A stretch of 64,000 bases of DNA from Geomonas agri (GTDB lineage: Bacteria; Desulfobacterota; Desulfuromonadia; Geobacterales; Geobacteraceae), in assembly GCF_020179605.1 (NCBI RefSeq), contig NZ_JAINZO010000001.1, positions 1,400,799-1,464,798 of the forward strand. Direction: 5' to 3'. The first letter of the stretch is position 1; each line of letters begins with the position of its first letter. The translations under genes and the position numbers were made by a program. The notes under the pieces are model-generated. The model was not told where the DNA came from. It did not search any database and was given only the letters and a program-made list of their open reading frames with translations. Shown here piece by piece: positions 1 through 64,000 of the stretch.

Positions 1-92
1 CCCGCCCCCCCCCGTGGGTGCGGCGGCCGGGGCGCGGGCCCCCCCCCCACCCCCCCCCCCCCCCCCCCCCCCCCGGGTGTGGGGGGGGGGGG
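1..92. repeat. Low-complexity C/G homopolymer tracts
   Basis: The first 92 bases are almost only C runs followed by G runs, including one uninterrupted C run of more than 20 bases. No gene-like composition is present. Runs of this kind at the very start of a sequence are often assembly or polishing artefacts at a contig edge, but a real G/C-rich spacer cannot be excluded. Confidence 0.8.
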
Positions 93-132
93 TGAGGGCG
101 TCGCCGTCTGCGCCAACGGTACCGACACCATT

Positions 133-175
133 CCCTCACCCGCCCTGCAGGCACCCTCTCCCGGAGGGCGAGGGT
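133..175. repeat. REP-like intergenic palindromic repeat, copy 1
   Basis: A GC-rich element with CCCTCACCCG at one end and the palindromic core CCCTCTCCCGGAGGGCGAGGG. The same element recurs inverted at 12893-12937, and its core recurs at 34154-34176, always between genes. It lies 78 bases upstream of the TatD start. It is probably a dispersed REP-type element. Confidence 0.6.
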
Positions 176-252
176 AGTGGGTGTTGCATCGTTGTGCCAT
201 TCAACACATTGCCATCACTGCACGTTACGTAATTGTATTCAAGGAGTACTTC

Positions 253-1629
253 ATGGAACTGATCGACAGCCATTCGCACATATACGGTAGTGAGTACGTC
301 GAGGATTTCGAGGAGATGATGGATCGGGCCAGGGAGGCGGGGGTCGGTACCATCATGGCCGTCGGCGCCGACATGGAGTCGAGCCGCGAGGCGGTGGCGC
401 TTGCCGCCAGCCGACCCAACATCTACTGCTCAGTGGGGATCCACCCGCACGACGCGGCAGGCGTCACCGAGGCGGATTACCAGGCCGTGCGCGAACTGGC
501 GCTCAACAACCCGAAGGTGGTTGCCATCGGCGAGGTTGGCCTCGACTTCTTCCGCGACCGCTCGCCCCGAGCCGACCAGGAGGAAGTGTTCCGGCGCTTC
601 ATCAGGATGGCGCGCGAGCTTTCTTTGCCGCTCATCATCCACGACCGCGACGCCCACGACCGCATCGTAGCCATCCTCAAGGAGGAAAAGGCGCACGAAG
701 TAGGAGGCGTACTGCACTGCTTCTCGGGCGACCTCGCCATGGCGCAGGAGTGCATCGACATGAACTTCATGATTTCCATCCCCGGGACGGTCACCTATCC
801 CTCCAACGAGGCATTGCGCGACGTGGTCCGCGGTGTGAAGATCGAGAAGCTCATGGTGGAAACCGACGCGCCCTACCTCACCCCGGTGCCGCACCGCGGC
901 AAGAGGAACGAGCCGGCCTTCGTCAGGTTCGCCGCAGAACGGATTGCGGAAGTGAAGGGGCTCACCCCGGAAGACGTCGGGCGCATAACCTCGTTCAACA
1001 CCCGCCGCCTGTTCGGTATTGACCAACCGGCCCAAGAGGACACCATCGCCTACAAGATCCGCAACTCGCTCTACCTCAACATCACCAACCGCTGCTCCAA
1101 CCGGTGCACCTTCTGCCCGAAGTTCGAGGAATTGTCGGTCAAGGGTCACGAACTGAAGCTTTCGCACGAGCCCAATTTTGTCGAGGTGATCGCCGCTGTT
1201 GATGCGGCTGCGGATTACGACGAGGTGGTCTTCTGCGGGTTTGGTGAACCGTTGATCCGGCTGGATCTGGTCAAGGAAGTGGCCGCCGAGCTGAAGCGGC
1301 GCGGGTTGCAGGTGAGAATAAACACGGACGGCCAGGCGAACATGGTGCACGGTAGGAACATTCTTCCGGAGTTGAGCGGGCTGGTAGATGCCCTCTCGGT
1401 GAGCCTCAATGCGGCCAACGCCGCCGATTACGATCGGCTCTGCAATACCCCGTTCGGGGCGGCCGGCTTCCAGGGGATCTGCGATTTTCTCAGGGAAGCC
1501 CCCCAGTACGTACCGCAGGTGACGGCAAGCGCGGTGACGGTGCCCGGGCTGAACGTGGACGAGGTCAGGGCTCTGGCAGAGTCGCTCGGGGTGGCCTTCC
1601 GCGAGCGGGAATATTCGGAGGTCGGCTAG
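253..1629 (+). CDS. TatD-family hydrolase fused to a radical SAM domain
   Basis: A protein of 458 residues with two modules. Residues 1-255 are a TatD-type metal-dependent nuclease/hydrolase: the N-terminal HSH metal ligands (H7, H9), GEVGLDFF with the metal-ligand Glu, HDRDAHDR, HCFSGD and ETDAPYL are all visible. Residues 270-458 carry a radical SAM cluster motif CxxxCxxC at C281, C285 and C288, followed by the glycine-rich GFGEPL. The ATG at 253 was chosen because AAGGAG lies at the right distance; longer upstream reading has no such site. Its stop overlaps the stop of the convergent kinase. TatD-associated radical SAM proteins are known in anaerobes but their substrate is not. The radical SAM half is short, so it may be a minimal core. 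Confidence 0.88.
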   Translation: MELIDSHSHIYGSEYVEDFEEMMDRAREAGVGTIMAVGADMESSREAVALAASRPNIYCSVGIHPHDAAGVTEADYQAVRELALNNPKVVAIGEVGLDFFRDRSPRADQEEVFRRFIRMARELSLPLIIHDRDAHDRIVAILKEEKAHEVGGVLHCFSGDLAMAQECIDMNFMISIPGTVTYPSNEALRDVVRGVKIEKLMVETDAPYLTPVPHRGKRNEPAFVRFAAERIAEVKGLTPEDVGRITSFNTRRLFGIDQPAQEDTIAYKIRNSLYLNITNRCSNRCTFCPKFEELSVKGHELKLSHEPNFVEVIAAVDAAADYDEVVFCGFGEPLIRLDLVKEVAAELKRRGLQVRINTDGQANMVHGRNILPELSGLVDALSVSLNAANAADYDRLCNTPFGAAGFQGICDFLREAPQYVPQVTASAVTVPGLNVDEVRALAESLGVAFREREYSEVG

Positions 1630-3710
1630 GGAGTGTCGGCAGGCGGGAGGGTGAAGTAGAAGGTTGCCCCCTCGCCAGGCCTCCCCTCGCCCCACACCTT
1701 GCCCCCCATGCGCTCAAGCATGCGACGCACCATGGACAGACCCAGCCCGTGGCCATGGAAACGACTGCCGTCGTGCAGCTTCTGGAATGGCATGAAGAGC
1801 TTGCCTGCCTGCGCCATATCGAACCCTTCGCCGTTGTCCTGTACGTAGCAGACCCCGTCCTCCCGTCCAAAGACGATCCTGGTGCACTCTTTCAGTGCGC
1901 AGTACTTCCACGCGTTACCCAGCAGGTTTTCCATCACCCCTGACAACAGCTTCTCGTCGCCGGTAACCCGAACGCCGTCCTGGATCTCCAGCGCCACCTC
2001 ACGGACCGGGTCGGTGATGCGAAGGTCAGCCATAATGCGTCGAGCCATGCGGCTCAGGTCAACGATTTCGAGGCTAAGCTGCGACGACTTCACTTCGGAG
2101 AAATCAAGCATCCGGTCCAGGGTTTCTTCCATCCTCTCGCCACCGCTGATGATGTTGGCAAGGTACTCCCGGGCGGGCGCGTCCAGCTTGTCGCCGTAGC
2201 CTTCCTGCAGCAGTTCGCCATAGCCGTAGATCACCCGCAGCGGGGTGCGCAGGTCGTGCGAAACCGAGTCGTGGAGGAACTCGAGCTCGGCGTAGGCCTG
2301 GCTCAACTCGGCAGTACGTTCTGCAACACGCCGTTCCAGCTGCTCAGAAGCCTTCCTGAGCTGTTCCGACAACCGCCTCTCGTTGGCTAGTCGCATCGCA
2401 TTGCGGACGCTGATCCCGATCACCGGGGCGATGCCCTGGATCAGATTGAGGTCGCTTTGCAAAAGCCCGCCATCCCGGGTAGCATCGTCGACGGCGAGCA
2501 CCCCCAGGGCCTCCCCTTCGCAGAGGATGGGGGCGCAGATAAAGGACCGGACGCCCAGGGCGCTGACCAGGGCAAAATTTTCCGGCACCGCCTGCCCGCG
2601 GATTTCCTCGATATCGCCGACAAGCACTGGTTGCTGGGTGTGGAAACAGGTCACCAACACCCCGCGCGGAGCAGGTGCGGCAAGCGGGAATTCGATGCGA
2701 CGTATCTTCTCTTCATCCTCCGGGCTAAACCCGAAGCAGCCGCGCAATACCAGGATGTTGCGCTGCGGGTCGAGCAGGTAGACGATGCCGCGGCCGTAGC
2801 CGAGACGCTTGTGCAGCACCTGGTTGACACTGGACAGGATCTCGGACAACTCGGTCCTGGTAGAGATAATCTGGCCGATCTCGTTGATGGCCAGGGCGCG
2901 GTCGAAGTTTTCCTGGACCTGCGAGAGAAGACGCTCGCTGGAACTGCGCATGTTGGTCAAAGACGAAAGCAGGGCCTTGCGCTCGAAATGGCGGCTGAGC
3001 AGTGTGAAAACAAGGTAGCAGATCAGCCCGAGAAACAGCGGCAGGTGCAAGAGGCTGTGATTACTGAGCAGTTCCGCCAGGAGCACGCCTATCAGTACCA
3101 GCGAGCAAACGCGCTGGGCCAGGAGAAGCCGGTAGGCCGCAGAGGGGCGCCACCTGATCCGGTAGCGGCACACCTTGCTCCCCTTGAAAATGCACTCGGT
3201 GTGCTCGATATCGGGAAAATCGTGGTCGAAAAGCAGGAAGGCGGCTTCGAAAAAACCGATCCGATTCTCGCACTGGCGCGGGTTCTCCTGCACCCCTTCG
3301 TGAAAGGTCACGGTGAGCTCGACCTCGTTCGGGCCGGTCTTGCGGGCGCTGCAGCGGGAAGAACGCGTAAAGCGCGGGGCGATCTTGTTGATGAGGTAAA
3401 AGATGTATTCCGGACCGACCATGCCAAGCAGGAACGATCGCAGCGGCCCCAGCGCATCCGGAGAAGCGGAGTAGCGCCCGGCTTCCCGCGCAATGCCGGG
3501 TTCGCCGGTAACCTGCACCAGCTTGTCGTGGAAAAGGTTCACCTGACGCTGGCTGAACCAGTGCCCGGGGTCGGAGACCTCGTGCTGCTTCATGCCGGCG
3601 TGCGCCAGCAGGGCGTGCGTATCGACGTTGGGGTACCGGTTGCGCAGGAGCTTCAGGTAGGAGTCGAAGATACGACTGTTATAAAGAGGGGTGTCCGGGG
3701 ACGTTGGCAT
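1626..3710 (-). CDS. Membrane histidine kinase with V4R-like sensor and GAF domain
   Basis: A sensor kinase of 694 residues. Residues 1-190 form a sensor domain ending in ECIFKGSKVCRYRIRW, which resembles the ECxxxGDxxC end of V4R (4-vinyl reductase) domains. One or two membrane helices follow at about 200-245, then a GAF domain (about 275-435), a coiled coil, a HisKA dimerisation helix with phospho-acceptor motif SHDLRTPLRV, and a HATPase with DNGEGFD and GHGLGLSMV. The second Met (3710) is preferred to the one at 3728 because AAGG lies six bases before it and it aligns with the paralogue at 8733. No response regulator is adjacent, so its partner is unknown. Confidence 0.85.
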   Translation of the reverse strand: MPTSPDTPLYNSRIFDSYLKLLRNRYPNVDTHALLAHAGMKQHEVSDPGHWFSQRQVNLFHDKLVQVTGEPGIAREAGRYSASPDALGPLRSFLLGMVGPEYIFYLINKIAPRFTRSSRCSARKTGPNEVELTVTFHEGVQENPRQCENRIGFFEAAFLLFDHDFPDIEHTECIFKGSKVCRYRIRWRPSAAYRLLLAQRVCSLVLIGVLLAELLSNHSLLHLPLFLGLICYLVFTLLSRHFERKALLSSLTNMRSSSERLLSQVQENFDRALAINEIGQIISTRTELSEILSSVNQVLHKRLGYGRGIVYLLDPQRNILVLRGCFGFSPEDEEKIRRIEFPLAAPAPRGVLVTCFHTQQPVLVGDIEEIRGQAVPENFALVSALGVRSFICAPILCEGEALGVLAVDDATRDGGLLQSDLNLIQGIAPVIGISVRNAMRLANERRLSEQLRKASEQLERRVAERTAELSQAYAELEFLHDSVSHDLRTPLRVIYGYGELLQEGYGDKLDAPAREYLANIISGGERMEETLDRMLDFSEVKSSQLSLEIVDLSRMARRIMADLRITDPVREVALEIQDGVRVTGDEKLLSGVMENLLGNAWKYCALKECTRIVFGREDGVCYVQDNGEGFDMAQAGKLFMPFQKLHDGSRFHGHGLGLSMVRRMLERMGGKVWGEGRPGEGATFYFTLPPADTP

Positions 3711-4247
3711 CTGCAACCTTTCACACATCAGTGGCGCAGGATATTACCGGTAACGTAAGGGAGAATCAAGTCAGATTATTTATCATTCCACGCGCTCACG
3801 GGATAGAGCAGTACCTTTTCCCTCAGAAAAAGAGCAGCTTAATCAGCCGGTGTTAGCAGCTCGGACCACACAGAAGACGGCTACTGTTTGCCCCCCGCTT
3901 GCCCCCGGTCTGCTTGCCGCACCGAAAGGCGGTAAAAAACACATTAGAATGTGATTCAAATTACTGACTTTATTGCAGCGAACTTCGATATTAGCATTGC
4001 ATCATTCTCTGACAGGTTCGAACAGACGCCCCCTGTATAGAGAACAACAACAATGTGCACAACGATTTGAATAGAAGGTAATAATAACTCGACAATAACA
4101 CGAAGCGCCAAGAGGTGGATTGCCACCTTGGCGTCAGCCAATGACCTGTTTTTTGGCGTAAAACGTGCTATAGATCCATTTCGGCAAGCATGTCCTCCCG
4201 CCACGGCGAGAGGGTGTACCTGAATCACTGCAGCTGGAGCTTGACCT
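3711..4247. other. Intergenic region between divergent signalling genes
   Basis: About 540 bases between the divergently transcribed histidine kinase and the GGDEF gene. It is more AT-rich than its surroundings. No convincing ORF, tRNA, riboswitch or sigma-54 site was seen. It must hold the promoters of both genes, but none could be assigned with confidence. Confidence 0.6.
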
Positions 4248-6389
4248 GTGGAACAGAACCTCGCGAACATGCCTTTTGGGGATTTGCTGATGGAGTTGAA
4301 GCGCCTCCCCATGCTGGCGCGCTACAGCCTAACGCTCTATCGCAGGCGTAATGGCACCGTTGCGCCCAGCGGGCGTTTCGAGTCCTGTGCTACCGTCGTC
4401 GAGGCTCCCCTGTGCCGGGAGGCGTCGCGTCAGTTCTTCGAGGAGAACATGGAAGTGTTCTTCGATGAGGGCACCCCCTCGGTCTGCCGCTACGGAGGCG
4501 GTTTTTTCGGTTTCCTCATCCCCTTCTGCCTCTCCGGCGAAGATTTCTGCCTGGTCGGTGACGGTGTCCGTGAAGAATCGATAGATCTGTGGCAGTTGGC
4601 GTCGCTGGCTCATAACGGTGGGGATGCCTTTTCGCTGCTTCCTTACGTGGAATCGCTGTGCACCGCGAGCTACGAGGAGGTCGAAGAGGTCGCCGAACAG
4701 GTCAGGCGCAGGATCGAGGCGTACCGCCTCCCCGCGCCCCCCCGCCATGACGCCGTTGTGCGCGCACAGGAACCGGTCGGCGACGAGGCACTGCACGCCG
4801 TGTCTCAGGTCATGGAAAGGCTGGACAAGATCGGTACCGTAGCCGGTTGCATCGCCATCTGCTGCGAAACCCTTGTCACCGCTTTCGAGGTTGAGCGCGT
4901 GGCGATCGCCCTCCCGGACAGCGAAGGGAAATCGTTCCCCGTGACCGGCGTCTGGGGGCTCCCCGAAGAATTGGGTACGCTGAGCACCGAAGCACTGCAA
5001 CTGTTCGTCACACCGGACAAGGCCAAAAAGGCCGTGCCCTGGGAGGGGAGGTTGCGCCAGGCGCTCCCCGAAGTCGCGGCCACCGTCTGTACTACATTCC
5101 CGCTCAAGGCCCAGGGTGAGCGGCTGGGTTTCCTGGCCATTTTCGACACCGAGATCCCTCCAAACGCAACCCTGCTCATCTCCATGCTGGCCGGTTCCAT
5201 GGCCGCAAAGCTCGCGTCGCTCGGCCGTGACGCCGCCCGCAGCAAGGAGAGCGCTCTTTCCGAACGCCTCATGTCGCTTACCGATACGCTGCTTCAGATT
5301 GACAGCAAGGACCTGCTCTACGAATCCATCCTAAAGATCGCCTCGGAGCTCATCGATGCAACCCAGGGATCAATCATGCTCATCGACAAGGACGGCGTCG
5401 GCATGCAGATCGTGTTCACCCTGGGCATGACGCTCAACATCGCCCGCTGTCTGCAACTCAAGGTCGGTAAAGGTATCGCCGGCATGGTCGCCAAGACCGG
5501 CCAGCCGCTGCTGGTGAACGACGTCGAAAAGGACAGCCGGGTCGCCATGGCCAACCGGCAGCGTTTCAAGTCCAAGTCGCTGATCTGTATCCCGCTCAAG
5601 CTCAAGGACAAGGTGATCGGAGTGCTGAACCTCTCCGACAAGAAGGACCTGTGCCCGTTCACCCACTCCGACCTGCAGCTTTTGACCTCCTTCGCCAACC
5701 TCGCTTCGCTCATGATAGAACGCACCGAGGTGCTGGAAGAGTCGGTGCGCTTCGAGCAGCTCTCCGTCACCGATCCTCTCACCGGCCTTTATAACCGTCG
5801 ATTCCTCAAGAGCCGCCTCGAAGAGGAACTGAACAGGAGCGCGCGCCAGGGACTGAACCTTTCCATCATCTTTATCGACCTCGATTTCTTCAAGAGCTAC
5901 AACGACCTCTGTGGTCACCTGGCCGGGGACGAGGCGCTCAAGCTCACCGCAGATATCATCAAGGATTCGCTGCGAGACATGGATATCGTGGCCCGTTACG
6001 GCGGCGAGGAGTTCTGCGCGGTACTGCCGGGGACCTCCAAGTCCGAAGCGATGACCGTGGCCGAGCGGATTCGCTGCGAGATCGAGAGCAAGCGATTTCC
6101 CGGCGAGACCGACATTCCCCTGCGCCGCCTCACCGCAAGCCTCGGCATATCCTCCTTCCCCGAAGACGGCAGGACCTTCAACGACCTGGTGCACGCCTCA
6201 GACGTCGCGCTCTACGAGGCCAAGGCACGGGGGCGCAACCGTATCGTGGCGGCCCGCACCTCGGCTCCGCAGTCGGGCAGCAAGTTGGAAGCCCCGATCG
6301 AGCACCACGGCGGCTCGACGCACAGCAACCTCGCAAAAACCCTCGATTTCAATGCCTATCTCGAGGCATCGCTGCAGTCCAAGAACTGA
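4248..6389 (+). CDS. GAF-GGDEF diguanylate cyclase
   Basis: A protein of 713 residues likely to make cyclic di-GMP from GTP. The C-terminal GGDEF domain (about 505-665) has an intact active site GGEEF at 585-589 and an RDMD inhibitory I-site five residues before it, so product inhibition is expected. A GAF domain lies at about 350-495 and a second GAF-like segment at 205-320. The first 110 residues contain spaced Cys and could be a PocR-like sensor, but this is uncertain. No membrane helix is visible, so it is probably cytoplasmic. The GTG start is supported by GGAG eight bases upstream. It stands before a PilZ gene and an HD-GYP gene, forming a local c-di-GMP set. Confidence 0.88.
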   Translation: MEQNLANMPFGDLLMELKRLPMLARYSLTLYRRRNGTVAPSGRFESCATVVEAPLCREASRQFFEENMEVFFDEGTPSVCRYGGGFFGFLIPFCLSGEDFCLVGDGVREESIDLWQLASLAHNGGDAFSLLPYVESLCTASYEEVEEVAEQVRRRIEAYRLPAPPRHDAVVRAQEPVGDEALHAVSQVMERLDKIGTVAGCIAICCETLVTAFEVERVAIALPDSEGKSFPVTGVWGLPEELGTLSTEALQLFVTPDKAKKAVPWEGRLRQALPEVAATVCTTFPLKAQGERLGFLAIFDTEIPPNATLLISMLAGSMAAKLASLGRDAARSKESALSERLMSLTDTLLQIDSKDLLYESILKIASELIDATQGSIMLIDKDGVGMQIVFTLGMTLNIARCLQLKVGKGIAGMVAKTGQPLLVNDVEKDSRVAMANRQRFKSKSLICIPLKLKDKVIGVLNLSDKKDLCPFTHSDLQLLTSFANLASLMIERTEVLEESVRFEQLSVTDPLTGLYNRRFLKSRLEEELNRSARQGLNLSIIFIDLDFFKSYNDLCGHLAGDEALKLTADIIKDSLRDMDIVARYGGEEFCAVLPGTSKSEAMTVAERIRCEIESKRFPGETDIPLRRLTASLGISSFPEDGRTFNDLVHASDVALYEAKARGRNRIVAARTSAPQSGSKLEAPIEHHGGSTHSNLAKTLDFNAYLEASLQSKN

Positions 6390-6635
6390 CCCTCGCCCAT
6401 CGCCGTCCAGCTTTGCCGTCCCCCCTTCCCTGCGCCGGCTGCCGTCCGCTTCCCCCGTTAATTTTTTCCAGCACACACAACGTTTTATGGTGAAAAACTC
6501 TCTGAATCGTGCTAATACTCACTACGCGTAGCAGATGCATGCTTTTCGCCCTGAGGGAAGGCAGAAACAGAGTAGTAATTTGGCAGTATTGCCTTTGCCT
6601 TCTACAGTCGCTACACGAGCGGCAATGAGGTACTG

Positions 6636-8729
6636 ATGAAAGACGCCAGCAAGATTTTGCAATTTGCCCGGCCTGATATAGTAATAGAGTTCTCTCCCGG
6701 CTCCGAAAAAGAGGTGGGGCTCAGCAAGCTGATCAACAAACTGAACTTCATCAACTTCCAAGAAGAATCAATCCTCGTCAACTTCAAGCATTCGAAATAT
6801 CCCCGCACGGTAACACTTGAAGCAACTCCCCTGCCCTGCTTGAACAACAAGCTTGAATGCCGGTGGGTCTCAATCGACTCCGTCGAGGTCACGACCAACG
6901 GCTGTGTTTTCGACAACATCCTCGTGGTCAGCGGCCACAGGATGATCACCGCTTCCCCCGAGCTGATCAGCATGAGCGACGAGGGGGCCACCTTTCTCCT
7001 TCCCGAGAAGTGCACCGAAGTAAACTACCGCAAGTCCCGCCGTTACCCCTGCTCTGGCATCTCCGCGGAGCTCTTCCAAAATGGCGCGCGCTTTGAAGGG
7101 ACGCTCGTCGATTTCAGCGCTGTTTCTTTCCGGGTTCACGTTCCGGGAGACGGCCGCCGCAACTTCAACTGGATCAACTGCGAGGTGCCGTTGCAGGTTG
7201 TTTTCAGTAACGGCAGCACCACCCTGTACTCGGCCGAGTGCCGCATCTCGACGCAAACGCCCGGGCAAAGTAGCAGGATCTACGTGTTGGAGCCGGTGCA
7301 ATCGAGCATGCAGCGCTTCAAGGCGAAAGCGATTCGCAGCGACCGGCACGAACTCCTTCCCCTTCCCAACGCGGTCTTCACCCACCCGTTCAGCCAGAAA
7401 AGCGTGGACCTCAAAGTGTTGGACCTGTCAGGTTCGGGCTTCTCAGTCAGTGAAGATGCAGAGCTGAGCGTACTGCTGCCCGGGATGATTATCCCGGAAC
7501 TGGAACTCCGCATAGGCAACGGCTTTGCCACCAAATGCAGTGCCCAGGTCATATACCGCGACAGTGTGCAGAAAAACGAGAGAGCAGCTACCGTTCGCAG
7601 CGGGCTGTGCTTTCTGGACATGGACATACGCGACCACGTGAATCTGCTGTCGTTGCTTTACCTGGCCAAGGACAAGCACTCCTACGTGAGCACCCAGGTC
7701 GACCTGGAGGACCTGTGGCAGTTCTTCTTTGAAAGCGGCTTCATCTACCCGGAGAAATACCACTTTTTCCAGACCAACAAAGCGCTCTTGAAGGAGACCT
7801 ACAAGAGGCTTTACACGGAGAACCCCAGCATCGCCAGGCATTACATCTACCAGGAGCACGGAACCATCCTCGGACACCTGGCAATGCTGCGTTTTTACCA
7901 GAGTAGCTGGCTTGTGCACCATCACGCCGCCAACAAGTCCGAGTCGCTGAGCGCCGGGCTGGTCGTTTTGAACCAGCTTGCAAACTCCATCAACGACTCC
8001 TACAACCTGAAGTCAGCGTACATGGACTACATCATCTGCTACTACCGGCCAGACAACAAGTTTCCCAACCGCGTATTTGGCGGCGCAGCGAAGGCCATCG
8101 GCACAAAGAAAGGTTGCTCCATCGATACCTTCGCCTATTTCCATTACCACCGCACCTTCTCGGACGATTGGAATTTCTCCGGCCCCTGGAGCCTTACCCA
8201 GACCACCCGGGAGGACCTTTATGAGTTGGAGGGCTTCTACGAGCAGGAATCCGGGGGCGTGATGCTCCATGCGCTGGACCTTGAGCCCGCCATGGCGAAT
8301 CAGGACCAGCTTGGCCAAGAGTACGAGCGCGCCGGACTGTCGCGCGAGCGCCACCAGTACACGCTTAAGAAAAACGGTGACACCAAGGCCATTATCCTTG
8401 TGAACATATCGGACATCGGCCTCAACCTCTCCGACCTCACCAACTGCATCCACTTGATCGTTCTGGACCAGGCGCAGTTCCCGCGTGACATAGTCTACAT
8501 ACTGCTCTCCATCCTGACCCACAAGCACCAGCAAAACGATATTCCGGTGCTGGTGTACCCCATGAGTTACGTTGAAGCAGCCGATCTCCCCTATGAACGA
8601 AAGTACGCGCTGTGGGCCATAAGCTCCCACGATCACGCCTCAGACTTCATCAAATACATTAACGACATGCAGACGCGGCATAAGCCCAAGCGCGCGCACG
8701 CAGCGGAACACTTGGAACCTTCGGAATAA
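6636..8729 (+). CDS. Double PilZ-domain protein with acyltransferase-like C-terminus
   Basis: A protein of 697 residues. Two PilZ-type c-di-GMP receptor domains are suggested: one at about 130-225 (YRKSRRYPC, then a degenerate DFSAVSF) and one at about 230-345 (IRSDRHEL, then DLSGSGFSV, which fits DxSxxG). The region from about 350 has segments such as EHGTILGHLAML that look like a GNAT acyltransferase core, but this is pattern recognition only. The start ATG has GAGG five bases upstream. It ends three bases before the HD-GYP gene, so the two are cotranscribed. It could be the effector reading c-di-GMP set by its neighbours. Loss of Gly in the first PilZ motif may mean that only the second domain binds ligand. 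Confidence 0.7.
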   Translation: MKDASKILQFARPDIVIEFSPGSEKEVGLSKLINKLNFINFQEESILVNFKHSKYPRTVTLEATPLPCLNNKLECRWVSIDSVEVTTNGCVFDNILVVSGHRMITASPELISMSDEGATFLLPEKCTEVNYRKSRRYPCSGISAELFQNGARFEGTLVDFSAVSFRVHVPGDGRRNFNWINCEVPLQVVFSNGSTTLYSAECRISTQTPGQSSRIYVLEPVQSSMQRFKAKAIRSDRHELLPLPNAVFTHPFSQKSVDLKVLDLSGSGFSVSEDAELSVLLPGMIIPELELRIGNGFATKCSAQVIYRDSVQKNERAATVRSGLCFLDMDIRDHVNLLSLLYLAKDKHSYVSTQVDLEDLWQFFFESGFIYPEKYHFFQTNKALLKETYKRLYTENPSIARHYIYQEHGTILGHLAMLRFYQSSWLVHHHAANKSESLSAGLVVLNQLANSINDSYNLKSAYMDYIICYYRPDNKFPNRVFGGAAKAIGTKKGCSIDTFAYFHYHRTFSDDWNFSGPWSLTQTTREDLYELEGFYEQESGGVMLHALDLEPAMANQDQLGQEYERAGLSRERHQYTLKKNGDTKAIILVNISDIGLNLSDLTNCIHLIVLDQAQFPRDIVYILLSILTHKHQQNDIPVLVYPMSYVEAADLPYERKYALWAISSHDHASDFIKYINDMQTRHKPKRAHAAEHLEPSE

Positions 8730-8732
8730 AAG

Positions 8733-10661
8733 ATGAGCACTCCGCTTTACAACAGCAGCATCATCGACACGTACATCAAGCTGATCAAGAGCAAGTACAA
8801 CTTTGTGAACGTCGGTGAGTTGTTGAGCTACGCCAACATGACCTACCTTGAGGTCTCCGACCAGGGTCACTGGTTTTCCCAGGAACAGGTGAACCTGTTT
8901 TACGAAAAACTGCTGAAGGTGACCGGTAACGAGAACATTGCCCGGGAGGCCGGACGCTACGCGGCGTCCCCCGAGGCGATGGGCATCATCAGGCAGTACT
9001 TCCTGGGCCTCGTCGGCCCCGCCAAAGCCTATAGCCTCATCGGCGAGGCAGCCAACACCAAGATCGTCCGCTCTTCTGTTTACACCTCCAGACAGATTGC
9101 CAGCAACAGCGTTGAAATAACCGTCACCCCGCGCCCCGGCACCCACGAGGAGCCCTTCCAGTGCCAAAACAGGATGGGGTTCTTCGAAGCGGTCGCCAGC
9201 GTCTTCAACGCGAAGCTACCCCACATCGAGCACCCTGAGTGCATGTTCAGGGGGGACCGGGTCTGCCGGTACACCGTGTCCTGGGACAAGGTCCCATTTA
9301 CCTTCCGGAACCACACCCGGTATGCCGCGGGGCTCTTGTTGCTGGCGCTCACCGGGTACTTCCTGAAGGTCGACCCAGCTACTGCGCGAGTCGTCGCCCC
9401 CTGGTCCATCACTGCGTTCCTCACGCTCACCCTGATTTCGCTCAGAAGCGAGAAAAAGGCCCTGATCCTCAGCCAGCAAAGCCTGGTCAACCTGACGGAC
9501 AGCCTGTTCGAGCGGGTGGAGATCAACTACAACAACGCCCTCGTCACCAACGAGATCGGGCAGGCGATCAGCAGGCTGACCGAGGTGCACGACATCCTCT
9601 CCGACGTGATCCAGATCCTGGAAAAGCGTCTCGATTACAGCCGCGGGCTGATCCTGCTCGCCAACCCTGAGAAATCGCGGCTGGTGTTCCACGCCGGTTT
9701 TGGCTACCACGACGAGCAACTCGCCTTCCTGGGCAAGACCACCTTCCACCTGGACCGCCCCGACTCCAAAGGAGTCTTCGTTATCTCCTTCCGCGAGCAG
9801 CGCCCCTTCCTCGTGGCCGACGTGAAGGACATCGAGGGTAACCTCTCCGGGAAAAGCCAGAACTTCGCCAAGCAGCTCCTCTCCCAGACCTTCATCTGCT
9901 GCCCGATCATCTGCGAGGGGGAATCCCTGGGCATCATCGCCGTCGACAACCTGAAATCCAAGCGTCCCCTGGTGCAAAGTGACGTCTCCCTCCTCATGGG
10001 GATCGCACCGGTGATCGGCATCAGCATACGCAACGCCAAGCTGCACGAGGCCAAGTCGAACCAGTTCAGCTCGTTCCTGAAGGTCATGGCGGCCTCCATC
10101 GACGCCAGGGACCCGCTCACCGCCGGCCACTCGGAGAAGGTGACCGAGTACTCCGATGAGATCTGCGAGGAACTGGGGCTGCCGCGGAGCGAACGGGAGA
10201 TGATCAGAGTGGCGGCCCTGCTGCACGACTACGGCAAGATCGGCGTGCCCGACGCCATTTTGAAGAAGAACGGCCGGCTTTCCGACCTGGAGTACGAGAT
10301 CGTCAAGACCCACTGCCACAAGACGCGCGACATCCTTGAACAGGTTAACTTCGAGGGTATTTACCGCGAGGTTCCCGAGATAGCCGGCGCGCACCACGAG
10401 AAGATCGATGGCACCGGCTACCCCAAGGGGTTGAAAGGAAAGGACATACCGCTGGGGGCGAAGATCATCGCCGTTGCGGATTTTTACGAGGCGGTGACCT
10501 CACAGCGTCACTACCGGGCCCCCATGCCCAGGGAAGCGGCCTTCCGCCTGCTCAGGGAGGGTGCGGGATCCCATTTCGACAAGCACATCGTCGACGCCCT
10601 GATCACCTGCCGCTCCCGCGCCAGCGAGGACGGAGACGCCTCTGCGGCTCAGGAGGGCTGA
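8733..10661 (+). CDS. HD-GYP c-di-GMP phosphodiesterase with V4R-like sensor and GAF
   Basis: A protein of 642 residues likely to hydrolyse c-di-GMP. Residues 1-185 repeat the V4R-like sensor of the kinase at 1626-3710, including PLYNS near the start, GHWFSQ, VNLF and ECMFRGDRVCRY. Two hydrophobic helices lie at about 195-235, then a GAF domain (about 270-435) and an HD-GYP domain (about 445-620) with intact HD at 498-499, HHEKIDGTGYP at 554-564 and GxKIIAVAD. Catalytic metal ligands therefore look complete. It follows the PilZ gene by three bases and its end overlaps the convergent methyltransferase by 13 bases. The same sensor on a kinase and on a phosphodiesterase suggests that both read one signal. 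Confidence 0.9.
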   Translation: MSTPLYNSSIIDTYIKLIKSKYNFVNVGELLSYANMTYLEVSDQGHWFSQEQVNLFYEKLLKVTGNENIAREAGRYAASPEAMGIIRQYFLGLVGPAKAYSLIGEAANTKIVRSSVYTSRQIASNSVEITVTPRPGTHEEPFQCQNRMGFFEAVASVFNAKLPHIEHPECMFRGDRVCRYTVSWDKVPFTFRNHTRYAAGLLLLALTGYFLKVDPATARVVAPWSITAFLTLTLISLRSEKKALILSQQSLVNLTDSLFERVEINYNNALVTNEIGQAISRLTEVHDILSDVIQILEKRLDYSRGLILLANPEKSRLVFHAGFGYHDEQLAFLGKTTFHLDRPDSKGVFVISFREQRPFLVADVKDIEGNLSGKSQNFAKQLLSQTFICCPIICEGESLGIIAVDNLKSKRPLVQSDVSLLMGIAPVIGISIRNAKLHEAKSNQFSSFLKVMAASIDARDPLTAGHSEKVTEYSDEICEELGLPRSEREMIRVAALLHDYGKIGVPDAILKKNGRLSDLEYEIVKTHCHKTRDILEQVNFEGIYREVPEIAGAHHEKIDGTGYPKGLKGKDIPLGAKIIAVADFYEAVTSQRHYRAPMPREAAFRLLREGAGSHFDKHIVDALITCRSRASEDGDASAAQEG

Positions 10662-11464
10662 GGCTTTCTGCCCCGGCAGGAGATGATCGGGGTGTAGGTA
10701 AAGCGGCGTGGACTGGCGAAGAAGGCGCGGAACTCGGCAAGGAACTCCTCGTAGCCCCCTTGGTACTCGTTGAAGTCGTAGCCTGACCTCTTGGCAGCCA
10801 CCTCGACCTTCTTGGTCCAGTTGAATTCGTCCACCTCCTTCAACTCCCCGAAGATCTGGTGGTGCGCCTCGACCTTGACGTCGATGTCCTCAAAGCCCAA
10901 GTCGTAGAGGAAGGAGTACAGTTTCCTCCCGACGTAGGGGTCGAAGTTGTCGTTTTCCTCGAGGCTCTTGATGGTGGCGGCGACGGCACGCTCCATGCGA
11001 GGGGAATGGCCAAAATGGCTCAGGCAGTTGTGGTCAAGATCGATCAGGCAGAGAATGCCACCGGGCTTCAGTGCCGCCGAGATGTTACGCACCAGCTCGA
11101 AGCAATTGGAGAGGTGATACTCGAGCACGAATCGGCACCAGGCGAAATCGAACTGGCCCAAGCCTGCGAGCGGCTGGTATAGGTCGCAGCGCTCGAAGCT
11201 GACCGTGGAGGAGCCGTAGTGCTGGCGGGCAAACGCGAGCCGCTGCTCGGAGAGGTCGACCCCGACGGCGCGCCCGCCCGGCTGCACCAGTTCTCCCAGC
11301 ATGCTGGTCGTCTTGCCGGGACCGCAGCCGATGTCGATGACGCTCATGCCGGGTGCGAGGCCGGCCCAACGGGCCTGTTTCTCGGTCACCGCGTTGTCTG
11401 TTTTCATGTCAAGCCGAACTGATTCCTCGGCGTGTTCCATCAGGTACTGTCTTTCAGAGTGCAT
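10649..11464 (-). CDS. SAM-dependent class I methyltransferase
   Basis: A protein of 271 residues with the SAM-binding motif I VIDIGCGPGKTTSML, an acidic motif GVDLSEQRL and a later segment FDFAWCRFVLEYH, as in the Methyltransf_11/25 group. The substrate cannot be read from the sequence. The ATG at 11464 is chosen over an upstream TTG because GGGAG lies six bases before it. It is divergent from the FadL-type porin and convergent with the HD-GYP gene, so it is probably its own transcription unit. Confidence 0.8.
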   Translation of the reverse strand: MHSERQYLMEHAEESVRLDMKTDNAVTEKQARWAGLAPGMSVIDIGCGPGKTTSMLGELVQPGGRAVGVDLSEQRLAFARQHYGSSTVSFERCDLYQPLAGLGQFDFAWCRFVLEYHLSNCFELVRNISAALKPGGILCLIDLDHNCLSHFGHSPRMERAVAATIKSLEENDNFDPYVGRKLYSFLYDLGFEDIDVKVEAHHQIFGELKEVDEFNWTKKVEVAAKRSGYDFNEYQGGYEEFLAEFRAFFASPRRFTYTPIISCRGRKPQPS

Positions 11465-11601
11465 CAACTGCTCCCGTTAACCGATTTGAATGATTAAACT
11501 TTTAGCACGAACCAGTGGGTATAGTCAACCACGACCGTCATGTTACCCGTTGCCACAGCGATTCGTCAACGTCGCACTTTAATTTAATTCCAGGAGGATC
11601 T

Positions 11602-12825
11602 ATGAACTACAGGAAGAGCTTGATCGCGGGGCTGGTCGCCTCGACCGTCGCGCTGGGAGCCGCCGTTCCTTCGTCGGCCCTTGCCGCCGGCTACGCCGTC
11701 TTCACCCACGGTGCCAGCGCCCTTGGCCAGGGCAATGCCGTGACCGCCCACACCAGCGACGCCAGCACCATCTTTTACAACCCGGCCCTGATGAGCAAGC
11801 TTGACGGGACCCAGGTTCTGGTCGGCACCACCGCAATAGTCTCGTCCCGGGAGTACACGAGCTCCATCGGCGGCAACGACGCATCGGACGACTCGGTCTT
11901 CTTTCCGAGCCACCTGTACGTGACCCACAAATTCAACGACCAGGCCAGCGCGGGCCTCGGCGTCTTCAACCCGTTCGGGCTGGGCACCAGCTGGGACAGC
12001 AACTGGGACGGCCGCTATATCGCCACCAAATCCACCCTGAAGACTTTCGACATCAACCCTGTCTTCTCGTACCGGGTCATCCCTTCCCTTACCCTGGCCG
12101 CAGGTCTCGACGTCATGCTCCTCGACGCTACCCTCGAGCGCAGCATCTTCACCGGCGGGCCGGACATCAGCTCGAAGTTCAAAGGAGACGGCACCGGGGT
12201 CGGCTTCAACGTCGGCGCAGCCTACGACATCACCCGCGACCTGACCGTGGGCGCCTCGTATCGCAGCCAGGTTCACGTCGACATTTCCGGCGATGCAACC
12301 TTCTCGGTGCCGTCGCTCAACACCGGCGGCAAGACCGACCTCACGCTGCCGCCGCAGTTCACAGCGGGCGTTGCCTACAAGGGGATCGACAAGCTGACCC
12401 TGGAAGCCGGCATGCGCTGGGAAGGGTGGTCCAAGTTCAAGAGCCTCGATATCAGGTTGGACAACGGCCAATCGGTAGTCACCCCGCGGGACTGGAAGGA
12501 TAGTTGGGGCCTCAACGTCGGCGGAAGATATCAGGTGGATCCGACATTCGCCCTGTCCGCAGGGTACGTCTACGGCGACACCGCGGTGCCCGACAGCACC
12601 TTTGACCCCTCCATCCCGGACGCCAAAACCCACGTCTTCTGCGCCGGCACCGATATCGACCTCAAGCCGTTCACCATTGCCCTTGCCTACGGCTACCAGT
12701 ACTACGAGAACCGTAACAAGAACAACACTATCGGTGCAAATCCCTTCGTCCCCACCAGCACCGCCAACGGCAAGTACCAAAACGATGCGCACCTCGTAGC
12801 GCTCTCGCTGGGGTACAAGTTCTAA
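11602..12825 (+). CDS. OmpP1/FadL/TodX-family outer-membrane transport protein
   Basis: A protein of 407 residues that begins with a typical signal peptide (basic MNYRK, hydrophobic core, cleavage near SALAAG). The mature start AGYAVFTHGASALGQGNAV matches the FadL family, whose N-terminus plugs the barrel, followed by STIFYNPALMSKL. It ends in the aromatic residue of LGYKF as expected for a beta-barrel. FadL proteins pass long-chain fatty acids or hydrophobic compounds across the outer membrane. The ATG is preceded by AGGAGG. A strong terminator follows directly, so the gene is monocistronic. Confidence 0.9.
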   Translation: MNYRKSLIAGLVASTVALGAAVPSSALAAGYAVFTHGASALGQGNAVTAHTSDASTIFYNPALMSKLDGTQVLVGTTAIVSSREYTSSIGGNDASDDSVFFPSHLYVTHKFNDQASAGLGVFNPFGLGTSWDSNWDGRYIATKSTLKTFDINPVFSYRVIPSLTLAAGLDVMLLDATLERSIFTGGPDISSKFKGDGTGVGFNVGAAYDITRDLTVGASYRSQVHVDISGDATFSVPSLNTGGKTDLTLPPQFTAGVAYKGIDKLTLEAGMRWEGWSKFKSLDIRLDNGQSVVTPRDWKDSWGLNVGGRYQVDPTFALSAGYVYGDTAVPDSTFDPSIPDAKTHVFCAGTDIDLKPFTIALAYGYQYYENRNKNNTIGANPFVPTSTANGKYQNDAHLVALSLGYKF

Positions 12826-12850
12826 CCACACCCCGCGCATCATGTACGAA

Positions 12851-12884
12851 AAAAGGCCTCTCCCTGATCAGGAGAGGCCTTTTT
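12851..12884 (+). terminator. Rho-independent terminator after the FadL-type gene
   Basis: A perfect 13-bp stem (12851-12863 with 12871-12883) with the loop CTGATCA, ending in a T run. The A run on its left side makes it usable in both directions. Confidence 0.9.
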
Positions 12885-12892
12885 ATATTGAT

Positions 12893-12937
12893 TCCCCTCG
12901 CCCCCCGGGAGAGGGTGGCCGAAGGCCGGGTGAGGGT
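12893..12937. repeat. REP-like intergenic palindromic repeat, copy 2
   Basis: Read on the minus strand, this matches the element at 133-175 (CCCTCACCCG, then CACCCTCTCCCGG, then GGGCGAGGGG) over nearly its whole length. It sits directly after the terminator, between convergent genes. Confidence 0.6.
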
Positions 12938-12977
12938 GCGGCAGCTGCGAGCCCTGCGTTCCCGTGCAGTAACTACT

Positions 12978-13943
12978 CTACTTCCTGGCGAACCTGGGGT
13001 CCAGGCTGCGCGCCAGGTCGTCGTAGGCCACCAGCGCCTTGATCTGCGGGGACGTCTTCTTCACCGTGGCATCGAAGAGTTGCAGCTTGCCGTTGAAGAC
13101 CTGTGCCTTGTTCCTGAGCGACGTGGTGCTTTCGGCGAGGAAGCTCTTCTCGGCCTTGTTGTCGTCGCTCTTCAAAAACGACTTCGCCTTGGTCAGCGCC
13201 TCGTCGCCGGAGCCCACGTAGTGGTTCACGCTCTCCAAAAAGGAAAGCGAGGATGCGGACAGCTGGCTCGTGGTAGTGAGCCGCTCCTGCACCTCGGTCA
13301 TCCCCTTCAAAAGATCCTGATCGGCGAAGCGCACCAGTTCCGACACGTCCTGATTGTAGGTCGGCTTGTTGGGGTCCAGCGCGTCGGCCCGGGACAGGAA
13401 CTGTTGCGAGGTCCCCAGGTACTTGTTGATGGAGACCGAAGCCGCACCGAGGGAAACCGCGGAGTCGGAGACGAACTTGGTGAAGAGCGATGCCTGTCCC
13501 GCGTAGGGGATCGGGAAGAATCTCACGAAACGCGCGGCAACGGAACTGGCCTGGATGTACTTGGAATAGCTGGCGACGTGCCCGGACATCCACTTCACGT
13601 AGCTCTCGAAATCGGCCATGGATTGGCGCTGCGCACGCACGTCGGCAATGATCTCTTTGAGCTTCTTCGAGTTGCGGGCGGCAAGATCGGTGGAACTGAT
13701 GCTGCAGCTCTCCAGCGCCTTGATCCGCTCCTGCAGGAGCGCATTCTCTTTGGTGAGCGCCGCGATGGCGGCGGCCTGGTCGGGTGTCGCTGCGGCCTCA
13801 GGTGCCGGGATGGCTGCGGCGGACGGAGCAGCAAGAGCGGCCGAAGCGGCCGCAGCGGCAGGCACAGGGTCGGCGGCATGGGCAAGCGGCGCCGCCAGTA
13901 CGGCGGCAAACAACGAGAGTGTGATAACGGTGCGGATCTGCAC
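12978..13943 (-). CDS. Secreted Ala/Pro-rich coiled-coil protein of unknown function
   Basis: A protein of 321 residues with a signal peptide (MQIRTVITLSLFAAVLAAP, cleavage near AHAAD). An Ala/Pro-rich linker (about 25-60) is followed by a predicted coiled coil (AALTKENALLQERIKALE) and a long helical domain that is rich in Ser, Lys and Leu and has no recognised motif. It is probably periplasmic. The gene lies between a repeat and the start of a minus-strand terminator and shares no clear operon. The family is not recognised. Confidence 0.65.
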   Translation of the reverse strand: MQIRTVITLSLFAAVLAAPLAHAADPVPAAAAASAALAAPSAAAIPAPEAAATPDQAAAIAALTKENALLQERIKALESCSISSTDLAARNSKKLKEIIADVRAQRQSMADFESYVKWMSGHVASYSKYIQASSVAARFVRFFPIPYAGQASLFTKFVSDSAVSLGAASVSINKYLGTSQQFLSRADALDPNKPTYNQDVSELVRFADQDLLKGMTEVQERLTTTSQLSASSLSFLESVNHYVGSGDEALTKAKSFLKSDDNKAEKSFLAESTTSLRNKAQVFNGKLQLFDATVKKTSPQIKALVAYDDLARSLDPRFARK

Positions 13944-14056
13944 GGGTAAACTCCTGGATCATTAGTGTCGGACTCGCGGAAGATACATGAATCCCCCGGG
14001 AGAGACAAGGCAAAAGAGCGGGAACTAGCGCGGGGTGCGGCTGCACGCACGGGACG

Positions 14057-14084
14057 AAAAAAGGCCGCGCCTTGCGGCACGGCC
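14057..14084 (-). terminator. Terminator of the transglutaminase-like gene
   Basis: A stem of 9 bp with one mismatch (14063-14071 with 14076-14084), loop TTGC, followed on the minus strand by a T run (A run 14057-14062). It lies 25 bases after the transglutaminase-like stop. Confidence 0.75.
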
Positions 14085-14108
14085 CCGTCGGGTCGGCAGT
14101 CCCCTACC

Positions 14109-15119
14109 CTATTTTTCTTTGAAGGTGATGCGGTAGTTGAAAGTCTTGGGGTCGTACCAGTCCAGGACCTTGCCCCCCACTTCGGCGTAGGGATAGCCAA
14201 AGGTGTTGAGCGGCGCGCCTGCCTGCGGCGGGTTAAGCACCAGGTCGCGCCCCGAGGCGATCTTGAAGCGGTAGGGATCGATACCGCCCCAGAAGTAGTC
14301 GCGGTACTCGCGGGTCTTGGCGTCTTTCAACTCCAGCTTTTCGACCAGCATGGCCTTTCTCACGTCGGCCGGGTCAACCGGCACCCAGCCGGTCCCCGGG
14401 AGGAAGAACTCGACCCAGCAGTGCTGCCAGGTGGTGACATCCTCCTCTGCCTTCTTGCCAAGGCGCAGGCCGAACACCTCGCGCGCCGGCACCCCGGCAG
14501 CGCGCGCCAGCGCGATGTACACCGAGGAGATGTCGGTGCACTTTCCGCCCGGTTTTTTCAGCAACTCGCAGACGTCGCCCTTGCCGCAACCGACCGTGGC
14601 CGGGTCGCGGTACATGTTTTCGCAGGCCCAGTCGTAGATCGCCTTCGCCTTGTCGAGCACCGTGGTCTTCCCCTTGACGATGCTGTCGGCCAGCTTCTTT
14701 ACCTCACCGTCCACCGGACCCATGGAGGTCGGTTTCAGGTACTCGGCGTAGTCGGCAGAGTTCCAGGCCGGCTCCTTTGCCGACAGGTCCTTGATCCGGA
14801 CCTCATCGCGCTGGACGTTGAAGGTGTAGACGAGTTTGCGGCTCTTGGCGTCCTTGTCCCACTGAGCGTAGAGCATCGGGGTGCCGTTGGCCCGGTCGGT
14901 GTAGACCGCGGAGGAGGCAAAATCGCCACTCACCTTGACGTCGGTGACGTTCTGATAGGAGTCGGAAACCGCGTAAGGAATCCAGAGCCTGGTCTCCTTG
15001 CCCGCCTCCTGCTTGGAAAGATCAACCTCGACAGTGATCTGCCCGCTGCGGCTTTTGGCCCAGGCAGCCGGGGTTACGCAAAGGGAAAATGCCAGCATGG
15101 TCAACAACAACCTTTTCAT
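14109..15119 (-). CDS. Periplasmic transglutaminase-like domain protein
   Basis: A protein of 336 residues with a signal peptide (MKRLLLTMLAFSLCVTPAAWA, cleavage before KSRSG). The C-terminal half has the transglutaminase-like catalytic triad pattern: Cys in GGKCTDISS, His in WQHCWVEF and Asp in WVPVDPADV. Members act as cysteine peptidases or amidases, often on peptides or cell-wall components; the substrate here is unknown. The N-terminal 150 residues look like a beta-rich domain. It has its own terminator and probably forms a single-gene unit. Confidence 0.82.
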   Translation of the reverse strand: MKRLLLTMLAFSLCVTPAAWAKSRSGQITVEVDLSKQEAGKETRLWIPYAVSDSYQNVTDVKVSGDFASSAVYTDRANGTPMLYAQWDKDAKSRKLVYTFNVQRDEVRIKDLSAKEPAWNSADYAEYLKPTSMGPVDGEVKKLADSIVKGKTTVLDKAKAIYDWACENMYRDPATVGCGKGDVCELLKKPGGKCTDISSVYIALARAAGVPAREVFGLRLGKKAEEDVTTWQHCWVEFFLPGTGWVPVDPADVRKAMLVEKLELKDAKTREYRDYFWGGIDPYRFKIASGRDLVLNPPQAGAPLNTFGYPYAEVGGKVLDWYDPKTFNYRITFKEK

Positions 15120-15288
15120 CGGTGCTCCTTGTGTTTCTTGAAGTATTGGAATAACTACAGCTCTTAAGGCTTTGATTTAACAGCCGGCATGCTGCATTCT
15201 TCCACTCGGCCAGAGTGGTCTGGACATGATATGACGGAATCGATGTGGTACCTGCAATCGTCGAACAGCTCTACGTACCGTGGACCTC

Positions 15289-16455
15289 TCACGGGCGCTC
15301 CCCTCTGCTGGTGCCGATGACCTCAAGGAAGGCCTCGATGCGCACCTTCAACTGTTCCGTGTCCGATTCGGAATAGTCGGTCTCGATCTGCAGGAAGGGG
15401 ACCCGCACCGTCTCTTGCAGATGGCGTTTCACCGTGAACGATTCGACGTTGTAGGTGTGGCACCCTTGCCAGGTGAGGTCGATTACCCCGTCCGCTGCGA
15501 ACTCCCGCACCAGTTGCTCCAGCAGTTGCAGCCGCCCCTTGTTGGGCGACATGCACGAGCAGGGAACGCGCAGATACTTCTCCGCAATGGAACGGAGCAG
15601 GTTCTTACCCGGTTGCACCGGATCCACCTTCTTGTAGGCGCCGCAGCTCTCGAAGCAGACCACGCTCCCCCCCAGCTCCTCGACCAGGCGCACGACCTTG
15701 TCGGAGCCGAGACCGACCGGGACCCCGGTCAGCAGGATGCGCGGCGTTTTCGCCGTGAAGGGAGAGATGCCCTGGTCGCTCAGCTCGGCAAGTTCACGGG
15801 TCAGCCGGTCAATCAGGTCAATCGCCTCGCGCTTGTCTACGGTGAAGCCGCGGTTGTGCAGCACGGTGAGCAGATCCATTCCCGAAATCGGCGCAGGCTT
15901 TCTTTTCAGCAGGTCCTGAAGCGCTTTCAGAGAGCGGCGTTCTTCGTTGAGCAGCAGTATCGCAGCGGCCAGCTTCTCCGGAGTGATCCGGACGTCGAAT
16001 GCCTGTTCCAGGCGCGTCATCAGGCGCTTCAGCTCCAGGACCCAGTACTCCAGCGCCGCCTCGTCCTGCACCTGGGGCAGTTGCATCAGGTGCAAAGGCT
16101 TCATCTCACCCAATAACTCGTACATCTTCTTCTTGCCGTCACAGGTGGTCTCGGCGAGCAGCAGGTCCGAGAAGTGGAAGAAGGGACAGGTATCGGTAAG
16201 CGCGAAACCGTAGCTCGATTTGATCAGCGGGCACAGCGAGCGCGGCAGCACCTTTTCCGCCGCGGGGATGGGCGTCGCGCTGGTGCCGCACAGCGACACC
16301 GGTATGGCACCCGCGGCGACGATCAGTTCCACCGGTGAGAACAGGCAGTAGGTGCCGACCACTTTCCTGCCGCGGTCCTTGGCCACCTTGAGTGCGATAG
16401 CGTTTCTCTCCCTAAGTCCGGCAATCTCGCTAAAAGCAGCGCAGATATCCCTCAT
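15289..16455 (-). CDS. Double-cubane-cluster-type 2-hydroxyacyl-CoA dehydratase family reductase
   Basis: A protein of 388 residues of the HgdB/FldB/BcrB family, which binds iron-sulfur clusters and does low-potential two-electron reductions. VGTYCLFSPVELIVAAGAIPV, SLCPLIKSSYG, ETTCDGKKKMYE and FESCGAYK show the conserved Cys positions. Single-subunit size with an adjacent activase fits the double-cubane-cluster proteins (YjiM-like), whose physiological substrate is unknown. The start ATG overlaps the activase stop in an ATGA, so the two are translationally coupled. A long upstream extension would lie inside the activase and is rejected. A true dehydratase would normally need two subunits, which are absent. 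Confidence 0.82.
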   Translation of the reverse strand: MRDICAAFSEIAGLRERNAIALKVAKDRGRKVVGTYCLFSPVELIVAAGAIPVSLCGTSATPIPAAEKVLPRSLCPLIKSSYGFALTDTCPFFHFSDLLLAETTCDGKKKMYELLGEMKPLHLMQLPQVQDEAALEYWVLELKRLMTRLEQAFDVRITPEKLAAAILLLNEERRSLKALQDLLKRKPAPISGMDLLTVLHNRGFTVDKREAIDLIDRLTRELAELSDQGISPFTAKTPRILLTGVPVGLGSDKVVRLVEELGGSVVCFESCGAYKKVDPVQPGKNLLRSIAEKYLRVPCSCMSPNKGRLQLLEQLVREFAADGVIDLTWQGCHTYNVESFTVKRHLQETVRVPFLQIETDYSESDTEQLKVRIEAFLEVIGTSRGERP

Positions 16456-17222
16456 GCCTCGTACCCCAGGATCGCCGCGCCCAGCGCGCCGACCATCTGC
16501 GGCGCCTGCGGCACCCACATGTCGATGCCGAGGCTCGTTCCGATGGCGCGACAAAGTTCGCGGTTCAACGCGACGCCGCCGCTGAAGGTGACCCGGTGCG
16601 ACAGGGCAACCTTACCTGCCAGCCCCTGGATCCTGGCAGCGATGGAGTGGAAGATACCGGCTGCGATGCTTCCCTTGTCAGTCCCGCGCGCCAGCAGGCC
16701 GATCACCTCGGACTCGGCGAAGACCGCGCACATGCTGGAGATCGGCACCGGCGTCGCCCCAACGGCAAGCTGTCCGAGCTGATCCAGGGAGACGTCGAGC
16801 ACGCCGGCCATGACCTGCAGGAAGCGACCGGTGCCGGCGGCGCACTTGTCGTTCATGGCGAACTCCGCCACGCGCCCCTGGGGGTCGACACTGATCACCT
16901 TGCTGTCCTGGCCACCGATATCGATCACGCTGCGCGTTTCCGGGTACAGGAAATGGGCTCCGCGGGCGTGGCAGGTGATCTCAGTGACCTTCCGGTCGAA
17001 TATGGGGAGGGAAACCCGTCCGTAGCCTGTCCCGACGATGCTTTGCACCTCATCCGCCACGAGGCCCGCGCACTCCAGCGCCTGGCGATAAGCTTCCAGC
17101 CCTGCCGCCTTGGGGTCCCAGCCCGTGGGAACGACGACGCTGGCGCGGATCTCTCCATCGAAGATAACCGCTTTTGTCCCTGTCGAACCTATGTCGATTC
17201 CTGCTGCTACCATCTTTGTCAC
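16452..17222 (-). CDS. ATP-dependent activase of the 2-hydroxyacyl-CoA dehydratase family (HgdC/BadF type)
   Basis: A protein of 256 residues of the ASKHA ATPase superfamily. GIDIGSTGTKAVIF is the phosphate-binding loop, IDIGGQDSKVI is the second ATP motif, and CAAGTGRFLQ holds a Cys that, with another Cys in the dimer, binds the bridging [4Fe-4S] cluster. The activase couples ATP hydrolysis to injection of one electron into the partner reductase encoded next. The start is uncertain: GTG at 17222 or ATG at 17213, neither with a strong ribosome site. The divergent LysR gene probably regulates it. Confidence 0.88.
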   Translation of the reverse strand: MTKMVAAGIDIGSTGTKAVIFDGEIRASVVVPTGWDPKAAGLEAYRQALECAGLVADEVQSIVGTGYGRVSLPIFDRKVTEITCHARGAHFLYPETRSVIDIGGQDSKVISVDPQGRVAEFAMNDKCAAGTGRFLQVMAGVLDVSLDQLGQLAVGATPVPISSMCAVFAESEVIGLLARGTDKGSIAAGIFHSIAARIQGLAGKVALSHRVTFSGGVALNRELCRAIGTSLGIDMWVPQAPQMVGALGAAILGYEA

Positions 17223-17284
17223 TCACTAAAGGGGATGCCGTGGAGAGGTGGGGGTAGAGGAAAACTACTGACATGAATAACTAA

Positions 17285-17326
17285 TTGACCCGCTGGAGTC
17301 AAATTGATAAATTCGATGAAATCAAT
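17285..17326. promoter_or_regulatory. Two adjacent inverted repeats, likely LysR operator
   Basis: TTGAC-N8-GTCAA (17285-17302) is directly followed by ATTGAT-N12-ATCAAT (17303-17326). Both palindromes lie in the gap between the activase and the divergent LysR gene, where such regulators normally bind. The second fits the T-N11-A type spacing of LysR boxes. No binding data can be inferred beyond position and symmetry. Confidence 0.55.
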
Positions 17327-17359
17327 AACAGTGATCGCTACACCTAATAGGAGGCCACG

Positions 17360-18280
17360 GTGAACCTGAAGCAGCTCGAAATATTCATCAAGGTGGCGGA
17401 AAGCGGCAGCTTCTCCAAGGGGGCGGAGGCCACCTTCATTACGCAGTCTACGGTAAGCCAGCATATCTCGGCCCTTGAGAGTGAATTCGGCATGAAACTG
17501 CTCGATCGCACCGGCAAGGGTGCCCTTCCTACCGAGGGAGGCAAGATCCTGCTGGAGCGGGCACGCAAGCTGGTGGAGTATGCGAAGGAGATACCGATTG
17601 CGCTGGCGCGCTTCAAAGGGATCGAGGAGGCGGTGCTGAACATCGCGGGGAGCAGCATACCCGGCGAGTACATGATTCCGGCTGCCCTCCCCCTGCTGAT
17701 CGACCGTTTCCCCGGCGTGACTATCGTCCTTAGACAGGGGGACAGCCACGACGTCTTGGGCAAATTGCTGTCGGAAGAGGTGGAATTGGGCGTGGTCGGC
17801 GGTCGCTTCGACGAGGATACCCTGGAATTTACCCCCTTTGCCGAGGACGAACTGGTCCTGATTGCCCGCGCAGGCCACCGTTGGGGCGAGGGAGAAGCGA
17901 TCCGCAAGGAGGAGTTGCTCGGCGAGCCGGTGGTGTTGCGTGAAACGGGATCCGGGACCGGGAAAGCAGCGGCCCAGGCCCTGCGCGACGCAGGCATCGA
18001 CCCGACAAAACTGCGGGTGGCGGCGCACCTGGGGAGTAACGAGGCAGTGAAGCGTGCGGTGATGGCTGGTATCGGCGTATCTTTTGTTTCCGCGGTGTCG
18101 GTGCGGCACGAACTGGAACAGGGGGCGCTGATTCAGGTTCCCGTGGACCGCGTTTCCATCAAGCGGCAGTTTTATCTGGCCAGCCGCAAAGGGCGGGAAA
18201 TGTCGCCGGCGGCAGAAGCCTTCCGGGGCATCATGCTGGAAATTTTCAGGGGGGATGGGCAGCTGACTATCGACTCTTAA
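17360..18280 (+). CDS. LysR-family transcriptional regulator
   Basis: A protein of 306 residues with an N-terminal winged helix-turn-helix ([20 protein letters not shown], then [13 protein letters not shown]) and a C-terminal effector-binding domain resembling CysB/CysL. The opening resembles the LysR regulators often found near selenium-metabolism genes in anaerobes, but no such genes are visible here. The GTG start has AGGAGG at the right distance. It is divergent from the double-cubane reductase/activase pair, so it is probably their regulator. The co-inducer is unknown. Confidence 0.88.
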
Positions 18281-18603
18281 TTGTCGATTCTCGAGCCCCT
18301 CATCTTCTTGCGCTCCGAAACCGCCTTCTTGTCCGAGAGCCGTTTCTCTTTGGCGCCGCGCGGTACCTTGGTGGCGATACGCTTCTTCCTCTTCTGTTCG
18401 CGCCGGCGCAGCAGTTCCGCCAGGCGCTGTAGCGCCATCTCCCGATTTTGTGCCTGTGACCGGCTCTCGCTGGCCTGGGCCACGATCCCCGTTGGGAGGT
18501 GACGGATGCGAACGGCGGAGTCGGTGGTGTTGCGATGCTGCCCCCCCGGTCCCGACGCGCGGTAAAACTCCACTTTTATATCCGATTCCTTGATCTCTAA
18601 CAT
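18277..18603 (-). CDS. Peptide chain release factor-like GGQ protein (ribosome rescue)
   Basis: A protein of 108 residues with the peptidyl-tRNA hydrolysis motif in [18 protein letters not shown] and a long basic tail ([14 protein letters not shown] and further Lys/Arg), as in ArfB/YaeJ-type and other RF-like proteins without codon-recognition domains. It would release stalled peptides from ribosomes. The start ATG was chosen because GAGGAAG precedes it; earlier in-frame residues do not look like this family. It overlaps the LysR stop tail to tail. Confidence 0.82.
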
Positions 18604-18832
18604 CTTCCTCTTCCTCGTTGTTGCGGATGCCGTGAATATACCACGACCGCAGCCTGCGCCCAAGCCTTGTCGGCCACTGGACCATCGCGACACACAGGTA
18701 CTTACCTGCACCGGTACTACGTGGCGGTCTGTTACGACAAGCGAACACCGGCTCCCGCGGTTGATGTCACCGGTAATATTTGTTACATTGGCCCCCTTTC
18801 GACACTACATCTGCGACAAGGAGAGTTGAGCC

Positions 18833-19024
18833 ATGCCCGTCATAACCATCGACCTCGGCACCATCGAGAACAAAGAGAAGAAAGGCCAACTGGTACAGGC
18901 CCTGACCGAAGCTGCCAGTTCCGTAACCCAGATACCCGCCGATAAATTCATCGTCTTCATCAAGGAGATGGAGCGCGAGAACATCGGCGTCGGCGGAAAG
19001 CTGCTGTCAGACATCCTCAAGTAA
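18833..19024 (+). CDS. 4-oxalocrotonate tautomerase-like protein
   Basis: A small protein of 63 residues with Pro directly after the initiator Met (MPVITIDLG), the catalytic base of the tautomerase superfamily after Met removal. The length is normal for 4-OT subunits, which form hexamers. The substrate is unknown and no catechol meta-cleavage genes are nearby. GGAG precedes the ATG. It lies 16 bases upstream of a flavin reductase, so the two are probably cotranscribed. Confidence 0.85.
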   Translation: MPVITIDLGTIENKEKKGQLVQALTEAASSVTQIPADKFIVFIKEMERENIGVGGKLLSDILK

Positions 19025-19040
19025 AGGCACAGGAGGCCAC

Positions 19041-19613
19041 ATGAAAAAGAGTCTGGGCAAAGGGACCCACGCCATGCCGACCCCGGTTTGGCTGGTGGGA
19101 AGTTACGACCTGGCGGGCAAGCCGAACCTGGCCACCATCGCCTGGGGCGGCGTCTGCAGTTCCGATCCGGCCGCAGTCACTATCTCGCTGCGCAAGTCGC
19201 GCCACAGTTACGACGCCATTCTGAAGCACGGCGCCTTCACGGTGAATATCCCGTCGCAGCAGTTTGCCGTCGAGGCCGACTACGCCGGTATCGCTTCGGG
19301 CAAAACCGAGGACAAGTTCGCCAAGGCCGGGCTCACCGCCGTCAAAAGCGACCTGGTCGATGCGCCCTATGTCGCGGAATTTCCGCTGGTCATCGAATGC
19401 CGCCTGTTGCAGACCGTCGAGATCGGGGTGCACACCCAGTTCATCGGCGAGATCGTCGATGTGAAGGCAGACGAGTCCGTCCTCGATGGCAACGGCCTGC
19501 CTGATCCGGACAAGGTGCGGCCGATCATCTACAGCCCCACCAACCGTATCTACTACGGCCTGGGTGAAGCAGTCGGCAAGGGATTCGATATCGGCAAAGA
19601 GTTGATGAAGTAA
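19041..19613 (+). CDS. Flavin reductase-family (FMN-binding split barrel) protein
   Basis: A protein of 190 residues. The segments PTPVWLVGSYD, NLATIAWGGVCSSDPAAVTISL and HGAFTVNIPS are typical of the flavin reductase-like split-barrel family, which binds FMN and may reduce flavins or act as a flavoprotein. AGGAGG stands four bases before the ATG. It is likely cotranscribed with the tautomerase. The exact reaction is not readable from the sequence. Confidence 0.85.
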   Translation: MKKSLGKGTHAMPTPVWLVGSYDLAGKPNLATIAWGGVCSSDPAAVTISLRKSRHSYDAILKHGAFTVNIPSQQFAVEADYAGIASGKTEDKFAKAGLTAVKSDLVDAPYVAEFPLVIECRLLQTVEIGVHTQFIGEIVDVKADESVLDGNGLPDPDKVRPIIYSPTNRIYYGLGEAVGKGFDIGKELMK

Positions 19614-19712
19614 CTGGAGGGTTGCCGTCGCTACGGTATAATCGTTCCCGTCATTAAGCCAAGGCGCCCTGCCCCCTCCTCAAAGGGGGCAAGGTTCCAA
19701 CCGGGGACGATC

Positions 19713-19943
19713 ATGGACGACGAAACCTTCAAGAACGAAGTACTGGACCGGCTGCAACAAATCATCGAGATGCTGACCTCGATCCTCCCGGAGGCGTGCC
19801 TCGAGGAAGTCGAGGAAACGCCTGCTCCCCTAACCCGCCCCGAGGTGGAGCAGGCGCGTAACCCGTACGGCATCGGCGAGGAAATGCAGGACGACTATCG
19901 GTCAGCCCTCGAAAAGTGGAAACTCGAACACGGCAGTGTCTGA
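19713..19943 (+). CDS. Small acidic hypothetical protein
   Basis: A protein of 76 residues, rich in Glu and Asp, with a probable amphipathic helix at the start (FKNEVLDRLQQIIEMLTSIL). No family is recognised. A GGGGA lies six bases before the ATG, codon use matches the neighbours, and no competing gene is present, so it is probably real. A GC-rich palindromic stretch (about 19665-19695) lies in front of it. Confidence 0.5.
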   Translation: MDDETFKNEVLDRLQQIIEMLTSILPEACLEEVEETPAPLTRPEVEQARNPYGIGEEMQDDYRSALEKWKLEHGSV

Positions 19944-20030
19944 ACCGGACTCTGCCGTAAAGGAACTGGCCGGTGGTCCCGACGCAGATTGCGCAGATGG
20001 GCCATCGGCCTTTCATTTACACCTACGAGC

Positions 20031-20076
20031 CCCCCCCCGTCCCTCCTTTCGCAAAGGGGGGACAGGGAGGATTTTC
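20031..20076. repeat. GC-rich palindromic repeat, family 2, copy 1
   Basis: The core CCTTTCGCAAAGG lies within a larger imperfect palindrome that continues GGGGACAGGGAGGATTTTCC. A related copy with the same trailing segment is at 51266-51300. It lies at the 3' end of the ADP-ribosylglycohydrolase gene. Confidence 0.5.
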
Positions 20077-20865
20077 CTAACGTCCGCACCCTCTCCCAAC
20101 CACGAACCGCTCCTCGAACTCCAAGGTCACCCTTCTCAGCGGCTCATCCAGAAACCCGAGCGCGCTCTGAGCGACGTAGGCCGGGACCCCGCCATAAAAT
20201 GCCTGTGCAATCCCCCCGGTTATGCAGGCAAGGGTGTCGGAATCACCTCCGAGCGAAACGGCAAGGCGCAGGGCACTCTCGAAGTCGCTCGAGTCGAAGA
20301 AGGCAGCCAGCGCCTGGGGGAGCGTCCCCTGGCAGGAGACGTCGAAGCGATAGTCCGGACGGATGTCGTCGCAACCACGGGAAAGGTCGTAGCCGAATCG
20401 ACCGGCGATGAAACTGCGTATCTCCGCCTTGGTGCCGCCGGTGCGCGCGAGATAGATTGCAGTAGCAGCGGCCTGCGCGCCGCGCACCCCCTCCGGATGA
20501 CCGTGGGTGGGAAGGGTGTACTCCTCGGCCTTTTGTAGCACCTCGCCCAGTGAATCGAAGGCCCATGCCGCAGGCGAGATACGCATTGCCGAGCCGTTGC
20601 CCCAGCTGTAATAGGGAGCAGCATCGTCGCTGGCGGCCCAGCGCGCGAAATTCTTGCCGTACCCGGCCTCTGGATACCTGCGATAGTAGCGCCGCATCAC
20701 CTGCGGGTATGATTCACCGCTCATGATCGCCTCGGCGAGCGCCACGGTGAGCACAGTGTCGTCGGTGAAACGGCAGTGGTCCTGGAACAGTGGAAACTCA
20801 GTGGTCTTGATGTTGTTCCACTCGTAGATCGATCCCACGATGTCGCCGGTCAGGGCACCAAGCAT
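20077..20865 (-). CDS. ADP-ribosylglycohydrolase (DraG family)
   Basis: A protein of 262 residues. GALTGDIVGSIYEW, FTDDTVLTVALAEA and SLGGDSDTLACITGGIAQAF are the metal-binding and catalytic motifs of the ADP-ribosyl-glycohydrolase fold, which removes ADP-ribose from proteins or small molecules with two Mg ions. No nitrogenase or DraT gene is in the window, so a nitrogenase-reactivating role is not supported. It is divergent from the ACP phosphodiesterase gene. Confidence 0.9.
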   Translation of the reverse strand: MLGALTGDIVGSIYEWNNIKTTEFPLFQDHCRFTDDTVLTVALAEAIMSGESYPQVMRRYYRRYPEAGYGKNFARWAASDDAAPYYSWGNGSAMRISPAAWAFDSLGEVLQKAEEYTLPTHGHPEGVRGAQAAATAIYLARTGGTKAEIRSFIAGRFGYDLSRGCDDIRPDYRFDVSCQGTLPQALAAFFDSSDFESALRLAVSLGGDSDTLACITGGIAQAFYGGVPAYVAQSALGFLDEPLRRVTLEFEERFVVGRGCGR

Positions 20866-20912
20866 GTCATCCCCCTACCCCTTTAGCCGGGGTTTTGGTA
20901 TCATCACTTGCC

Positions 20913-21491
20913 ATGAACTACCTCTTCCACCTCTACTTATCCGGGAACGACCCCGCCATCATCACCGGCAACTTCATGGGGGACTTCGTCAAGGGCCCGC
21001 TTGCTGACCGGTTCCCGGAGCGCCTGCGTCAAGGTCTTGCGCTGCACCGGCGTATCGACTCCTTCGCCCAAGGTCATCCAGCCTTCACCGCCAGCCGCCT
21101 GCGCATCGCCCAGGAATTCGGCCTGTACCGCGGCATCTTGGTCGACCTGTACTACGATCATTTCCTCGCCAGCGGGTGGCGACACTGGCATGACGATCCC
21201 CTGCCGGTCTACCTCGGGCGGATCAGGAAAATCGTAGAGGGAAACCGAGACCTGCTGCCGCAACCGCTGCAGAGGCTGGTCCCGATTATCTTCGAGGACA
21301 TGATCCCCTCTTACCTCACTACCGACGGTATTGCCGGTGCCCTGCAGCGCATGTCCAGACGCGTGCCGCGTGCTAATCCCCTGGCCGGTGGCGGCAGCGA
21401 GCTTACCCGCAACTATTCAATATTGCAAGAAGATTTTCTGCAATTCCTCCCCGATGTACATCGATGCGCACGGCAGTTTTTGCACGATTGA
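20913..21491 (+). CDS. acpH: ACP phosphodiesterase (AcpH family)
   Basis: A protein of 192 residues. MNYLFHLYLSGNDPAIITGNFMGDFVKG, LHRRIDSFAQGHPAF and LVDLYYDHFLA are the conserved His/Asp segments of AcpH, which removes the 4'-phosphopantetheine group from acyl carrier protein. The ATG at 20913 was chosen because the family starts with MNYL; the ribosome site is weak. No acyl carrier protein gene is adjacent. Confidence 0.85.
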   Translation: MNYLFHLYLSGNDPAIITGNFMGDFVKGPLADRFPERLRQGLALHRRIDSFAQGHPAFTASRLRIAQEFGLYRGILVDLYYDHFLASGWRHWHDDPLPVYLGRIRKIVEGNRDLLPQPLQRLVPIIFEDMIPSYLTTDGIAGALQRMSRRVPRANPLAGGGSELTRNYSILQEDFLQFLPDVHRCARQFLHD

Positions 21492-21767
21492 AACAGCAAT
21501 TGCAGCTCCGAGTTTGCAACTGTTAGGACGCAGAAGGTATTTTGTTTTCCCTTTGGCAGATACTGTCACAGTAACATCGGCCACTGTATTTCGTTAACAC
21601 CCCTATCATCCCTCTCACGGCCCACCACCCCTAGCAGTTCTCCAAGTCGAAACTTCAATTGCAAAAATTCATAAGATAAGTCATAAAAGCGCAACAATCC
21701 GCTTGAATAGAAGCCCGCCCCGCGGTAAATTAAAGCGCTGTATTGATGTCGCCCCTGGAGAAGAACG

Positions 21768-22223
21768 ATAGACACGATCCACCTGCTCATCTTCGCCCTA
21801 GACGGCACACGCTACGCCTTGAGACTGGAACAGGTCACCAGGGTCATCAGGGCTGCGGCGCTCACCACGATCCCCTATGCCCCGGATGTCGTACTCGGCA
21901 TCCTAGACCTGCAGGGGGATGTCATCCCCGTCATAAACCTGAGAAGGCGGTTCGGGTTGCCTGAGCGGCCCATCGGCTGCGAAGACCACTTCGTCGTTGC
22001 CCGAACCCAAAGGCTCGCCTTGGCACTCCACGTCGATACGACGGAAGGTGTGTGCGAGTTACCCCCCGGGGCACTCCTGCCACCGGACAAGATCGTCGCC
22101 GGGACGGAATTCCTGGCCGGCGTTACCCGGACTGCCGACGGGCTGGTACTGATCCACGACCTGGACACCCTGCTCTTCCCCGAGGAAGAAGCGCAGATCC
22201 GGGCTGTTCTGGAGCAGGCGTAG
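21768..22223 (+). CDS. CheW-like adaptor, first gene of a Wsp-like operon (probable ATA start)
   Basis: A CheW domain of about 151 residues that couples the receptor to the CheA kinase. The family start (IHLLIFALDGTRYALRLEQV) is encoded from about 21777, but the only start-like codon with a ribosome site (GGAG seven bases upstream) is an ATA at 21768. The nearest in-frame ATG/GTG/TTG is the TTG at 21819, which would remove the first beta-strands. Either ATA is used or a base differs from the true sequence. LDLQGDVIPVINLRRRF is the conserved CheW core. It is comparable to WspB. One base separates its stop from the CheR start. Confidence 0.85.
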   Translation: MDTIHLLIFALDGTRYALRLEQVTRVIRAAALTTIPYAPDVVLGILDLQGDVIPVINLRRRFGLPERPIGCEDHFVVARTQRLALALHVDTTEGVCELPPGALLPPDKIVAGTEFLAGVTRTADGLVLIHDLDTLLFPEEEAQIRAVLEQA

Positions 22224-22224
22224 C

Positions 22225-23679
22225 GTGGCGGGCGATAAACACCACGCGCTGCCAGTTTTCGCAGGATTCGTAGGTAGGAACCTCGGGTTGCACTTTCCCG
22301 AGGCGCGCCTGGGTGACCTGGCGCTGAAAATGACCGCGCTGGCACGGGAGGCGGGTTTCAAGGACCTTGACCGCTACCTGTTCCAACTCATGGCGGCTCC
22401 GCTCTCCCAGGAACAGATGAATGCCCTTAGCGGGGCCTTGACCATCGGTGAAACCTATTTCCTGCGCGACCCCAAGAGCTACCGGGTGCTCGAACAGCAG
22501 ATACTCCCCGGGCTCATTGCGGCGCGTCGGCGCGGCGGCAGGACCCTCAAGATCTGGAGTGCCGGGTGCTCCACAGGCGAGGAGCCCTACTCCATCGCCA
22601 TCATCCTTAGTCGACTGTTGCGTGATCTTCCGGACTGGAAGATCACGCTGCTTGGCACCGATATCAACGTTGACGCTCTGGAACGGGCACACAGGGGGGT
22701 GTACGGCAAATGGTCCTTCCGCAACGCACCGCAGTGGATCATGGAGTACTTCACCCCCGTCGGGGACGGCCAGTTTGAAATCGTGCCCCGCATCCGCGAG
22801 ATGGTGCAGTTCAGCCCGTTGAACCTGGCCGACGACACCGGCCATGCCCTCACCAGCGGCACGGATATCATCTTCTGCCGCAATGTGATGCTCTACTTCC
22901 ACACCGAGCAGATCGAGAAGACGGTAGGGAGGTTCCACGCTGCTTTGAAGCCGGGCGGATGGCTCTTCGTAGGCCCCACCGAGGTGGACCACCAAAGACT
23001 GCGCGGCTTCAGCTGCCACCACTACGACGGGGCCCTGGTGCTCAGAAAGGGAGAACAGCGCCGTAAAACGATGCGCCCAGCCGCCCCCATGCCGACACCG
23101 GTTCCGGCGGCAGCCCCGCTGGGGACGGCCTCTTCCGTTGCCTCCCACCGGGCCTTCCCTGATCCCTTGTCGTCGCAGGCGGAGCCCCTGCCGGGCAGCA
23201 TCGAGCTGGCACGGACGGCGTATCGCGACGGGGAGTACCAGGAGGCGGCCCGGCTGGCCCTGTCCGCGCCGCACCTCCCCGAGAACCTTGCTCTTGCGGC
23301 GCGCTGCTACGCCAACCTGGGGCGGTACCAGGAGGCGCGGGAGCAGTGTGAAAAAACGCTGCGGCTGGAGCGCCTGAATCCTCATACCCACTACCTGCTT
23401 TCCATGATCCTGGAGCAGATGGGAGACGGCGAGGCAGCCGAAGCTGCACTGAAACGAGCACTGTACCTGGACCATGACTATCTGCTCGCCTACTTCGCCC
23501 TGGGGAACCTGTGCCGCAAGCGCGGTGAACTCCGGGAAGCCGAACAGAGTTTCGCAAACGCCCTGCGCCTTTTGCAGCGCTACGACCCGGCGGAGGTTCT
23601 GCCCGATGCCGAAGGGATCACGGCCGGGTTGCTGTCTCAGTTGATCAAGGGAATGAACGCCGGTTTGAACCGCAGGTAA
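22225..23679 (+). CDS. CheR-type MCP methyltransferase with TPR tail
   Basis: A protein of 484 residues. Residues 15-275 are a CheR methyltransferase: IGETYFLRD, KIWSAGCSTGEEPYSIAI (SAM motif I), LLGTDINVDALERA, DIIFCRNVMLYF. A Pro/Ala linker (about 280-310) leads to at least four TPR-like repeats (about 325-470), as in WspC and FrzF. It would methylate glutamates on the receptor encoded downstream. The GTG start lies directly after the preceding cheW stop. Confidence 0.9.
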   Translation: MAGDKHHALPVFAGFVGRNLGLHFPEARLGDLALKMTALAREAGFKDLDRYLFQLMAAPLSQEQMNALSGALTIGETYFLRDPKSYRVLEQQILPGLIAARRRGGRTLKIWSAGCSTGEEPYSIAIILSRLLRDLPDWKITLLGTDINVDALERAHRGVYGKWSFRNAPQWIMEYFTPVGDGQFEIVPRIREMVQFSPLNLADDTGHALTSGTDIIFCRNVMLYFHTEQIEKTVGRFHAALKPGGWLFVGPTEVDHQRLRGFSCHHYDGALVLRKGEQRRKTMRPAAPMPTPVPAAAPLGTASSVASHRAFPDPLSSQAEPLPGSIELARTAYRDGEYQEAARLALSAPHLPENLALAARCYANLGRYQEAREQCEKTLRLERLNPHTHYLLSMILEQMGDGEAAEAALKRALYLDHDYLLAYFALGNLCRKRGELREAEQSFANALRLLQRYDPAEVLPDAEGITAGLLSQLIKGMNAGLNRR

Positions 23680-23712
23680 TACCGGCGGTACTACTGTTTC
23701 AGGAGATGGCGG

Positions 23713-24318
23713 ATGTCGGTAAAGAGCTCCAGCATAGACTGGGCTGCACTGCTCAAGCGACAGGAAGCGGCATTCGCCGCGGCGGGCGCCCCCTCACGCG
23801 ACCCTGAGCGCGAAAAGGCCCTGCTGGACGAACGGGCGCGCCTATTAAGCCGGCAACCTGAACGCCCGTCGGACGCGCAGGGGATCGAGTGCCTGGAGTT
23901 CCTGCTCTCCGGCGAACGCTACGCCATCGAAATCTGCTACGTGGCGGCCACCTTGCCGCTCACTGATTTCACGCCGCTTTTTTGTGCGCCCTCGTTCGTA
24001 CTCGGGATCACCAACCTGCGCGGCCGCATCATTTCCATCGTCGACCTGCGCCGGTTCTTTGAACTGCCGGCCATGGGCCTTTCCGACCTGAACCGGGTCA
24101 TCGTGGTGGGCAACGAGCAGATGGAGTTCGGCGTCCTCGCCGACAGCATCGTCGGCACCAGGACCGTCGCGCCCGGTGCCTTGCTCCCCATTCCCGACAC
24201 CTTCACCGGCCCGAGGGAAGAGTACGTCGCCGGGGTGACCGAGCAGCGCCTTGCCCTGCTCGACATGGGGCGCATCCTCGCCGACCCGAGGATGGTGGTG
24301 CACGAAGAGGTGGGTTAA
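23713..24318 (+). CDS. CheW-like adaptor with N-terminal extension
   Basis: A protein of 201 residues. The first 55 residues are charged and probably helical, then a CheW domain follows (ECLEFLLSGERYAIEICYV, ITNLRGRIISIVDLRRFF). It is comparable to WspD, the second adaptor of the Wsp system. AGGAG precedes the ATG. It lies between the CheR and receptor genes. Confidence 0.9.
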   Translation: MSVKSSSIDWAALLKRQEAAFAAAGAPSRDPEREKALLDERARLLSRQPERPSDAQGIECLEFLLSGERYAIEICYVAATLPLTDFTPLFCAPSFVLGITNLRGRIISIVDLRRFFELPAMGLSDLNRVIVVGNEQMEFGVLADSIVGTRTVAPGALLPIPDTFTGPREEYVAGVTEQRLALLDMGRILADPRMVVHEEVG

Positions 24319-24327
24319 GGGCAGAAT

Positions 24328-24417
24328 AAGATTAAGATTTAGATAGATACGCTTTTATGAGGGAGGTCGAGGATAGGTTCAGATGAGGAGAATTCTCTAA
24401 GTCTTAACCTTAATCTT
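24328..24417. repeat. Imperfect AT-rich inverted repeat before the receptor gene
   Basis: AAGATTAAGATTTAG (24328-24342) is mirrored by CTAAGTCTTAACCTTAATCTT (24397-24417), with GAGAATTCTC close to the right arm. The long hairpin lies in the only sizeable gap (119 nt) inside the front half of the chemosensory operon. It could shape mRNA stability or hold an internal promoter; neither is shown. Confidence 0.45.
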
Positions 24418-24437
24418 GATCTTTCCTAGGGGGTTCC

Positions 24438-26294
24438 ATGCTGAGTAACATGAAGATCCGTTCCCGACTGGCCGCGGGGTTTTCCGTCCTGGTGCTGTTC
24501 CTGATCCTGATCGGGGGGCTGTCCCTGAAGAACCTCGCCGCGCAAGGCCAGCTCCTGAGCGAGTTCTACGAACACCCCTTTGCGGTCACCAACGCCATCC
24601 AGCAGGTGGATACCAACATCACCCGCATGCATCGCGGCATGAAGGACGTCATCCTCTACAGCAACGACCGCGAGGACGTGGATGCCTCGGTGGCTGATAT
24701 CGACAACTGCGAAAAGATCGTCTACCGCCAGCTTGCGCTTGCCAGGGACCGCTTCCCCGGGGACAAGTCAAAGCTCGACCAGATCAAGGAATCCATGGAC
24801 CAGTGGAAGGTGATCCGGGCCAAGACCATCGACCTCGTGCGCCAGGGCAAGGTCAAGGAAGCCATCGCTTTCCACAAGTCCTACGCGCGGCGCACCGTGG
24901 CCCAGATCGACACCCAGGTGAACGAGGTGCTCAAGGATTCCTACACCGTCGCCGACAAGTTTGCCGCCGAGTCCAAGAAGAACCAGAGCACCACCTTCGC
25001 CATCACCGCGACCCTGGTGGTGCTGGCCGGCATCCTCGCTGCCCTCATCGCCTTCGCCATCACCGCCTCCATCACCAAGCCGCTCACTGACGCGGTGCAG
25101 GCCGCCGAGCGCCTGGCCCAGGGTGACGTTTCCGTCGAGCTCGGCAGCGACTCCGCCGACGAACTGGGCCAGTTGCTCAGGTCCATGGGCAAGGTGGTGC
25201 ACTCCATGCGCCGCCTGGGGGAAACCGCCAACCGCATTGCCCTGGGCGACCTTGACGTCGACATTGCGCTCCTCTCCGATCGCGACGTCTTCGGCACCGC
25301 GATGCGCAACATGGTGGCTTCACTTAACAGCCTTGCCGACAATGCCGACCGCATCGCGTCCGGCGATCTCACCATCGAGGTCCTGCCCGCCTCCCCCAAG
25401 GACCGACTGGGCAACTCCTTCCGGATGATGACCAGCAACCTCAGGGAACTCACGGTGGAGATCGCCGAGGTGGTCAACGTGCTGGCCGGCTCCGCCGCGG
25501 AGATCATGACCACGGTAAGCGAGCTCGCCTCCAGCTCGGCCCAGACCGCCACCTCCATCTCCGAGACCAACGCCACCGTCCAGGAGATCCGCCAGACCAC
25601 CGATCTCACTTCGCAGAAGTCGCGCCAGGTGTACGAGAGTGCGCACCGATCCACCCAGATCGCCCGCACCGGCCGCGAATCGGTCAACAGCGCCATCGGC
25701 GGCATGCAGGGCATCGACGAGCGCATGGGCTTCATCGCTGAACGCATCGTCAACCTCTCCGAACAAAGCCAGGCCATCGGCGAGATCATCGCCACCGTCG
25801 CCGACCTGGCCGAGCAGTCCAACCTTCTCGCTGTCAACGCGGCCATCGAGGCGGCCAAGGCGGGCGAGCACGGCAAGGGATTCGCCGTCGTGGCACAGGA
25901 GGTGAAAAACCTCGCCACCCAGTCCAAGCAGGCCACCTCTCAGGTCAGGAACATCATCGGCCAGATCCAGAAAGCGACCACTGCCGCGGTGCTCGCCACC
26001 GAGCAGGGGAGCAAGGCGGTTGAAGCCGGGGTGAAACAGTCCAGCGAGGCGGGAGAGTCGATCCGCCAGCTTGCCTCCAGCATCGAGGAGTCCTCCAACG
26101 CCACCCTGCAGATTGTCACCTCTACACAGGAGCAGGCCATCGGCATGGACCAAATCGCCATCGCCATCCAGAGCATCAACCAGGCCAGCGATCAGAACGT
26201 CGAAGGTTCGCGCCAGATCGAGGCTGCGGCCCGCAACCTCTACGAGCTGAACCAGAAGCTGCAGCAGCTGGTCAGCGGCTACAAGGTGGCATAA
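24438..26294 (+). CDS. Methyl-accepting chemotaxis protein (WspA-like)
   Basis: A protein of 618 residues: membrane helix at about 12-32, a periplasmic four-helix-bundle ligand domain (about 33-185), a second helix (about 188-210), HAMP segments (about 210-330) and a cytoplasmic signalling domain with the conserved tip [33 protein letters not shown] written in part here as [18 protein letters not shown]. It ends [11 protein letters not shown] with no NWETF-type tether, so CheR probably docks otherwise, perhaps through its TPRs. The ligand is unknown. Confidence 0.9.
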
Positions 26295-26330
26295 CGGCCA
26301 TGACTGCAGTAAACGGGGGAATCTCGCCGC

Positions 26331-28634
26331 ATGCTTGACAGCGACGCCTTGCTCAAAGAGCTCCTGGCGACCTTCGACATGGAGGCCCGGGAGCATCTCG
26401 GGGAGCTCTCGACCCTGCTTCTTGCGCTGGAACGCGATCCGGACCTGGCAGAGCGCAAGCGCCTTTTGGAGTCGGTGTTCCGCCGCGTGCACACGCTCAA
26501 GGGAGCGGCGCATGCCGTGAACCTCCCGGACGTCGCCCTTGCCTGCCAGCAGCTCGAGGACGTCCTCGCCGAGCTGAAGCGTGGCGACCTCGCGCTTGGG
26601 CTGGAACAGTTCGACTCGCTGCACGTGAGCATCAACGACCTGGAGAAGCGGCTCTCCCTGGGACTGGCGGCAGCTTCTGCAGTTGCGCCCCATGTCCATC
26701 CTGCGGGGCCGCCCCACCCTGCCCCTGCGCCCCTGGTTGCACCTCCCGAGCCGGAGCAGCCTGCCGCGGTCGCCACCGTGACAGTTTCTGCGCCGGCAGC
26801 CACGCTCCAGGCCGTCACGCAACCCGTCACGCAACCCGCCCGCGTCCCGGAGCGCAAGCCGGCGCAGCAGCACCACGTTGCGGCACGCCCGCAGGGGGAC
26901 GAGACCGTCCGCGTATCCGCCCGACTCCTGGAAGAACTCCTGCTGCAGTCGGAGGAACTCGTGTCTGCGAAACTCTCGGCATCCGCGCTCCACGAGGAGC
27001 TGGCGACCCTTGCCGGTGAGCTGGCAATGCGCCAGGGGGAGCGTGGCCGTGCCCTGGAGAGCGCGCGTAGGGTCAAGAAGGGCGCAACCGGACGTGAGGC
27101 CGCGCTCGCCGTGCAACTGGAGCAGAGTTGCCAGGCAGAGCGGCTCATCGAGGGGCGCCTGCGGCTCCTGGAGAAGGGGGCGGACAAGCATCTGAGATCG
27201 CTGCAGGGCATGCTCGACCCCCTTTTGGAGGAGATGAAGAAACTGCAGTTGCTCCCCTGCAGCACCGTCTGCGACCCCTTTGCCAAGCTGGTACGGGACC
27301 TCGCCCGCGAACTGGGCAAGGAGGCGGAATTCAGCTACCAGGGGGGGGAGCTGGAAATCGACCGCCGTATCTTGGCGGAACTGAAGGAGCCGCTGTTGCA
27401 CCTGGTGCGTAACACGGTCGACCACGGTATCGAGGCACCAGAACAACGCGAGGCCGCTGGCAAACCTGCCAAGGGCGCCATCCGCCTCGACATCCGCCTG
27501 CAGGACGCGAACCGCGCTGAACTCGTCCTCGCAGACGACGGCGGCGGCATCGACGTCGCCCTGGTTAAAAACGCCGCGTTGAGGCTCGAGGTGGCCACCG
27601 ACGAGGGGCTGGAGCGCATGTCCGACCGGGATGCGCTCCAGCTCATCTTCGAGTCCGGGCTCTCCACCAGCAAAACGGTAGGCAACGTTTCGGGACGCGG
27701 CGTGGGCCTTGCCATCGTGCGCGAGTCCCTGGAGCGTCTCGGCGGCCACGTTACCGTTTCAAGCACCCCTGGTTATGGCACCACGTTCCGGCTGGTTTTT
27801 CCCCTTTCATTCGCCAGGATACGCGGCCTGTTGGTCCAGGTGCGCGGCAGGGACTGCGTCATCCCGGCCAACAACGTCGAAGTGAGCTCGCGGGTGGCGC
27901 TTGCGGGCGTAAAACGGGTGGAGAACCGCGACACGGTGCTGGTGAACGGCGAGGTGGTCGCGCTGGTTTCTCTGGCTCGCATTCTCGAACTGGAACGGAG
28001 CGCTCCGGCGCAGCAGGAGAGCCTCTGCTTCGTGCTACTGCATGCCGGCGAAAAGAAGATCGCCTTCGCCGTGGACCAGGTGCTGGGGGTCCAGGAGATC
28101 CTGGTCAAGCCGCTGGGGCGGCAGTTGTCCCGGGTGCGCAACGTCTCAGGAGGTACCGTCCTCGGCAACGGCAAGGTGGTCCCGGTTTTAAACGTCGCCG
28201 ACCTGTTCCGCTCTGCATTCGCCGTCGAGGCGCCAGCGGTGCCACTGGCCGCCCCCACCGCCAAAGCAAGGACGGTCTCGGTGCTCGTGGCGGAGGACTC
28301 CATCACCTCGCGCACGCTGCTCAAGAACATCCTGGAAGCGGCGGGCTACCGGGTGCGTACCGCCGTGGACGGGGCGGATGCGCTGTCCCAGTTGAGGGCC
28401 GAGCCATGCGACGTGGTCATCTCTGACATCGAGATGCCGCGCATGGACGGCTTCCAACTCACCGCTGCCATCCGTGCCGACAGCAGGCTGGCCACCCTCC
28501 CCGTGGTCCTGGTGACGGGATTGGAATCGCGCAGTGACCGGGAGCGGGGTATCGATGTCGGTGCCAGCGCCTACCTGGTGAAGAGCAGCTTCGACCAAGG
28601 CAACCTGGTCGAGGTCATCCAAAAACTAAGCTGA
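26331..28634 (+). CDS. CheA hybrid kinase with receiver domain (WspE-like)
   Basis: A protein of 767 residues: Hpt domain (1-105) with phospho-acceptor H54 in RRVHTLKGAA, a Pro/Ala-rich linker (about 115-190), a helical dimerisation region, a HATPase domain (about 330-480; VRNTVDHGIE, DDGGGID, GRGVGLAIV), a CheW-like domain (about 485-625) and a C-terminal receiver with D699 in VVISDIEMPRMDGF. A separate P2 domain is absent, as in WspE. It should phosphorylate its own receiver, CheB and perhaps the REC proteins encoded downstream. Confidence 0.92.
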   Translation: MLDSDALLKELLATFDMEAREHLGELSTLLLALERDPDLAERKRLLESVFRRVHTLKGAAHAVNLPDVALACQQLEDVLAELKRGDLALGLEQFDSLHVSINDLEKRLSLGLAAASAVAPHVHPAGPPHPAPAPLVAPPEPEQPAAVATVTVSAPAATLQAVTQPVTQPARVPERKPAQQHHVAARPQGDETVRVSARLLEELLLQSEELVSAKLSASALHEELATLAGELAMRQGERGRALESARRVKKGATGREAALAVQLEQSCQAERLIEGRLRLLEKGADKHLRSLQGMLDPLLEEMKKLQLLPCSTVCDPFAKLVRDLARELGKEAEFSYQGGELEIDRRILAELKEPLLHLVRNTVDHGIEAPEQREAAGKPAKGAIRLDIRLQDANRAELVLADDGGGIDVALVKNAALRLEVATDEGLERMSDRDALQLIFESGLSTSKTVGNVSGRGVGLAIVRESLERLGGHVTVSSTPGYGTTFRLVFPLSFARIRGLLVQVRGRDCVIPANNVEVSSRVALAGVKRVENRDTVLVNGEVVALVSLARILELERSAPAQQESLCFVLLHAGEKKIAFAVDQVLGVQEILVKPLGRQLSRVRNVSGGTVLGNGKVVPVLNVADLFRSAFAVEAPAVPLAAPTAKARTVSVLVAEDSITSRTLLKNILEAAGYRVRTAVDGADALSQLRAEPCDVVISDIEMPRMDGFQLTAAIRADSRLATLPVVLVTGLESRSDRERGIDVGASAYLVKSSFDQGNLVEVIQKLS

Positions 28635-28645
28635 CGAGGAACCAC

Positions 28646-29704
28646 GTGATCAGACTGTTGGTGGTGGAAGATTCCAAAACGGTGCAGCGTGCCCTGGTGG
28701 CCGCCTTCGAGGCCGACCCGGACATCAAGGTGATCGGCACCGCAGAAACCGGCGAGGAAGCGGTCGAAGCGGCGAAATGCCTCCGTCCCGACCTGATCAC
28801 CATGGACATCAACCTCCCAGGTATGGACGGCTTCGACGCCACCCGCGCCATCATGTCCACCTGCCCGGTCCCCATCGTCATCGTCACAGGGAAGATGAAT
28901 CCCAAGGATTCCGCCACCCTGTTCCGGGTCATGGAGGCCGGCGCCCTGATGGTCCTCGCCAAGCCGGACCCGGTGGGGAGCCCGGGCTACCAGGACTCGG
29001 TGGCCAACCTGGTGCACCACCTGAAGCTGATGGCCGAGATCAAAGTAGTGCGGCGCATTTTCCCGTCGGGCAAGGTGGCGCCCCGCCCCGAGCGCCCGCT
29101 GCCTCCGCCCCCGGTACAACCGGTCAAGGTGGTGGCAATCGGGGCATCGACTGGGGGGCCGCCACTTTTGCGCCAGATACTGGCCGAACTGCCCGCCCCT
29201 TTTCCCGCCGCTGTGGTCGTTGTCCAGCACATGGCGGTCGGTTTCACGGAGAACTTCGTGCACTGGCTGAACCGCAGCTCGAAGCTTCCGGTACAGTTGG
29301 GGACCGACGGTGCTCAACTCGCCCCTGGGCAGGTCTACGTGGCACCGGACAACTGCCACATGGAGGTCACCTCCACCGGCAAGATCATCCTCACCGAAGC
29401 CGCCCCCGAGCACGGGGTACGCCCATCGGTCTCGGTCCTGTTCCGCTCGGTGGCACTAAGTTACGGCCGACACGCCATGGGGGTGCTCTTGACCGGGATG
29501 GGCAAGGACGGGGCGCTGGAGCTTAAGACGATCCGGGGGCGCGGCGGCATCACGGTCGCGCAGGACCGCGAGAGCTCCATGGTATTCGGCATGCCCGGAG
29601 AGGCCATAGAAATCGACGCGGCGCAGCACGTGCTGCCACCGGGAGCAATCATAGAACTGTTGCACAGGGTTACCAGTAAAAGCGCAAGCGCCGCTTCACG
29701 TTAA
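28646..29704 (+). CDS. CheB-type methylesterase response regulator (WspF-like)
   Basis: A protein of 352 residues: receiver domain (1-125) with D54 in MDINLPGMDGF, linker, then a methylesterase domain with GASTGGPPLL (Ser), VVVQHMAVGF (His) and LTGMGKDGA (Asp). It removes receptor methyl groups for adaptation. The GTG start has GAGGA five bases upstream. It follows the CheA gene by 11 bases. Confidence 0.93.
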   Translation: MIRLLVVEDSKTVQRALVAAFEADPDIKVIGTAETGEEAVEAAKCLRPDLITMDINLPGMDGFDATRAIMSTCPVPIVIVTGKMNPKDSATLFRVMEAGALMVLAKPDPVGSPGYQDSVANLVHHLKLMAEIKVVRRIFPSGKVAPRPERPLPPPPVQPVKVVAIGASTGGPPLLRQILAELPAPFPAAVVVVQHMAVGFTENFVHWLNRSSKLPVQLGTDGAQLAPGQVYVAPDNCHMEVTSTGKIILTEAAPEHGVRPSVSVLFRSVALSYGRHAMGVLLTGMGKDGALELKTIRGRGGITVAQDRESSMVFGMPGEAIEIDAAQHVLPPGAIIELLHRVTSKSASAASR

Positions 29705-29717
29705 GGAAAGAGAAAAG

Positions 29718-31076
29718 ATGGCCACCGACTACACCGCTGGTGCCGACCGGCACCATATACTCATCGTCGACGATAGCCCCACCCAGGCTAAGCTCCTTGA
29801 ACAGATGCTGGCCGAACAGGGCTACCGGGTACGCACCGCGCGCAACGGCAGCGACGCCCTGGAAGTGATCCGCTCCGGGAGTCCCGACCTCGTCATCAGC
29901 GACATCCTCATGCCGGAAATGGACGGGTTCGAGTTGTGTCGCAGGGTCAGACAGCTCCACGACAAGGCACAGCTCCCCATTATCCTGCTTACCCACCTGA
30001 ACGATCCGGCCGACGTCCTGCACAGCCTCGAGGTCGGTGCAGACTACTTCGTCTCCAAGCCCTACAGCCGTAAGCTCCTCCTGTCCCGCATCCGTTCGGT
30101 GCTCGAAGGGGAGCGTCTGTGTCGCCAGGGCGATGTCGAGGGGGAGGTTTCCGTCGGCTACCGCGGCAGGCAGTACCATGTCCACGCCGACTGCGCCCAC
30201 ACTCTGGAACTGCTGCTGGCGACCTACGAGATGGCGGCCGAGAAGAACCAGGAACTGCTGGGAGCCCAGGCCCTTCTCTCCAACCTGAACCGCGAGCTGG
30301 AGCAGCGGGTGCTGGAGCGGACCGCGGCGCTCACCCAGGAGACGGCGGAACGCCTGCAGGCACTGGAAGAGCTGCGCAAGAAGGACGAAGTGCTCATGCA
30401 GCAAAGCCGGCAGGCGGCCATGGGGGAGATGATCGGCAACATCGCGCACCAGTGGCGCCAGCCGCTCAACGCGGTCGGGCTCTTAGTCCAGGATCTCACC
30501 CTCTCCTACGAGTACGGCAACTTCAGCCGCGACTACCTCGAGTCCAGCACCGGCAAGATCATGCAGATGGTGCGGCACATGTCCCAGACCATCGACGACT
30601 TCAGGAACTTCTTCACCCCCGACAAGGAGAAGACGGAGTTCCACCTGGAAAAGGTGCTCCGGCGCACCCTGGCGCTCATCGACGGCAGCCTCAACGACAA
30701 GGGGATCACCATCGAACTGCAGGCCGGCGCGGTCCCCGCCGTGGTGGGGCACCCCAACGAGTTCTCCCAGGTACTGCTGAACATCATGAACAACGCCATG
30801 GACGCTTTCGGCGAGAGAAAGGTTCGGGCCCCGCGGCTCAAGGTGGTCCTCTCCAGCCACGAGGAGCGGGCCGTGGTCACCATCGCCGATAACGCCGGCG
30901 GCATCTCAGAGGAGGTCATCGACCGCATCTTCGAACCCTACTTCACCACCAAGGAACAGGGCAAAGGGACCGGCATCGGCCTGTTCATGGCCAAGAACAT
31001 CGTGGAGAAGAGCATGAACGGCTCGCTGACCGTACGCAACACCGGTGAAGGCGCCGAGTTTAGGATCGAGGTCTGA
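29718..31076 (+). CDS. Receiver-histidine kinase hybrid
   Basis: A protein of 452 residues: receiver (about 12-130) with D62 in VISDILMPEMDGF, a coiled coil (about 170-230), a HisKA helix with H244 in IAHQWRQPLNAV and a HATPase domain (NNAMDAF, DNAGGI, GTGIGLFMAK). With the receiver in front, it would be an output of the CheA kinase that in turn passes phosphate on. It has no membrane segment. AAGGAAAG precedes the ATG, 13 bases after cheB. Confidence 0.9.
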   Translation: MATDYTAGADRHHILIVDDSPTQAKLLEQMLAEQGYRVRTARNGSDALEVIRSGSPDLVISDILMPEMDGFELCRRVRQLHDKAQLPIILLTHLNDPADVLHSLEVGADYFVSKPYSRKLLLSRIRSVLEGERLCRQGDVEGEVSVGYRGRQYHVHADCAHTLELLLATYEMAAEKNQELLGAQALLSNLNRELEQRVLERTAALTQETAERLQALEELRKKDEVLMQQSRQAAMGEMIGNIAHQWRQPLNAVGLLVQDLTLSYEYGNFSRDYLESSTGKIMQMVRHMSQTIDDFRNFFTPDKEKTEFHLEKVLRRTLALIDGSLNDKGITIELQAGAVPAVVGHPNEFSQVLLNIMNNAMDAFGERKVRAPRLKVVLSSHEERAVVTIADNAGGISEEVIDRIFEPYFTTKEQGKGTGIGLFMAKNIVEKSMNGSLTVRNTGEGAEFRIEV

Positions 31077-31077
31077 T

Positions 31078-32586
31078 ATGGCGGCAATTGCAACATCCGG
31101 CAGCGGCTTCAAGCTGTTATACGTGGAAGATGATGAGATTACCCGGCACACGGTGCTCACCCTGCTTAACCGCCGTTTTCCCTCTCTTGACATAGCATCG
31201 GCCGCCAACGGAGGCGAGGCGATGGAGCTTTACGGCAGCTTCGCCCCCGACCTCGTGGTCACCGATATAAAGATGCCGGTGATGAGCGGCATCGACATGG
31301 CGCGACGCATGCTGGAACGAAAGCCGTCGCTACCCATCATCGTCACCAGCGCGCACAGCGACATGCAATACCTACTGGAATCCATCGAACTCGGCATCGC
31401 GCGCTACGTTCTCAAGCCGATCGACAGCGGCAAACTATTCGCCTCCATCGAGACCTGCCTTGGCACCCTTTCGCTGGAGCGTGAACTGCAGGCCCAGCAG
31501 GCTTTCGTCCGCAAGCTCTCGCGCGCAGTGCAGCAAAGCCCCAACTCCATCGTCATAACCGATCCGCACGGGACGGTCGAATACGTCAACCCCAAGTTCA
31601 CTGAGCTGACGGGCAAGGCGCAAGCTGAGGTGCTGGGGCGCCCGCTGGCCGAGCTGCTTCCCGGTGGTGCCGAGATCTGGGCGCAGGTGTCGCCTGGCAA
31701 AACGTGGCACGGCGAAGTGGCCGGCTCGGGCAAGGACGGAATCCCCCTGTACCAGTCCAGCTCCATATCGCCGGTACTCGATGAGTCCGGTGCTATCGCC
31801 AACTTCGTGGCGGTACACGAGGACATCACCGAGCGGGTGTTGAATGAGAGGAAAATAGAGCAGCTGAACCAGAGCCTCACCGCGCGCGCCGAGGAACTCG
31901 AGATCGCCAACCGCGACCTGGAAGGGTTCAGCTACACGGTCTCGCACGACCTGCGCACCCCTCTCACCAACATCAACGGCTACTGCCAAGTGATCCTGGA
32001 GATCTACGGCCGCACTCTGGAGGAGGGGTGTAAGGAGTTCATCGACACCATCTTCAACGAGACTATCAGCATGAACCAGCTGATCCGGACCCTGCTGGAG
32101 TTCTCCCGCGTCACGCGGGCGGAGATGGTGAAATCCCCGGTGGACCTGAGCGAGATGGCCACCCTGATCGCCGCGTCACAGCAGCTTGCCGCACCCGGAC
32201 GCAAGCTCAGCTTTACCATCGATCCCGACATCAGCGCGTATGGGGACCGGGACTTACTGAAGGTGGTGCTGGAGAACCTCTTCTCCAACGCCTGCAAATA
32301 TTCCGGCAAGAAGGAACTGTCCCTGATCGAGTTCCGCGCGATGGAACGGAACGGGGAAACGGTGTACCTGGTTCGTGACAACGGGGCCGGTTTCGACATG
32401 GCCCAGGCCGAGAAGCTATTCAGCCCGTTCCAGCGCCTGCACACGGAACGCGAGTTCAAGGGGTTCGGGGTGGGGCTGGCCACGGTACAGCGCATCATCC
32501 AGCGCCACGGCGGGCGGGTGTGGGCTGAAGGCGAGGTTGATCGCGGTGCGTGTTTCTACTTCACCCTCCCCGGACCGCAGGCGTAG
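31078..32586 (+). CDS. Receiver-PAS-histidine kinase hybrid
   Basis: A protein of 502 residues: receiver (1-125) with D63 in VVTDIKMPVMSG, a PAS domain (about 145-265) and a kinase core with H290 in SHDLRTPLTNINGY, then HATPase motifs DNGAGFD and GFGVGLATV. The ATG at 31078 has GAGG six bases upstream and lies one base after the previous stop, so translation is probably coupled. It is likely a second kinase in the output branch of the cluster. Confidence 0.9.
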   Translation: MAAIATSGSGFKLLYVEDDEITRHTVLTLLNRRFPSLDIASAANGGEAMELYGSFAPDLVVTDIKMPVMSGIDMARRMLERKPSLPIIVTSAHSDMQYLLESIELGIARYVLKPIDSGKLFASIETCLGTLSLERELQAQQAFVRKLSRAVQQSPNSIVITDPHGTVEYVNPKFTELTGKAQAEVLGRPLAELLPGGAEIWAQVSPGKTWHGEVAGSGKDGIPLYQSSSISPVLDESGAIANFVAVHEDITERVLNERKIEQLNQSLTARAEELEIANRDLEGFSYTVSHDLRTPLTNINGYCQVILEIYGRTLEEGCKEFIDTIFNETISMNQLIRTLLEFSRVTRAEMVKSPVDLSEMATLIAASQQLAAPGRKLSFTIDPDISAYGDRDLLKVVLENLFSNACKYSGKKELSLIEFRAMERNGETVYLVRDNGAGFDMAQAEKLFSPFQRLHTEREFKGFGVGLATVQRIIQRHGGRVWAEGEVDRGACFYFTLPGPQA

Positions 32587-32632
32587 TGGCGGCGACGCGG
32601 GGAGTTTCTTTCAACTAGCGGAGGTCTCAGTA

Positions 32633-34054
32633 GTGACAGCGACAAACAAGCATTCACAACGGATTTTGCTGGTCGATGACGAACAATTGATCCTGGACGG
32701 GTGTCGCGCCTGCCTGAATAACGCCGGATGGCAGGACGTGCTGACCGAAAGCGACAGCCGGTTGGTGATGTCACTGCTGGAGCGGGAGGAAGTCGACGTC
32801 ATCGTGCTCGACCTGCGCATGCCCCACATCACCGGGTTGGAACTGCTCCCCCAGATAGTGAAGCAGCACCCGCAGATCAAGGTGATCGTCTCCACCGCCA
32901 ACAACGAGGTGGAGACGGTGGTCAACTGCATGAAGGAAGGCGCCTACGACTACATGGTGAAGCCCATCGACGTCAAGCGCCTGCTCACCTCGGTGAAAAA
33001 GGCGATGGAGATGCGCAGCCTCGCCAACGAACTTTCCGCACTGAAGAGCTACATGTTCAACGACCGCCTTGATCACCCGGAGGCATTCTCAGGGATCGTC
33101 TCCGGCAACAAGGCCATGCGCGCCGTATTCCAGTATCTCGAAGTGATCGCCGGGACCCGGCAACCGGTGACCATTACCGGCGAGACCGGCACCGGAAAGG
33201 AGTTGATAGCGCGGGCCATCCACGACCTGAGCGGCTGCAGCGGCGACTACGTGGCGCTCAACGTGGCCGGTTTGGACGACAACATGTTCTCCGACACCCT
33301 GTTCGGCCACCGCAAGGGGGCCTTTACCGGTGCAGACCAGGCCCGCGACGGCCTCATCACCCGTGCCGCGGGGGGCACCCTCTTCCTCGACGAAATCGGC
33401 GACCTGAACGAGATGTCGCAGATCAAGCTGCTCAGGCTTTTGCAGGAGCAGGAGTACTACCCGGTCGGGTCCGACTTCATCAAGAAAAGCGATGCCCGCA
33501 TCGTGCTGGCCACCAACCGGGACCTGCAGGAGATGATCAAGCAGGGCAAGTTCAGAAACGACCTGTACTACCGGCTCTGCGGTCACCGGGTGCACCTTCC
33601 CCCGCTGCGCGAGCGCCTGGACGACATCCCGCTTCTTTTGGACCACTTCCTGGAAAAAACGGCCGTGCGCCTGGGCAAGAAGAAGCCGACGCCTCCGCCG
33701 GAGCTCGCCGTTATGCTCACCCTGTACCCTTTCCCGGGCAACATCCGGGAGTTCGAAGCCCTGGTCTCCGACGCCGTACTGCGGCACACCTCGGGTGTCC
33801 TTTCCATGGACACCTTCAAAGCCGTGATCGGCGATGAGCGTCCCGCCCCTGGAGGTGCCGCGGGCACAGGCAAAAACGGCGGTGACAACCCGTTGTGCGA
33901 CATCTTCGGCCACTTCCCTACCATCGACGAGGTCGAGCAATACATGATCGCCGAAGCGATGAAGATGGCCAAGGGAAACCAGGGGCTGGCCGGCAAGATC
34001 CTCGGCATGGGTCGCCAGACCCTCAACAAACGCCTCAAGTCGCAGGCCGACTGA
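32633..34054 (+). CDS. NtrC-family sigma-54 response regulator
   Basis: A protein of 473 residues: receiver with D60 in VIVLDLRMPHITGLEL, a sigma-54 AAA+ domain with Walker A GETGTGKELIARA, the sigma-54 contact loop GAFTGA and Walker B GGTLFLDEIGDL, and a C-terminal Fis-type helix-turn-helix (NQGLAGKILGMGRQTLNKRL). The GTG at 32633 has GGAGG eight bases upstream. As last gene before a strong terminator it is the likely final output of the chemosensory cluster, giving transcriptional control in place of a flagellar or cyclase output. Confidence 0.92.
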   Translation: MTATNKHSQRILLVDDEQLILDGCRACLNNAGWQDVLTESDSRLVMSLLEREEVDVIVLDLRMPHITGLELLPQIVKQHPQIKVIVSTANNEVETVVNCMKEGAYDYMVKPIDVKRLLTSVKKAMEMRSLANELSALKSYMFNDRLDHPEAFSGIVSGNKAMRAVFQYLEVIAGTRQPVTITGETGTGKELIARAIHDLSGCSGDYVALNVAGLDDNMFSDTLFGHRKGAFTGADQARDGLITRAAGGTLFLDEIGDLNEMSQIKLLRLLQEQEYYPVGSDFIKKSDARIVLATNRDLQEMIKQGKFRNDLYYRLCGHRVHLPPLRERLDDIPLLLDHFLEKTAVRLGKKKPTPPPELAVMLTLYPFPGNIREFEALVSDAVLRHTSGVLSMDTFKAVIGDERPAPGGAAGTGKNGGDNPLCDIFGHFPTIDEVEQYMIAEAMKMAKGNQGLAGKILGMGRQTLNKRLKSQAD

Positions 34055-34076
34055 GAGCAAAAAAAGCCGTAACGAC

Positions 34077-34110
34077 AAAACCGCCGGGAGCATCGCCCCC
34101 GGCGGTTTTT
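34077..34110 (+). terminator. Terminator of the Wsp-like operon
   Basis: A perfect 12-bp stem (34077-34088 with 34098-34109) followed by T residues, 22 bases after the sigma-54 regulator stop. Confidence 0.9.
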
Positions 34111-34153
34111 CTTTTGCATCCGCGCCCCGGACCATTCACGCAGGGCGGAAGAT

Positions 34154-34176
34154 GCCCTCTCCCACCGGGAGAGGGA
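34154..34176. repeat. REP-like palindrome core, copy 3
   Basis: The palindrome CCCTCTCCC-ACC-GGGAGAGGG matches the core of the elements at 133-175 and 12893-12937. It lies between two convergent genes. Confidence 0.5.
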
Positions 34177-34196
34177 GCGAGGCGGAGAGTAGCAGT

Positions 34197-35390
34197 TTAG
34201 AAGTGCTGCGCCACCATCCCCTGGGCGAGATCCATGGACGAGGTGAAGGCGGGAGAGATGGGATTGAGCACGTGGAGCGTCGGCCCGTCGGCAACCACCA
34301 GGAAGTCCATCACCAGCTGCTTGGTGTCCCAGTCCACGAGCTGCGGCCGGATGCCAACCTTGGAGGCGGCGACTACGTCTTCGGGCGAGAGTTCCTTGAC
34401 CAGCCGGGCGGCGTCCTTGAAGAAGACCGAAGGGATGTACTTGGCAGGTTCGGTGAGCGCCACGTTGCGAAACTGCTTGTTGGCCAGGAATAACACGAGG
34501 TCCTGGAAGGCAATGGAGAAGGCCTCGGCGTCGATCCCCTTGACGATGCCGTAGTTCTCGCGGCCGAAGGCGGGGATGGCGGTGGGCCCAAGGTAGACGT
34601 CGCCGTGGACGCTGCGGGTGAAATGGACTCCGAGGAACGGATTGCGGATGTCGGGGACCGGATAGATGCTGGAATTGACGGTGTACGGCGCATCCTTTTT
34701 AAGGAGCCGGTACACCCCCTTGAAGGGGATCAGGCGGTAGTTCAGTCCAACGCCGAAGAAGGCCGCGACCTTGTTGCAGTACGCCCCCGCAGCGTTGACG
34801 AACCTGTTGAAACGGATTTCTCCCCTGCTGGTGATCGCGGTCCCGCTCCCCTTGAGCCCGGTCATGCGGCATCCCATCACGAAGGTGACCTTACCGCTTG
34901 CTTCCAGCTCCTTTTTCAGGCTTTTGAGCACGGCCTTCGGGTCGACCACCGCCGTGTAGTGCGAGAAGAGCGCCCGATCCACGGTGCGGGCATTGGGCTC
35001 TATGGCGGCAAGCTGGTGCTCGTCGATCATGTCCACCTTGGCGCCGTTAGCGGTGGCGCGCCGGTACAGTTCGTCGAGCACCGGCAGTTCCTCCTGGGTG
35101 CGCGTCACGATCACCTTGCCGTTTTCAAGAAGCGGCAGCCCCTGCTCCTTGCAGTAAGTCCGCATCAGGAAGTTACCGTTCAGGCATGACTTTGCTTTCA
35201 GGCTGTCCGGCGAGTAGTAGATCCCCGCGTGCAGCACGCCGGAGTTGCGGCCGGAGGCATGTACCCCGAGTTCTGCTTCCTTCTCTATGATGACGATATC
35301 GCCGTGGCCGGTGCGCAGCAGTTCGCGCGCGATGGTAAGCCCGATGATGCCCGCCCCGACGATCAGTATCTCAGCCCTGTCGAAACTCAT
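34197..35390 (-). CDS. lhgO: L-2-hydroxyglutarate oxidase/dehydrogenase
   Basis: A FAD-dependent protein of 397 residues. ILIVGAGIIGLTIARELL is the dinucleotide-binding motif; ASGRNSGVLHAGIYYSP is characteristic of LhgO/YgaF, which oxidises L-2-hydroxyglutarate to 2-oxoglutarate and passes electrons to the quinone pool. The ATG at 35390 is chosen because GGAG lies five bases before it. In Escherichia coli lhgO sits next to gab genes; here the GABA genes start a few kilobases away, with an exonuclease gene between. No glutarate hydroxylase (CsiD) is visible. Confidence 0.9.
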   Translation of the reverse strand: MSFDRAEILIVGAGIIGLTIARELLRTGHGDIVIIEKEAELGVHASGRNSGVLHAGIYYSPDSLKAKSCLNGNFLMRTYCKEQGLPLLENGKVIVTRTQEELPVLDELYRRATANGAKVDMIDEHQLAAIEPNARTVDRALFSHYTAVVDPKAVLKSLKKELEASGKVTFVMGCRMTGLKGSGTAITSRGEIRFNRFVNAAGAYCNKVAAFFGVGLNYRLIPFKGVYRLLKKDAPYTVNSSIYPVPDIRNPFLGVHFTRSVHGDVYLGPTAIPAFGRENYGIVKGIDAEAFSIAFQDLVLFLANKQFRNVALTEPAKYIPSVFFKDAARLVKELSPEDVVAASKVGIRPQLVDWDTKQLVMDFLVVADGPTLHVLNPISPAFTSSMDLAQGMVAQHF

Positions 35391-35430
35391 GTCATCTCCG
35401 TATCCGCTGTCAAAAACCAGCAGCATTTTG

Positions 35431-35528
35431 TCACGCAAAGCCGCAGAGACCCAAAGAAATCATAGTAAGGATAAAGGCCCTTGGTTCACCCCAAAAGGTT
35501 TTCTTAGCGTCTTTGCGCCTTTGCGTGA
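35431..35528. repeat. Inverted-repeat element of the CGCAAAGACGCAAAG type
   Basis: The left arm 35431-35459 (TCACGCAAAGCCGCAGAGAC...) is mirrored by the right arm 35500-35528 (...GCGTCTTTGCGCCTTTGCG). The 40-base loop has no ORF. Similar TTTGCG-rich inverted repeats are dispersed in many bacterial genomes. It lies between two minus-strand genes and could act as a transcript hairpin or be a non-autonomous mobile element. Confidence 0.65.
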
Positions 35529-35542
35529 GGTGTTTAAGGGTC

Positions 35543-36451
35543 CTACTCCCGCACCGAGAAGCGGGCGTAGGCATCACAGCGCAAGACCTGGACCGCGCTG
35601 GTGTTGCCGCGCGGGTAGATCTCCCGCGCCAGGTAGGCCAACTCTGCCGCCTCCTCGTGCGCCGGGACATCGCGCCACCAAGCCTTGCTCCCGCCCTGCG
35701 TCCCGTCGCTCCAGCGATAGCCACGCTCCTTGAGGACGTCCTTCTTGTCATACGGCGCGGACACGGCATAAACGCGCGAGGTAACCTCATGGGCCCGCTT
35801 CAGAAGCTCCAGGAAGATAGGCGCACCGCTCACGGGAAGGCGTTCCAGCAACAGCCCCAGCACACCCTCGGCGTCATCCAGCGCGCGGTGTGCGTTTATA
35901 GTGAGGGATCCGGTCTTGAAAAGGAGAAATTCCAAGGTGCGCGAGGAGAGCCGTTCCGCCCCCCAGTCGATCTGGCATACGGTGCAGGCCCAGGGGAGCT
36001 TCACGAAGGAGGGAAAACGGGTTTCCACGAATTTGCGGTCGAAAGCAGCATTGTGCGCAATGACCAGGTCGGATTTATCTGCCAGTGCGTTAACGAAGGC
36101 ATCGTCGAAAGCCTGGCCGCGCACCATGTCATCGGAGATGCCGGTTATCTCCTGCACCTCGGGAGGAATGGCAAAGCCTGGATCCTCGAAGCCGGAGTAG
36201 CGGTCGGTGATGCGATAGATCTCGCCGCTAACGGGATCAAACTCGAAAGCCACGATGCCCAGTTCTATCACCTTGTCCTGCTTATGGTTGAGACCCGTCG
36301 TCTCCGTATCGAGGCAGAGCGCCACCTTGGCGTGGCTGGGACCGGGACGCCCGAGCCTTGCATCCCGCGACAGGTTCAGACGGCGCAGCACCTGGAAATC
36401 ACCGGTGGAATGGAGGGACGCGATGGCGACTTCTATCTCCAGCGCGTTCAT
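35543..36451 (-). CDS. DEDDh 3'-5' exonuclease (DnaQ-like)
   Basis: A protein of 302 residues. ALCLDTETTGLNHKQD (Asp and Glu of Exo I), VIAHNAAFDRKF (Exo II) and NAHRALDDAEG (His and Asp of Exo III) give the complete DEDDh catalytic set. The C-terminus (KERGYRWSDG, KAWWRDV) resembles the short domain found after some exonuclease domains. The start ATG at 36451 has AAAGGAGG at good spacing; two earlier Met codons lack one. It could act in DNA repair or in RNA or DNA trimming. Confidence 0.85.
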   Translation of the reverse strand: MNALEIEVAIASLHSTGDFQVLRRLNLSRDARLGRPGPSHAKVALCLDTETTGLNHKQDKVIELGIVAFEFDPVSGEIYRITDRYSGFEDPGFAIPPEVQEITGISDDMVRGQAFDDAFVNALADKSDLVIAHNAAFDRKFVETRFPSFVKLPWACTVCQIDWGAERLSSRTLEFLLFKTGSLTINAHRALDDAEGVLGLLLERLPVSGAPIFLELLKRAHEVTSRVYAVSAPYDKKDVLKERGYRWSDGTQGGSKAWWRDVPAHEEAAELAYLAREIYPRGNTSAVQVLRCDAYARFSVRE

Positions 36452-36659
36452 CGGGCCTCCTTTTTGCTTCACAGCCATGTCGTCACCTTGTACCTTTAGG
36501 TATGTACCGGAAACGGTTGGCAATCGCTGGCGTTTTCGGTAGACGGCACGATATCATAGACTTAGCATGGCAGGCAACAGTCAGCATGGCAGTTTACCAA
36601 AATGTAGGTGTAGTGTCGGCATCGTCTGGCAGCGGCAGGCCCGCGAAAAGGAAATGACA

Positions 36660-37484
36660 ATGGGCGAACTTGACGATTTTCTGAATGAGCACGCCGAGGA
36701 TGACCTCGTCTGTTGGCTGCACCAGGCCGAAGCTGCGCGCCGGTATGGAACTCCCGTCAAGGAGGTAGAGCGAGCCATCCTCGAGCTGGGCCTGCTTCCG
36801 GCGCGTTACCAGCGCAACCGCACTACCGTCACCACCAAGGGGCAGCTTGCCCTCTTTTGCAGCCGGGTCGCCGTGATAGGGTGCGGCGGTCTTGGTGGCT
36901 ATGCTGTCGAGTTGCTGGCCCGCCTCGGCGTCGGCACCATTGTCGCGGTAGATCCCGATGTTTTCGAGGAGCACAACCTGAACCGGCAGCTCCTGGGCAA
37001 CATCGACGCGATAGGGATACCCAAGGTAATGGCGGCAGCGGACCGGGTTGCCGCCATAAACCCCGCCGTAACCCTCGTGCCGGTGCAGGAGGCGTTTTGC
37101 AGGGAGAATGCGCCGGAGATACTGGCCGGTTGCCAGGTAACCGTGGATGCGCTGGATAACGTGGAGAGCAGGCTGGATCTCGCGCAGGTATGCAGCCACC
37201 TTGGGTTGTCGTTGGTGCACGGCGCCATTGCGGGGTGGTACGGACAGGTGGCCACGCAGCTACCCGGAGAGGCGACCGTTAGCAACATCTACCGCGGCTG
37301 GGACTCCGGGCCCGGCGTAGAGAGCGAGTTGGGCAATCCGTCGTTCACTCCCGCCGCCATAGCGAGCGTACAGGCTGCCGAAGTTTGTAAATTGTTGCTC
37401 CGCCAGGGACATCCCCTGACCGGGCGCAAGATGGTTATCGATCTGCTGCACATGGACGTCGACCACTTCGACATACCCACCTAG
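36660..37484 (+). CDS. ThiF/MoeB/HesA-family adenylyltransferase
   Basis: An E1-like protein of 274 residues. VAVIGCGGLGGYAVELLARLG is the ATP-binding motif, VDPDVFEEHNLNRQLL holds the conserved Asp/Arg pair and TVDALDNVESR the metal-site Asp. Such enzymes adenylate the C-terminal Gly of a MoaD/ThiS carrier. The first 55 residues are an extra helical domain. The zinc-binding Cys pairs of MoeB are not evident. A MoaD-like carrier is encoded at 42679-42903 and an aldehyde:ferredoxin oxidoreductase follows, so a role in pterin (tungsten) cofactor assembly is inferred. AAGGA lies seven bases before the ATG. Confidence 0.85.
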   Translation: MGELDDFLNEHAEDDLVCWLHQAEAARRYGTPVKEVERAILELGLLPARYQRNRTTVTTKGQLALFCSRVAVIGCGGLGGYAVELLARLGVGTIVAVDPDVFEEHNLNRQLLGNIDAIGIPKVMAAADRVAAINPAVTLVPVQEAFCRENAPEILAGCQVTVDALDNVESRLDLAQVCSHLGLSLVHGAIAGWYGQVATQLPGEATVSNIYRGWDSGPGVESELGNPSFTPAAIASVQAAEVCKLLLRQGHPLTGRKMVIDLLHMDVDHFDIPT

Positions 37485-37649
37485 GCCCTTGCCCTGCCCT
37501 GATGCACTCCCGCATCACCTGCGACCCGACACCCCTCCCGTGCAGCCCCCCCTTACCTACCGTCCACGCCTGCTAACTCCTCGCCATGCAAAGCAACAAG
37601 CCCCGCCGTGCAATTCAGCATCCGTCTGCTGATGCCGTCCTGCCGGCGG

Positions 37650-37665
37650 GATGCACGGTTGCATC
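37650..37665. promoter_or_regulatory. Palindrome GATGCA-N4-TGCATC upstream of the first AOR gene
   Basis: A perfect dyad GATGCA-CGGT-TGCATC, 175 bases upstream of a sigma-54 promoter. The same dyad recurs at 44459, 44697, 47847 and 51334, always upstream of sigma-54-type genes. Probable enhancer (UAS) for the activator encoded at 44760. A second, looser pair (GCATC, GATGC) lies just upstream at 37618-37635. Confidence 0.7.
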
Positions 37666-37839
37666 ACCCGACAGCCGAGCCGTATACATTGTTCCCGTCG
37701 GATGCGAGGCGCACCAACTGCCGCCCCCGCTACCAAACTTGGCCCACGGCAACAAAAACACATTGTAACGGCCACTTACACGCCGCCTCGCGACGATAGC
37801 CGCACACTGCCCCGCGAGTACCGCGCCAACTGCAATGCG

Positions 37840-37855
37840 TGGCACACCCTGTGCT
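37840..37855 (+). promoter_or_regulatory. Sigma-54 promoter of the AOR/patA unit
   Basis: TGGCACACCCTGTGCT matches TGGCAC-N5-TTGCW at all but one position, with exact GG-N10-GC spacing. It lies 87 bases before the AOR start. The rest of the 457-base gap between ThiF and AOR holds no convincing gene. Confidence 0.85.
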
Positions 37856-37941
37856 ATCTGGACTGCGCCGACCAGGGGCGCGCCGAGTTTGCCGCCGCCC
37901 TGCCCGGTCATCTACTTCAGAAACTTAGTCACGGGGTGAAT

Positions 37942-39711
37942 ATGAATCTTTACATGGGAAAGATGCTGGTAGTTGACCTAAGCGCGAAAACGGTGACCAC
38001 GGAACCATTGCGCGCCGATTGGGCCCGTGAGTACTGGGGAGCGTGGGGGCTTGCACTGCGCTACTACACCGACGCGGTCTCCCCCGAGGTAGATCCGCTC
38101 GCGCCTGAAAACGTCGTGGTCCTCATGACCGCGCCGCTGTGCGGGACCCTGGTGCCGCTCGCTTCCCGCATGTGCCTGGTATCCAAGTCGCCGCACACCG
38201 GGACCATCTTCGAGTCCAACGTCGGCGGCTCCTTCGGCCCCGAACTGAAGTACGCGGGCTACGACGGCATCATCATCAAGGGGCGCGCCGAAGCACCTGT
38301 CTTCCTGAAGATAGACGATGACCTTGTTACCATCGAATGCGCGGAGCACATGACAGGCCAGGGCATCTTCGAGACCGAGAAGTTGATGGAAGCGGCGATG
38401 GGCGCCCACGGCGCCAAGACCCTCGCCATCGGCCCCGCCGCTGAAAACATGATCTCCTACAGCATGATCGGCTCCGAGTCCTACCGCCAGTTCGGCCGCG
38501 GCGGCACCGGCGCCCTGTTCGGCAGCAAGAATCTGAAAGGCGTCGTCTGCCGCGGTACCGGCGGCGTCGCAGTTGCCGACATGGCCAAGTTCCTGGAGCG
38601 TACCGACCACTACACCAGGAACGACCTGCTGTGCGACGACAACCTGTGGGCCAAGACCGACGGCACACCCATCCTGGTGGAAGTAACCAACGAGATGGGC
38701 ATTCATCCCACCCGGAACTACACCAAGGGGTTCAACGGCCGCAAAGAGACGCTCAATTCCGACGCCATCCAGGCCGCCAAACTCGGCAACCGCGCCTGCG
38801 CCTCCTGCCCGATGGCCTGCGGCAAGTTCACCCGGGTCAATTCCGCCGAGATCGAGGGGCCCGAGTACGAAACGCTCTGCCTGGGCGGCTCCAACTGTGA
38901 AATCCACGATCTCGAGGCGGTAATCCGCTTCAACCGCCTGTGCGACGACCTCGGGCTCGACACCATGACCTGCGGCAGCACCATAAGCCTCGCCATGGAG
39001 ATGACCGAAAACGGCGTGCACAACTTCAACCTCCGCTTCGGGCAGGTCGACGAGTACCTCAAGGTGGTCTACGAGATCGCCACACTCTCCACCGAGCGTG
39101 GCCGCGATCTTGCCAAGGGGGCGAAGCACCTGGCCGACAAGTACGGCGCCACCGACCTCAGCATGGAGGTGAAGGGCCTGGAGATGCCGGCCTACGAACC
39201 GCGAGGCAACTTCGGCATGGGCATCGCCTACGCCACCAGCGAGCGCGGTGCCTGTCACCTGCGCGCCTTCCCGATCTTTGCCACCGACCCGCACGACATC
39301 GACGCGCTGGTGACCGAGGTGGTGAACGCGCAAAACGCCAACTCGATCAAGTGGTCCCTCGGTTTCTGCGACTTCTGGGGCACCATCAACACCTCCATCG
39401 AGGCCGACCTCATGTCCACCGGTCTGGGTGAACCGGTCAGCGCCGAGGAACTGGACCAGGCCGGAGAGAGGATCTGGAACCTGAGCCGCCTCTTCAACCT
39501 CGCCACAGGCTTCACCGCGGCAGACGACACGCTCCCCAAGAAAATCATGGAGCGCCCGCTCGAGGCCGGTCCGCACGAGGGACGCGTATTCAGCCGTGCC
39601 GATCTCTCCCGCGCCCTGCAGTCCTACTATGAACTGCGCGACTGGAGTGCCAGGGGAATCCCCTCGTCGCGCAAGCTGGCCACCCTCGGCCTTGATAAAA
39701 CGACCTTATAG
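37942..39711 (+). CDS. aor: Aldehyde:ferredoxin oxidoreductase (tungsten enzyme)
   Basis: A protein of 589 residues of the AOR family, which oxidises aldehydes to carboxylic acids and reduces a low-potential ferredoxin, using a tungsten bis-pterin and one [4Fe-4S] cluster. Cluster ligands fit C286-x2-C289-x3-C293 and C476. FESNVGGSFGPELKYAGYDGI and GRGGTGALFGSKNLKG are conserved cofactor-binding segments. The ATG at 37942 is preferred to a GTG two codons earlier. It is followed at 11 bases by a ferredoxin-type partner and then by a putrescine-type aminotransferase, which suggests oxidation of the aminoaldehyde products. Preceded by a sigma-54 promoter. Confidence 0.92.
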   Translation: MNLYMGKMLVVDLSAKTVTTEPLRADWAREYWGAWGLALRYYTDAVSPEVDPLAPENVVVLMTAPLCGTLVPLASRMCLVSKSPHTGTIFESNVGGSFGPELKYAGYDGIIIKGRAEAPVFLKIDDDLVTIECAEHMTGQGIFETEKLMEAAMGAHGAKTLAIGPAAENMISYSMIGSESYRQFGRGGTGALFGSKNLKGVVCRGTGGVAVADMAKFLERTDHYTRNDLLCDDNLWAKTDGTPILVEVTNEMGIHPTRNYTKGFNGRKETLNSDAIQAAKLGNRACASCPMACGKFTRVNSAEIEGPEYETLCLGGSNCEIHDLEAVIRFNRLCDDLGLDTMTCGSTISLAMEMTENGVHNFNLRFGQVDEYLKVVYEIATLSTERGRDLAKGAKHLADKYGATDLSMEVKGLEMPAYEPRGNFGMGIAYATSERGACHLRAFPIFATDPHDIDALVTEVVNAQNANSIKWSLGFCDFWGTINTSIEADLMSTGLGEPVSAEELDQAGERIWNLSRLFNLATGFTAADDTLPKKIMERPLEAGPHEGRVFSRADLSRALQSYYELRDWSARGIPSSRKLATLGLDKTTL

Positions 39712-39722
39712 GAGACCTGACC

Positions 39723-40241
39723 TTGAAAAAAGAACTCTTCGCCAACCCGGATCTCTGCACCGGCTGCAACAGGTGCACTATCGCCTGCTCCGCAAAAAAG
39801 GAGGGGGTCTTTCAACCCAGCAAGGCCAGGCTGCGCGTGACCAACTTCCCACTGCGCGGCTACTCGGTCCCCAACATCTGCTTCCAGTGTCCCAAGGCGA
39901 ACTGCCTGGAAGCCTGCCCCACCACCGCCATGTTCCGCGACGGCAGCGGCGTCGTGCGCGTGAACCGCGACCTCTGCTCTGGCTGCGGCAGCTGCGTCAG
40001 CGCCTGTCCCTACGGCATGGTCGAGCAGGACGCCAAGGGGATCCCGTACAAGTGCGACCTGTGCGAGGGGGATCCGGTCTGCGTAAAGGAGTGCCACGCC
40101 GAAGCCCTGGTTCATGCAACCGGGGACGCCGCCCTCTTCCAGCTCAAGGCGGCGCAGATGAAAACTAGGCCCCAGTCGGGTACCCCGCTCGAAAAGAGGC
40201 ACAAGATAGCCGAAACATTGAAGAGAAGTTCACGAGGCTAG
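39723..40241 (+). CDS. Four-cluster ferredoxin-type subunit (AorA-like)
   Basis: A protein of 172 residues with four Cys groups: CTGCNRCTIAC, CFQCPKANCLEAC, CSGCGSCVSAC and CDLCEGDPVCVKEC, the pattern of HycB/DmsB-type electron-transfer subunits that bind four [4Fe-4S] clusters. The TTG start lies 11 bases after the AOR stop. By analogy with the AorA subunit of oligomeric AOR enzymes, it should take electrons from the tungsten subunit. No flavin subunit (AorC) is encoded nearby, so the final acceptor is unclear. Confidence 0.88.
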   Translation: MKKELFANPDLCTGCNRCTIACSAKKEGVFQPSKARLRVTNFPLRGYSVPNICFQCPKANCLEACPTTAMFRDGSGVVRVNRDLCSGCGSCVSACPYGMVEQDAKGIPYKCDLCEGDPVCVKECHAEALVHATGDAALFQLKAAQMKTRPQSGTPLEKRHKIAETLKRSSRG

Positions 40242-40317
40242 TCTTACCCCCTTGACACGAGGGGTATGCAATGCTTTAAACCAGATGCTTCACCTGAAGC
40301 GAAAAGGAGATGCAACC

Positions 40318-41676
40318 ATGATGAGAGACGTAGCCTACGCCCAGAGCGAGGCCCAGAGGATGTTGAACCTGCTCCTGACCCCGGAAAATGAAGTACCGGC
40401 GGCGGAGCGTGAAAAGATCGAGCAGGAAACGGTCGAGAACTTCGCCAACCACATCAACAAGGGGTGGCTCAAATATCGTAAGTCCATGACCGAGGCAGGC
40501 GACTTCGCCTCCGTCGAGTGGACCGGCCAGGGCTCCACCCTCACCGACACCCGCGGCCGCGAATTCATCGACATCCTGGGCGGCTTCGGGCTCTACTCTG
40601 CCGGCATCAGGCACCCGAAGATCGTTGCCGCCGCCAAGGCACAGCTCGACCGCAGCCCGCAGTACAGCCAGGAAATGCTCGACCCGCTGCGCGCACACCT
40701 GGGCAAGGTGCTCGCCCACCTGCTCCCCGGCGACATCCAGTACGGCTTCTTCATCAACTCCGGCACCGAGGCGGTCGACGGCGCCATGAAGCTCGCCAAA
40801 CTCTACACCGGCAAGGCCGGCTTCATCTCCACCGAGAAGGCCTTCCACGGCAAGACCCTCGGTCCGCTGACCCTCATGGGCAAGGCTATGTACCGCGAGC
40901 CGCTGTTGCCTCTTCTGGGTAACGTGCGCCACGTCCCCTACGGCGACGCGGCAGCCGTCGAGCGCGCCATCGTCTCCGCGCACCAGGTCGGCGACGGCAT
41001 CGCCGCCATGATCGCCGAGCCGATCCAGGGCGAAGCGGGCGCCATCGTGCCGCCGGACGATTACTGGCCGAAGCTCAGGGAGATCTGCGACAAGTACGGC
41101 GTGCTCCTGATCGCGGACGAGGTGCAGACGGGCCTGGGCCGCACCGGCACACTGTTCGGCGTGGACCACTGGAACGTGGTGCCGGACATCATCTGCCTGG
41201 GCAAGGCCCTGGGCGGCGGCGTCATCCCCTGCTCCGGCTTCTTCGCGAGCTCAAAGGTCTGGGAATGCATGGAACCGAACCCGTTCATGCACTCCACCAC
41301 CACCGGCGGCAACCCGATCGCCTGCGCGGCGGCGCTTGCCTACATCAACGTCATGCTGGAAGAAGACCTGCCGCGCCAGGCGCGCGAGAAGGGTGAGTAC
41401 ATCGTGGAGAAGCTGGAAGGTCTCAAGGCGAAGTACCCGCAGGTGCTGAAGGAAGTGCGCGGTAAGGGCCTCTTGATCGGCATGGACTTCCCGACCGACG
41501 AGATGGGGTGGCAGGTGGCTTCGGGGATGTTCTCCCGCCGCGTGCTGACCGCGGGTACCTTCATCAACGCCAAGAGCATCAGGATCGAGCCCGCCCTCAC
41601 CATCAGCTACGAGTTGATCGACGAGATGCTGGTACGGCTCGAAGATGTCTTCAGGAGCATTGCGAGCGAGCTCTAG
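40318..41676 (+). CDS. patA: Putrescine-type class III aminotransferase, copy 1
   Basis: A PLP enzyme of 452 residues. The stretch NHINKGWLKYRKSMTEAG, LGGFGLYSAGIRHP, NSGTEAVDGAMKLAK, IADEVQTGLGRTG and the PLP lysine K296 in CLGKALGGG resemble putrescine aminotransferase PatA (YgjG) more than GabT or ArgD. It would convert putrescine or a similar diamine and 2-oxoglutarate to aminoaldehyde and glutamate. A near-identical copy is at 48144. It lies 76 bases after the ferredoxin gene, with a small hairpin (40246-40266) between, and is probably in the AOR operon. Substrate is inferred from family resemblance. Confidence 0.85.
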   Translation: MMRDVAYAQSEAQRMLNLLLTPENEVPAAEREKIEQETVENFANHINKGWLKYRKSMTEAGDFASVEWTGQGSTLTDTRGREFIDILGGFGLYSAGIRHPKIVAAAKAQLDRSPQYSQEMLDPLRAHLGKVLAHLLPGDIQYGFFINSGTEAVDGAMKLAKLYTGKAGFISTEKAFHGKTLGPLTLMGKAMYREPLLPLLGNVRHVPYGDAAAVERAIVSAHQVGDGIAAMIAEPIQGEAGAIVPPDDYWPKLREICDKYGVLLIADEVQTGLGRTGTLFGVDHWNVVPDIICLGKALGGGVIPCSGFFASSKVWECMEPNPFMHSTTTGGNPIACAAALAYINVMLEEDLPRQAREKGEYIVEKLEGLKAKYPQVLKEVRGKGLLIGMDFPTDEMGWQVASGMFSRRVLTAGTFINAKSIRIEPALTISYELIDEMLVRLEDVFRSIASEL

Positions 41677-41730
41677 TCCGGCTGCGAGGCTGGCGAACCA
41701 TAGGGCGCCCTCCGGCGCCCGGAACACAAA

Positions 41731-41763
41731 AAGGGGGTGTCGCTTATGCGCACCCCCTTCTTC
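41731..41763 (+). terminator. Terminator after patA copy 1
   Basis: The stem AAGGGGGTG (41731-41739) pairs with CACCCCCTT (41751-41759), extended by CGC/GCG around a TTAT loop, followed by CTTCTT. A second GC-rich hairpin GGGCGCC/GGCGCCC (41703-41720) lies just before. Confidence 0.75.
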
Positions 41764-41827
41764 GGTCAATCGCGTTAACAGGGAGTTACTCGATCTCCTG
41801 TGAACCGTTACTCAGAGGTGAACCACC

Positions 41828-42667
41828 ATGCTCTCCGTACTATGCGGCATTGCTACCGCCTTTTGCTGGGGGACCTGCGACTTCATCGGCGGCACCAGCA
41901 GCCGCCGCGCCGGCGCCTTCGCCATGACCCTTGCCACCATCGCCTCCGGGCTCGCCATGCTGATCCCGGTCGCGCTCATGGTGCGGGAGACGCCGGTCAC
42001 CGCCCCGGGGTGGGCGCTCAACATGCTGGCCGGCGCTTTTGACGCGCTTGGCATACTGCTTTTGTACCGCTCCATGACGCTGGGGCGCCTGAGCCTCGCC
42101 GCGCCCCTGTCCGCGCTCACCGCGGCCGCCCTCCCGGTCGTGGCGGGGATGATCCTGCAGGGTATACCAGACCGGAAAGTCATCGTCGGCCTGGCGCTCG
42201 CACTGGCCTCGGTGTGGCTCTTGTGCCGCGAAGAGAGCGAGGGGCCGGCGGAACCTCTGCGGGCCATTCACATCTGGCTACCGCTTTTGTCAGGTAGCTG
42301 CCTCGGCATGTTTTTGATCCTGATGCACTCGGCAAGCGGCGGGGCCGTGATCTGGCCCATGGTTGCGGTTCGCTGCGGCGGAGTCCTGGTGCTGCTCATG
42401 TTCCTGGCGGCGGGGAAACAGGGGGGCGGCGAATGGGGCGCCCTTCCCTGGCGCCTGGTCGCGCTGAATGCCTTTCTCGACGTAGCCGGCAACGGCTTTT
42501 ACATTCTCGCTGGTCAGTCGGGGAGGATGGATGTGGCGGCGGTACTGAGCTCGCTCTTCCCGGGCGCCACGGTGTTCCTGGCTTGGTTGATACTCAAGGA
42601 GAGGGTTTCGAGGGTCCAGCTGGGCGGGGTGGCGACGGCGCTGGCAGCGATCGCCCTTTTGACCTGA
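41828..42667 (+). CDS. EamA/DMT-family transporter
   Basis: A membrane protein of 279 residues with about ten hydrophobic helices in two EamA halves (first half ends near 130, second from about 150; LPLLSGSCLGMFLIL, FPGATVFLAWLILKERV). Such proteins export or import small metabolites such as amino acids. The substrate is unknown. It sits behind a terminator and converges on the moaD-like gene with 11 bases between the stops. Its place inside the amine cluster suggests export of a pathway product or amine, but this is only context. Confidence 0.82.
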   Translation: MLSVLCGIATAFCWGTCDFIGGTSSRRAGAFAMTLATIASGLAMLIPVALMVRETPVTAPGWALNMLAGAFDALGILLLYRSMTLGRLSLAAPLSALTAAALPVVAGMILQGIPDRKVIVGLALALASVWLLCREESEGPAEPLRAIHIWLPLLSGSCLGMFLILMHSASGGAVIWPMVAVRCGGVLVLLMFLAAGKQGGGEWGALPWRLVALNAFLDVAGNGFYILAGQSGRMDVAAVLSSLFPGATVFLAWLILKERVSRVQLGGVATALAAIALLT

Positions 42668-42678
42668 GAACGGCAGGG

Positions 42679-42903
42679 TTATCCCCCGGAGACCAGCGGG
42701 AACAGCGCCAGGGTGTCGCCTTCCTTCATCACGTGGTCCAGTGTCGCAGGAGAGCCGTTGACGAGAACGACGCCGGGTCCTGCCCCGCTGAAGCCGAGTT
42801 CTGCGACGCCCGCCCGCACCGACGTGCCGGGTGCGTACTCGCGGACAGAGACCTTGAACCTGCCGATACGGTAGTGGGCGAATAGTTTCACGGTTACTTT
42901 CAT
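42679..42903 (-). CDS. MoaD/ThiS-family sulfur carrier protein
   Basis: A beta-grasp protein of 74 residues ending in Gly-Gly (FPLVSGG), the residue that is adenylated and thiocarboxylated. VTVKLFAHYRIG, VNGSPATLDHVMKEGDTLALFP fits MoaD. The ATG at 42903 has GGAG five bases upstream. It lies downstream of gabT on the same strand, and its likely E1 partner is the ThiF-like protein at 36660. It would donate sulfur for the dithiolene of the pterin cofactor used by the two AORs. Confidence 0.85.
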   Translation of the reverse strand: MKVTVKLFAHYRIGRFKVSVREYAPGTSVRAGVAELGFSGAGPGVVLVNGSPATLDHVMKEGDTLALFPLVSGG

Positions 42904-42962
42904 GCACTCTCCGGAAGTGACGCCGCAGCCGGCAGGGATGCCCCGCCGGCTGCGGCACGAGT

Positions 42963-44264
42963 TTAGGCTGAAAGCTCCTGCAGTGACTCCTCGATGATGG
43001 ACATGCCGCGCTCCAGTTCCGCATCGGTGATTACCAGCGGCATGAGCGTGCGGATAACGTTGCCGTGGTTGCCGCAGGAGAGCAATACGAGCCCCTTCTG
43101 GTAGCACATGCTGACCAGCTTCTTGGCCTCCGCCGCGGCAGGTTCCTTGGTCTCGCGGTCGCGCACCAACTCCATGGCCAGCATCGGCCCCTTGCCCCGT
43201 ACCTCCCCGATGATTTCATAGCGCTGTTGCAGCTCGTCCATGCGGGCGCGCATCTTGACGCCCAGCTCCTCAGCCCGCGCCAGCAGGCCATCCTTGGTGA
43301 ATATCTCGAGCACGGCCTGGGCCGCGGCAAGGGCGATCGGATTGCCTCCGTAGGTGCCGCCCAGTCCACCCACGTGCGGCGAACTCATGATATCCGCACG
43401 TCCGGTGACAGCCGAGATGGGGAGCCCGCCTCCCAGGCTCTTGGCCGTGGTGACCAGGTCCGGCACCACGCCCCAGTGGTCGATTGCGAACAGCTTGCCG
43501 GTGCGCCCCATCCCGGTCTGCACCTCGTCGATGATCAGGAGGATGCCGTGCCGGTCACAGATCTCGCGCAGCCTGGGGAAATATTCAGGGGGCGGCGTGA
43601 CGAAGCCACCTTCGCCCTGGATCGGCTCGGCGATGATGGCCGCGGTTTTCTCGGCGGCGACGTGGCTGATGAAGAATTCTTCCAGGTGGTCGGCGCAGGC
43701 CATGTTGCAGCCCGGGTGCTGCAGCCCGAACGGACAGCGGTAGCAGTAGGCGTAGGGCATCCGGTACACTTCCGGCGCGAAAGGACCGAATCCGAGCTTG
43801 TACGGCTTCACCTTGCTGGTCAGGGTCATCGTGAGGTTGGTGCGGCCGTGAAAGCCGTTCTCGAAGGCAATCACCGCGGGGCGCCCGGTCGCGTGGCGCG
43901 CAATCTTGACCGCATTCTCTACCGCCTCGGCACCGGAATTGAGGAAGATAGTCATCTTGTCGCCATCCCCCGGCGCAAGTTCGTTCATTTGCGCGGCGAG
44001 GTCGACGTAGAGGTCGTAGGGAACGATATGGAAACAGGTGTGCAGGAACTTTTCGGCCTGGTCCTTGACTGCCGCGACGACCTTGGGATGGCAGTGACCG
44101 ACGTTGGCCACGCCGATGCCCCCGGCGAAGTCGATCAGTTCGCGTCCTTCCGTATCAACGATGATCGCGCCGCGGGCCTCCTTCACGAAAGAGGGGGACA
44201 GCACGCTCACCCCCGGCGGTACATGCTTGCTGCGCAGCGCTTGCGACACTTCTTGGGTTCTCAT
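42963..44264 (-). CDS. gabT: 4-aminobutyrate aminotransferase
   Basis: A class III PLP aminotransferase of 433 residues. FAGGIGVANVGHCHPKVVAA, NSGAEAVENAVKIAR, GFHGRTNLTMTLTSKVKPYK, IIDEVQTGMGRTG and K275 in TTAKSLGGG match GabT closely. It converts GABA and 2-oxoglutarate to succinic semialdehyde and glutamate. No succinic semialdehyde dehydrogenase is present in the window, so the AOR enzymes are the obvious candidates for the next step. It forms a unit with the moaD-like gene and has a probable sigma-54 promoter. Confidence 0.9.
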   Translation of the reverse strand: MRTQEVSQALRSKHVPPGVSVLSPSFVKEARGAIIVDTEGRELIDFAGGIGVANVGHCHPKVVAAVKDQAEKFLHTCFHIVPYDLYVDLAAQMNELAPGDGDKMTIFLNSGAEAVENAVKIARHATGRPAVIAFENGFHGRTNLTMTLTSKVKPYKLGFGPFAPEVYRMPYAYCYRCPFGLQHPGCNMACADHLEEFFISHVAAEKTAAIIAEPIQGEGGFVTPPPEYFPRLREICDRHGILLIIDEVQTGMGRTGKLFAIDHWGVVPDLVTTAKSLGGGLPISAVTGRADIMSSPHVGGLGGTYGGNPIALAAAQAVLEIFTKDGLLARAEELGVKMRARMDELQQRYEIIGEVRGKGPMLAMELVRDRETKEPAAAEAKKLVSMCYQKGLVLLSCGNHGNVIRTLMPLVITDAELERGMSIIEESLQELSA

Positions 44265-44335
44265 CGATTCTGGGCTCCTTTGACTGAAGTAGATGCCATG
44301 TCTGCCGGTAACGCGGGCACCGGGTAAGTAACGTT

Positions 44336-44351
44336 ATCAAGGAACGTACCA
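44336..44351 (-). promoter_or_regulatory. Probable sigma-54 promoter of gabT-moaD
   Basis: Read on the minus strand, TGGTACGTTCCTTGAT fits TGGCAC-N5-TTGCW except for C4 to T and the C of the -12 GC (here GA). The spacing is exact and it lies 72 bases before gabT, with the palindrome at 44459-44474 about 110 bases upstream. Confidence 0.6.
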
Positions 44352-44458
44352 AACGCCTCCCGAGCACAAACGCCCCACCTTTTCCTGCTGGCAGCTCCCC
44401 TTTGTCATCTTCCGCCCCTGGCAGCAGTGGTTGCCCCTCCCTGTGAGGCGATGTAATT

Positions 44459-44474
44459 GATGCAGGTTTGCATC
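44459..44474. promoter_or_regulatory. Palindrome GATGCA-N4-TGCATC between gabT and its activator
   Basis: A perfect dyad GATGCA-GGTT-TGCATC, directly followed by a further half site (GAATGCAAAA). It can serve the gabT promoter on one side and the activator promoter at 44599 on the other. Confidence 0.7.
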
Positions 44475-44598
44475 TTGAATGCAAAACGACATCCCGTCAG
44501 GCATCATCGTGAGCGTCCTCTCAGCTCGGTTCGATGCCGTCAACCTCCGGTGCGTAAGGATGGTGCCTCGTCTCTAACCAAGCAAACAGCGAACGTAG

Positions 44599-44614
44599 TG
44601 GCAGACCGCTTGCT
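44599..44614 (+). promoter_or_regulatory. Sigma-54 promoter of the PAS activator gene
   Basis: TGGCAGACCGCTTGCT matches TGGCAC-N5-TTGCW at all but one base with exact GG-N10-GC spacing, 146 bases before the chosen start. It implies that the activator gene needs sigma-54 itself and may be autoregulated. Confidence 0.75.
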
Positions 44615-44696
44615 ACCGGCACCCGTTCAAGCGCCGTATACGGAGTCGGCCCGGATCGTGTATATATGTGACGGCCCCATTCCTTCTTGCATTTTT

Positions 44697-44712
44697 GATG
44701 CAGCTATGCATT
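44697..44712. promoter_or_regulatory. Palindrome GATGCA-N4-TGCATT inside the activator leader
   Basis: GATGCA-GCTA-TGCATT matches the shared dyad at 11 of 12 arm positions. It lies downstream of the promoter at 44599 and 48 bases before the start codon, where a bound activator could repress its own gene. Confidence 0.6.
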
Positions 44713-44759
44713 TATTGCCAAAACAGCGGCGTTCGTTACGGCCGTGGCAGGAGATCCAG

Positions 44760-46541
44760 ATGACCTTAATGGCAGAATTCGTGGGCGGAAACACGCCTAC
44801 CCCGGAGCAGACCCACCAGGACGCTTTCAACGCGGCGCAGTACAACGCCATGGGCGACGGCATCATCTCGGTCGACACCGCCGGAACGGTGCTCCTGTCC
44901 GACCGCGTCAGCCGGGTGAGCCTCGACATCTACCCGGGAAGCTCCCTGAGCGGTCAGTACCCGGCGCTCTGGAGCAAGGTCGTGGAGACCATGCGCGACC
45001 GCAGGCCCCGCTTCGAACTCTCGGTCCAGAAGGGAGAAACGAGCTTCCTGGTCACGGTAAGCCCGGTCATGGTCGACGACGAGGTCTCCGGGGCAATCTG
45101 CGTATTCGTGGAAAACACCGACCTCGAGATCATGACCCGGCAGCTCAGGTCGTTCCGGGAGTTGACCAAGGAGCTGGGCGCCATCATCGATTCTTCCTCG
45201 GAAGGGCTCTGGGTCTTCGACGGCTATGGCGTGGTGCTGCGCATCAACCCGGCTGCGGAGCGCAACAACCGGGTCAAGAAGGAAGCGGTTGTCGGCCTCA
45301 CCGCCCGCGAACTGATCGAGCAGGGGTACATGGAACGCTCGCCGGCCCTTGAAGTGCTCGGGTCAAAGAGCGTGGTCAACATGCTGGTCAACGAGGGGAA
45401 CCGCAAGCTGATCGTCACCGGCACCCCGGTTTTCGACGACGAAGGGGGCATCATCAGGGTGGTGGTCTCGGAGCGGGACATCACCGAGATCGACAAGCTG
45501 CAGCGCGAACTCGAGGACCAGGAGGCAATCAAGGGGCAGTTCTGGCACCACATGCTGGAACAGCAGCAGGCCGAGCTCGCGTCGCAGACCATCATCGCCA
45601 AGAGCCCGCGCATGATCACCGCGCTGCGCCAGGCCGTCAAAGTGAGTTCCGCAGACTCCACCGTACTCATTCACGGCGAATCGGGCGTCGGCAAGGGGCT
45701 CTTCGCCGACCTGATCCACAAGAACTCGAGCCGGTGCGCGAAACCCATCATCAAGCTGAACTGTGGCGCTATTCCTGAATCCCTCATCGAATCGGAGCTG
45801 TTCGGGCACGAGCGCGGCGCCTTTACCGGCGCCCAGACCGCCAAGCCCGGCTACCTCGAACTTGCCGACAACGGCATACTGTTCCTCGACGAGATCGCCG
45901 AACTGCCGCTGGCGTCCCAGGTCAAGCTGCTTCGTTTTCTCGAGGACGGGCGGGTGACCAGGCTCGGCGGCACCACCGGCAGGAATGTCGACGTGCGCAT
46001 CATCGCCGCCACCCACCGCGACCTGGAAAAGATGGTCGTGGAGAAGACCTTCCGCCTCGACCTCTACTACCGCCTCAACGTGATCCCCCTTTACATCCCG
46101 GCCCTGCGCGAGCGCCAGGAGTGCCTGCTGCCGCTCATCCGCCATTACATCGACTACTTCAGCCAGAAGGTCGGCAAGCAGAAAAGACTCGCCCGCGCCG
46201 CCCTGGACGCGCTCCTTGGCTACAGCTATCCCGGCAACGTGCGGGAACTGATGAACCTGTGCGAGCGGCTGGTGGTCATGTCCGAGACCGAGGTGATCGA
46301 CCTGCAGGATCTCCCCAAGCAGCTTTTCGGCAGCGCAGCGGAACAGCCGGTGCCGCAGTCCGAGCAGGCCCTGCCGGTGTGGCCGGCGGACATGACCCTG
46401 GAGCAGATACTGGAAAGCGTGGAGCGCTCCCTTTTGAGCGACGCTATGAAGGAGCATGGCAACCAGTACCGCATCGCCGAGTCCCTGGGGATCAACCAGT
46501 CCACGGTGGCCCGCAAGCTCAAGAAATACGGCATATCCTAG
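44760..46541 (+). CDS. PAS-containing sigma-54 enhancer-binding activator
   Basis: A protein of 593 residues. One or two PAS domains (about 20-130 and 140-260) precede a sigma-54 AAA+ domain with Walker A GESGVGKG from 306, GAFTGA at 353-358 and Walker [12 protein letters not shown]; a Fis-type helix-turn-helix ends the protein ([24 protein letters not shown]). There is no receiver domain, so it senses a small ligand or redox state itself, like RocR or TyrR-type regulators. The ATG at 44760 has AGGAG six bases upstream; the reading frame stays open further upstream but across a promoter. It is the likely regulator of the surrounding amine genes. Confidence 0.9.
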
Positions 46542-46576
46542 TCCTTCCCCGGCGGCTGATGCCTCGCCGCATCCCG

Positions 46577-46612
46577 GATTCCGTTTTGCATCAAACGGGG
46601 TGTTGCATCGGA
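46577..46612. promoter_or_regulatory. Degenerate activator sites upstream of the beta-barrel gene
   Basis: GATTCC-GTTT-TGCATC (46577-46592) keeps one full half of the shared dyad, and another TGCATC followed by GGATGC lies at 46604-46615. They stand about 165 bases before the sigma-54 promoter at 46757. They are weaker than the other copies. Confidence 0.45.
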
Positions 46613-46756
46613 TGCTCCGCCCCCCTATCCCGACCGGCGCACGGTCGTCAACCTGCGCCGGGCCACCCCTACCCTGTCCTAATCGTTTGTGAAACCGGCA
46701 GTTTTCACGCCCGGCACCACCGTATCCTCAGGATTGCCCACCGCCGTATACACATC

Positions 46757-46772
46757 TGGCACACCTCGTGCT
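46757..46772 (+). promoter_or_regulatory. Sigma-54 promoter of the outer-membrane barrel gene
   Basis: TGGCACACCTCGTGCT matches TGGCAC-N5-TTGCW with one mismatch and exact GG-N10-GC spacing, 87 bases before the start. It is nearly identical to the promoter at 37840. Confidence 0.85.
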
Positions 46773-46858
46773 GATGAACCCGCCCAAATACACCTCTCAT
46801 AAGCAAATGCAGCCGCAGAGCCCGCATTCAATGTTGTAATCCACCACAGGAGGAAGAA

Positions 46859-47659
46859 ATGAGAAAAAGCGTATTATTGGCAGCAGCGTTGGTACTGATG
46901 TTAGGTTCGATAGCACTGGCAGCGGACGGCGACCCGCACGCAAAGGGTGAGGCGCCGGCGCTCCCGCCCGGGCCCAAGGTGAGCGGTGACGTGTACCTGG
47001 GTGTCATGAACAAGTACATGTTCCGTGGCAACCAGCTCAACGCCAAAAACTCCTTCGTCACCCAGGGCGGCATGGATCTCACCTACAACTCCTTCACCTT
47101 CAGCTACTGGTTCAACAACCAGAACCGTGACACCGGGTACGCCAAGGCGAAAACCACCGAGAACGACGCCATCATCAACTACGCCGTTCCGGAGCTGGTG
47201 AAGGACGTCACCCTCAACGTAGGAGCCCAGTACTACTCTCTCGACGCGGCAGAGGACACCGCTGAGTTCTACCTGCGCGCCACCTACAACACGCTGCTCA
47301 GCCCGACGCTCGGGATCTACTGGGACTTCCTGGAGGCTCGCAACGACGGCCTCTTCTATACCGCATCGGTCACCCAGCCGGTTCCCCTGGTCCAGGACAA
47401 GCTGACCCTGAATCTGGGCGCCCTGGTCTCCTACAACCAGCACAACCCCAGCGCCGCCTACACCGATACCGACTCCCGCAGCGGCATTTACAGCGACTGG
47501 CACAACTACGAAGTCTCCGCCACCGTCGATTACAAGCTGTTCGACAACGTGACTATCACCCCCTCGTACACCTTTTCCGACCATCTGAGCAGCCACGCCA
47601 AGAACGTCGGCATAGGCGCCAAGAACTGTTACGGTCTCAAGGCCATGCTCTCCTTCTAA
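46859..47659 (+). CDS. TorF-like outer-membrane beta-barrel protein
   Basis: A protein of 266 residues with a signal peptide (MRKSVLLAAALVLMLGSIALA, cleavage near ALAADG). The mature part alternates polar and aromatic residues (SGDVYLGVMNKYMFRGNQLN, FTFSYWFNNQN, VTITPSYTFSDHL) and ends in Phe (MLSF), as outer-membrane barrels do. The opening resembles TorF-type putative porins. Its sigma-54 promoter links it to the amine regulon, so uptake of the substrate across the outer membrane is a reasonable inference. AGGAGG precedes the ATG. Confidence 0.8.
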   Translation: MRKSVLLAAALVLMLGSIALAADGDPHAKGEAPALPPGPKVSGDVYLGVMNKYMFRGNQLNAKNSFVTQGGMDLTYNSFTFSYWFNNQNRDTGYAKAKTTENDAIINYAVPELVKDVTLNVGAQYYSLDAAEDTAEFYLRATYNTLLSPTLGIYWDFLEARNDGLFYTASVTQPVPLVQDKLTLNLGALVSYNQHNPSAAYTDTDSRSGIYSDWHNYEVSATVDYKLFDNVTITPSYTFSDHLSSHAKNVGIGAKNCYGLKAMLSF

Positions 47660-47720
47660 CCCCCAGCATCACCGGCAGGGGGGTCCCTCCCCTGCCGCCC
47701 ACCTCCTCCCTCCCCTGCAT

Positions 47721-47846
47721 CATTCCCATCATTCCCATCATTCCCATCATTCCCATCATTCCCATCATTCCCATCATTCCCATCATTCCCATCATTCCCA
47801 TCATTCCCATCATTCCCATCATTCCCATCATTCCCATCATTCCCAT
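47721..47846. repeat. Tandem repeat, 14 copies of the 9-mer CATTCCCAT
   Basis: Fourteen perfect copies of CATTCCCAT fill 126 bases after the barrel gene and end directly at the activator palindrome at 47847. Identical units suggest copy-number variation by slippage. The frame translated as repeated Met-Met-Gly on the minus strand has no start signal or coding support. Confidence 0.95.
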
Positions 47847-47862
47847 GATGCCGCACTGCATC
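47847..47862. promoter_or_regulatory. Palindrome GATGCC-N4-TGCATC upstream of patA copy 2
   Basis: GATGCC-GCAC-TGCATC matches the shared dyad at 11 of 12 arm positions, 213 bases before the sigma-54 promoter at 48075 and directly after the 9-mer tandem repeat. Confidence 0.65.
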
Positions 47863-48074
47863 AGCAAACCTCATCTCAACTCACCCCCACCCGGCCCAAC
47901 CCGCAGTCCTCCCTGGCACAACAAAAAAAATAATGCACTCATCTCCCCCCCAATCAGGCAGCTCGCGTATACGAAATATTGTTTTATATCAGCCGTATAC
48001 CCAAAAAGACACGCTACCCCCGCCAGTTGCGCACCACCTATGCGACGCATTATCGTGCCACCCCCGTTAAACCG

Positions 48075-48090
48075 TGGCATGTCACGTGCA
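48075..48090 (+). promoter_or_regulatory. Sigma-54 promoter of patA copy 2
   Basis: TGGCATGTCACGTGCA fits TGGCAC-N5-TTGCW with two mismatches and exact GG-N10-GC spacing, 54 bases before the start codon. Confidence 0.75.
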
Positions 48091-48143
48091 GAATTAGAAT
48101 GCGATATCGAGTTCGCATTTTGCAGCTTAAAGGAGACCCAGCC

Positions 48144-49502
48144 ATGACGAGAGACGTAGCCTACGCCCACAGCGAGGCCCAGAGGATGCTGAACCTGCTC
48201 TTGACCCCGGAACACGAAGTCCCGGCGGCGGAGCGCGAAAAGATCGAGCAGGAGACCGTCGAGAACTTCGCCAACCACATCAACAAGGGGTGGCTCAAGT
48301 ATCGCAAGTCCATGACCGAAGCAGGCGACTTCGCCTCCGTCGAGTGGACCGGCCAGGGCTCCACCCTCACCGACACCCGCGGCCGCGAATTCATCGACAT
48401 CCTAGGCGGCTTCGGGCTCTACTCCGCCGGCATCAGGCATCCGAAGATCGTTGCCGCCGCCAAGGCACAGCTCGACCGCAGCCCCCAGTACAGCCAGGAA
48501 ATGCTCGACCCGCTGCGCGCGCACCTGGGCAAGGTGCTCGCCCACCTGCTCCCCGGCGACATCCAGTACGGCTTCTTCATCAACTCCGGCACCGAGGCCG
48601 TCGACGGCGCCATGAAGCTCGCCAAGCTCTACACCGGCAAGGCCGGCTTCATCTCCACCGAGAAGGCCTTCCACGGCAAGACCCTCGGTCCGCTGACCCT
48701 CATGGGCAAGGCTATGTACCGCGAGCCGCTGTTGCCGCTTCTGGGCAACGTGCGCCACGTCCCCTACGGCGACGCAGCCGCCGTCGAGCGCGCCATCGTC
48801 TCCGCGCACCAGGTCGGCGACGGCATCGCCGCCATGATCGCCGAGCCGATCCAGGGCGAAGCGGGCGCCATCGTGCCGCCGGACGATTACTGGCCGAAGC
48901 TTAGGGAGATCTGCGACAAGTACGGCGTGCTCCTGATCGCGGACGAGGTGCAGACGGGCCTGGGCCGCACCGGCACCCTGTTCGGCGTGGACCACTGGAA
49001 CGTGGTGCCGGACATCATCTGCCTGGGCAAGGCCCTGGGCGGCGGTGTCATCCCCTGCTCTGGCTTCTTCGCCAGCTCCAAGGTCTGGGAATGCATGGAA
49101 CCGAACCCGTTCATGCACTCCACCACCACCGGCGGCAACCCGATCGCCTGCGCGGCAGCGCTTGCCTACATCAACGTCATGCTGGAAGAAGACCTGCCCC
49201 GCCAGGCGCGCGAGAAGGGCGAGTACATCGTGGAGAAGCTGGAAGGTCTCAAGGCGAAGTACCCGCAGGTGCTGAAGGAAGTGCGCGGTAAGGGCCTCTT
49301 GATCGGCATGGACTTCCCGACCGACGAGATGGGGTGGCAGGTGGCTTCGGGGATGTTCTCCCGCCGCGTGCTGACCGCGGGTACCTTCATCAACGCCAAG
49401 AGCATCAGGATCGAGCCCGCCCTCACCATCAGCTACGAGCTGATCGACGAGATGCTGGTACGGCTCGAAGACGTCTTCAAGAACATCGCAACCGAAGTTT
49501 GA
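48144..49502 (+). CDS. patA: Putrescine-type class III aminotransferase, copy 2
   Basis: A protein of 452 residues that differs from the copy at 40318 in only a handful of residues near both ends (for example MTRDVAYAH for MMRDVAYAQ, and VFKNIATEV for VFRSIASEL). The central 400 residues appear identical, including the PLP lysine in CLGKALGGG. The two reading frames are the same length and their DNA is close to identical, but the flanks differ. This copy has its own sigma-54 promoter and is followed by an amino-acid/amine permease. AGGAG precedes the ATG. Confidence 0.87.
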   Translation: MTRDVAYAHSEAQRMLNLLLTPEHEVPAAEREKIEQETVENFANHINKGWLKYRKSMTEAGDFASVEWTGQGSTLTDTRGREFIDILGGFGLYSAGIRHPKIVAAAKAQLDRSPQYSQEMLDPLRAHLGKVLAHLLPGDIQYGFFINSGTEAVDGAMKLAKLYTGKAGFISTEKAFHGKTLGPLTLMGKAMYREPLLPLLGNVRHVPYGDAAAVERAIVSAHQVGDGIAAMIAEPIQGEAGAIVPPDDYWPKLREICDKYGVLLIADEVQTGLGRTGTLFGVDHWNVVPDIICLGKALGGGVIPCSGFFASSKVWECMEPNPFMHSTTTGGNPIACAAALAYINVMLEEDLPRQAREKGEYIVEKLEGLKAKYPQVLKEVRGKGLLIGMDFPTDEMGWQVASGMFSRRVLTAGTFINAKSIRIEPALTISYELIDEMLVRLEDVFKNIATEV

Positions 49503-49509
49503 TTTACTG

Positions 49510-49543
49510 CCGCGGCGGGGCCATGTCCCCACCGCGGTTTTTT
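49510..49543 (+). terminator. Terminator between patA copy 2 and the permease
   Basis: CCGCGG and GGGG (49510-49520) pair with CCCC and CCGCGG (49527-49537), followed by six T. The permease gene starts 54 bases later, so its expression depends on read-through or a separate promoter. Confidence 0.85.
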
Positions 49544-49596
49544 GTATACACGGATCAATCAATTTTGTTATTTAATTCCACTGAACGGAGAAACCC

Positions 49597-51117
49597 ATGA
49601 CAGATCAAGTAAAAGAAGTGCATCTGTTGGAAACTGGATTCGAATCGTTCGACGATGGCGGCCTCAAACGGGGTCTCAAGGACCGCCACGTCATGATGAT
49701 CGCACTGGGGGGCATCATCGGCTCGGCATTCTTCCTCGGCACCGGTTCCATCGTCAAGGACGTCGGCCCGTCCGCCTTCATCACCTACGCCCTGGGCGGC
49801 CTCATCGTCTACCTGGTCATGATCGCCCTGGGCGAACTGGCTGTCGCCATCCCCATCTCGGGCTCCTTTGTCACCTACGCATCCGAGTTCATCTCCCCCT
49901 CCTGGGCAGCCGGAGTCGGCTGGAGCTACGTCTTCAACTGGATGGCCTACATACCAGCGGAATGTATCGCCGGCGGCATCATCATGAAGACCTTCGTGCC
50001 CGGGACCAGCGAGTGGATGTGGGCCGTGCTATTCGGCATCGTCATCACCGTGGTCAACATCTCCCACGTTGAGGCCTTTGGCGAGATCGAGTTCTGGCTC
50101 TCCATCGTCAAGGTCATGGCCATCGTCGTTTTCTGCGTCGTGGCAATCCTGATCTACTTCAACGTGATCCCGAACAACCACCCGCAAGGGATCGGCACCA
50201 GCTTCCTTACCGGCAACGGGGGAATCTTCCCCAACGGCGGCTTCGTGCTACTGACCACCATGGTCATGCTCCTGGTCAACTTCCAGGGGGTCGAGATCAT
50301 CGGTCTCACCGCCGGTGAAGCCAAGGATCCCAGCAAGACCATCCCCACCGCCGTGCGCAGTATCACCGTCAGGGTCATCATGCTGTTCATGGTCCCGGTA
50401 TTCCTGCTGGTGACCATCTTCCCGTGGGCCAAGGCCGGGGTGGAAGGTGGCTCCGTCTTCGCCGCGGCGCTGGAGCAGTACGGACTGCACTGGGCCGCCG
50501 GCCTCTTCAGCTTCGTGGTCCTCACCGCCGCCCTGTCCTGCGCCAACTCTGGCCTGTACTCCACGGTCCGCGTCACCTGGGCCATGGCGCGCGAAGGCAT
50601 GGCGCCTAAGTTCCTTGGTGCCTTGAACAAGCACCAGGTCCCCGGCAACGCCGCCCTCTTCGTCATCGCAGGCGTCTGGTTCTTCCTCGCCGGTTCCTAC
50701 TTCTTCTCCGCGTCCAAGGTTTTCGTGGCGCTGTTGTCGATCTCCGGTTTCACCGGCACCATCGCCTGGATCTCCATCATCTGGTCGCAGATGAACTTCC
50801 GCAAGCGCCTGGTGGCCAACGGTTATAGCACCAAGGATCTCAAGTACGTGGCGCCCGGCTTCCCGTACTTCGCGCACCTGGGCATCTGGAGCATGGTGGG
50901 CTGTCTCGTCTTCACCGCCTTCAACGAGAGCCTGCGCATCGGTTTCTACGCAGGCGTGCCGCTGCTGGTCCTGCCCATTATCATCCACAAGATGAGGAAG
51001 GTGGATCATGAAGTGCTGGCCAGGCTGCACAGCAAGGTCCGTTTCGACGACGTCTTCAAACCCCGCACCGCCGGCATCGTCGATTACCCCGCAGACTGCG
51101 CCGCCGAAGCCGACTAA
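49597..51117 (+). CDS. APC-superfamily amino-acid/amine permease
   Basis: A protein of 506 residues with about 12 membrane helices. The opening motif MMIALGGIIGSAFFLGTGSIV and the segment NFQGVEIIGLTAGEAKDPSKT are typical of the AAT group of the APC superfamily (GabP, AroP, LysP). It would take up amino acids, GABA or related amines by proton symport. Position behind the putrescine-type aminotransferase supports a pathway substrate. The exact substrate is not readable. A strong terminator follows. Confidence 0.88.
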   Translation: MTDQVKEVHLLETGFESFDDGGLKRGLKDRHVMMIALGGIIGSAFFLGTGSIVKDVGPSAFITYALGGLIVYLVMIALGELAVAIPISGSFVTYASEFISPSWAAGVGWSYVFNWMAYIPAECIAGGIIMKTFVPGTSEWMWAVLFGIVITVVNISHVEAFGEIEFWLSIVKVMAIVVFCVVAILIYFNVIPNNHPQGIGTSFLTGNGGIFPNGGFVLLTTMVMLLVNFQGVEIIGLTAGEAKDPSKTIPTAVRSITVRVIMLFMVPVFLLVTIFPWAKAGVEGGSVFAAALEQYGLHWAAGLFSFVVLTAALSCANSGLYSTVRVTWAMAREGMAPKFLGALNKHQVPGNAALFVIAGVWFFLAGSYFFSASKVFVALLSISGFTGTIAWISIIWSQMNFRKRLVANGYSTKDLKYVAPGFPYFAHLGIWSMVGCLVFTAFNESLRIGFYAGVPLLVLPIIIHKMRKVDHEVLARLHSKVRFDDVFKPRTAGIVDYPADCAAEAD

Positions 51118-51140
51118 CCGCATTCAAATCCGCCACAAAG

Positions 51141-51172
51141 AAAAAGGGCCTCCCACCAGGAGGCCCTTTTTT
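51141..51172 (+). terminator. Terminator after the permease
   Basis: A perfect 13-bp stem (51141-51153 with 51159-51171), loop CACCA, followed by T residues. Confidence 0.9.
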
Positions 51173-51265
51173 AGTTCTCGCATAATTCAGTGCCAGGTGT
51201 CTCACAAGTCGCCCTTCCCTCCTGCCACCGGTGCCAGTCCTTCCCACTGTGATCAAGGTTTTGAG

Positions 51266-51300
51266 TAACCCCCTTTGCGAAGGGACAGGGGGGATTTGCC
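51266..51300. repeat. GC-rich palindromic repeat, family 2, copy 2
   Basis: CCCCCTTTGCGAAGGG followed by ACAGGGGGGATTTGCC. Core and trailing segment correspond to the element at 20031-20076. It lies in the long leader region of the glutamate dehydrogenase gene. Confidence 0.5.
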
Positions 51301-51333
51301 TCTGCCTCCCCAGAACCACACAAAATCCCAAAA

Positions 51334-51369
51334 GATGCCACCTTGCATCCAGAGATGCAGCGCAGCATG
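51334..51369. promoter_or_regulatory. Activator palindromes upstream of gdhB
   Basis: GATGCC-ACCT-TGCATC (51334-51349) matches the shared dyad at 11 of 12 positions, and GATGCA-GCGC-AGCATG (51354-51369) follows as a weaker second site. They lie about 280 bases before the sigma-54 promoter at 51631. The 656-base gap between the permease and gdhB holds these sites, a repeat, a terminator and the promoter, and no convincing gene. Confidence 0.65.
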
Positions 51370-51471
51370 TAGCACCACAATCAAAACATCCATATTTTCA
51401 AGCACCTTACCAACTTCACCGTCAATTCCGCCAGAGTCCTTCAGCGCCGCAAGCCGAAAAACACCAGCTCC

Positions 51472-51487
51472 GATGCCCTGCCGCATC
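51472..51487. promoter_or_regulatory. Third, weaker activator palindrome upstream of gdhB
   Basis: GATGCC-CTGC-CGCATC matches the shared dyad at 10 of 12 positions, about 145 bases before the sigma-54 promoter. Confidence 0.45.
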
Positions 51488-51630
51488 CGCCAAGCCTCCC
51501 GTTCGCGCCGCGTTGTGGCGGCAAAAGTGCAAACCAGCCCAATGCAAGGGCCGATAAGAGCTTGAAATATAATTAAATTCTACCTCTCACCTCATCCCCT
51601 CCCCCCCACGGCTAACCCCTCACCACATGC

Positions 51631-51646
51631 TGGCACACCTTATGCT
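51631..51646 (+). promoter_or_regulatory. Sigma-54 promoter of gdhB-AOR2-aminotransferase
   Basis: TGGCACACCTTATGCT matches TGGCAC-N5-TTGCW with one mismatch and exact GG-N10-GC spacing, 128 bases before the chosen gdhB start. An in-frame start codon at 51627 would put this promoter inside the gene, which argues for the later start. Confidence 0.85.
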
Positions 51647-51773
51647 GTTTACACTACCGCTGATCATGAAGGGGCCATCCGCTGCCGTACCGTGCGGAGC
51701 CCGGCCCACGTCATCAAAGATGGCAGCGACTGCCATTTCATCCCGGCCGCCGGCCGTACTAGGGGAGTTACCG

Positions 51774-54752
51774 ATGGACATTGTTGATGACCGTATTTCC
51801 GGAAAGGTGCAGCGCGTCATGAAGCGCAACAGCACGCTCGCCAGCCGGAACCTCGAGTGGATTCATTCCCGAATTCATCCCTATTTCTTCATCACCATGC
51901 AGGAAGAGATCGACGCCATCGCCATCCTGGCGAGCGGGCTGCACAACCTGGCGAACAACCGCAGAATGATCCTGGCGGACCGGGACCGGATGCTCATCCA
52001 GGCAGTGCTGAACCGCCCGGGGTCCTTGTACGAGACGCTGCGCACCTTGAAGGAGCGCGACATCTCCTACGCCCATTTCGCCGTTTCCAACGGGCCGTTG
52101 CCGGACTCGGAGCACCATCTCGAACTGCAGCGCTTCGAGTTCGAGCGCAAGACGCCGCAGGAGGTTGCCGCCAGCACCGATCGGCCCGGTAGCGCCATCA
52201 AGCGCCGCATCGCCGCTGCCCTCAAGCGGGACTACCCCTCTTTCGACCACAAGCGGCTCGACTATCTCCTCGGTATTCTCTGGGTCAACAACCCGGATTA
52301 CGTCCGCATCTCACCCACTACCCGCGTGGCGCGCACGCTCTGGCTGTTCCAGCAGACCAGGAACAACAGCGGTGTCTACCTCGACGCCGAGCCCGCCAGC
52401 AGCGGGGAAACCAGGCTCATGTTCGCGGTCGGGAACCCGCCCCAGCGCGACTTCCTGCAGCAGATCATGGAGGTGTTCAACCGGCTCGAGGTGAGCGTGA
52501 AGAGGGCCTACTGCCTCACCATCAGTAACGAGATCCATCCCTACTTCCTGGGCAACTTCTACGTCACCACCCGCGACGGTGGCGAGGTGACCCGCGGTTC
52601 GGAACTTTTCCTGCAGCTGCAGCGCGAGCTCTACAACACCCAGATCCTCTCCACCGCCTCCCCTTCCTACACCGAGCTGGTGGTCAAGGGGGTGATGAGT
52701 GGCGAGGACGCGCTCCTGGTCAACGCGATGATCGGCTTTTGCCACACCAACCTGGCGCACACCCATCCGGACAGCTTCGACCTGGAAGGGATCATGCGTG
52801 CCTTCCACAACCACCCCGACATCGCCCAGCAGCTGGTTAAGCTCTTCCGCGCCCGCTTCGAGCCTGCTGTCGCCGACCGCGAGGCGCACTACGCCGCGGT
52901 CTTGGCCGAAACCGAACGGGTCGTGGACAGCTACAACACCGGCCACGGCTTCCTGGACGAGTTCCGCCGCACCATCTTCCGCTGCGCCCTGCTCTTCATC
53001 CGTTACACGCTGAAGACCAACTTCTACGTGCTGGAGAAAAGCGCCCTAGCCTTCCGCCTCGACCCGACCTACATGGCGGAAATGGATCCCAAGTTTTCGG
53101 CGGACCTGCCGCCGGAGCGCCCTTTCAGGATCACCTATTTCCATGCCCGCTACGGGCTTGGGTACCACATCGGTTTCTCGGATATCGCCCGTGGCGGCTG
53201 GCGCACCCTGATCACCAACGGGCGCGACGACTACGTCACCTGTGCCAACTCGCTCTTCCGCGAAAACTACGTGCTCGCCCACACCCAGCACCTGAAGAAC
53301 AAGGACATCTACGAAGGTGGCTCGAAGATGGTTGTGGTGCTCGACGCCGCCGGCATCCAGGACCGCGACCTGGTCACCCAGCGCCTGTACAAGCTTCAGT
53401 ACTCGCTGATCAACGCCTTCCTGGACATCTTCGTCACCGAGAACGGGCGCGCCAGGGATCCGCGCGTCGTCGATTACTACCGCGAGGACGAGCCGATCGA
53501 GCTCGGTCCCGACGAGAACATGCACGACGCCATGGTCGAACTGGTGGCGGCCCAGTCGGTGCGGCGTGGCTATCTCCTCGGCGTCGGCATCATGTCCAGC
53601 AAGAAAGTGGGCATCAACCACAAGGAGTACGGGGTCACCTCGGCCGGAGTAATCAGGTTCGCCGAGATCACCATGGCGGAGCTCGGCATCGACATGCACC
53701 GCGACCCCTTTTCGGTTAAGTTCACCGGCGGCCCCAACGGCGACGTGGCAGGCAACTCCATGCACCTGTTGCTGGAGCGCTGCCCCAAGGTCGCCATCCG
53801 GCTCATCATCGACGGCACCGGCGCGCTCTACGACCCCTCCGGCGCCGATCGGGACGCCCTCGGACGCATCGTGCTGCAGTCCGACGTTGACGCTTTCGAC
53901 GCGCAGGCGCTGCACCCCGGCGGTTTCATCATCTACCGCAACCGGACCCGGCGCGAGGGAATGAAGGAGCTCTACCTCAAGGTGATGCGCGACGAGAAGG
54001 GCCTGCACGAGCTATGGGTGTCCAACGACGAGTTCTACCGCGAGTACAACTCGCTGGTGTTCACCGTGGCCGCAGACCTTTTCATACCGGCAGGTGGCAG
54101 ACCGGAAACGGTCAGGGAGCACGACTGCGACCGCTTCTTCGCCGATGACCGCACCCCGCTCACCCGCGCTATCGTGGAGGGCGCCAACTCGTTCATCACC
54201 CCCAAGGCGCGCATCGAGTTGCAAAGGCGTGGCATCGTGCTGATGCGGGACGCCTCGGCCAACAAGTGCGGCGTGATATCGTCATCCTACGAGATCATCG
54301 GCAACCTGCTGCTCTCCGAGAAGGAGTTCCTGGAGCAGAAGGAGCCTTACGTGGGGGACGTGATCCGGATCCTGAACAAGAGGGCCGAGGACGAAGCACG
54401 GCTCATCTTCCGCCGCCACCGCGAGGCCGCCGGGGCCCAGCTGTACACCGAGATCTCCGACGCCATCAGCACCGAGATCAACGCGCAGTACGCCAAGCTG
54501 TTCGCCTTCTTCCAGAAATACCCGCACCTGTGCGACCGGCCGTTGTACCGGAAGGCGATCCTGGCGCACCTCCCCGCGATGCTGGCCGAGAAACCGGCCT
54601 ACCGGATGCGTACCAAGGGGCTTCCCGCCAAGTACAAGTACGCCATCCTCTCCAGCGAGATCGCCTCGTCCATGGTCTACCGGGGCGAAAAAGGCAACGA
54701 CGGCTACCGTGAACTGGTGGAGGCCCACCTTAAGAGGCAGCCGGCGGCCTGA
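51774..54752 (+). CDS. gdhB: Large NAD-specific glutamate dehydrogenase
   Basis: A protein of 992 residues, the length of the roughly 115-kDa class of NAD-glutamate dehydrogenases. GYHIGFSDIARGGWRTL, YEGGSKMVVVLDA, SSKKVGINHKEYGVTS and FTGGPNGDVAGNSMHLLLE are conserved dehydrogenase segments; the first 450 residues are the family's extra regulatory region. It deaminates glutamate to 2-oxoglutarate, ammonium and NADH. In this context it would regenerate the 2-oxoglutarate used by the aminotransferases. GGGGAG lies before the ATG at 51774. Sigma-54 promoter and enhancer-like sites precede it. Confidence 0.88.
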   Translation: MDIVDDRISGKVQRVMKRNSTLASRNLEWIHSRIHPYFFITMQEEIDAIAILASGLHNLANNRRMILADRDRMLIQAVLNRPGSLYETLRTLKERDISYAHFAVSNGPLPDSEHHLELQRFEFERKTPQEVAASTDRPGSAIKRRIAAALKRDYPSFDHKRLDYLLGILWVNNPDYVRISPTTRVARTLWLFQQTRNNSGVYLDAEPASSGETRLMFAVGNPPQRDFLQQIMEVFNRLEVSVKRAYCLTISNEIHPYFLGNFYVTTRDGGEVTRGSELFLQLQRELYNTQILSTASPSYTELVVKGVMSGEDALLVNAMIGFCHTNLAHTHPDSFDLEGIMRAFHNHPDIAQQLVKLFRARFEPAVADREAHYAAVLAETERVVDSYNTGHGFLDEFRRTIFRCALLFIRYTLKTNFYVLEKSALAFRLDPTYMAEMDPKFSADLPPERPFRITYFHARYGLGYHIGFSDIARGGWRTLITNGRDDYVTCANSLFRENYVLAHTQHLKNKDIYEGGSKMVVVLDAAGIQDRDLVTQRLYKLQYSLINAFLDIFVTENGRARDPRVVDYYREDEPIELGPDENMHDAMVELVAAQSVRRGYLLGVGIMSSKKVGINHKEYGVTSAGVIRFAEITMAELGIDMHRDPFSVKFTGGPNGDVAGNSMHLLLERCPKVAIRLIIDGTGALYDPSGADRDALGRIVLQSDVDAFDAQALHPGGFIIYRNRTRREGMKELYLKVMRDEKGLHELWVSNDEFYREYNSLVFTVAADLFIPAGGRPETVREHDCDRFFADDRTPLTRAIVEGANSFITPKARIELQRRGIVLMRDASANKCGVISSSYEIIGNLLLSEKEFLEQKEPYVGDVIRILNKRAEDEARLIFRRHREAAGAQLYTEISDAISTEINAQYAKLFAFFQKYPHLCDRPLYRKAILAHLPAMLAEKPAYRMRTKGLPAKYKYAILSSEIASSMVYRGEKGNDGYRELVEAHLKRQPAA

Positions 54753-54805
54753 CCACGAACCGGGTGCCGCGCGTGCCGCACCCGAGAACTTACAGAGAGG
54801 GATAC

Positions 54806-56638
54806 ATGCGATTAACCACAAATACCCCCGGCAGCGACCCGTCTGCGGTGCTCTACAGCCGCTGTACGGTGTCGCTCGGCAACGGGCAGATCATCATGGA
54901 AGAGATCCCCTGCCGCAACCTCGAAGAGGTGATGGGCGGTTTCGGACGCTCGTTCCAGATGCTTGCCGAGCGGCAGGTACAGGAGGCCTACACCCCGGAG
55001 AACCCGCTCATCCTGAATACGGGGCTCCTCACCGGGAGCAACGTCATGACCGGCCTGCGCAGCTATTTCTCGGGCTACAGTCCGCTCAAGCAGTCCAACA
55101 AGGGGCTTCCCGCAGCGATGTGGTCCGCGGCAAGCGGCAAGTTCGGCGCCAAGCTGAAGTGGACCGGCATTGATGAGGTAGTATTCGAGGGTCGTGCCGA
55201 CAACCCGGTCTATGCTGTGTTCAAGGCAGGCGCCGAGGGACCGGAGGCAGAGCTGAAGCCGGCCGCGCACCTGCTCGGGCTCAGCAGTCACGACAAGATC
55301 ATGGTGCTGCAAAAGGAGTATCCGGGGGCGCATTTCGCGGTCATCGGCCCCGCAGGCGAGCATTTCAAGCAGGTTTTCATGGGGGCGATCGCCCTCAGCA
55401 CGGAGAACCAGTTGAAGACGGGCGAGGACAAGTGCCGCTTTGCCGGGCGCGGCGGCATGGGAAGCCTCATGGGCTACAAGAACCTGGTCGCCATCGTGGC
55501 CCAAAGCGAGGATCAACTGCCGCCGATCACTCCGGAGATGAGGGACGTGAACCGCGACGCGGTCAAGGCAGGCGGCTCCAACCGCTTCCAGCCCCTGGCG
55601 CAAGGAGGCGGTGGCGGAACCTGGGCCAACCTCGAGGTTCTGGACGTGTTCAAGGCGGTGCCGGAAAACAATTTCCGCTCCGTCGCCGCGGACGGCATCC
55701 GGGGGCTCTACCGCGACAACGTGGAAAAAAACCTCCACGTGCGCAGCGAGGCCTGCTTCCGCTGCGGCATCCGCTGTCATAACAACATCTACCGCAAGAA
55801 GGAGGACGGTAGCGCGGGCGAGTTCATCGCCAAGTTCGACTTCGAGCCGCTCAACCTGTTCGGCACCAACCTTGGCATCCACGAGGGGGATAAGGTCGCC
55901 GAACTGATCCGGTTCTGCGACAACCTGGCCATGGACGCCATCTCCCTCGGCACCACCATCGCCTACATCCTCGACTACAACGCGCGTCACCCCCAAAACC
56001 GCATCCTGAACGGAGCGACCTTCGGGGATTACGAGAAGGTGCGCGAACTGGTGCTCGCCACCGGTAGCGGTTCCTGCGCCCTTATTGGCCAGGGGGTCAA
56101 GCGCCTGTCGACCCTTCTCGGGGAGACCGGCTACGCAATGCAGGTCAAGGGGCTGGAACTGCCGGCCTACCTGCCGGAAACGAACCCGGGCTACGCCTTT
56201 GCCATTGCCGGCGGGCACATGTCCATGGGCACGCACATGCTGCTTGCCAGGGACGGCAAGGTAGGGCTCGATGAATGGGTCCATGCCGTCACGAAGCAGG
56301 GGCTTTTGCAGGTCGGCTACGACATGATCGGCCTGTGCAAGTTCGTGGGGCTCGGCATGGGGCACGATTTCGTGGTGCGCGCAGTAAAAGCCGCAACCGG
56401 CTTGGAAATCGACTCGGACCAGATCGTTGCGGCAGTGCGCCGTGCCTACCTCAGGGGACTAGCCCTGGAACAGCGCCAGGGGTACCAGGACGACGAGTAC
56501 ACGCTGCCGCAGCAGGTATTCAGCACCCCGAATCCGAACATCGCCCTCCCCCGCTTTGTGACGCCGCAATTTCTCGAGGAGATGAAAAAGCAGGTCTGGG
56601 ACGCATTCGCCCCAGAGATGGAGGGGCTTTTAGCCTGA
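54806..56638 (+). CDS. Second aldehyde:ferredoxin oxidoreductase family protein
   Basis: A protein of 610 residues in the AOR family but clearly different from the one at 37942. Cluster ligands fit C317-x2-C320-x3-C324 and C511; FAGRGGMGSLMGYKNLVAIV is the cofactor-binding Gly-rich segment. A poly-Gly stretch (AQGGGGGTW) is unusual. No ferredoxin-type partner follows, so a soluble ferredoxin is the likely acceptor. It lies 53 bases after gdhB and 34 before an aminotransferase, suggesting that it oxidises the aldehyde which that enzyme makes. AGAGAGGG precedes the ATG. Confidence 0.88.
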   Translation: MRLTTNTPGSDPSAVLYSRCTVSLGNGQIIMEEIPCRNLEEVMGGFGRSFQMLAERQVQEAYTPENPLILNTGLLTGSNVMTGLRSYFSGYSPLKQSNKGLPAAMWSAASGKFGAKLKWTGIDEVVFEGRADNPVYAVFKAGAEGPEAELKPAAHLLGLSSHDKIMVLQKEYPGAHFAVIGPAGEHFKQVFMGAIALSTENQLKTGEDKCRFAGRGGMGSLMGYKNLVAIVAQSEDQLPPITPEMRDVNRDAVKAGGSNRFQPLAQGGGGGTWANLEVLDVFKAVPENNFRSVAADGIRGLYRDNVEKNLHVRSEACFRCGIRCHNNIYRKKEDGSAGEFIAKFDFEPLNLFGTNLGIHEGDKVAELIRFCDNLAMDAISLGTTIAYILDYNARHPQNRILNGATFGDYEKVRELVLATGSGSCALIGQGVKRLSTLLGETGYAMQVKGLELPAYLPETNPGYAFAIAGGHMSMGTHMLLARDGKVGLDEWVHAVTKQGLLQVGYDMIGLCKFVGLGMGHDFVVRAVKAATGLEIDSDQIVAAVRRAYLRGLALEQRQGYQDDEYTLPQQVFSTPNPNIALPRFVTPQFLEEMKKQVWDAFAPEMEGLLA

Positions 56639-56672
56639 GCAACAAGGATACTTTCACCAAAACGGAGGAACG

Positions 56673-58061
56673 ATGATCACGGAAATGAAGACATCCTACA
56701 GGGTGGTGTCAGACGCGCGACTGGTCGAACTCAGGGCTCGCGAGGACGCGCTCTTCGAGCGGCGCACCCCCAACTCGAAAAAGACCTTCCAGCGCGCGCA
56801 CGAGATGCTCCTGAACGGCGTCCCGATGCCCTGGATGGGGGACTGGGGCACCTCGCACCCTATCTTCGTACAGCAGGCACAGGGAAACAAGATCACTGAC
56901 TTGGACGGCAACACGTACCTCGACTTCTGCCTGGGAGACACCGGCGCCATGTTCGGCCACTCGCCCGAACCGACCGCAGCGGCGGTTGCCGACCAGGTAC
57001 GCAAGGGGATCACGACCATGCTCCCCTCGGAGTACGCCCTGGATGCCGGCTTGGAGCTTGGTCGCCGTTTTGGCCTCCCCTTCTGGCAGGTCGCCATGAC
57101 CGCTACCGAGGCGAACCGCTACGTGCTCAGGATCTGCCGGGCCCTTACCGGCAGGCACAAGGTCCTGGTCATGAACGAGTGCTACCACGGCTCGATCGAC
57201 GAGACGCTGCCGCACATCGCCCCCGACGGGAAGCTGGAGCTTCGCTCCGATTTCGACATGAACCCCGGCGTCCCCAAGGACGCGCTGACCCGCGTGGTGG
57301 AGTTCAACGACATCCCCGCCCTGGAGCGTGAACTCGCCCACGGCGACGTTGCCTGCGTCCTCGCCGAACCGGTCATGACCAACTGCGGCATGGTGCTTCC
57401 TGCGGAAGGGTACCACGAGACCCTGAGGGATCTCTGCACCAAGTACGGCTGCATCCTGATCATCGACGAGACCCACACCCTCTCCACCGGTCCCGGCGGG
57501 TACACGGCAGCCTACGGGCTCAAGCCGGATTTCGTCACCCTGGGTAAATCCATTGCCGGCGGCATCCCCGTCGCCGTGTACGGGTTTACCAAGGAGATTG
57601 CGGAGCGGATCAACGCCTCGTTCGGCAAGAAGAGCGTTTCCGACCCGATGGGCATCGGCGGCACCCTTTCCGGCAACATGTTCGCAATCCGGGCCATGGA
57701 GGCAACCCTAAGGCACGTGGCGACCGAAGAGGCATTCGAGCGGATGATCGCCGGGCAGAACAGGCTATCTGACCGGCTCGACGCTACGCTGAAAAAGTAC
57801 GACATCCCCTGGAGCGTGACCAGGAGCGGAGCGCGTTGCGAACTGCAGTTCATGCCGCGCCTGCCGGTGAACGGCTCCGAGGCAAAGGCTCATTTCGACT
57901 GGGAGCTCATCTACTACACCCACCTCTACCTGGCTAACCGCGGGGTGCTCATTACCCCCTTCCACAACATGATGCTGGTCCCGCCTATGGCGACTGACGA
58001 GCAGATCGATACCCTGGCGCAGGTCTGGAGCGACTGCATCGCCGAATTGGCAGCCAGGTAG
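56673..58061 (+). CDS. Class III aminotransferase, glutamate-1-semialdehyde aminotransferase-like
   Basis: A PLP enzyme of 462 residues. DLDGNTYLDFCLGDTGAMFGHSP, MNECYHGSIDET, IIDETHTLSTGPGG and the PLP lysine in TLGKSIAGGIPVAVYG resemble the HemL branch, but no other haem genes are near and the N-terminal 45 residues are longer than in HemL. It is likely an amine or amino-acid transaminase. Its operon with gdhB and the second AOR gives a complete set: transamination, aldehyde oxidation and acceptor recycling. Substrate unknown. Confidence 0.85.
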   Translation: MITEMKTSYRVVSDARLVELRAREDALFERRTPNSKKTFQRAHEMLLNGVPMPWMGDWGTSHPIFVQQAQGNKITDLDGNTYLDFCLGDTGAMFGHSPEPTAAAVADQVRKGITTMLPSEYALDAGLELGRRFGLPFWQVAMTATEANRYVLRICRALTGRHKVLVMNECYHGSIDETLPHIAPDGKLELRSDFDMNPGVPKDALTRVVEFNDIPALERELAHGDVACVLAEPVMTNCGMVLPAEGYHETLRDLCTKYGCILIIDETHTLSTGPGGYTAAYGLKPDFVTLGKSIAGGIPVAVYGFTKEIAERINASFGKKSVSDPMGIGGTLSGNMFAIRAMEATLRHVATEEAFERMIAGQNRLSDRLDATLKKYDIPWSVTRSGARCELQFMPRLPVNGSEAKAHFDWELIYYTHLYLANRGVLITPFHNMMLVPPMATDEQIDTLAQVWSDCIAELAAR

Positions 58062-58077
58062 GCCCTGCCGACAAAAA

Positions 58078-58104
58078 AAGGGGGCGCTTCGCCGGCGCCC
58101 CCTT
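58078..58104. terminator. Bidirectional terminator between convergent operons
   Basis: A perfect 10-bp stem AAGGGGGCGC/GCGCCCCCTT (58078-58087 with 58095-58104) with an A run on the left that serves as T run for the opposite strand. It lies between the aminotransferase and the acyl-CoA synthetase. Confidence 0.8.
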
Positions 58105-58126
58105 CCTGCGTCTCCTATCCTATCGG

Positions 58127-59770
58127 TTACCCCAAGTGCTTTTCCCTGAGCGCCACCTTGTTGATCTTGCCGACACTGGTCTTGTCGATGGCATCTACGA
58201 ACTTCACCTTGACCAGCACCACCTGCTTGCTGACTACCCCCTTGTCGGCGTACTGCCTGACGTGATGGGAGATGTCCTTCTCGGTGATTTTCACGGACGG
58301 TTTTGGAACGACGAGGGCCAGCGGGCGCTCACCCCACTTCTCGTCGGCCTTGCCGATCACGGCCACCTCGGCGACCGCCGGATGATGCGCGATGATGTCC
58401 TCGAGTTCCAGCGAGGAAACCCACTCCCCGGCGACCTTGATGACGTCCTTGCTCCGGTCGGTGATGCGCAGGTAGCCCAGTTCGTCGCGCACCGCCACGT
58501 CGCCGGTGTGCAGGTACCCCCCGATCCAGAGACGCTCGGAAGCCTTGTGGTCCTTGAGATAGCCCTGGGTGAGCCAAGGAGAGCGGACCACGACGTTGCC
58601 GGCGCTGGCGCCGTCGCGCGGCAGTTCGTTGAGGTCGGCGTCGACCACGCGCAGGTCGACCAGCGGCAGCGTGAGGCCGGTCTTACAGCGGATCTCGGCC
58701 TGCTCCCCGTGGGAGAGTTCCAGCATCGCGGGGGTCAGTTGCGAAATGGTGAGGATGGGGCAGGTCTCGGACATGCCGTAGCCGGTGAAGACATCCATGC
58801 CCGCCTTGAGCGCCTCGACACAGAGGTTACGGGAAAGGGCGGCGCCGCCGATGATAAGTTTCCATCCCTTCAAGTCCATGCGCGCTGCGTGCGGGTGTTT
58901 CAGGAGCATGTGCAGGATGGTAGGGACACAGTGCGAGAAGGTGGCTCCTTCCCTCTCTTTCAGCTCCAGCAGGGTTTCCGGAAGGTAGCGCCCGGGGTAG
59001 ACCTGCTTCAGCCCCATCATTGTAGCGATGTAGGGAACGCCCCAGGCGTGGACGTGGAACATCGGGGTGATGGGCATGTACACGTCATCACGGTGCAGGC
59101 AGCCGTGCGCGGTGGCGGTGCCGAGCGTGGTCATCAGGGCCATGGTGTGCAACACGAGCTGCCGGTGGCTGAAATAGACCCCCTTGGGCATGCCAGTGGT
59201 GCCGGTGGTGTAGAAAGTGGTGGCGCGGGTGTTCTCGTCCAGGTCCGGGAAATCAAACTGGGGGGAGGACTGTGCCAGCAGCGATTCATACTCGCCTGCG
59301 AAGGGAACCGTGTCGTCTTCCTTGGACTCCTCGTCGCTGATCAGGATATAGGTGCGCACGTTGTCGATCCTGCCGCGGATCTGCTCGAGGATGGGAAGGA
59401 ACTCGGCATTCACCAGCAGCACGTCATCTTCGGCGTGGTCGATGGTGTACAGGATCTGCTCTGGCGACAGGCGCACGTTAATGGTGTGCAAAACCGCGCC
59501 GATCATGGGCACGGCGAAGAAGAGCTCGAGGTAGCGGTGGCTGTCCCAGTCCATCACCGCGACGGTCTGCCCGGGACGAACCCCGAGGCTGGTCAGCATG
59601 TTGGCTGCCCGACCTACCCGCTCCTTGAGCTGCCGGTAGTTGCCACGGTAGAGGTCGCGATAGACGATCTCCTGCTCGGGGTTGTCGACCACCGGGTACA
59701 GCAGCATGTTCTTGATCAGCAGCGGATAGTCGTACGCGGACGGGGTGCGGGGAATAAGTAAATCACTCAT
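58127..59770 (-). CDS. Acyl-CoA synthetase (AMP-forming)
   Basis: A protein of 547 residues of the ANL superfamily. FYTTGTTGMPKGVYFSHRQ is the phosphate-binding loop, GYGMSETCP and GGYLHTGDVAV are the later core motifs, and VKFVDAIDKTSVGKINK holds the C-terminal catalytic Lys. The family resembles medium- and long-chain fatty acyl-CoA synthetases. It is the last gene of a minus-strand unit with a thioesterase and an SRPBCC protein (26 bases after the thioesterase). The chain-length preference is unknown. Confidence 0.9.
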   Translation of the reverse strand: MSDLLIPRTPSAYDYPLLIKNMLLYPVVDNPEQEIVYRDLYRGNYRQLKERVGRAANMLTSLGVRPGQTVAVMDWDSHRYLELFFAVPMIGAVLHTINVRLSPEQILYTIDHAEDDVLLVNAEFLPILEQIRGRIDNVRTYILISDEESKEDDTVPFAGEYESLLAQSSPQFDFPDLDENTRATTFYTTGTTGMPKGVYFSHRQLVLHTMALMTTLGTATAHGCLHRDDVYMPITPMFHVHAWGVPYIATMMGLKQVYPGRYLPETLLELKEREGATFSHCVPTILHMLLKHPHAARMDLKGWKLIIGGAALSRNLCVEALKAGMDVFTGYGMSETCPILTISQLTPAMLELSHGEQAEIRCKTGLTLPLVDLRVVDADLNELPRDGASAGNVVVRSPWLTQGYLKDHKASERLWIGGYLHTGDVAVRDELGYLRITDRSKDVIKVAGEWVSSLELEDIIAHHPAVAEVAVIGKADEKWGERPLALVVPKPSVKITEKDISHHVRQYADKGVVSKQVVLVKVKFVDAIDKTSVGKINKVALREKHLG

Positions 59771-59796
59771 CTATGGCCTCCTCATTGAAGCGATGG

Positions 59797-60321
59797 TCAA
59801 AGTTTTTGGCAGTCATCAAGGAACGCCTGCAGCACCCCTTCTTCGACACCAGCCAGGGCCGCGATGCGCGACAGGCGCGGGAACGACCATTGGGTGCGCC
59901 CCTCGGCGAGTCGCTGGCCGCCTACATCGTAAATGGCCATGGCCACCTCGGCCTCCGGGGGATCGAAGTTCAGCACCTGGCCGACGACGCGGATCTCGGT
60001 ACCGGTGGCGACCGGTTTCAGGAAGCGGACGGTTATCTCGCGGGTCACGCCGAGCTTGCCGTGGCGGGCGAAAAGCGCGTAGGCGGCCGCCTCGTCCATG
60101 AGCGCAGAGATGATACCTCCGTGCACCATGCCGTCGAATCCGCAGTAGCCAGCGGGGACGGTGGTCAGACAGGCGACACCATCGGCGGTATGGTGAAAGC
60201 GAAGGCCAAGGCCGTGGGGATGCCCCTCGGAACAGACAAAGCAGGAGCCGGGCCAGCGTCCCTGAACCGGCGGCAGGTTAAGAACGGACGCATGCTGGTC
60301 CGCAGTGCAGCATTCCTTCAT
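59797..60321 (-). CDS. Hotdog-fold thioesterase (PaaI-like)
   Basis: A protein of 174 residues. FDGMVHGGIISALMDEAAAYAL is the PaaI-type catalytic region with the conserved HGG, and TREITVRFLKPV the following strand. SCFVCSEGHPHGLGL is a Cys-containing opening seen in some family members. It would hydrolyse acyl-CoA or a related thioester. GGAGGGATCT precedes the ATG. Cotranscribed with the acyl-CoA synthetase. Confidence 0.85.
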   Translation of the reverse strand: MKECCTADQHASVLNLPPVQGRWPGSCFVCSEGHPHGLGLRFHHTADGVACLTTVPAGYCGFDGMVHGGIISALMDEAAAYALFARHGKLGVTREITVRFLKPVATGTEIRVVGQVLNFDPPEAEVAMAIYDVGGQRLAEGRTQWSFPRLSRIAALAGVEEGVLQAFLDDCQKL

Positions 60322-60352
60322 AGATCCCTCCTGGAAATAACATTGGTGACTG

Positions 60353-60805
60353 TCAGCACCGCATGCAGCGCACGTTTCCTTTTTCGCCCCAGCGGCGCAG
60401 TGCCTGGCTCAGTTGCTCCATCCCCTCTTCCATCGACTTGGCGAAGGCGAAACGGAACAGCGGCGCTAAGATGCCGCAAAACTCCGAGTCCAGCCGGATC
60501 TTCAGGCGCTCGGGGGCAACCGGCTCGATGCGGCAGGAAAAGGTCCAGGCGAGCATGGGACGCCCCAGGAAGGCGGTGTGCCACGACACCCCCCCCTCCC
60601 CTTTGTCACACAGGGTTGCCTGCACGGTGAACGGGTCGATGCCGGGGAGATGGACCGTGACTTCGTGGCGCTCTCCAGCCGTCCCTGGGCCGGTGACCTT
60701 GGGGAACAGGGGATTCCACTGCGGGTACAGCGAAAAGTCACTAAGTAGTTCCCATACCCTCGCACTGGTCGTCTGCAGAACTATTTCGGTGTGGAAAGGT
60801 TTCAT
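60353..60805 (-). CDS. SRPBCC-fold (START/polyketide cyclase-like) protein
   Basis: A protein of 150 residues. TSARVWELLSDFSLYPQWNPLFPKV is the typical N-terminal part of SRPBCC proteins, which bind hydrophobic ligands in a helix-grip fold. A catalytic function is not evident. It is the first gene of the unit with the thioesterase and the acyl-CoA synthetase, so a lipid-related ligand is plausible. Confidence 0.8.
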   Translation of the reverse strand: MKPFHTEIVLQTTSARVWELLSDFSLYPQWNPLFPKVTGPGTAGERHEVTVHLPGIDPFTVQATLCDKGEGGVSWHTAFLGRPMLAWTFSCRIEPVAPERLKIRLDSEFCGILAPLFRFAFAKSMEEGMEQLSQALRRWGEKGNVRCMRC

Positions 60806-60915
60806 TGAGCCTCTGGGCCTGCTCCAGTCACAAGACCAGGAATATTACAATTTTTCGGGTCCGGATGCCATATTTGTTTGTATACGAAAGGCAAAAAGTT
60901 TGACTGGATAAACAA

Positions 60916-60942
60916 AAGGCCGCCCTTTTTGTGGGCGGCCTT
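60916..60942 (-). terminator. Terminator-like hairpin after the small lipoprotein gene
   Basis: A perfect 10-bp stem AAGGCCGCCC/GGGCGGCCTT (60916-60925 with 60933-60942), 26 bases after the minus-strand stop. The T run on the minus strand is interrupted. Confidence 0.65.
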
Positions 60943-60968
60943 GCGTGAAGATACTGGTTGTGTATAAG

Positions 60969-61214
60969 CTACCTCTGGAAAAGAGATCCTTTCTCGATCT
61001 GGTTTTTGCGAATCTCGTATTCTCTCCGGTCGATCCTGCCTGCCTTGTAGTCGGCATTCAACTGCTCCATCTGCCGATGGGCACTGTATTCGTAAGCACC
61101 GACGCCAACCGCCGCGCCACCCAAGGCACCACCGACCGCACTCCCCTCTCGGGATGCACACCCGGAGGCGAACGCACTCAACACCATGCTTACTATAAGA
61201 AGTATCCTTTTCAT
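60969..61214 (-). CDS. Small glycine-zipper lipoprotein
   Basis: A protein of 81 residues with a lipoprotein signal (MKRILLIVSMVLSAFASGCAS, lipobox SGC), a Gly/Ala stretch SAVGGALGGAAVGVGAYEYS like a glycine zipper, and a charged C-terminal tail with SHOCT-like spacing (LNADYKAGRIDRREYEIRKNQI). Likely anchored in the envelope. AGGAG lies seven bases before the ATG. Function unknown. Confidence 0.75.
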   Translation of the reverse strand: MKRILLIVSMVLSAFASGCASREGSAVGGALGGAAVGVGAYEYSAHRQMEQLNADYKAGRIDRREYEIRKNQIEKGSLFQR

Positions 61215-61291
61215 GGTTGCACTCCTGTCGTAGTAGGCACATCGCCCAGACCAGCATAGCATAATGTTAAAAATTTCACATCCTTTCCAGG

Positions 61292-62314
61292 CTAGGGCTC
61301 CTTGCCCGCCGGGGGAAGCTCCGATGCCGGTTCGCCCCTGAACGTCCAGTAAAGAAACCACAGAGAAGGAACAAGTATCGCCGCGCCGATAGGGAGCACG
61401 GTGAGGTAGGCGATGAGCGTAGTGCGCGGTGCGGCGGCGGACCGAAGGGGCATCTCCTGTATGATGAGGTCCGGATGCAACGCGGCAGCGAAACCAGCCA
61501 GGGTAAAGACAACAGTGGCGCCAGTCATCAGCTGCGCGAAACGATAGTGCCTCAACAGCAGCGCAAGCTGCGTGGCGACCCCTGCCAAGACGGCCAGGCC
61601 GACGCACAGCATCGGCCACGACCCGAGTAGCCGGTGGGAGAATTCGGGGGCCGTCTGCAAAGCCAGCGGGATCATCACGGCGGTCGTCACACCAAGTACC
61701 ACGCCGGCGGCTATCGAAGCATTACGGAAATCCTCCTGGAGCGCACCCTTTACCCGAACCGTCATGTACACCGGAGCAAGATAGGCACAGATGCAGAGCC
61801 CGATCACGCCCCCCATTAGGGTGAAAGGGTTGAGCCAAACCGCGGTCCCGGTGGCGACAACGTCGTTGTCGATGGTGATGCTGCCCGCAGCTGTTGCCGA
61901 CACCGCCATGCCCAGGGCAAAAGGAGTCAGTATGCTGGCGATCTCGAAAATGCGTGCGGTGAAGGGGAGCTCCCGGCCCGATGACCTGCCGTAGTGCCGG
62001 AAGGCATAGGCCGCGCCCCTGAAGTTGATGCCGACCAGAGCGACCACCAGTGGCGTCATGAGCGCGATGAACAAAGCGGCAAATCCGGCAGGAAAGGCGG
62101 TGAAGAGCGTAACCACCACGAAAATGAGCCAGACATGGTTGGTCTCCCACACGGGACCAATTGCGTTGAAAAGCGCCTCGCGCTGTTCCCGTGCCCGTGG
62201 GCCGAAGGCCAGCGCGGTCCAGATGCCACCTCCGAAGTCGGCGCCGCCGAAAAGCGCGTACAGCACCAGGGCAAGCGCTGCCACCAGCGCGGCCAGCGAT
62301 ACCGGATCAAGCAT
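61292..62314 (-). CDS. cydB: Cytochrome bd ubiquinol oxidase subunit II
   Basis: A membrane protein of 340 residues with about eight to nine helices. LFGGADFGGGIWTALAFGPRAREQREALFNAIGPVWETNHVWLI is shortened here to GPVWETNHVW, the conserved segment of CydB. It pairs with CydA to reduce oxygen to water with quinol, giving oxygen tolerance or microaerobic respiration. Its start overlaps the end of cydA by eight bases. The small CydX subunit is not evident. Confidence 0.93.
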   Translation of the reverse strand: MLDPVSLAALVAALALVLYALFGGADFGGGIWTALAFGPRAREQREALFNAIGPVWETNHVWLIFVVVTLFTAFPAGFAALFIALMTPLVVALVGINFRGAAYAFRHYGRSSGRELPFTARIFEIASILTPFALGMAVSATAAGSITIDNDVVATGTAVWLNPFTLMGGVIGLCICAYLAPVYMTVRVKGALQEDFRNASIAAGVVLGVTTAVMIPLALQTAPEFSHRLLGSWPMLCVGLAVLAGVATQLALLLRHYRFAQLMTGATVVFTLAGFAAALHPDLIIQEMPLRSAAAPRTTLIAYLTVLPIGAAILVPSLWFLYWTFRGEPASELPPAGKEP

Positions 62315-63626
62315 GTCCCACCTCCTTACCGCCCGCCTCGTAACGCCCCCGGTGACGCAACAGCAGCTTCAACATCCCTGCAGTCAGGCAAAGATAGACA
62401 ATGACGAAGGTGGTAAATACCGCGACCATGCCGCTGTTTGGGGTCACCGATTGCGAGGTGCGCAGGTATCCCTGCACCACCCAGGGCTGCCGGCCGAACT
62501 CGGTCACTAACCAGCCGCTCTCGAGCGCAATTATGCCGAAGGGAGAGGCGAATATGAGGTACTTCAGCAGGCGCGGCTGATCCGGCACTGCCTTGCGGCG
62601 CCAGTGTAGCCACCAGAACCATCCCAGGCCAATGGTCATAATGAAGAAAGAGCCCACCATCAGGTCGAAGAAGGGGTGTACCAGCCTCGGGTCAGGCGTC
62701 GTCCCCTGCGGGAAGGCGTCCAGTCCCTGCACAACGGCATTGGGGTCGTCCTGGGCGAGAAGGCTCAGTAGCTTCGGGATGCGCACGGCGTACAAGACCT
62801 GCCTGGTCTCCGGGTCCGGCCACCCTCCGATCACCAGTGGCGCAGCAGCGGAGGTTTTGAAGTGAGCCTCCATCGCCGCCAGTTTCGCCTTCTGGTACTT
62901 GGCCACCGAATCGGCAGCCCAGTCCCCCGTTACCAGCATCAGTGGCGCGATTACCGCTGCAACGGCTAACGATAACGCCAGCGCTTTTTTCCCCTCGACG
63001 GTATCGCGCCCCTTGAGAATCAGGGCGGCATAGTAGCCTGCAACGGCAAATGAAGTGGCAACGTAGGCAGCGAGAGTGCCGTGCAGCGCCTCGTGCGGCC
63101 ATGCCTCGTTGGCGAAGGCACGTAACGGCAGTACGTCCGAAGGGGTACCGTTCACCATCCGGAAGCCGGATGGACTGTTCATCCAGCCGTTGGCGCTAAT
63201 CACGAATATGGCGGAAATGGCAGCCGCAAGGGTGAGGGGTATGGTGCAAAGGAAAAGACCACGCCTGGAAAGCCGTCGTTCACCGTAAAAGTAAAGAGAG
63301 AGAAAGATCGCCTCGGTGAAGAAGGCGAACCCTTCCATGGAAAAGGCAAGGCCGATCATGGCACCGCTGAAGGCCATGAAGCGCGGCCAGAGGAGCCCCA
63401 GTTCGAAGGAGAGGATAGTCCCGGATACGGCACCGATGGCAAAGACGACCCCGGCCGGCAGCACCCAACGCCTGGCGATCCGGTGCCAGCTCTCATCGCC
63501 GGTTTTGAGCGCCAGCCCCTCGGCCAGCATGAGCAAGAACGGCAGGCCGATCCCCAATGTGGCGTAGATGATATGAAAGACAAACGAAACGCCCATCAGG
63601 GCCCTGGCTGCGACAAGCTTGTCCAT
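62307..63626 (-). CDS. cydA: Cytochrome bd ubiquinol oxidase subunit I
   Basis: A membrane protein of 439 residues. FVFHIIYATLGIGLP, EALHGTLAAYVATSF (haem ligands) and EFGRQPWVVQGYLRTS (the conserved GRQPW segment) are visible. The length fits the short-Q-loop type (CioA-like) rather than the E. coli form of more than 500 residues. It carries haems b558, b595 and d and oxidises quinol. GGAG precedes the ATG. Presence in an otherwise anaerobic gene set suggests oxygen protection. Confidence 0.93.
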   Translation of the reverse strand: MDKLVAARALMGVSFVFHIIYATLGIGLPFLLMLAEGLALKTGDESWHRIARRWVLPAGVVFAIGAVSGTILSFELGLLWPRFMAFSGAMIGLAFSMEGFAFFTEAIFLSLYFYGERRLSRRGLFLCTIPLTLAAAISAIFVISANGWMNSPSGFRMVNGTPSDVLPLRAFANEAWPHEALHGTLAAYVATSFAVAGYYAALILKGRDTVEGKKALALSLAVAAVIAPLMLVTGDWAADSVAKYQKAKLAAMEAHFKTSAAAPLVIGGWPDPETRQVLYAVRIPKLLSLLAQDDPNAVVQGLDAFPQGTTPDPRLVHPFFDLMVGSFFIMTIGLGWFWWLHWRRKAVPDQPRLLKYLIFASPFGIIALESGWLVTEFGRQPWVVQGYLRTSQSVTPNSGMVAVFTTFVIVYLCLTAGMLKLLLRHRGRYEAGGKEVGHA

Positions 63627-63850
63627 GATTGCTCCGCCTATGAATTAGAATATATTTAAGTGTGCTGATCGGCGGAGTCTTGTCAAGAAACGACGACGGG
63701 GGAATTCCCCCTCCCCTTGCGTCAGGGAACATCTCCTCCTGAACCAAACCCGCTCGCTGTCCCGCATCTTGCGCAAAAAGTCCTTCGGGACACTCGCAAC
63801 CAGAAAAGAAATGGGCGATAATGCGGCCATTCACTCAAGGAGGGAACGCG

Positions 63851-64000
63851 ATGAAGTTCATGCAACTGCGCAACGCCACATCCATCATCGAATATGCCGG
63901 AAGGAGGTTCCTGATCGACCCTGTCTTGGCCGACAAAGGTGCCTACCCTCCGTTTGCCGGAACTGTCAACGCGCACCTGCGCAACCCGCTGGTCGATCTG
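63851..64000 (+). CDS. Metallo-beta-lactamase-fold hydrolase, N-terminal part
   Basis: Only the first 50 codons are inside the window. MKFMQLRNATSIIEYAGRRF and LIDPVLADKGAYPPFAG match the start of MBL-fold proteins of the UlaG-like/YfhI-like group, with the metal-binding HxHxDH motif expected further on. AAGGAGGG precedes the ATG at 63851. It is divergent from cydAB. The product cannot be specified from this piece. Confidence 0.65.
   Translation, partial: MKFMQLRNATSIIEYAGRRFLIDPVLADKGAYPPFAGTVNAHLRNPLVDL

Follow-up and report, generated by a model that had tools for sequence, protein, structure and literature searches.

The cluster described here in Geomonas agri is best read as a sigma-54-controlled system for diamine and GABA degradation in which two members of the aldehyde:ferredoxin oxidoreductase (AOR) family, AOR1 and AOR2, perform the aldehyde oxidations; we put the probability of this reading at about 0.65. 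It is supported by gene content, gene order, conservation, the exchange of AOR2 with GabD, and active-site motifs.

In the proposed route, PatA would transaminate putrescine, or a similar diamine, to 4-aminobutanal; AOR1 and a small subunit with four clusters, together a Class II-type tungsten oxidoreductase, would then oxidize this to GABA. GabT would transfer the amino group of GABA to 2-oxoglutarate, giving succinic semialdehyde and glutamate, AOR2 (Class I-type) would oxidize the semialdehyde to succinate, and the glutamate dehydrogenase (GDH) is predicted to recycle glutamate to 2-oxoglutarate. We infer both AOR substrates, ferredoxin as the acceptor, and co-induction of the cluster. The wider proposal is that both aldehyde oxidations from putrescine through GABA to succinate run on tungsten and ferredoxin, and that the AOR2 clade comprises widespread ferredoxin-linked carboxylate-semialdehyde oxidoreductases, repeatedly exchanged with GabD-type dehydrogenases in anaerobic bacteria; its chances appear evenly balanced. 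An in vitro precedent comes from Pyrococcus furiosus FOR, which, according to extracts of PMC12096430, binds glutarate and has been proposed to oxidize glutaric semialdehyde.

Gene content and control elements of the cluster

The window, the whole analysed stretch of 64,000 nucleotides, contains the cluster at 36660..58061. Every gene listed by an earlier note on this DNA is present there, namely two AORs, a ferredoxin-type subunit, two PatA-like aminotransferases, GabT, a HemL-like aminotransferase, a large GDH, a permease and a barrel; beyond that list, WorX, a ThiF/E1-like gene and a sigma-54 activator were found.

36567..37484, + strand: ThiF/MoeB-like E1 adenylyltransferase, presumed cofactor maturation (PF00899, 164 bits, cut-off 28.1); start as listed for the open reading frame, the true start may lie later; also beside AOR1 in G173, G174 and G181
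37840..37855, + strand: sigma-54-type -24/-12 site before the AOR1 operon, pattern TGGCACACCNNNTGCT
37942..39711, + strand: AOR1, catalytic (WorL) subunit (PF02730, AFOR_N, 234 bits; PF01314, AFOR_C, 365 bits); the listed frame opens at 37651, the likely start is 37942
39723..40241, + strand: WorS/AorA-like ferredoxin-type subunit (4Fe-4S Pfam matches; 16 Cys, four groups read from the sequence)
40318..41676, + strand: PatA1, predicted putrescine/diamine aminotransferase (NF008570, 651 above 612; TIGR03372, 496 below 658.65)
41828..42667, + strand: EamA transporter (PF00892, 69 above 28.2), kept in congeners
42679..42903, - strand: WorX, ThiS/MoaD-like, 74 aa, C-terminal Gly-Gly (PF02597, 33.6 above 22.5)
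42963..44264, - strand: GabT, GABA--2-oxoglutarate aminotransferase (TIGR00700, 581 above 506.65)
44760..46541, + strand: sigma-54-dependent activator with PAS domain, PrdR-like (PF00158, 227 bits; PAS; HTH; NF041552, 389 below 795)
46757..46772, + strand: sigma-54-type site, tight pattern, before barrel, PatA2 and permease
46859..47659, + strand: outer-membrane barrel, probable porin, by predicted fold (no Pfam or NCBIfam family)
48144..49502, + strand: PatA2, second copy of PatA1 (NF008570, 651 above 612; start set as for PatA1)
49597..51117, + strand: APC-family amino-acid/amine permease (PF00324, 325 above 24.6; best NCBIfam matches under cut-offs)
51631..51646, + strand: sigma-54-type site, tight pattern, before GDH-AOR2
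about 51774..54752, + strand: large NAD-type GDH (PF05088, Bac_GDH_CD, 82.9 above 22.8; PF00208, 77.5 above 23.4)
54806..56638, + strand: AOR2, divergent WorL (AFOR_N 128 bits, AFOR_C 154 bits; AOR fold)
56673..58061, + strand: HemL-like transaminase, PRK07046-type (NF005453, 627 above 425; closest PDB entry 5ykr, 'probable aminotransferase')

An L-2-hydroxyglutarate oxidase gene adjoins the cluster.

AOR1, the small subunit and the PatA-like aminotransferase are predicted to form one operon, and AOR2 and the large GDH another. Four congeners show the same gene order when their overlapping loci are read together, although in G165 contig ends break it between AOR1 and PatA1; since the order recurs, the arrangement is not due to chance. 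WorX lies immediately downstream of gabT, and four congeners have a ThiS-like match at a distance of 68-73 bp from gabT. Mis-calling of the cluster genes was ruled out, as family scans, congeners and fold were concordant. PatA1 and PatA2 are identical at 440 of the 446 residues compared, with 96.7% DNA identity over 1,375 bp, and thus represent one activity present twice; with only six differences, two distinct enzymes were ruled out. The barrel is strand-rich in its AlphaFold2 model (pLDDT 76.7, pTM 0.71), its Foldseek matches include the porins PcoB (TMt 0.69) and NanC (TMt 0.68), and homologues with 37-91% identity occur in 10 other loci. The NAD-GDH assignment is based on weak similarity, at 53 bits to PDB 7a1d.

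Concerning regulation, the tight pattern, which was picked after the sites were seen, occurs three times in the window against 0.01 expected, and a similar sigma-54-type site precedes the AOR1 operon in G173, G174, G181 and G234. A generic sigma-54 consensus showed no enrichment over the window, with 8 sites where ten shuffled versions gave 2-8. A site-like sequence is also present at 48075, near PatA2.

Both AORs belong to the WOR/AOR family: AOR1 exceeds the AFOR_N (234 against 29.8) and AFOR_C (365 against 27) cut-offs and scores 451 bits to 9mqx and 406 to 1aor, and AOR2 has both domains and the AOR fold. The AOR1 alignment contains the CxxCxxxC motif, the downstream Cys and the equivalents of E313 and H448. 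Judged by eye from 1aor alignments, AOR1 and AOR2 retain the [4Fe-4S] Cys ligands and Thr243, Glu313, Tyr427 and His448 (PfAOR numbering), the second-shell residues given in extracts of PMC13328260; with these intact, AOR2 as a degenerate paralogue was ruled out. The 16-Cys WorS-like gene beside AOR1 would fit a Class II WOR (WorL plus WorS with four [4Fe-4S], and ferredoxin as carrier). AOR2, with no WorS beside it, has by gene neighbourhood the Class I arrangement (WorL alone, sometimes with WorX), and a ThiS-like gene accompanies AOR2 at 64 of the 80 named loci as well as in the G. agri cluster. Tungsten, in a bis-pterin cofactor, is the presumed metal of both enzymes. AOR1 is predicted to be a 4-aminobutanal oxidoreductase; AOR2 is predicted, from genomic position only, to be a succinic-semialdehyde oxidoreductase.

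Aldehyde oxidizers in GABA and PatA loci

The exchange of AOR2 and GabD was observed in a syntenic GABA cluster of the order gabT, sigma-54 activator, LivKHMGF, X and GDH. Position X holds a ThiS-like WorX with AOR2 in 15 loci and GabD in three (G186, G147 and G142; NF008415 882, 888 and 867 against 828), and the flanks are orthologous between the two kinds of locus (LivF 84-87%, GDH 73-78%). G142 also has a different AOR adjoining GabT. The two states are interleaved on the GabT tree, with at least four changes among labelled rows; this was a quick tree with SH-aLRT and no bootstrap, with AOR2/ALDH (aldehyde dehydrogenase) labels assigned by hand and one overlapping copy (G234_L111) left out. 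Neighbourhood comparisons dropped matches below 35% (one search) or 30% (others) of query length, and one comparison dropped GabT rows with less than 50% identity or fewer than 330 aligned residues.

Among 277 sampled genomes of the class, 49 GabT loci were found at E <= 1e-130, and GabT and AOR2 lie at most 15 kb apart in 29 of them, in 22 genomes, against a chance of about 1% per locus by simple arithmetic; gene coordinates were compiled by hand, for each genome the AOR searches scored its four best first-look candidates, and related genomes are not independent observations. The other 20 loci comprise the three with GabD in the slot (G186, G147 and G142 C263), two with other ALDHs nearby (G036, G090), six of another GabT lineage (G001, G046, G057, G060, G103, G116), six on short or ending contigs (G028, G071, G142 C25, G148, G178, G246), and G217, G247 C3 and the second G078 copy. 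Near the six of the other lineage no recognized aldehyde oxidizer was found, except a 28% ALDH near that of G060. In G217, AOR1-PatA, GabT and GDH are present, and no AOR2-clade gene was found among its best four candidates.

PatA was found in 13, AOR1 in 12 and both in 10 of the 277 genomes (Fisher p 3e-14, best four AOR candidates per genome), a count for AOR1 that omits a truncated gene in G028 and perhaps one in G142. For nine of the 13 AOR1 genes, PatA is no more than 3 kb away, and the truncated AOR1 of G028 (70%) is beside PatA. The PatA genome G036 yielded neither AOR1 nor the AOR2 clade among its best four candidates; it carries PatD (NF010000, 653 above 615) together with an SSADH-like gene (NF006915, 584 below 730). 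These two ALDHs lie beyond GDH, some 11-14 kb downstream of PatA, and hemL separates them from GDH; two AORs of other types are located elsewhere in this genome. Outside Geomonas, the AOR1-PatA genomes checked encode additional ALDHs.

The earlier note had also stated that the cluster lacks a PatD/GabD-type NAD(P) aldehyde dehydrogenase, and this was borne out: the G. agri genome encodes four PF00171 ALDHs, all outside the window. Its further proposal, that AORs stand in for PatD and GabD, gains from the slot exchange, from the PatA-AOR1 co-occurrence and from the matched distribution of AOR2 and GabT in Geomonas. Ferredoxin as acceptor and a gain in energy over NAD-linked steps, which the note also put forward, are hypothetical. 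The genome search that it called for gave a divided answer: no PatD turned up, but the genome does encode a canonical GabD, some 1.1 Mb from the cluster. AOR2 therefore need not be the sole succinic-semialdehyde oxidizer, and it replaces GabD within the cluster, not necessarily within the cell. PatD was not found in any of the five cluster-bearing Geomonas, in which only GabD and PutA appeared at E <= 1e-60.

Across 19 Geomonas genomes, the AOR2 clade and GabT are both present in 13 and both absent in six (best four first-look AOR candidates per genome). GabD exceeds the cut-off in 18, irrespective of AOR2 and GabT, and the remaining genome carries an AOR2-type cluster. As GabD is found in all six Geomonas that lack a GabT of the cluster's family, it does not track GABA use; AOR2 does. 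G171 (which matches Geomonas limicola) and G224 both carry an AOR2 GABA cluster, yet from these two the search for GabD at E <= 1e-60 recovered PutA alone; in G171 a divergent ALDH lies about 2 kb past GDH and 5 kb from AOR2. Outside Geomonas, GabD exceeds the cut-off in G256 and G232, both with an AOR2-type GABA cluster, and falls just under it in the AOR2-slot genomes G063 and G012 (769 and 762 bits). Seven further AOR2-slot genomes (G069, G070, G076, G078, G106, G234 and G247) scored at best 314-348 bits, matches that may be SSADHs of other subfamilies.

The AOR2 clade extends beyond GABA loci. GabT is present in 18 of the 80 named AOR2 loci, many of which are short contigs, and the clade also occurs beside Fe-ADH, a divergent ALDH-like protein, MmgE/PrpD, CCG/FAD-oxidase and other genes. 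With so many clusters lacking GabT, the substrate is not fixed by the clade, and AOR2 as a GABA-specific type was rejected. AOR2-clade genes twice adjoin a GabD of 75-76%. This breadth counts against the main reading, as do the GabD genes kept elsewhere in G. agri, G256 and G232, the missing AOR2-clade match in G217, the second AOR of G142, the additional ALDHs of G171 and of the AOR1-PatA genomes outside Geomonas, and, in G036, the intervening hemL and the two AORs of other types.

Weighing of alternative readings

The AORs might instead detoxify a broad range of aldehydes and be co-expressed with amine catabolism, with succinic-semialdehyde carbon passing through the distant GabD. Characterized AORs are broad-range and often assigned to detoxification in extracts of PMC6365974 and PMC13328260, an ALDH and AOR are co-induced on phenylalanine in Aromatoleum aromaticum (PMC6365974), and 18 of the 19 Geomonas have GabD. 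However, the six Geomonas that have GabD and no cluster-family GabT separate it from GABA use, AOR2 occupies GabD's own slot, and GabD was not found in G171 and G224, so that we regard detoxification as unlikely. Doubtful, too, is degradation of another amine (cadaverine, 5-aminovalerate, beta-alanine or similar) by the HemL-like transaminase and PatA, with homologous aldehydes. PatA passing NF008570 and not TIGR03372, a HemL-like transaminase without an assigned substrate, the neighbouring L-2-hydroxyglutarate oxidase gene, and the proposal of FOR-type enzymes for glutaric semialdehyde (extracts of PMC12096430) all fit such a route, whereas GabT passes the GABA transaminase model TIGR00700, the syntenic slot gene is GabD, and G036 has near PatA an ALDH that passes an aminobutyraldehyde dehydrogenase model.

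The linkage of AORs with aminotransferases could also be an inherited genus-level gene order devoid of functional meaning, as Geomonas makes up much of the sample and gene neighbourhoods in related genomes cannot be counted as independent. This explanation is already disfavoured and very improbable, given that the partners persist across families although gene order varies, that AOR2 and GabD exchange in one slot, and that GabT and AOR2 are close in the majority of GabT loci, as counted above.

Comparison with known systems

The diamine/GABA reading invites comparison with the E. coli pat/gab route, PatA-PatD-GabT-GabD. The PatA-like and GabT steps and the intermediates are common to both, whereas in G. 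agri the aldehyde oxidations are assigned to the AOR family, PatD was not found, and GabD lies outside the cluster. In open-licence PMC literature (titles and abstract openings), AOR was not linked to putrescine or GABA catabolism. If the reading is true, a textbook pathway has undergone non-orthologous replacement of the GAPOR-for-GAPDH kind, and anaerobes would be able to obtain low-potential electrons by degrading polyamines and GABA. The cluster and natural gene swaps provide testable substrates, 4-aminobutanal and succinic semialdehyde, for two WOR types. G171 has an AOR2 GABA cluster but yielded no GabD, which makes it a natural strain for such tests. Pelobacter carbinolicus is a related anaerobe, and to our knowledge no aminotransferase cluster is known for P. 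furiosus FOR. According to extracts of a 2026 classification (PMC13328260), GAPOR-for-GAPDH is a precedent for such replacement, and a physiological role is defined for a member in only 5 of 92 tungsten-oxidoreductase clades.

A. aromaticum AorABC (8c0z; extracts of PMC6365974) likewise has a four-cluster small subunit, with maturation-type genes near AOR as near AOR1, and serves amino-acid breakdown alongside an ALDH; unlike it, the predicted AOR1 operon has no FAD/NAD subunit (AorC) and is linked to PatA, not to phenylalanine genes. P. furiosus FOR (1b25/1b4n; extracts of PMC12096430) is archaeal and about 23% identical, and the AOR2-FOR alignments cover FOR up to residue 437. The acetaldehyde:ferredoxin oxidoreductases of P. 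carbinolicus (extracts of PMC4275255) are W-dependent AORs acting on a catabolic aldehyde with low-potential acceptors; their substrate is acetaldehyde from ethanol, whereas that of the Geomonas cluster would be an amine-derived semialdehyde.

Gene order and sigma-54-type sites of the cluster

In the window (bases 1400799-1464798, contig 1 of the 4.68 Mb genome), the cluster starts with a ThiF/E1-like gene, followed by codirectional AOR1, ferredoxin-like subunit and PatA1 genes (gaps of 10-80 bp) and an EamA transporter. After the transporter, gabT lies on the minus strand with the ThiS-like WorX gene directly downstream, and the remaining order is sigma-54 activator, barrel protein, PatA2, APC permease, GDH, AOR2 and HemL-like transaminase. 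All genes named in the earlier note were located here, confirming its observation; gabT is encoded on the minus strand, and WorX had been overlooked. The diamine/GABA mechanism predicted from these genes, in which PatA, AOR1, GabT and AOR2 would act in turn and GDH would recycle glutamate, has as a whole a probability of about 0.65.

Three exact TGGCACACCNNNTGCT sites occur in the window against 0.01 expected, for a pattern chosen only once the sites had been seen. All are inside the cluster, ahead of AOR1, of barrel/PatA2 and of GDH/AOR2. Similar sites precede the corresponding genes in congeners and in G234, a genome of another family, as well as LivK in GABA clusters; the sites fit the cluster's own sigma-54 activator gene.

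Side observations concern the following features:
Window 34197-35438, minus strand: L-2-hydroxyglutarate oxidase gene adjoining the cluster (NF008726, 311.5 > 299 bits)
Window 40345-41673: stretch of PatA1
Window 46859-47659: barrel protein, matching no Pfam or NCBIfam family
Window 48171-49499: stretch of PatA2
G000:C1:1399274-1400530 (same contig): another class-III aminotransferase, ending just upstream of the window start

In E. coli, lhgO adjoins gabDTP. The barrel protein is kept in such clusters across families and is a candidate amine porin. PatA1 and PatA2 match at all but 6 of the 446 residues compared. Their DNA identity is 96.9-99.7% within each of five Geomonas genomes and 89.7-97.4% between genomes; since it is higher within than between genomes despite shared positions, concerted evolution by gene conversion is suggested.

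Exchange of GabD and AOR2 in a conserved slot

The same genome has a GABA cluster as a second locus on contig 2 (near 1.165-1.180 Mb), in the order gabT, sigma-54 activator, LivK-H-M-G-F, WorX, AOR2-type gene and GDH, and clusters of this type recur in relatives. The slot between LivF and GDH holds WorX and an AOR2-type gene in 15 loci, from 12 Geomonas genomes (G000, G164, G165, G168-G174, G176 and G181) and G256, G232 and G224, with WorX between LivF and AOR2 in 15/15; the G232 locus has two small ORFs in between and GDH on the other side, and the G224 contig ends inside AOR2. In three loci (G186, G147 and G142) the slot is occupied by GabD, 3/3 passing the NF008415 cut-off, and the flanks are orthologous to those of the contig-2 locus (LivF 84-87%, GDH 73-78% identity). 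These counts leave out G148 and G178, owing to contig ends, and contig C3 of G247, where WorX but not AOR2 was found within the stretch examined. In a quick GabT tree, the GabD-type loci fall among the AOR2-type loci, with at least four changes among the labelled rows.

This natural gene exchange makes the predicted replacement of GabD by AOR2 within the cluster well supported. The earlier proposal that AORs stand in for aldehyde dehydrogenases is partly supported: AOR2 probably replaces GabD in the cluster but need not do so in this cell, because GabD is encoded elsewhere in the genome.

Distribution of oxidoreductases and dehydrogenases

Four PF00171 genes are present in the genome and none in the window, namely a canonical GabD (NF008415, 850 > 828 bits), PutA, ProA and one unassigned ALDH. 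The genome search for gabD and patD homologues proposed in the earlier note returned no PatD among these four, but a canonical GabD outside the window. When five full-cluster Geomonas genomes (G000, G165, G173, G174 and G181) were searched with GabD, GabD and PutA were the sole hits at E <= 1e-60; the true PatD of G036 scored 351 bits in this search.

Of 19 Geomonas genomes, 13 have GabT (E <= 1e-130) together with a member of the AOR2 clade (64-100% identity), the remaining 6 have neither, and GabD reached the cut-off in 18 (16/16 in the main search, plus G176 and G178). The exception, Geomonas limicola (G171), carries the AOR2 GABA cluster, as does G224 of another family, in which GabD was likewise not found. 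A divergent ALDH about 2 kb beyond GDH in the G. limicola cluster may be an unusual SSADH, and its closeness slightly lowers confidence in the predicted mechanism. G256 and G232 combine an AOR2-type cluster with GabD elsewhere in the genome. For 29/49 GabT loci (22 genomes), the distance to an AOR2-clade gene is at most 15 kb.

In the class sample of 277 genomes, 13 carry PatA, 12 carry AOR1 and 10 carry both (Fisher p 3e-14, which overstates independence as the genomes are related). Of 13 AOR1 genes, 9 have PatA no more than 3 kb away, and contig ends split the pair in the tenth genome, G165. Three PatA genomes have no full AOR1 hit: in G028 a truncated 70% AOR1 adjoins PatA, in G142 an AFOR fragment lies at a contig end next to GabT, and in G036 no AOR1 was found, the only two AORs there being of other types and encoded elsewhere. 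G036 encodes PatD (653 > 615 bits) and an SSADH-like ALDH whose best-scoring family is NF006915 (584 < 730). Both are found some 11-14 kb downstream of PatA, beyond a sigma-54 activator and GDH, and a hemL gene separates them from GDH.

Substrates, precedents and other AOR contexts

Glutaric semialdehyde is the proposed substrate of P. furiosus FOR (PMC12096430), and a W-dependent AOR works in the catabolism of Pelobacter (PMC4275255). In A. aromaticum grown on phenylalanine, AOR and ALDH for one aldehyde are induced together (PMC6365974). With acetaldehyde/acetate at -580 mV (PMC4275255), an energy gain from ferredoxin-linked aldehyde oxidation is plausible; ferredoxin-only oxidation can be unfavourable when aldehyde is very low and acid high (PMC13328260). 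The main text of that 2026 classification mentions none of putrescine, GABA, aminotransferase, transaminase and glutamate dehydrogenase, and no article on a role of AORs in breaking down putrescine or GABA turned up in our literature search of titles and abstract starts in open-licence PMC text.

AOR2-clade genes also occur in GabT-less clusters, next to iron alcohol dehydrogenases, divergent ALDH or bona fide GabD, and G217 has AOR1-PatA, GabT and GDH with no AOR2-clade gene found. A third AOR type, 44-45% identical to the AOR in locus L015, is encoded immediately downstream of gabT in G142 (L208:3147-4856, minus strand), whose cluster holds GabD as well, and in G148 (L219:9636-11333, minus strand). 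Since the AOR2 clade occurs without GabT, G217 is without AOR2 and a third type stands beside GabT, the family's genomic context supports a semialdehyde oxidoreductase near aminotransferases better than a single fixed substrate.

A divergent ALDH-like protein (525-528 aa) is found next to AOR2-clade genes in 13/80 named loci, including:
L070:11092-12669, divergent ALDH-like protein
L078:10778-12361, divergent ALDH-like protein
L079:10790-12373, divergent ALDH-like protein
L091:10964-12550, divergent ALDH-like protein

Two copies scanned against NCBIfam scored far under every cut-off (112-113 bits at best), and the GQxC motif is present in 3/3 aligned. In other genomes GabD lies close to WorX and AOR2, at L092 (6547-8013, 870 > 828 bits) and L131 (75%); a single locus can therefore hold both types of enzyme. 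Some clusters pair an AOR2-clade gene with an iron-containing alcohol dehydrogenase, identified by Pfam in L081 (11014-12168, minus strand) and by homology in L133, L135, L162 and L181. These clusters also hold Liv-type ABC genes, in many cases together with a sigma-54 regulator, and perhaps serve hydroxy-acid or diol breakdown.
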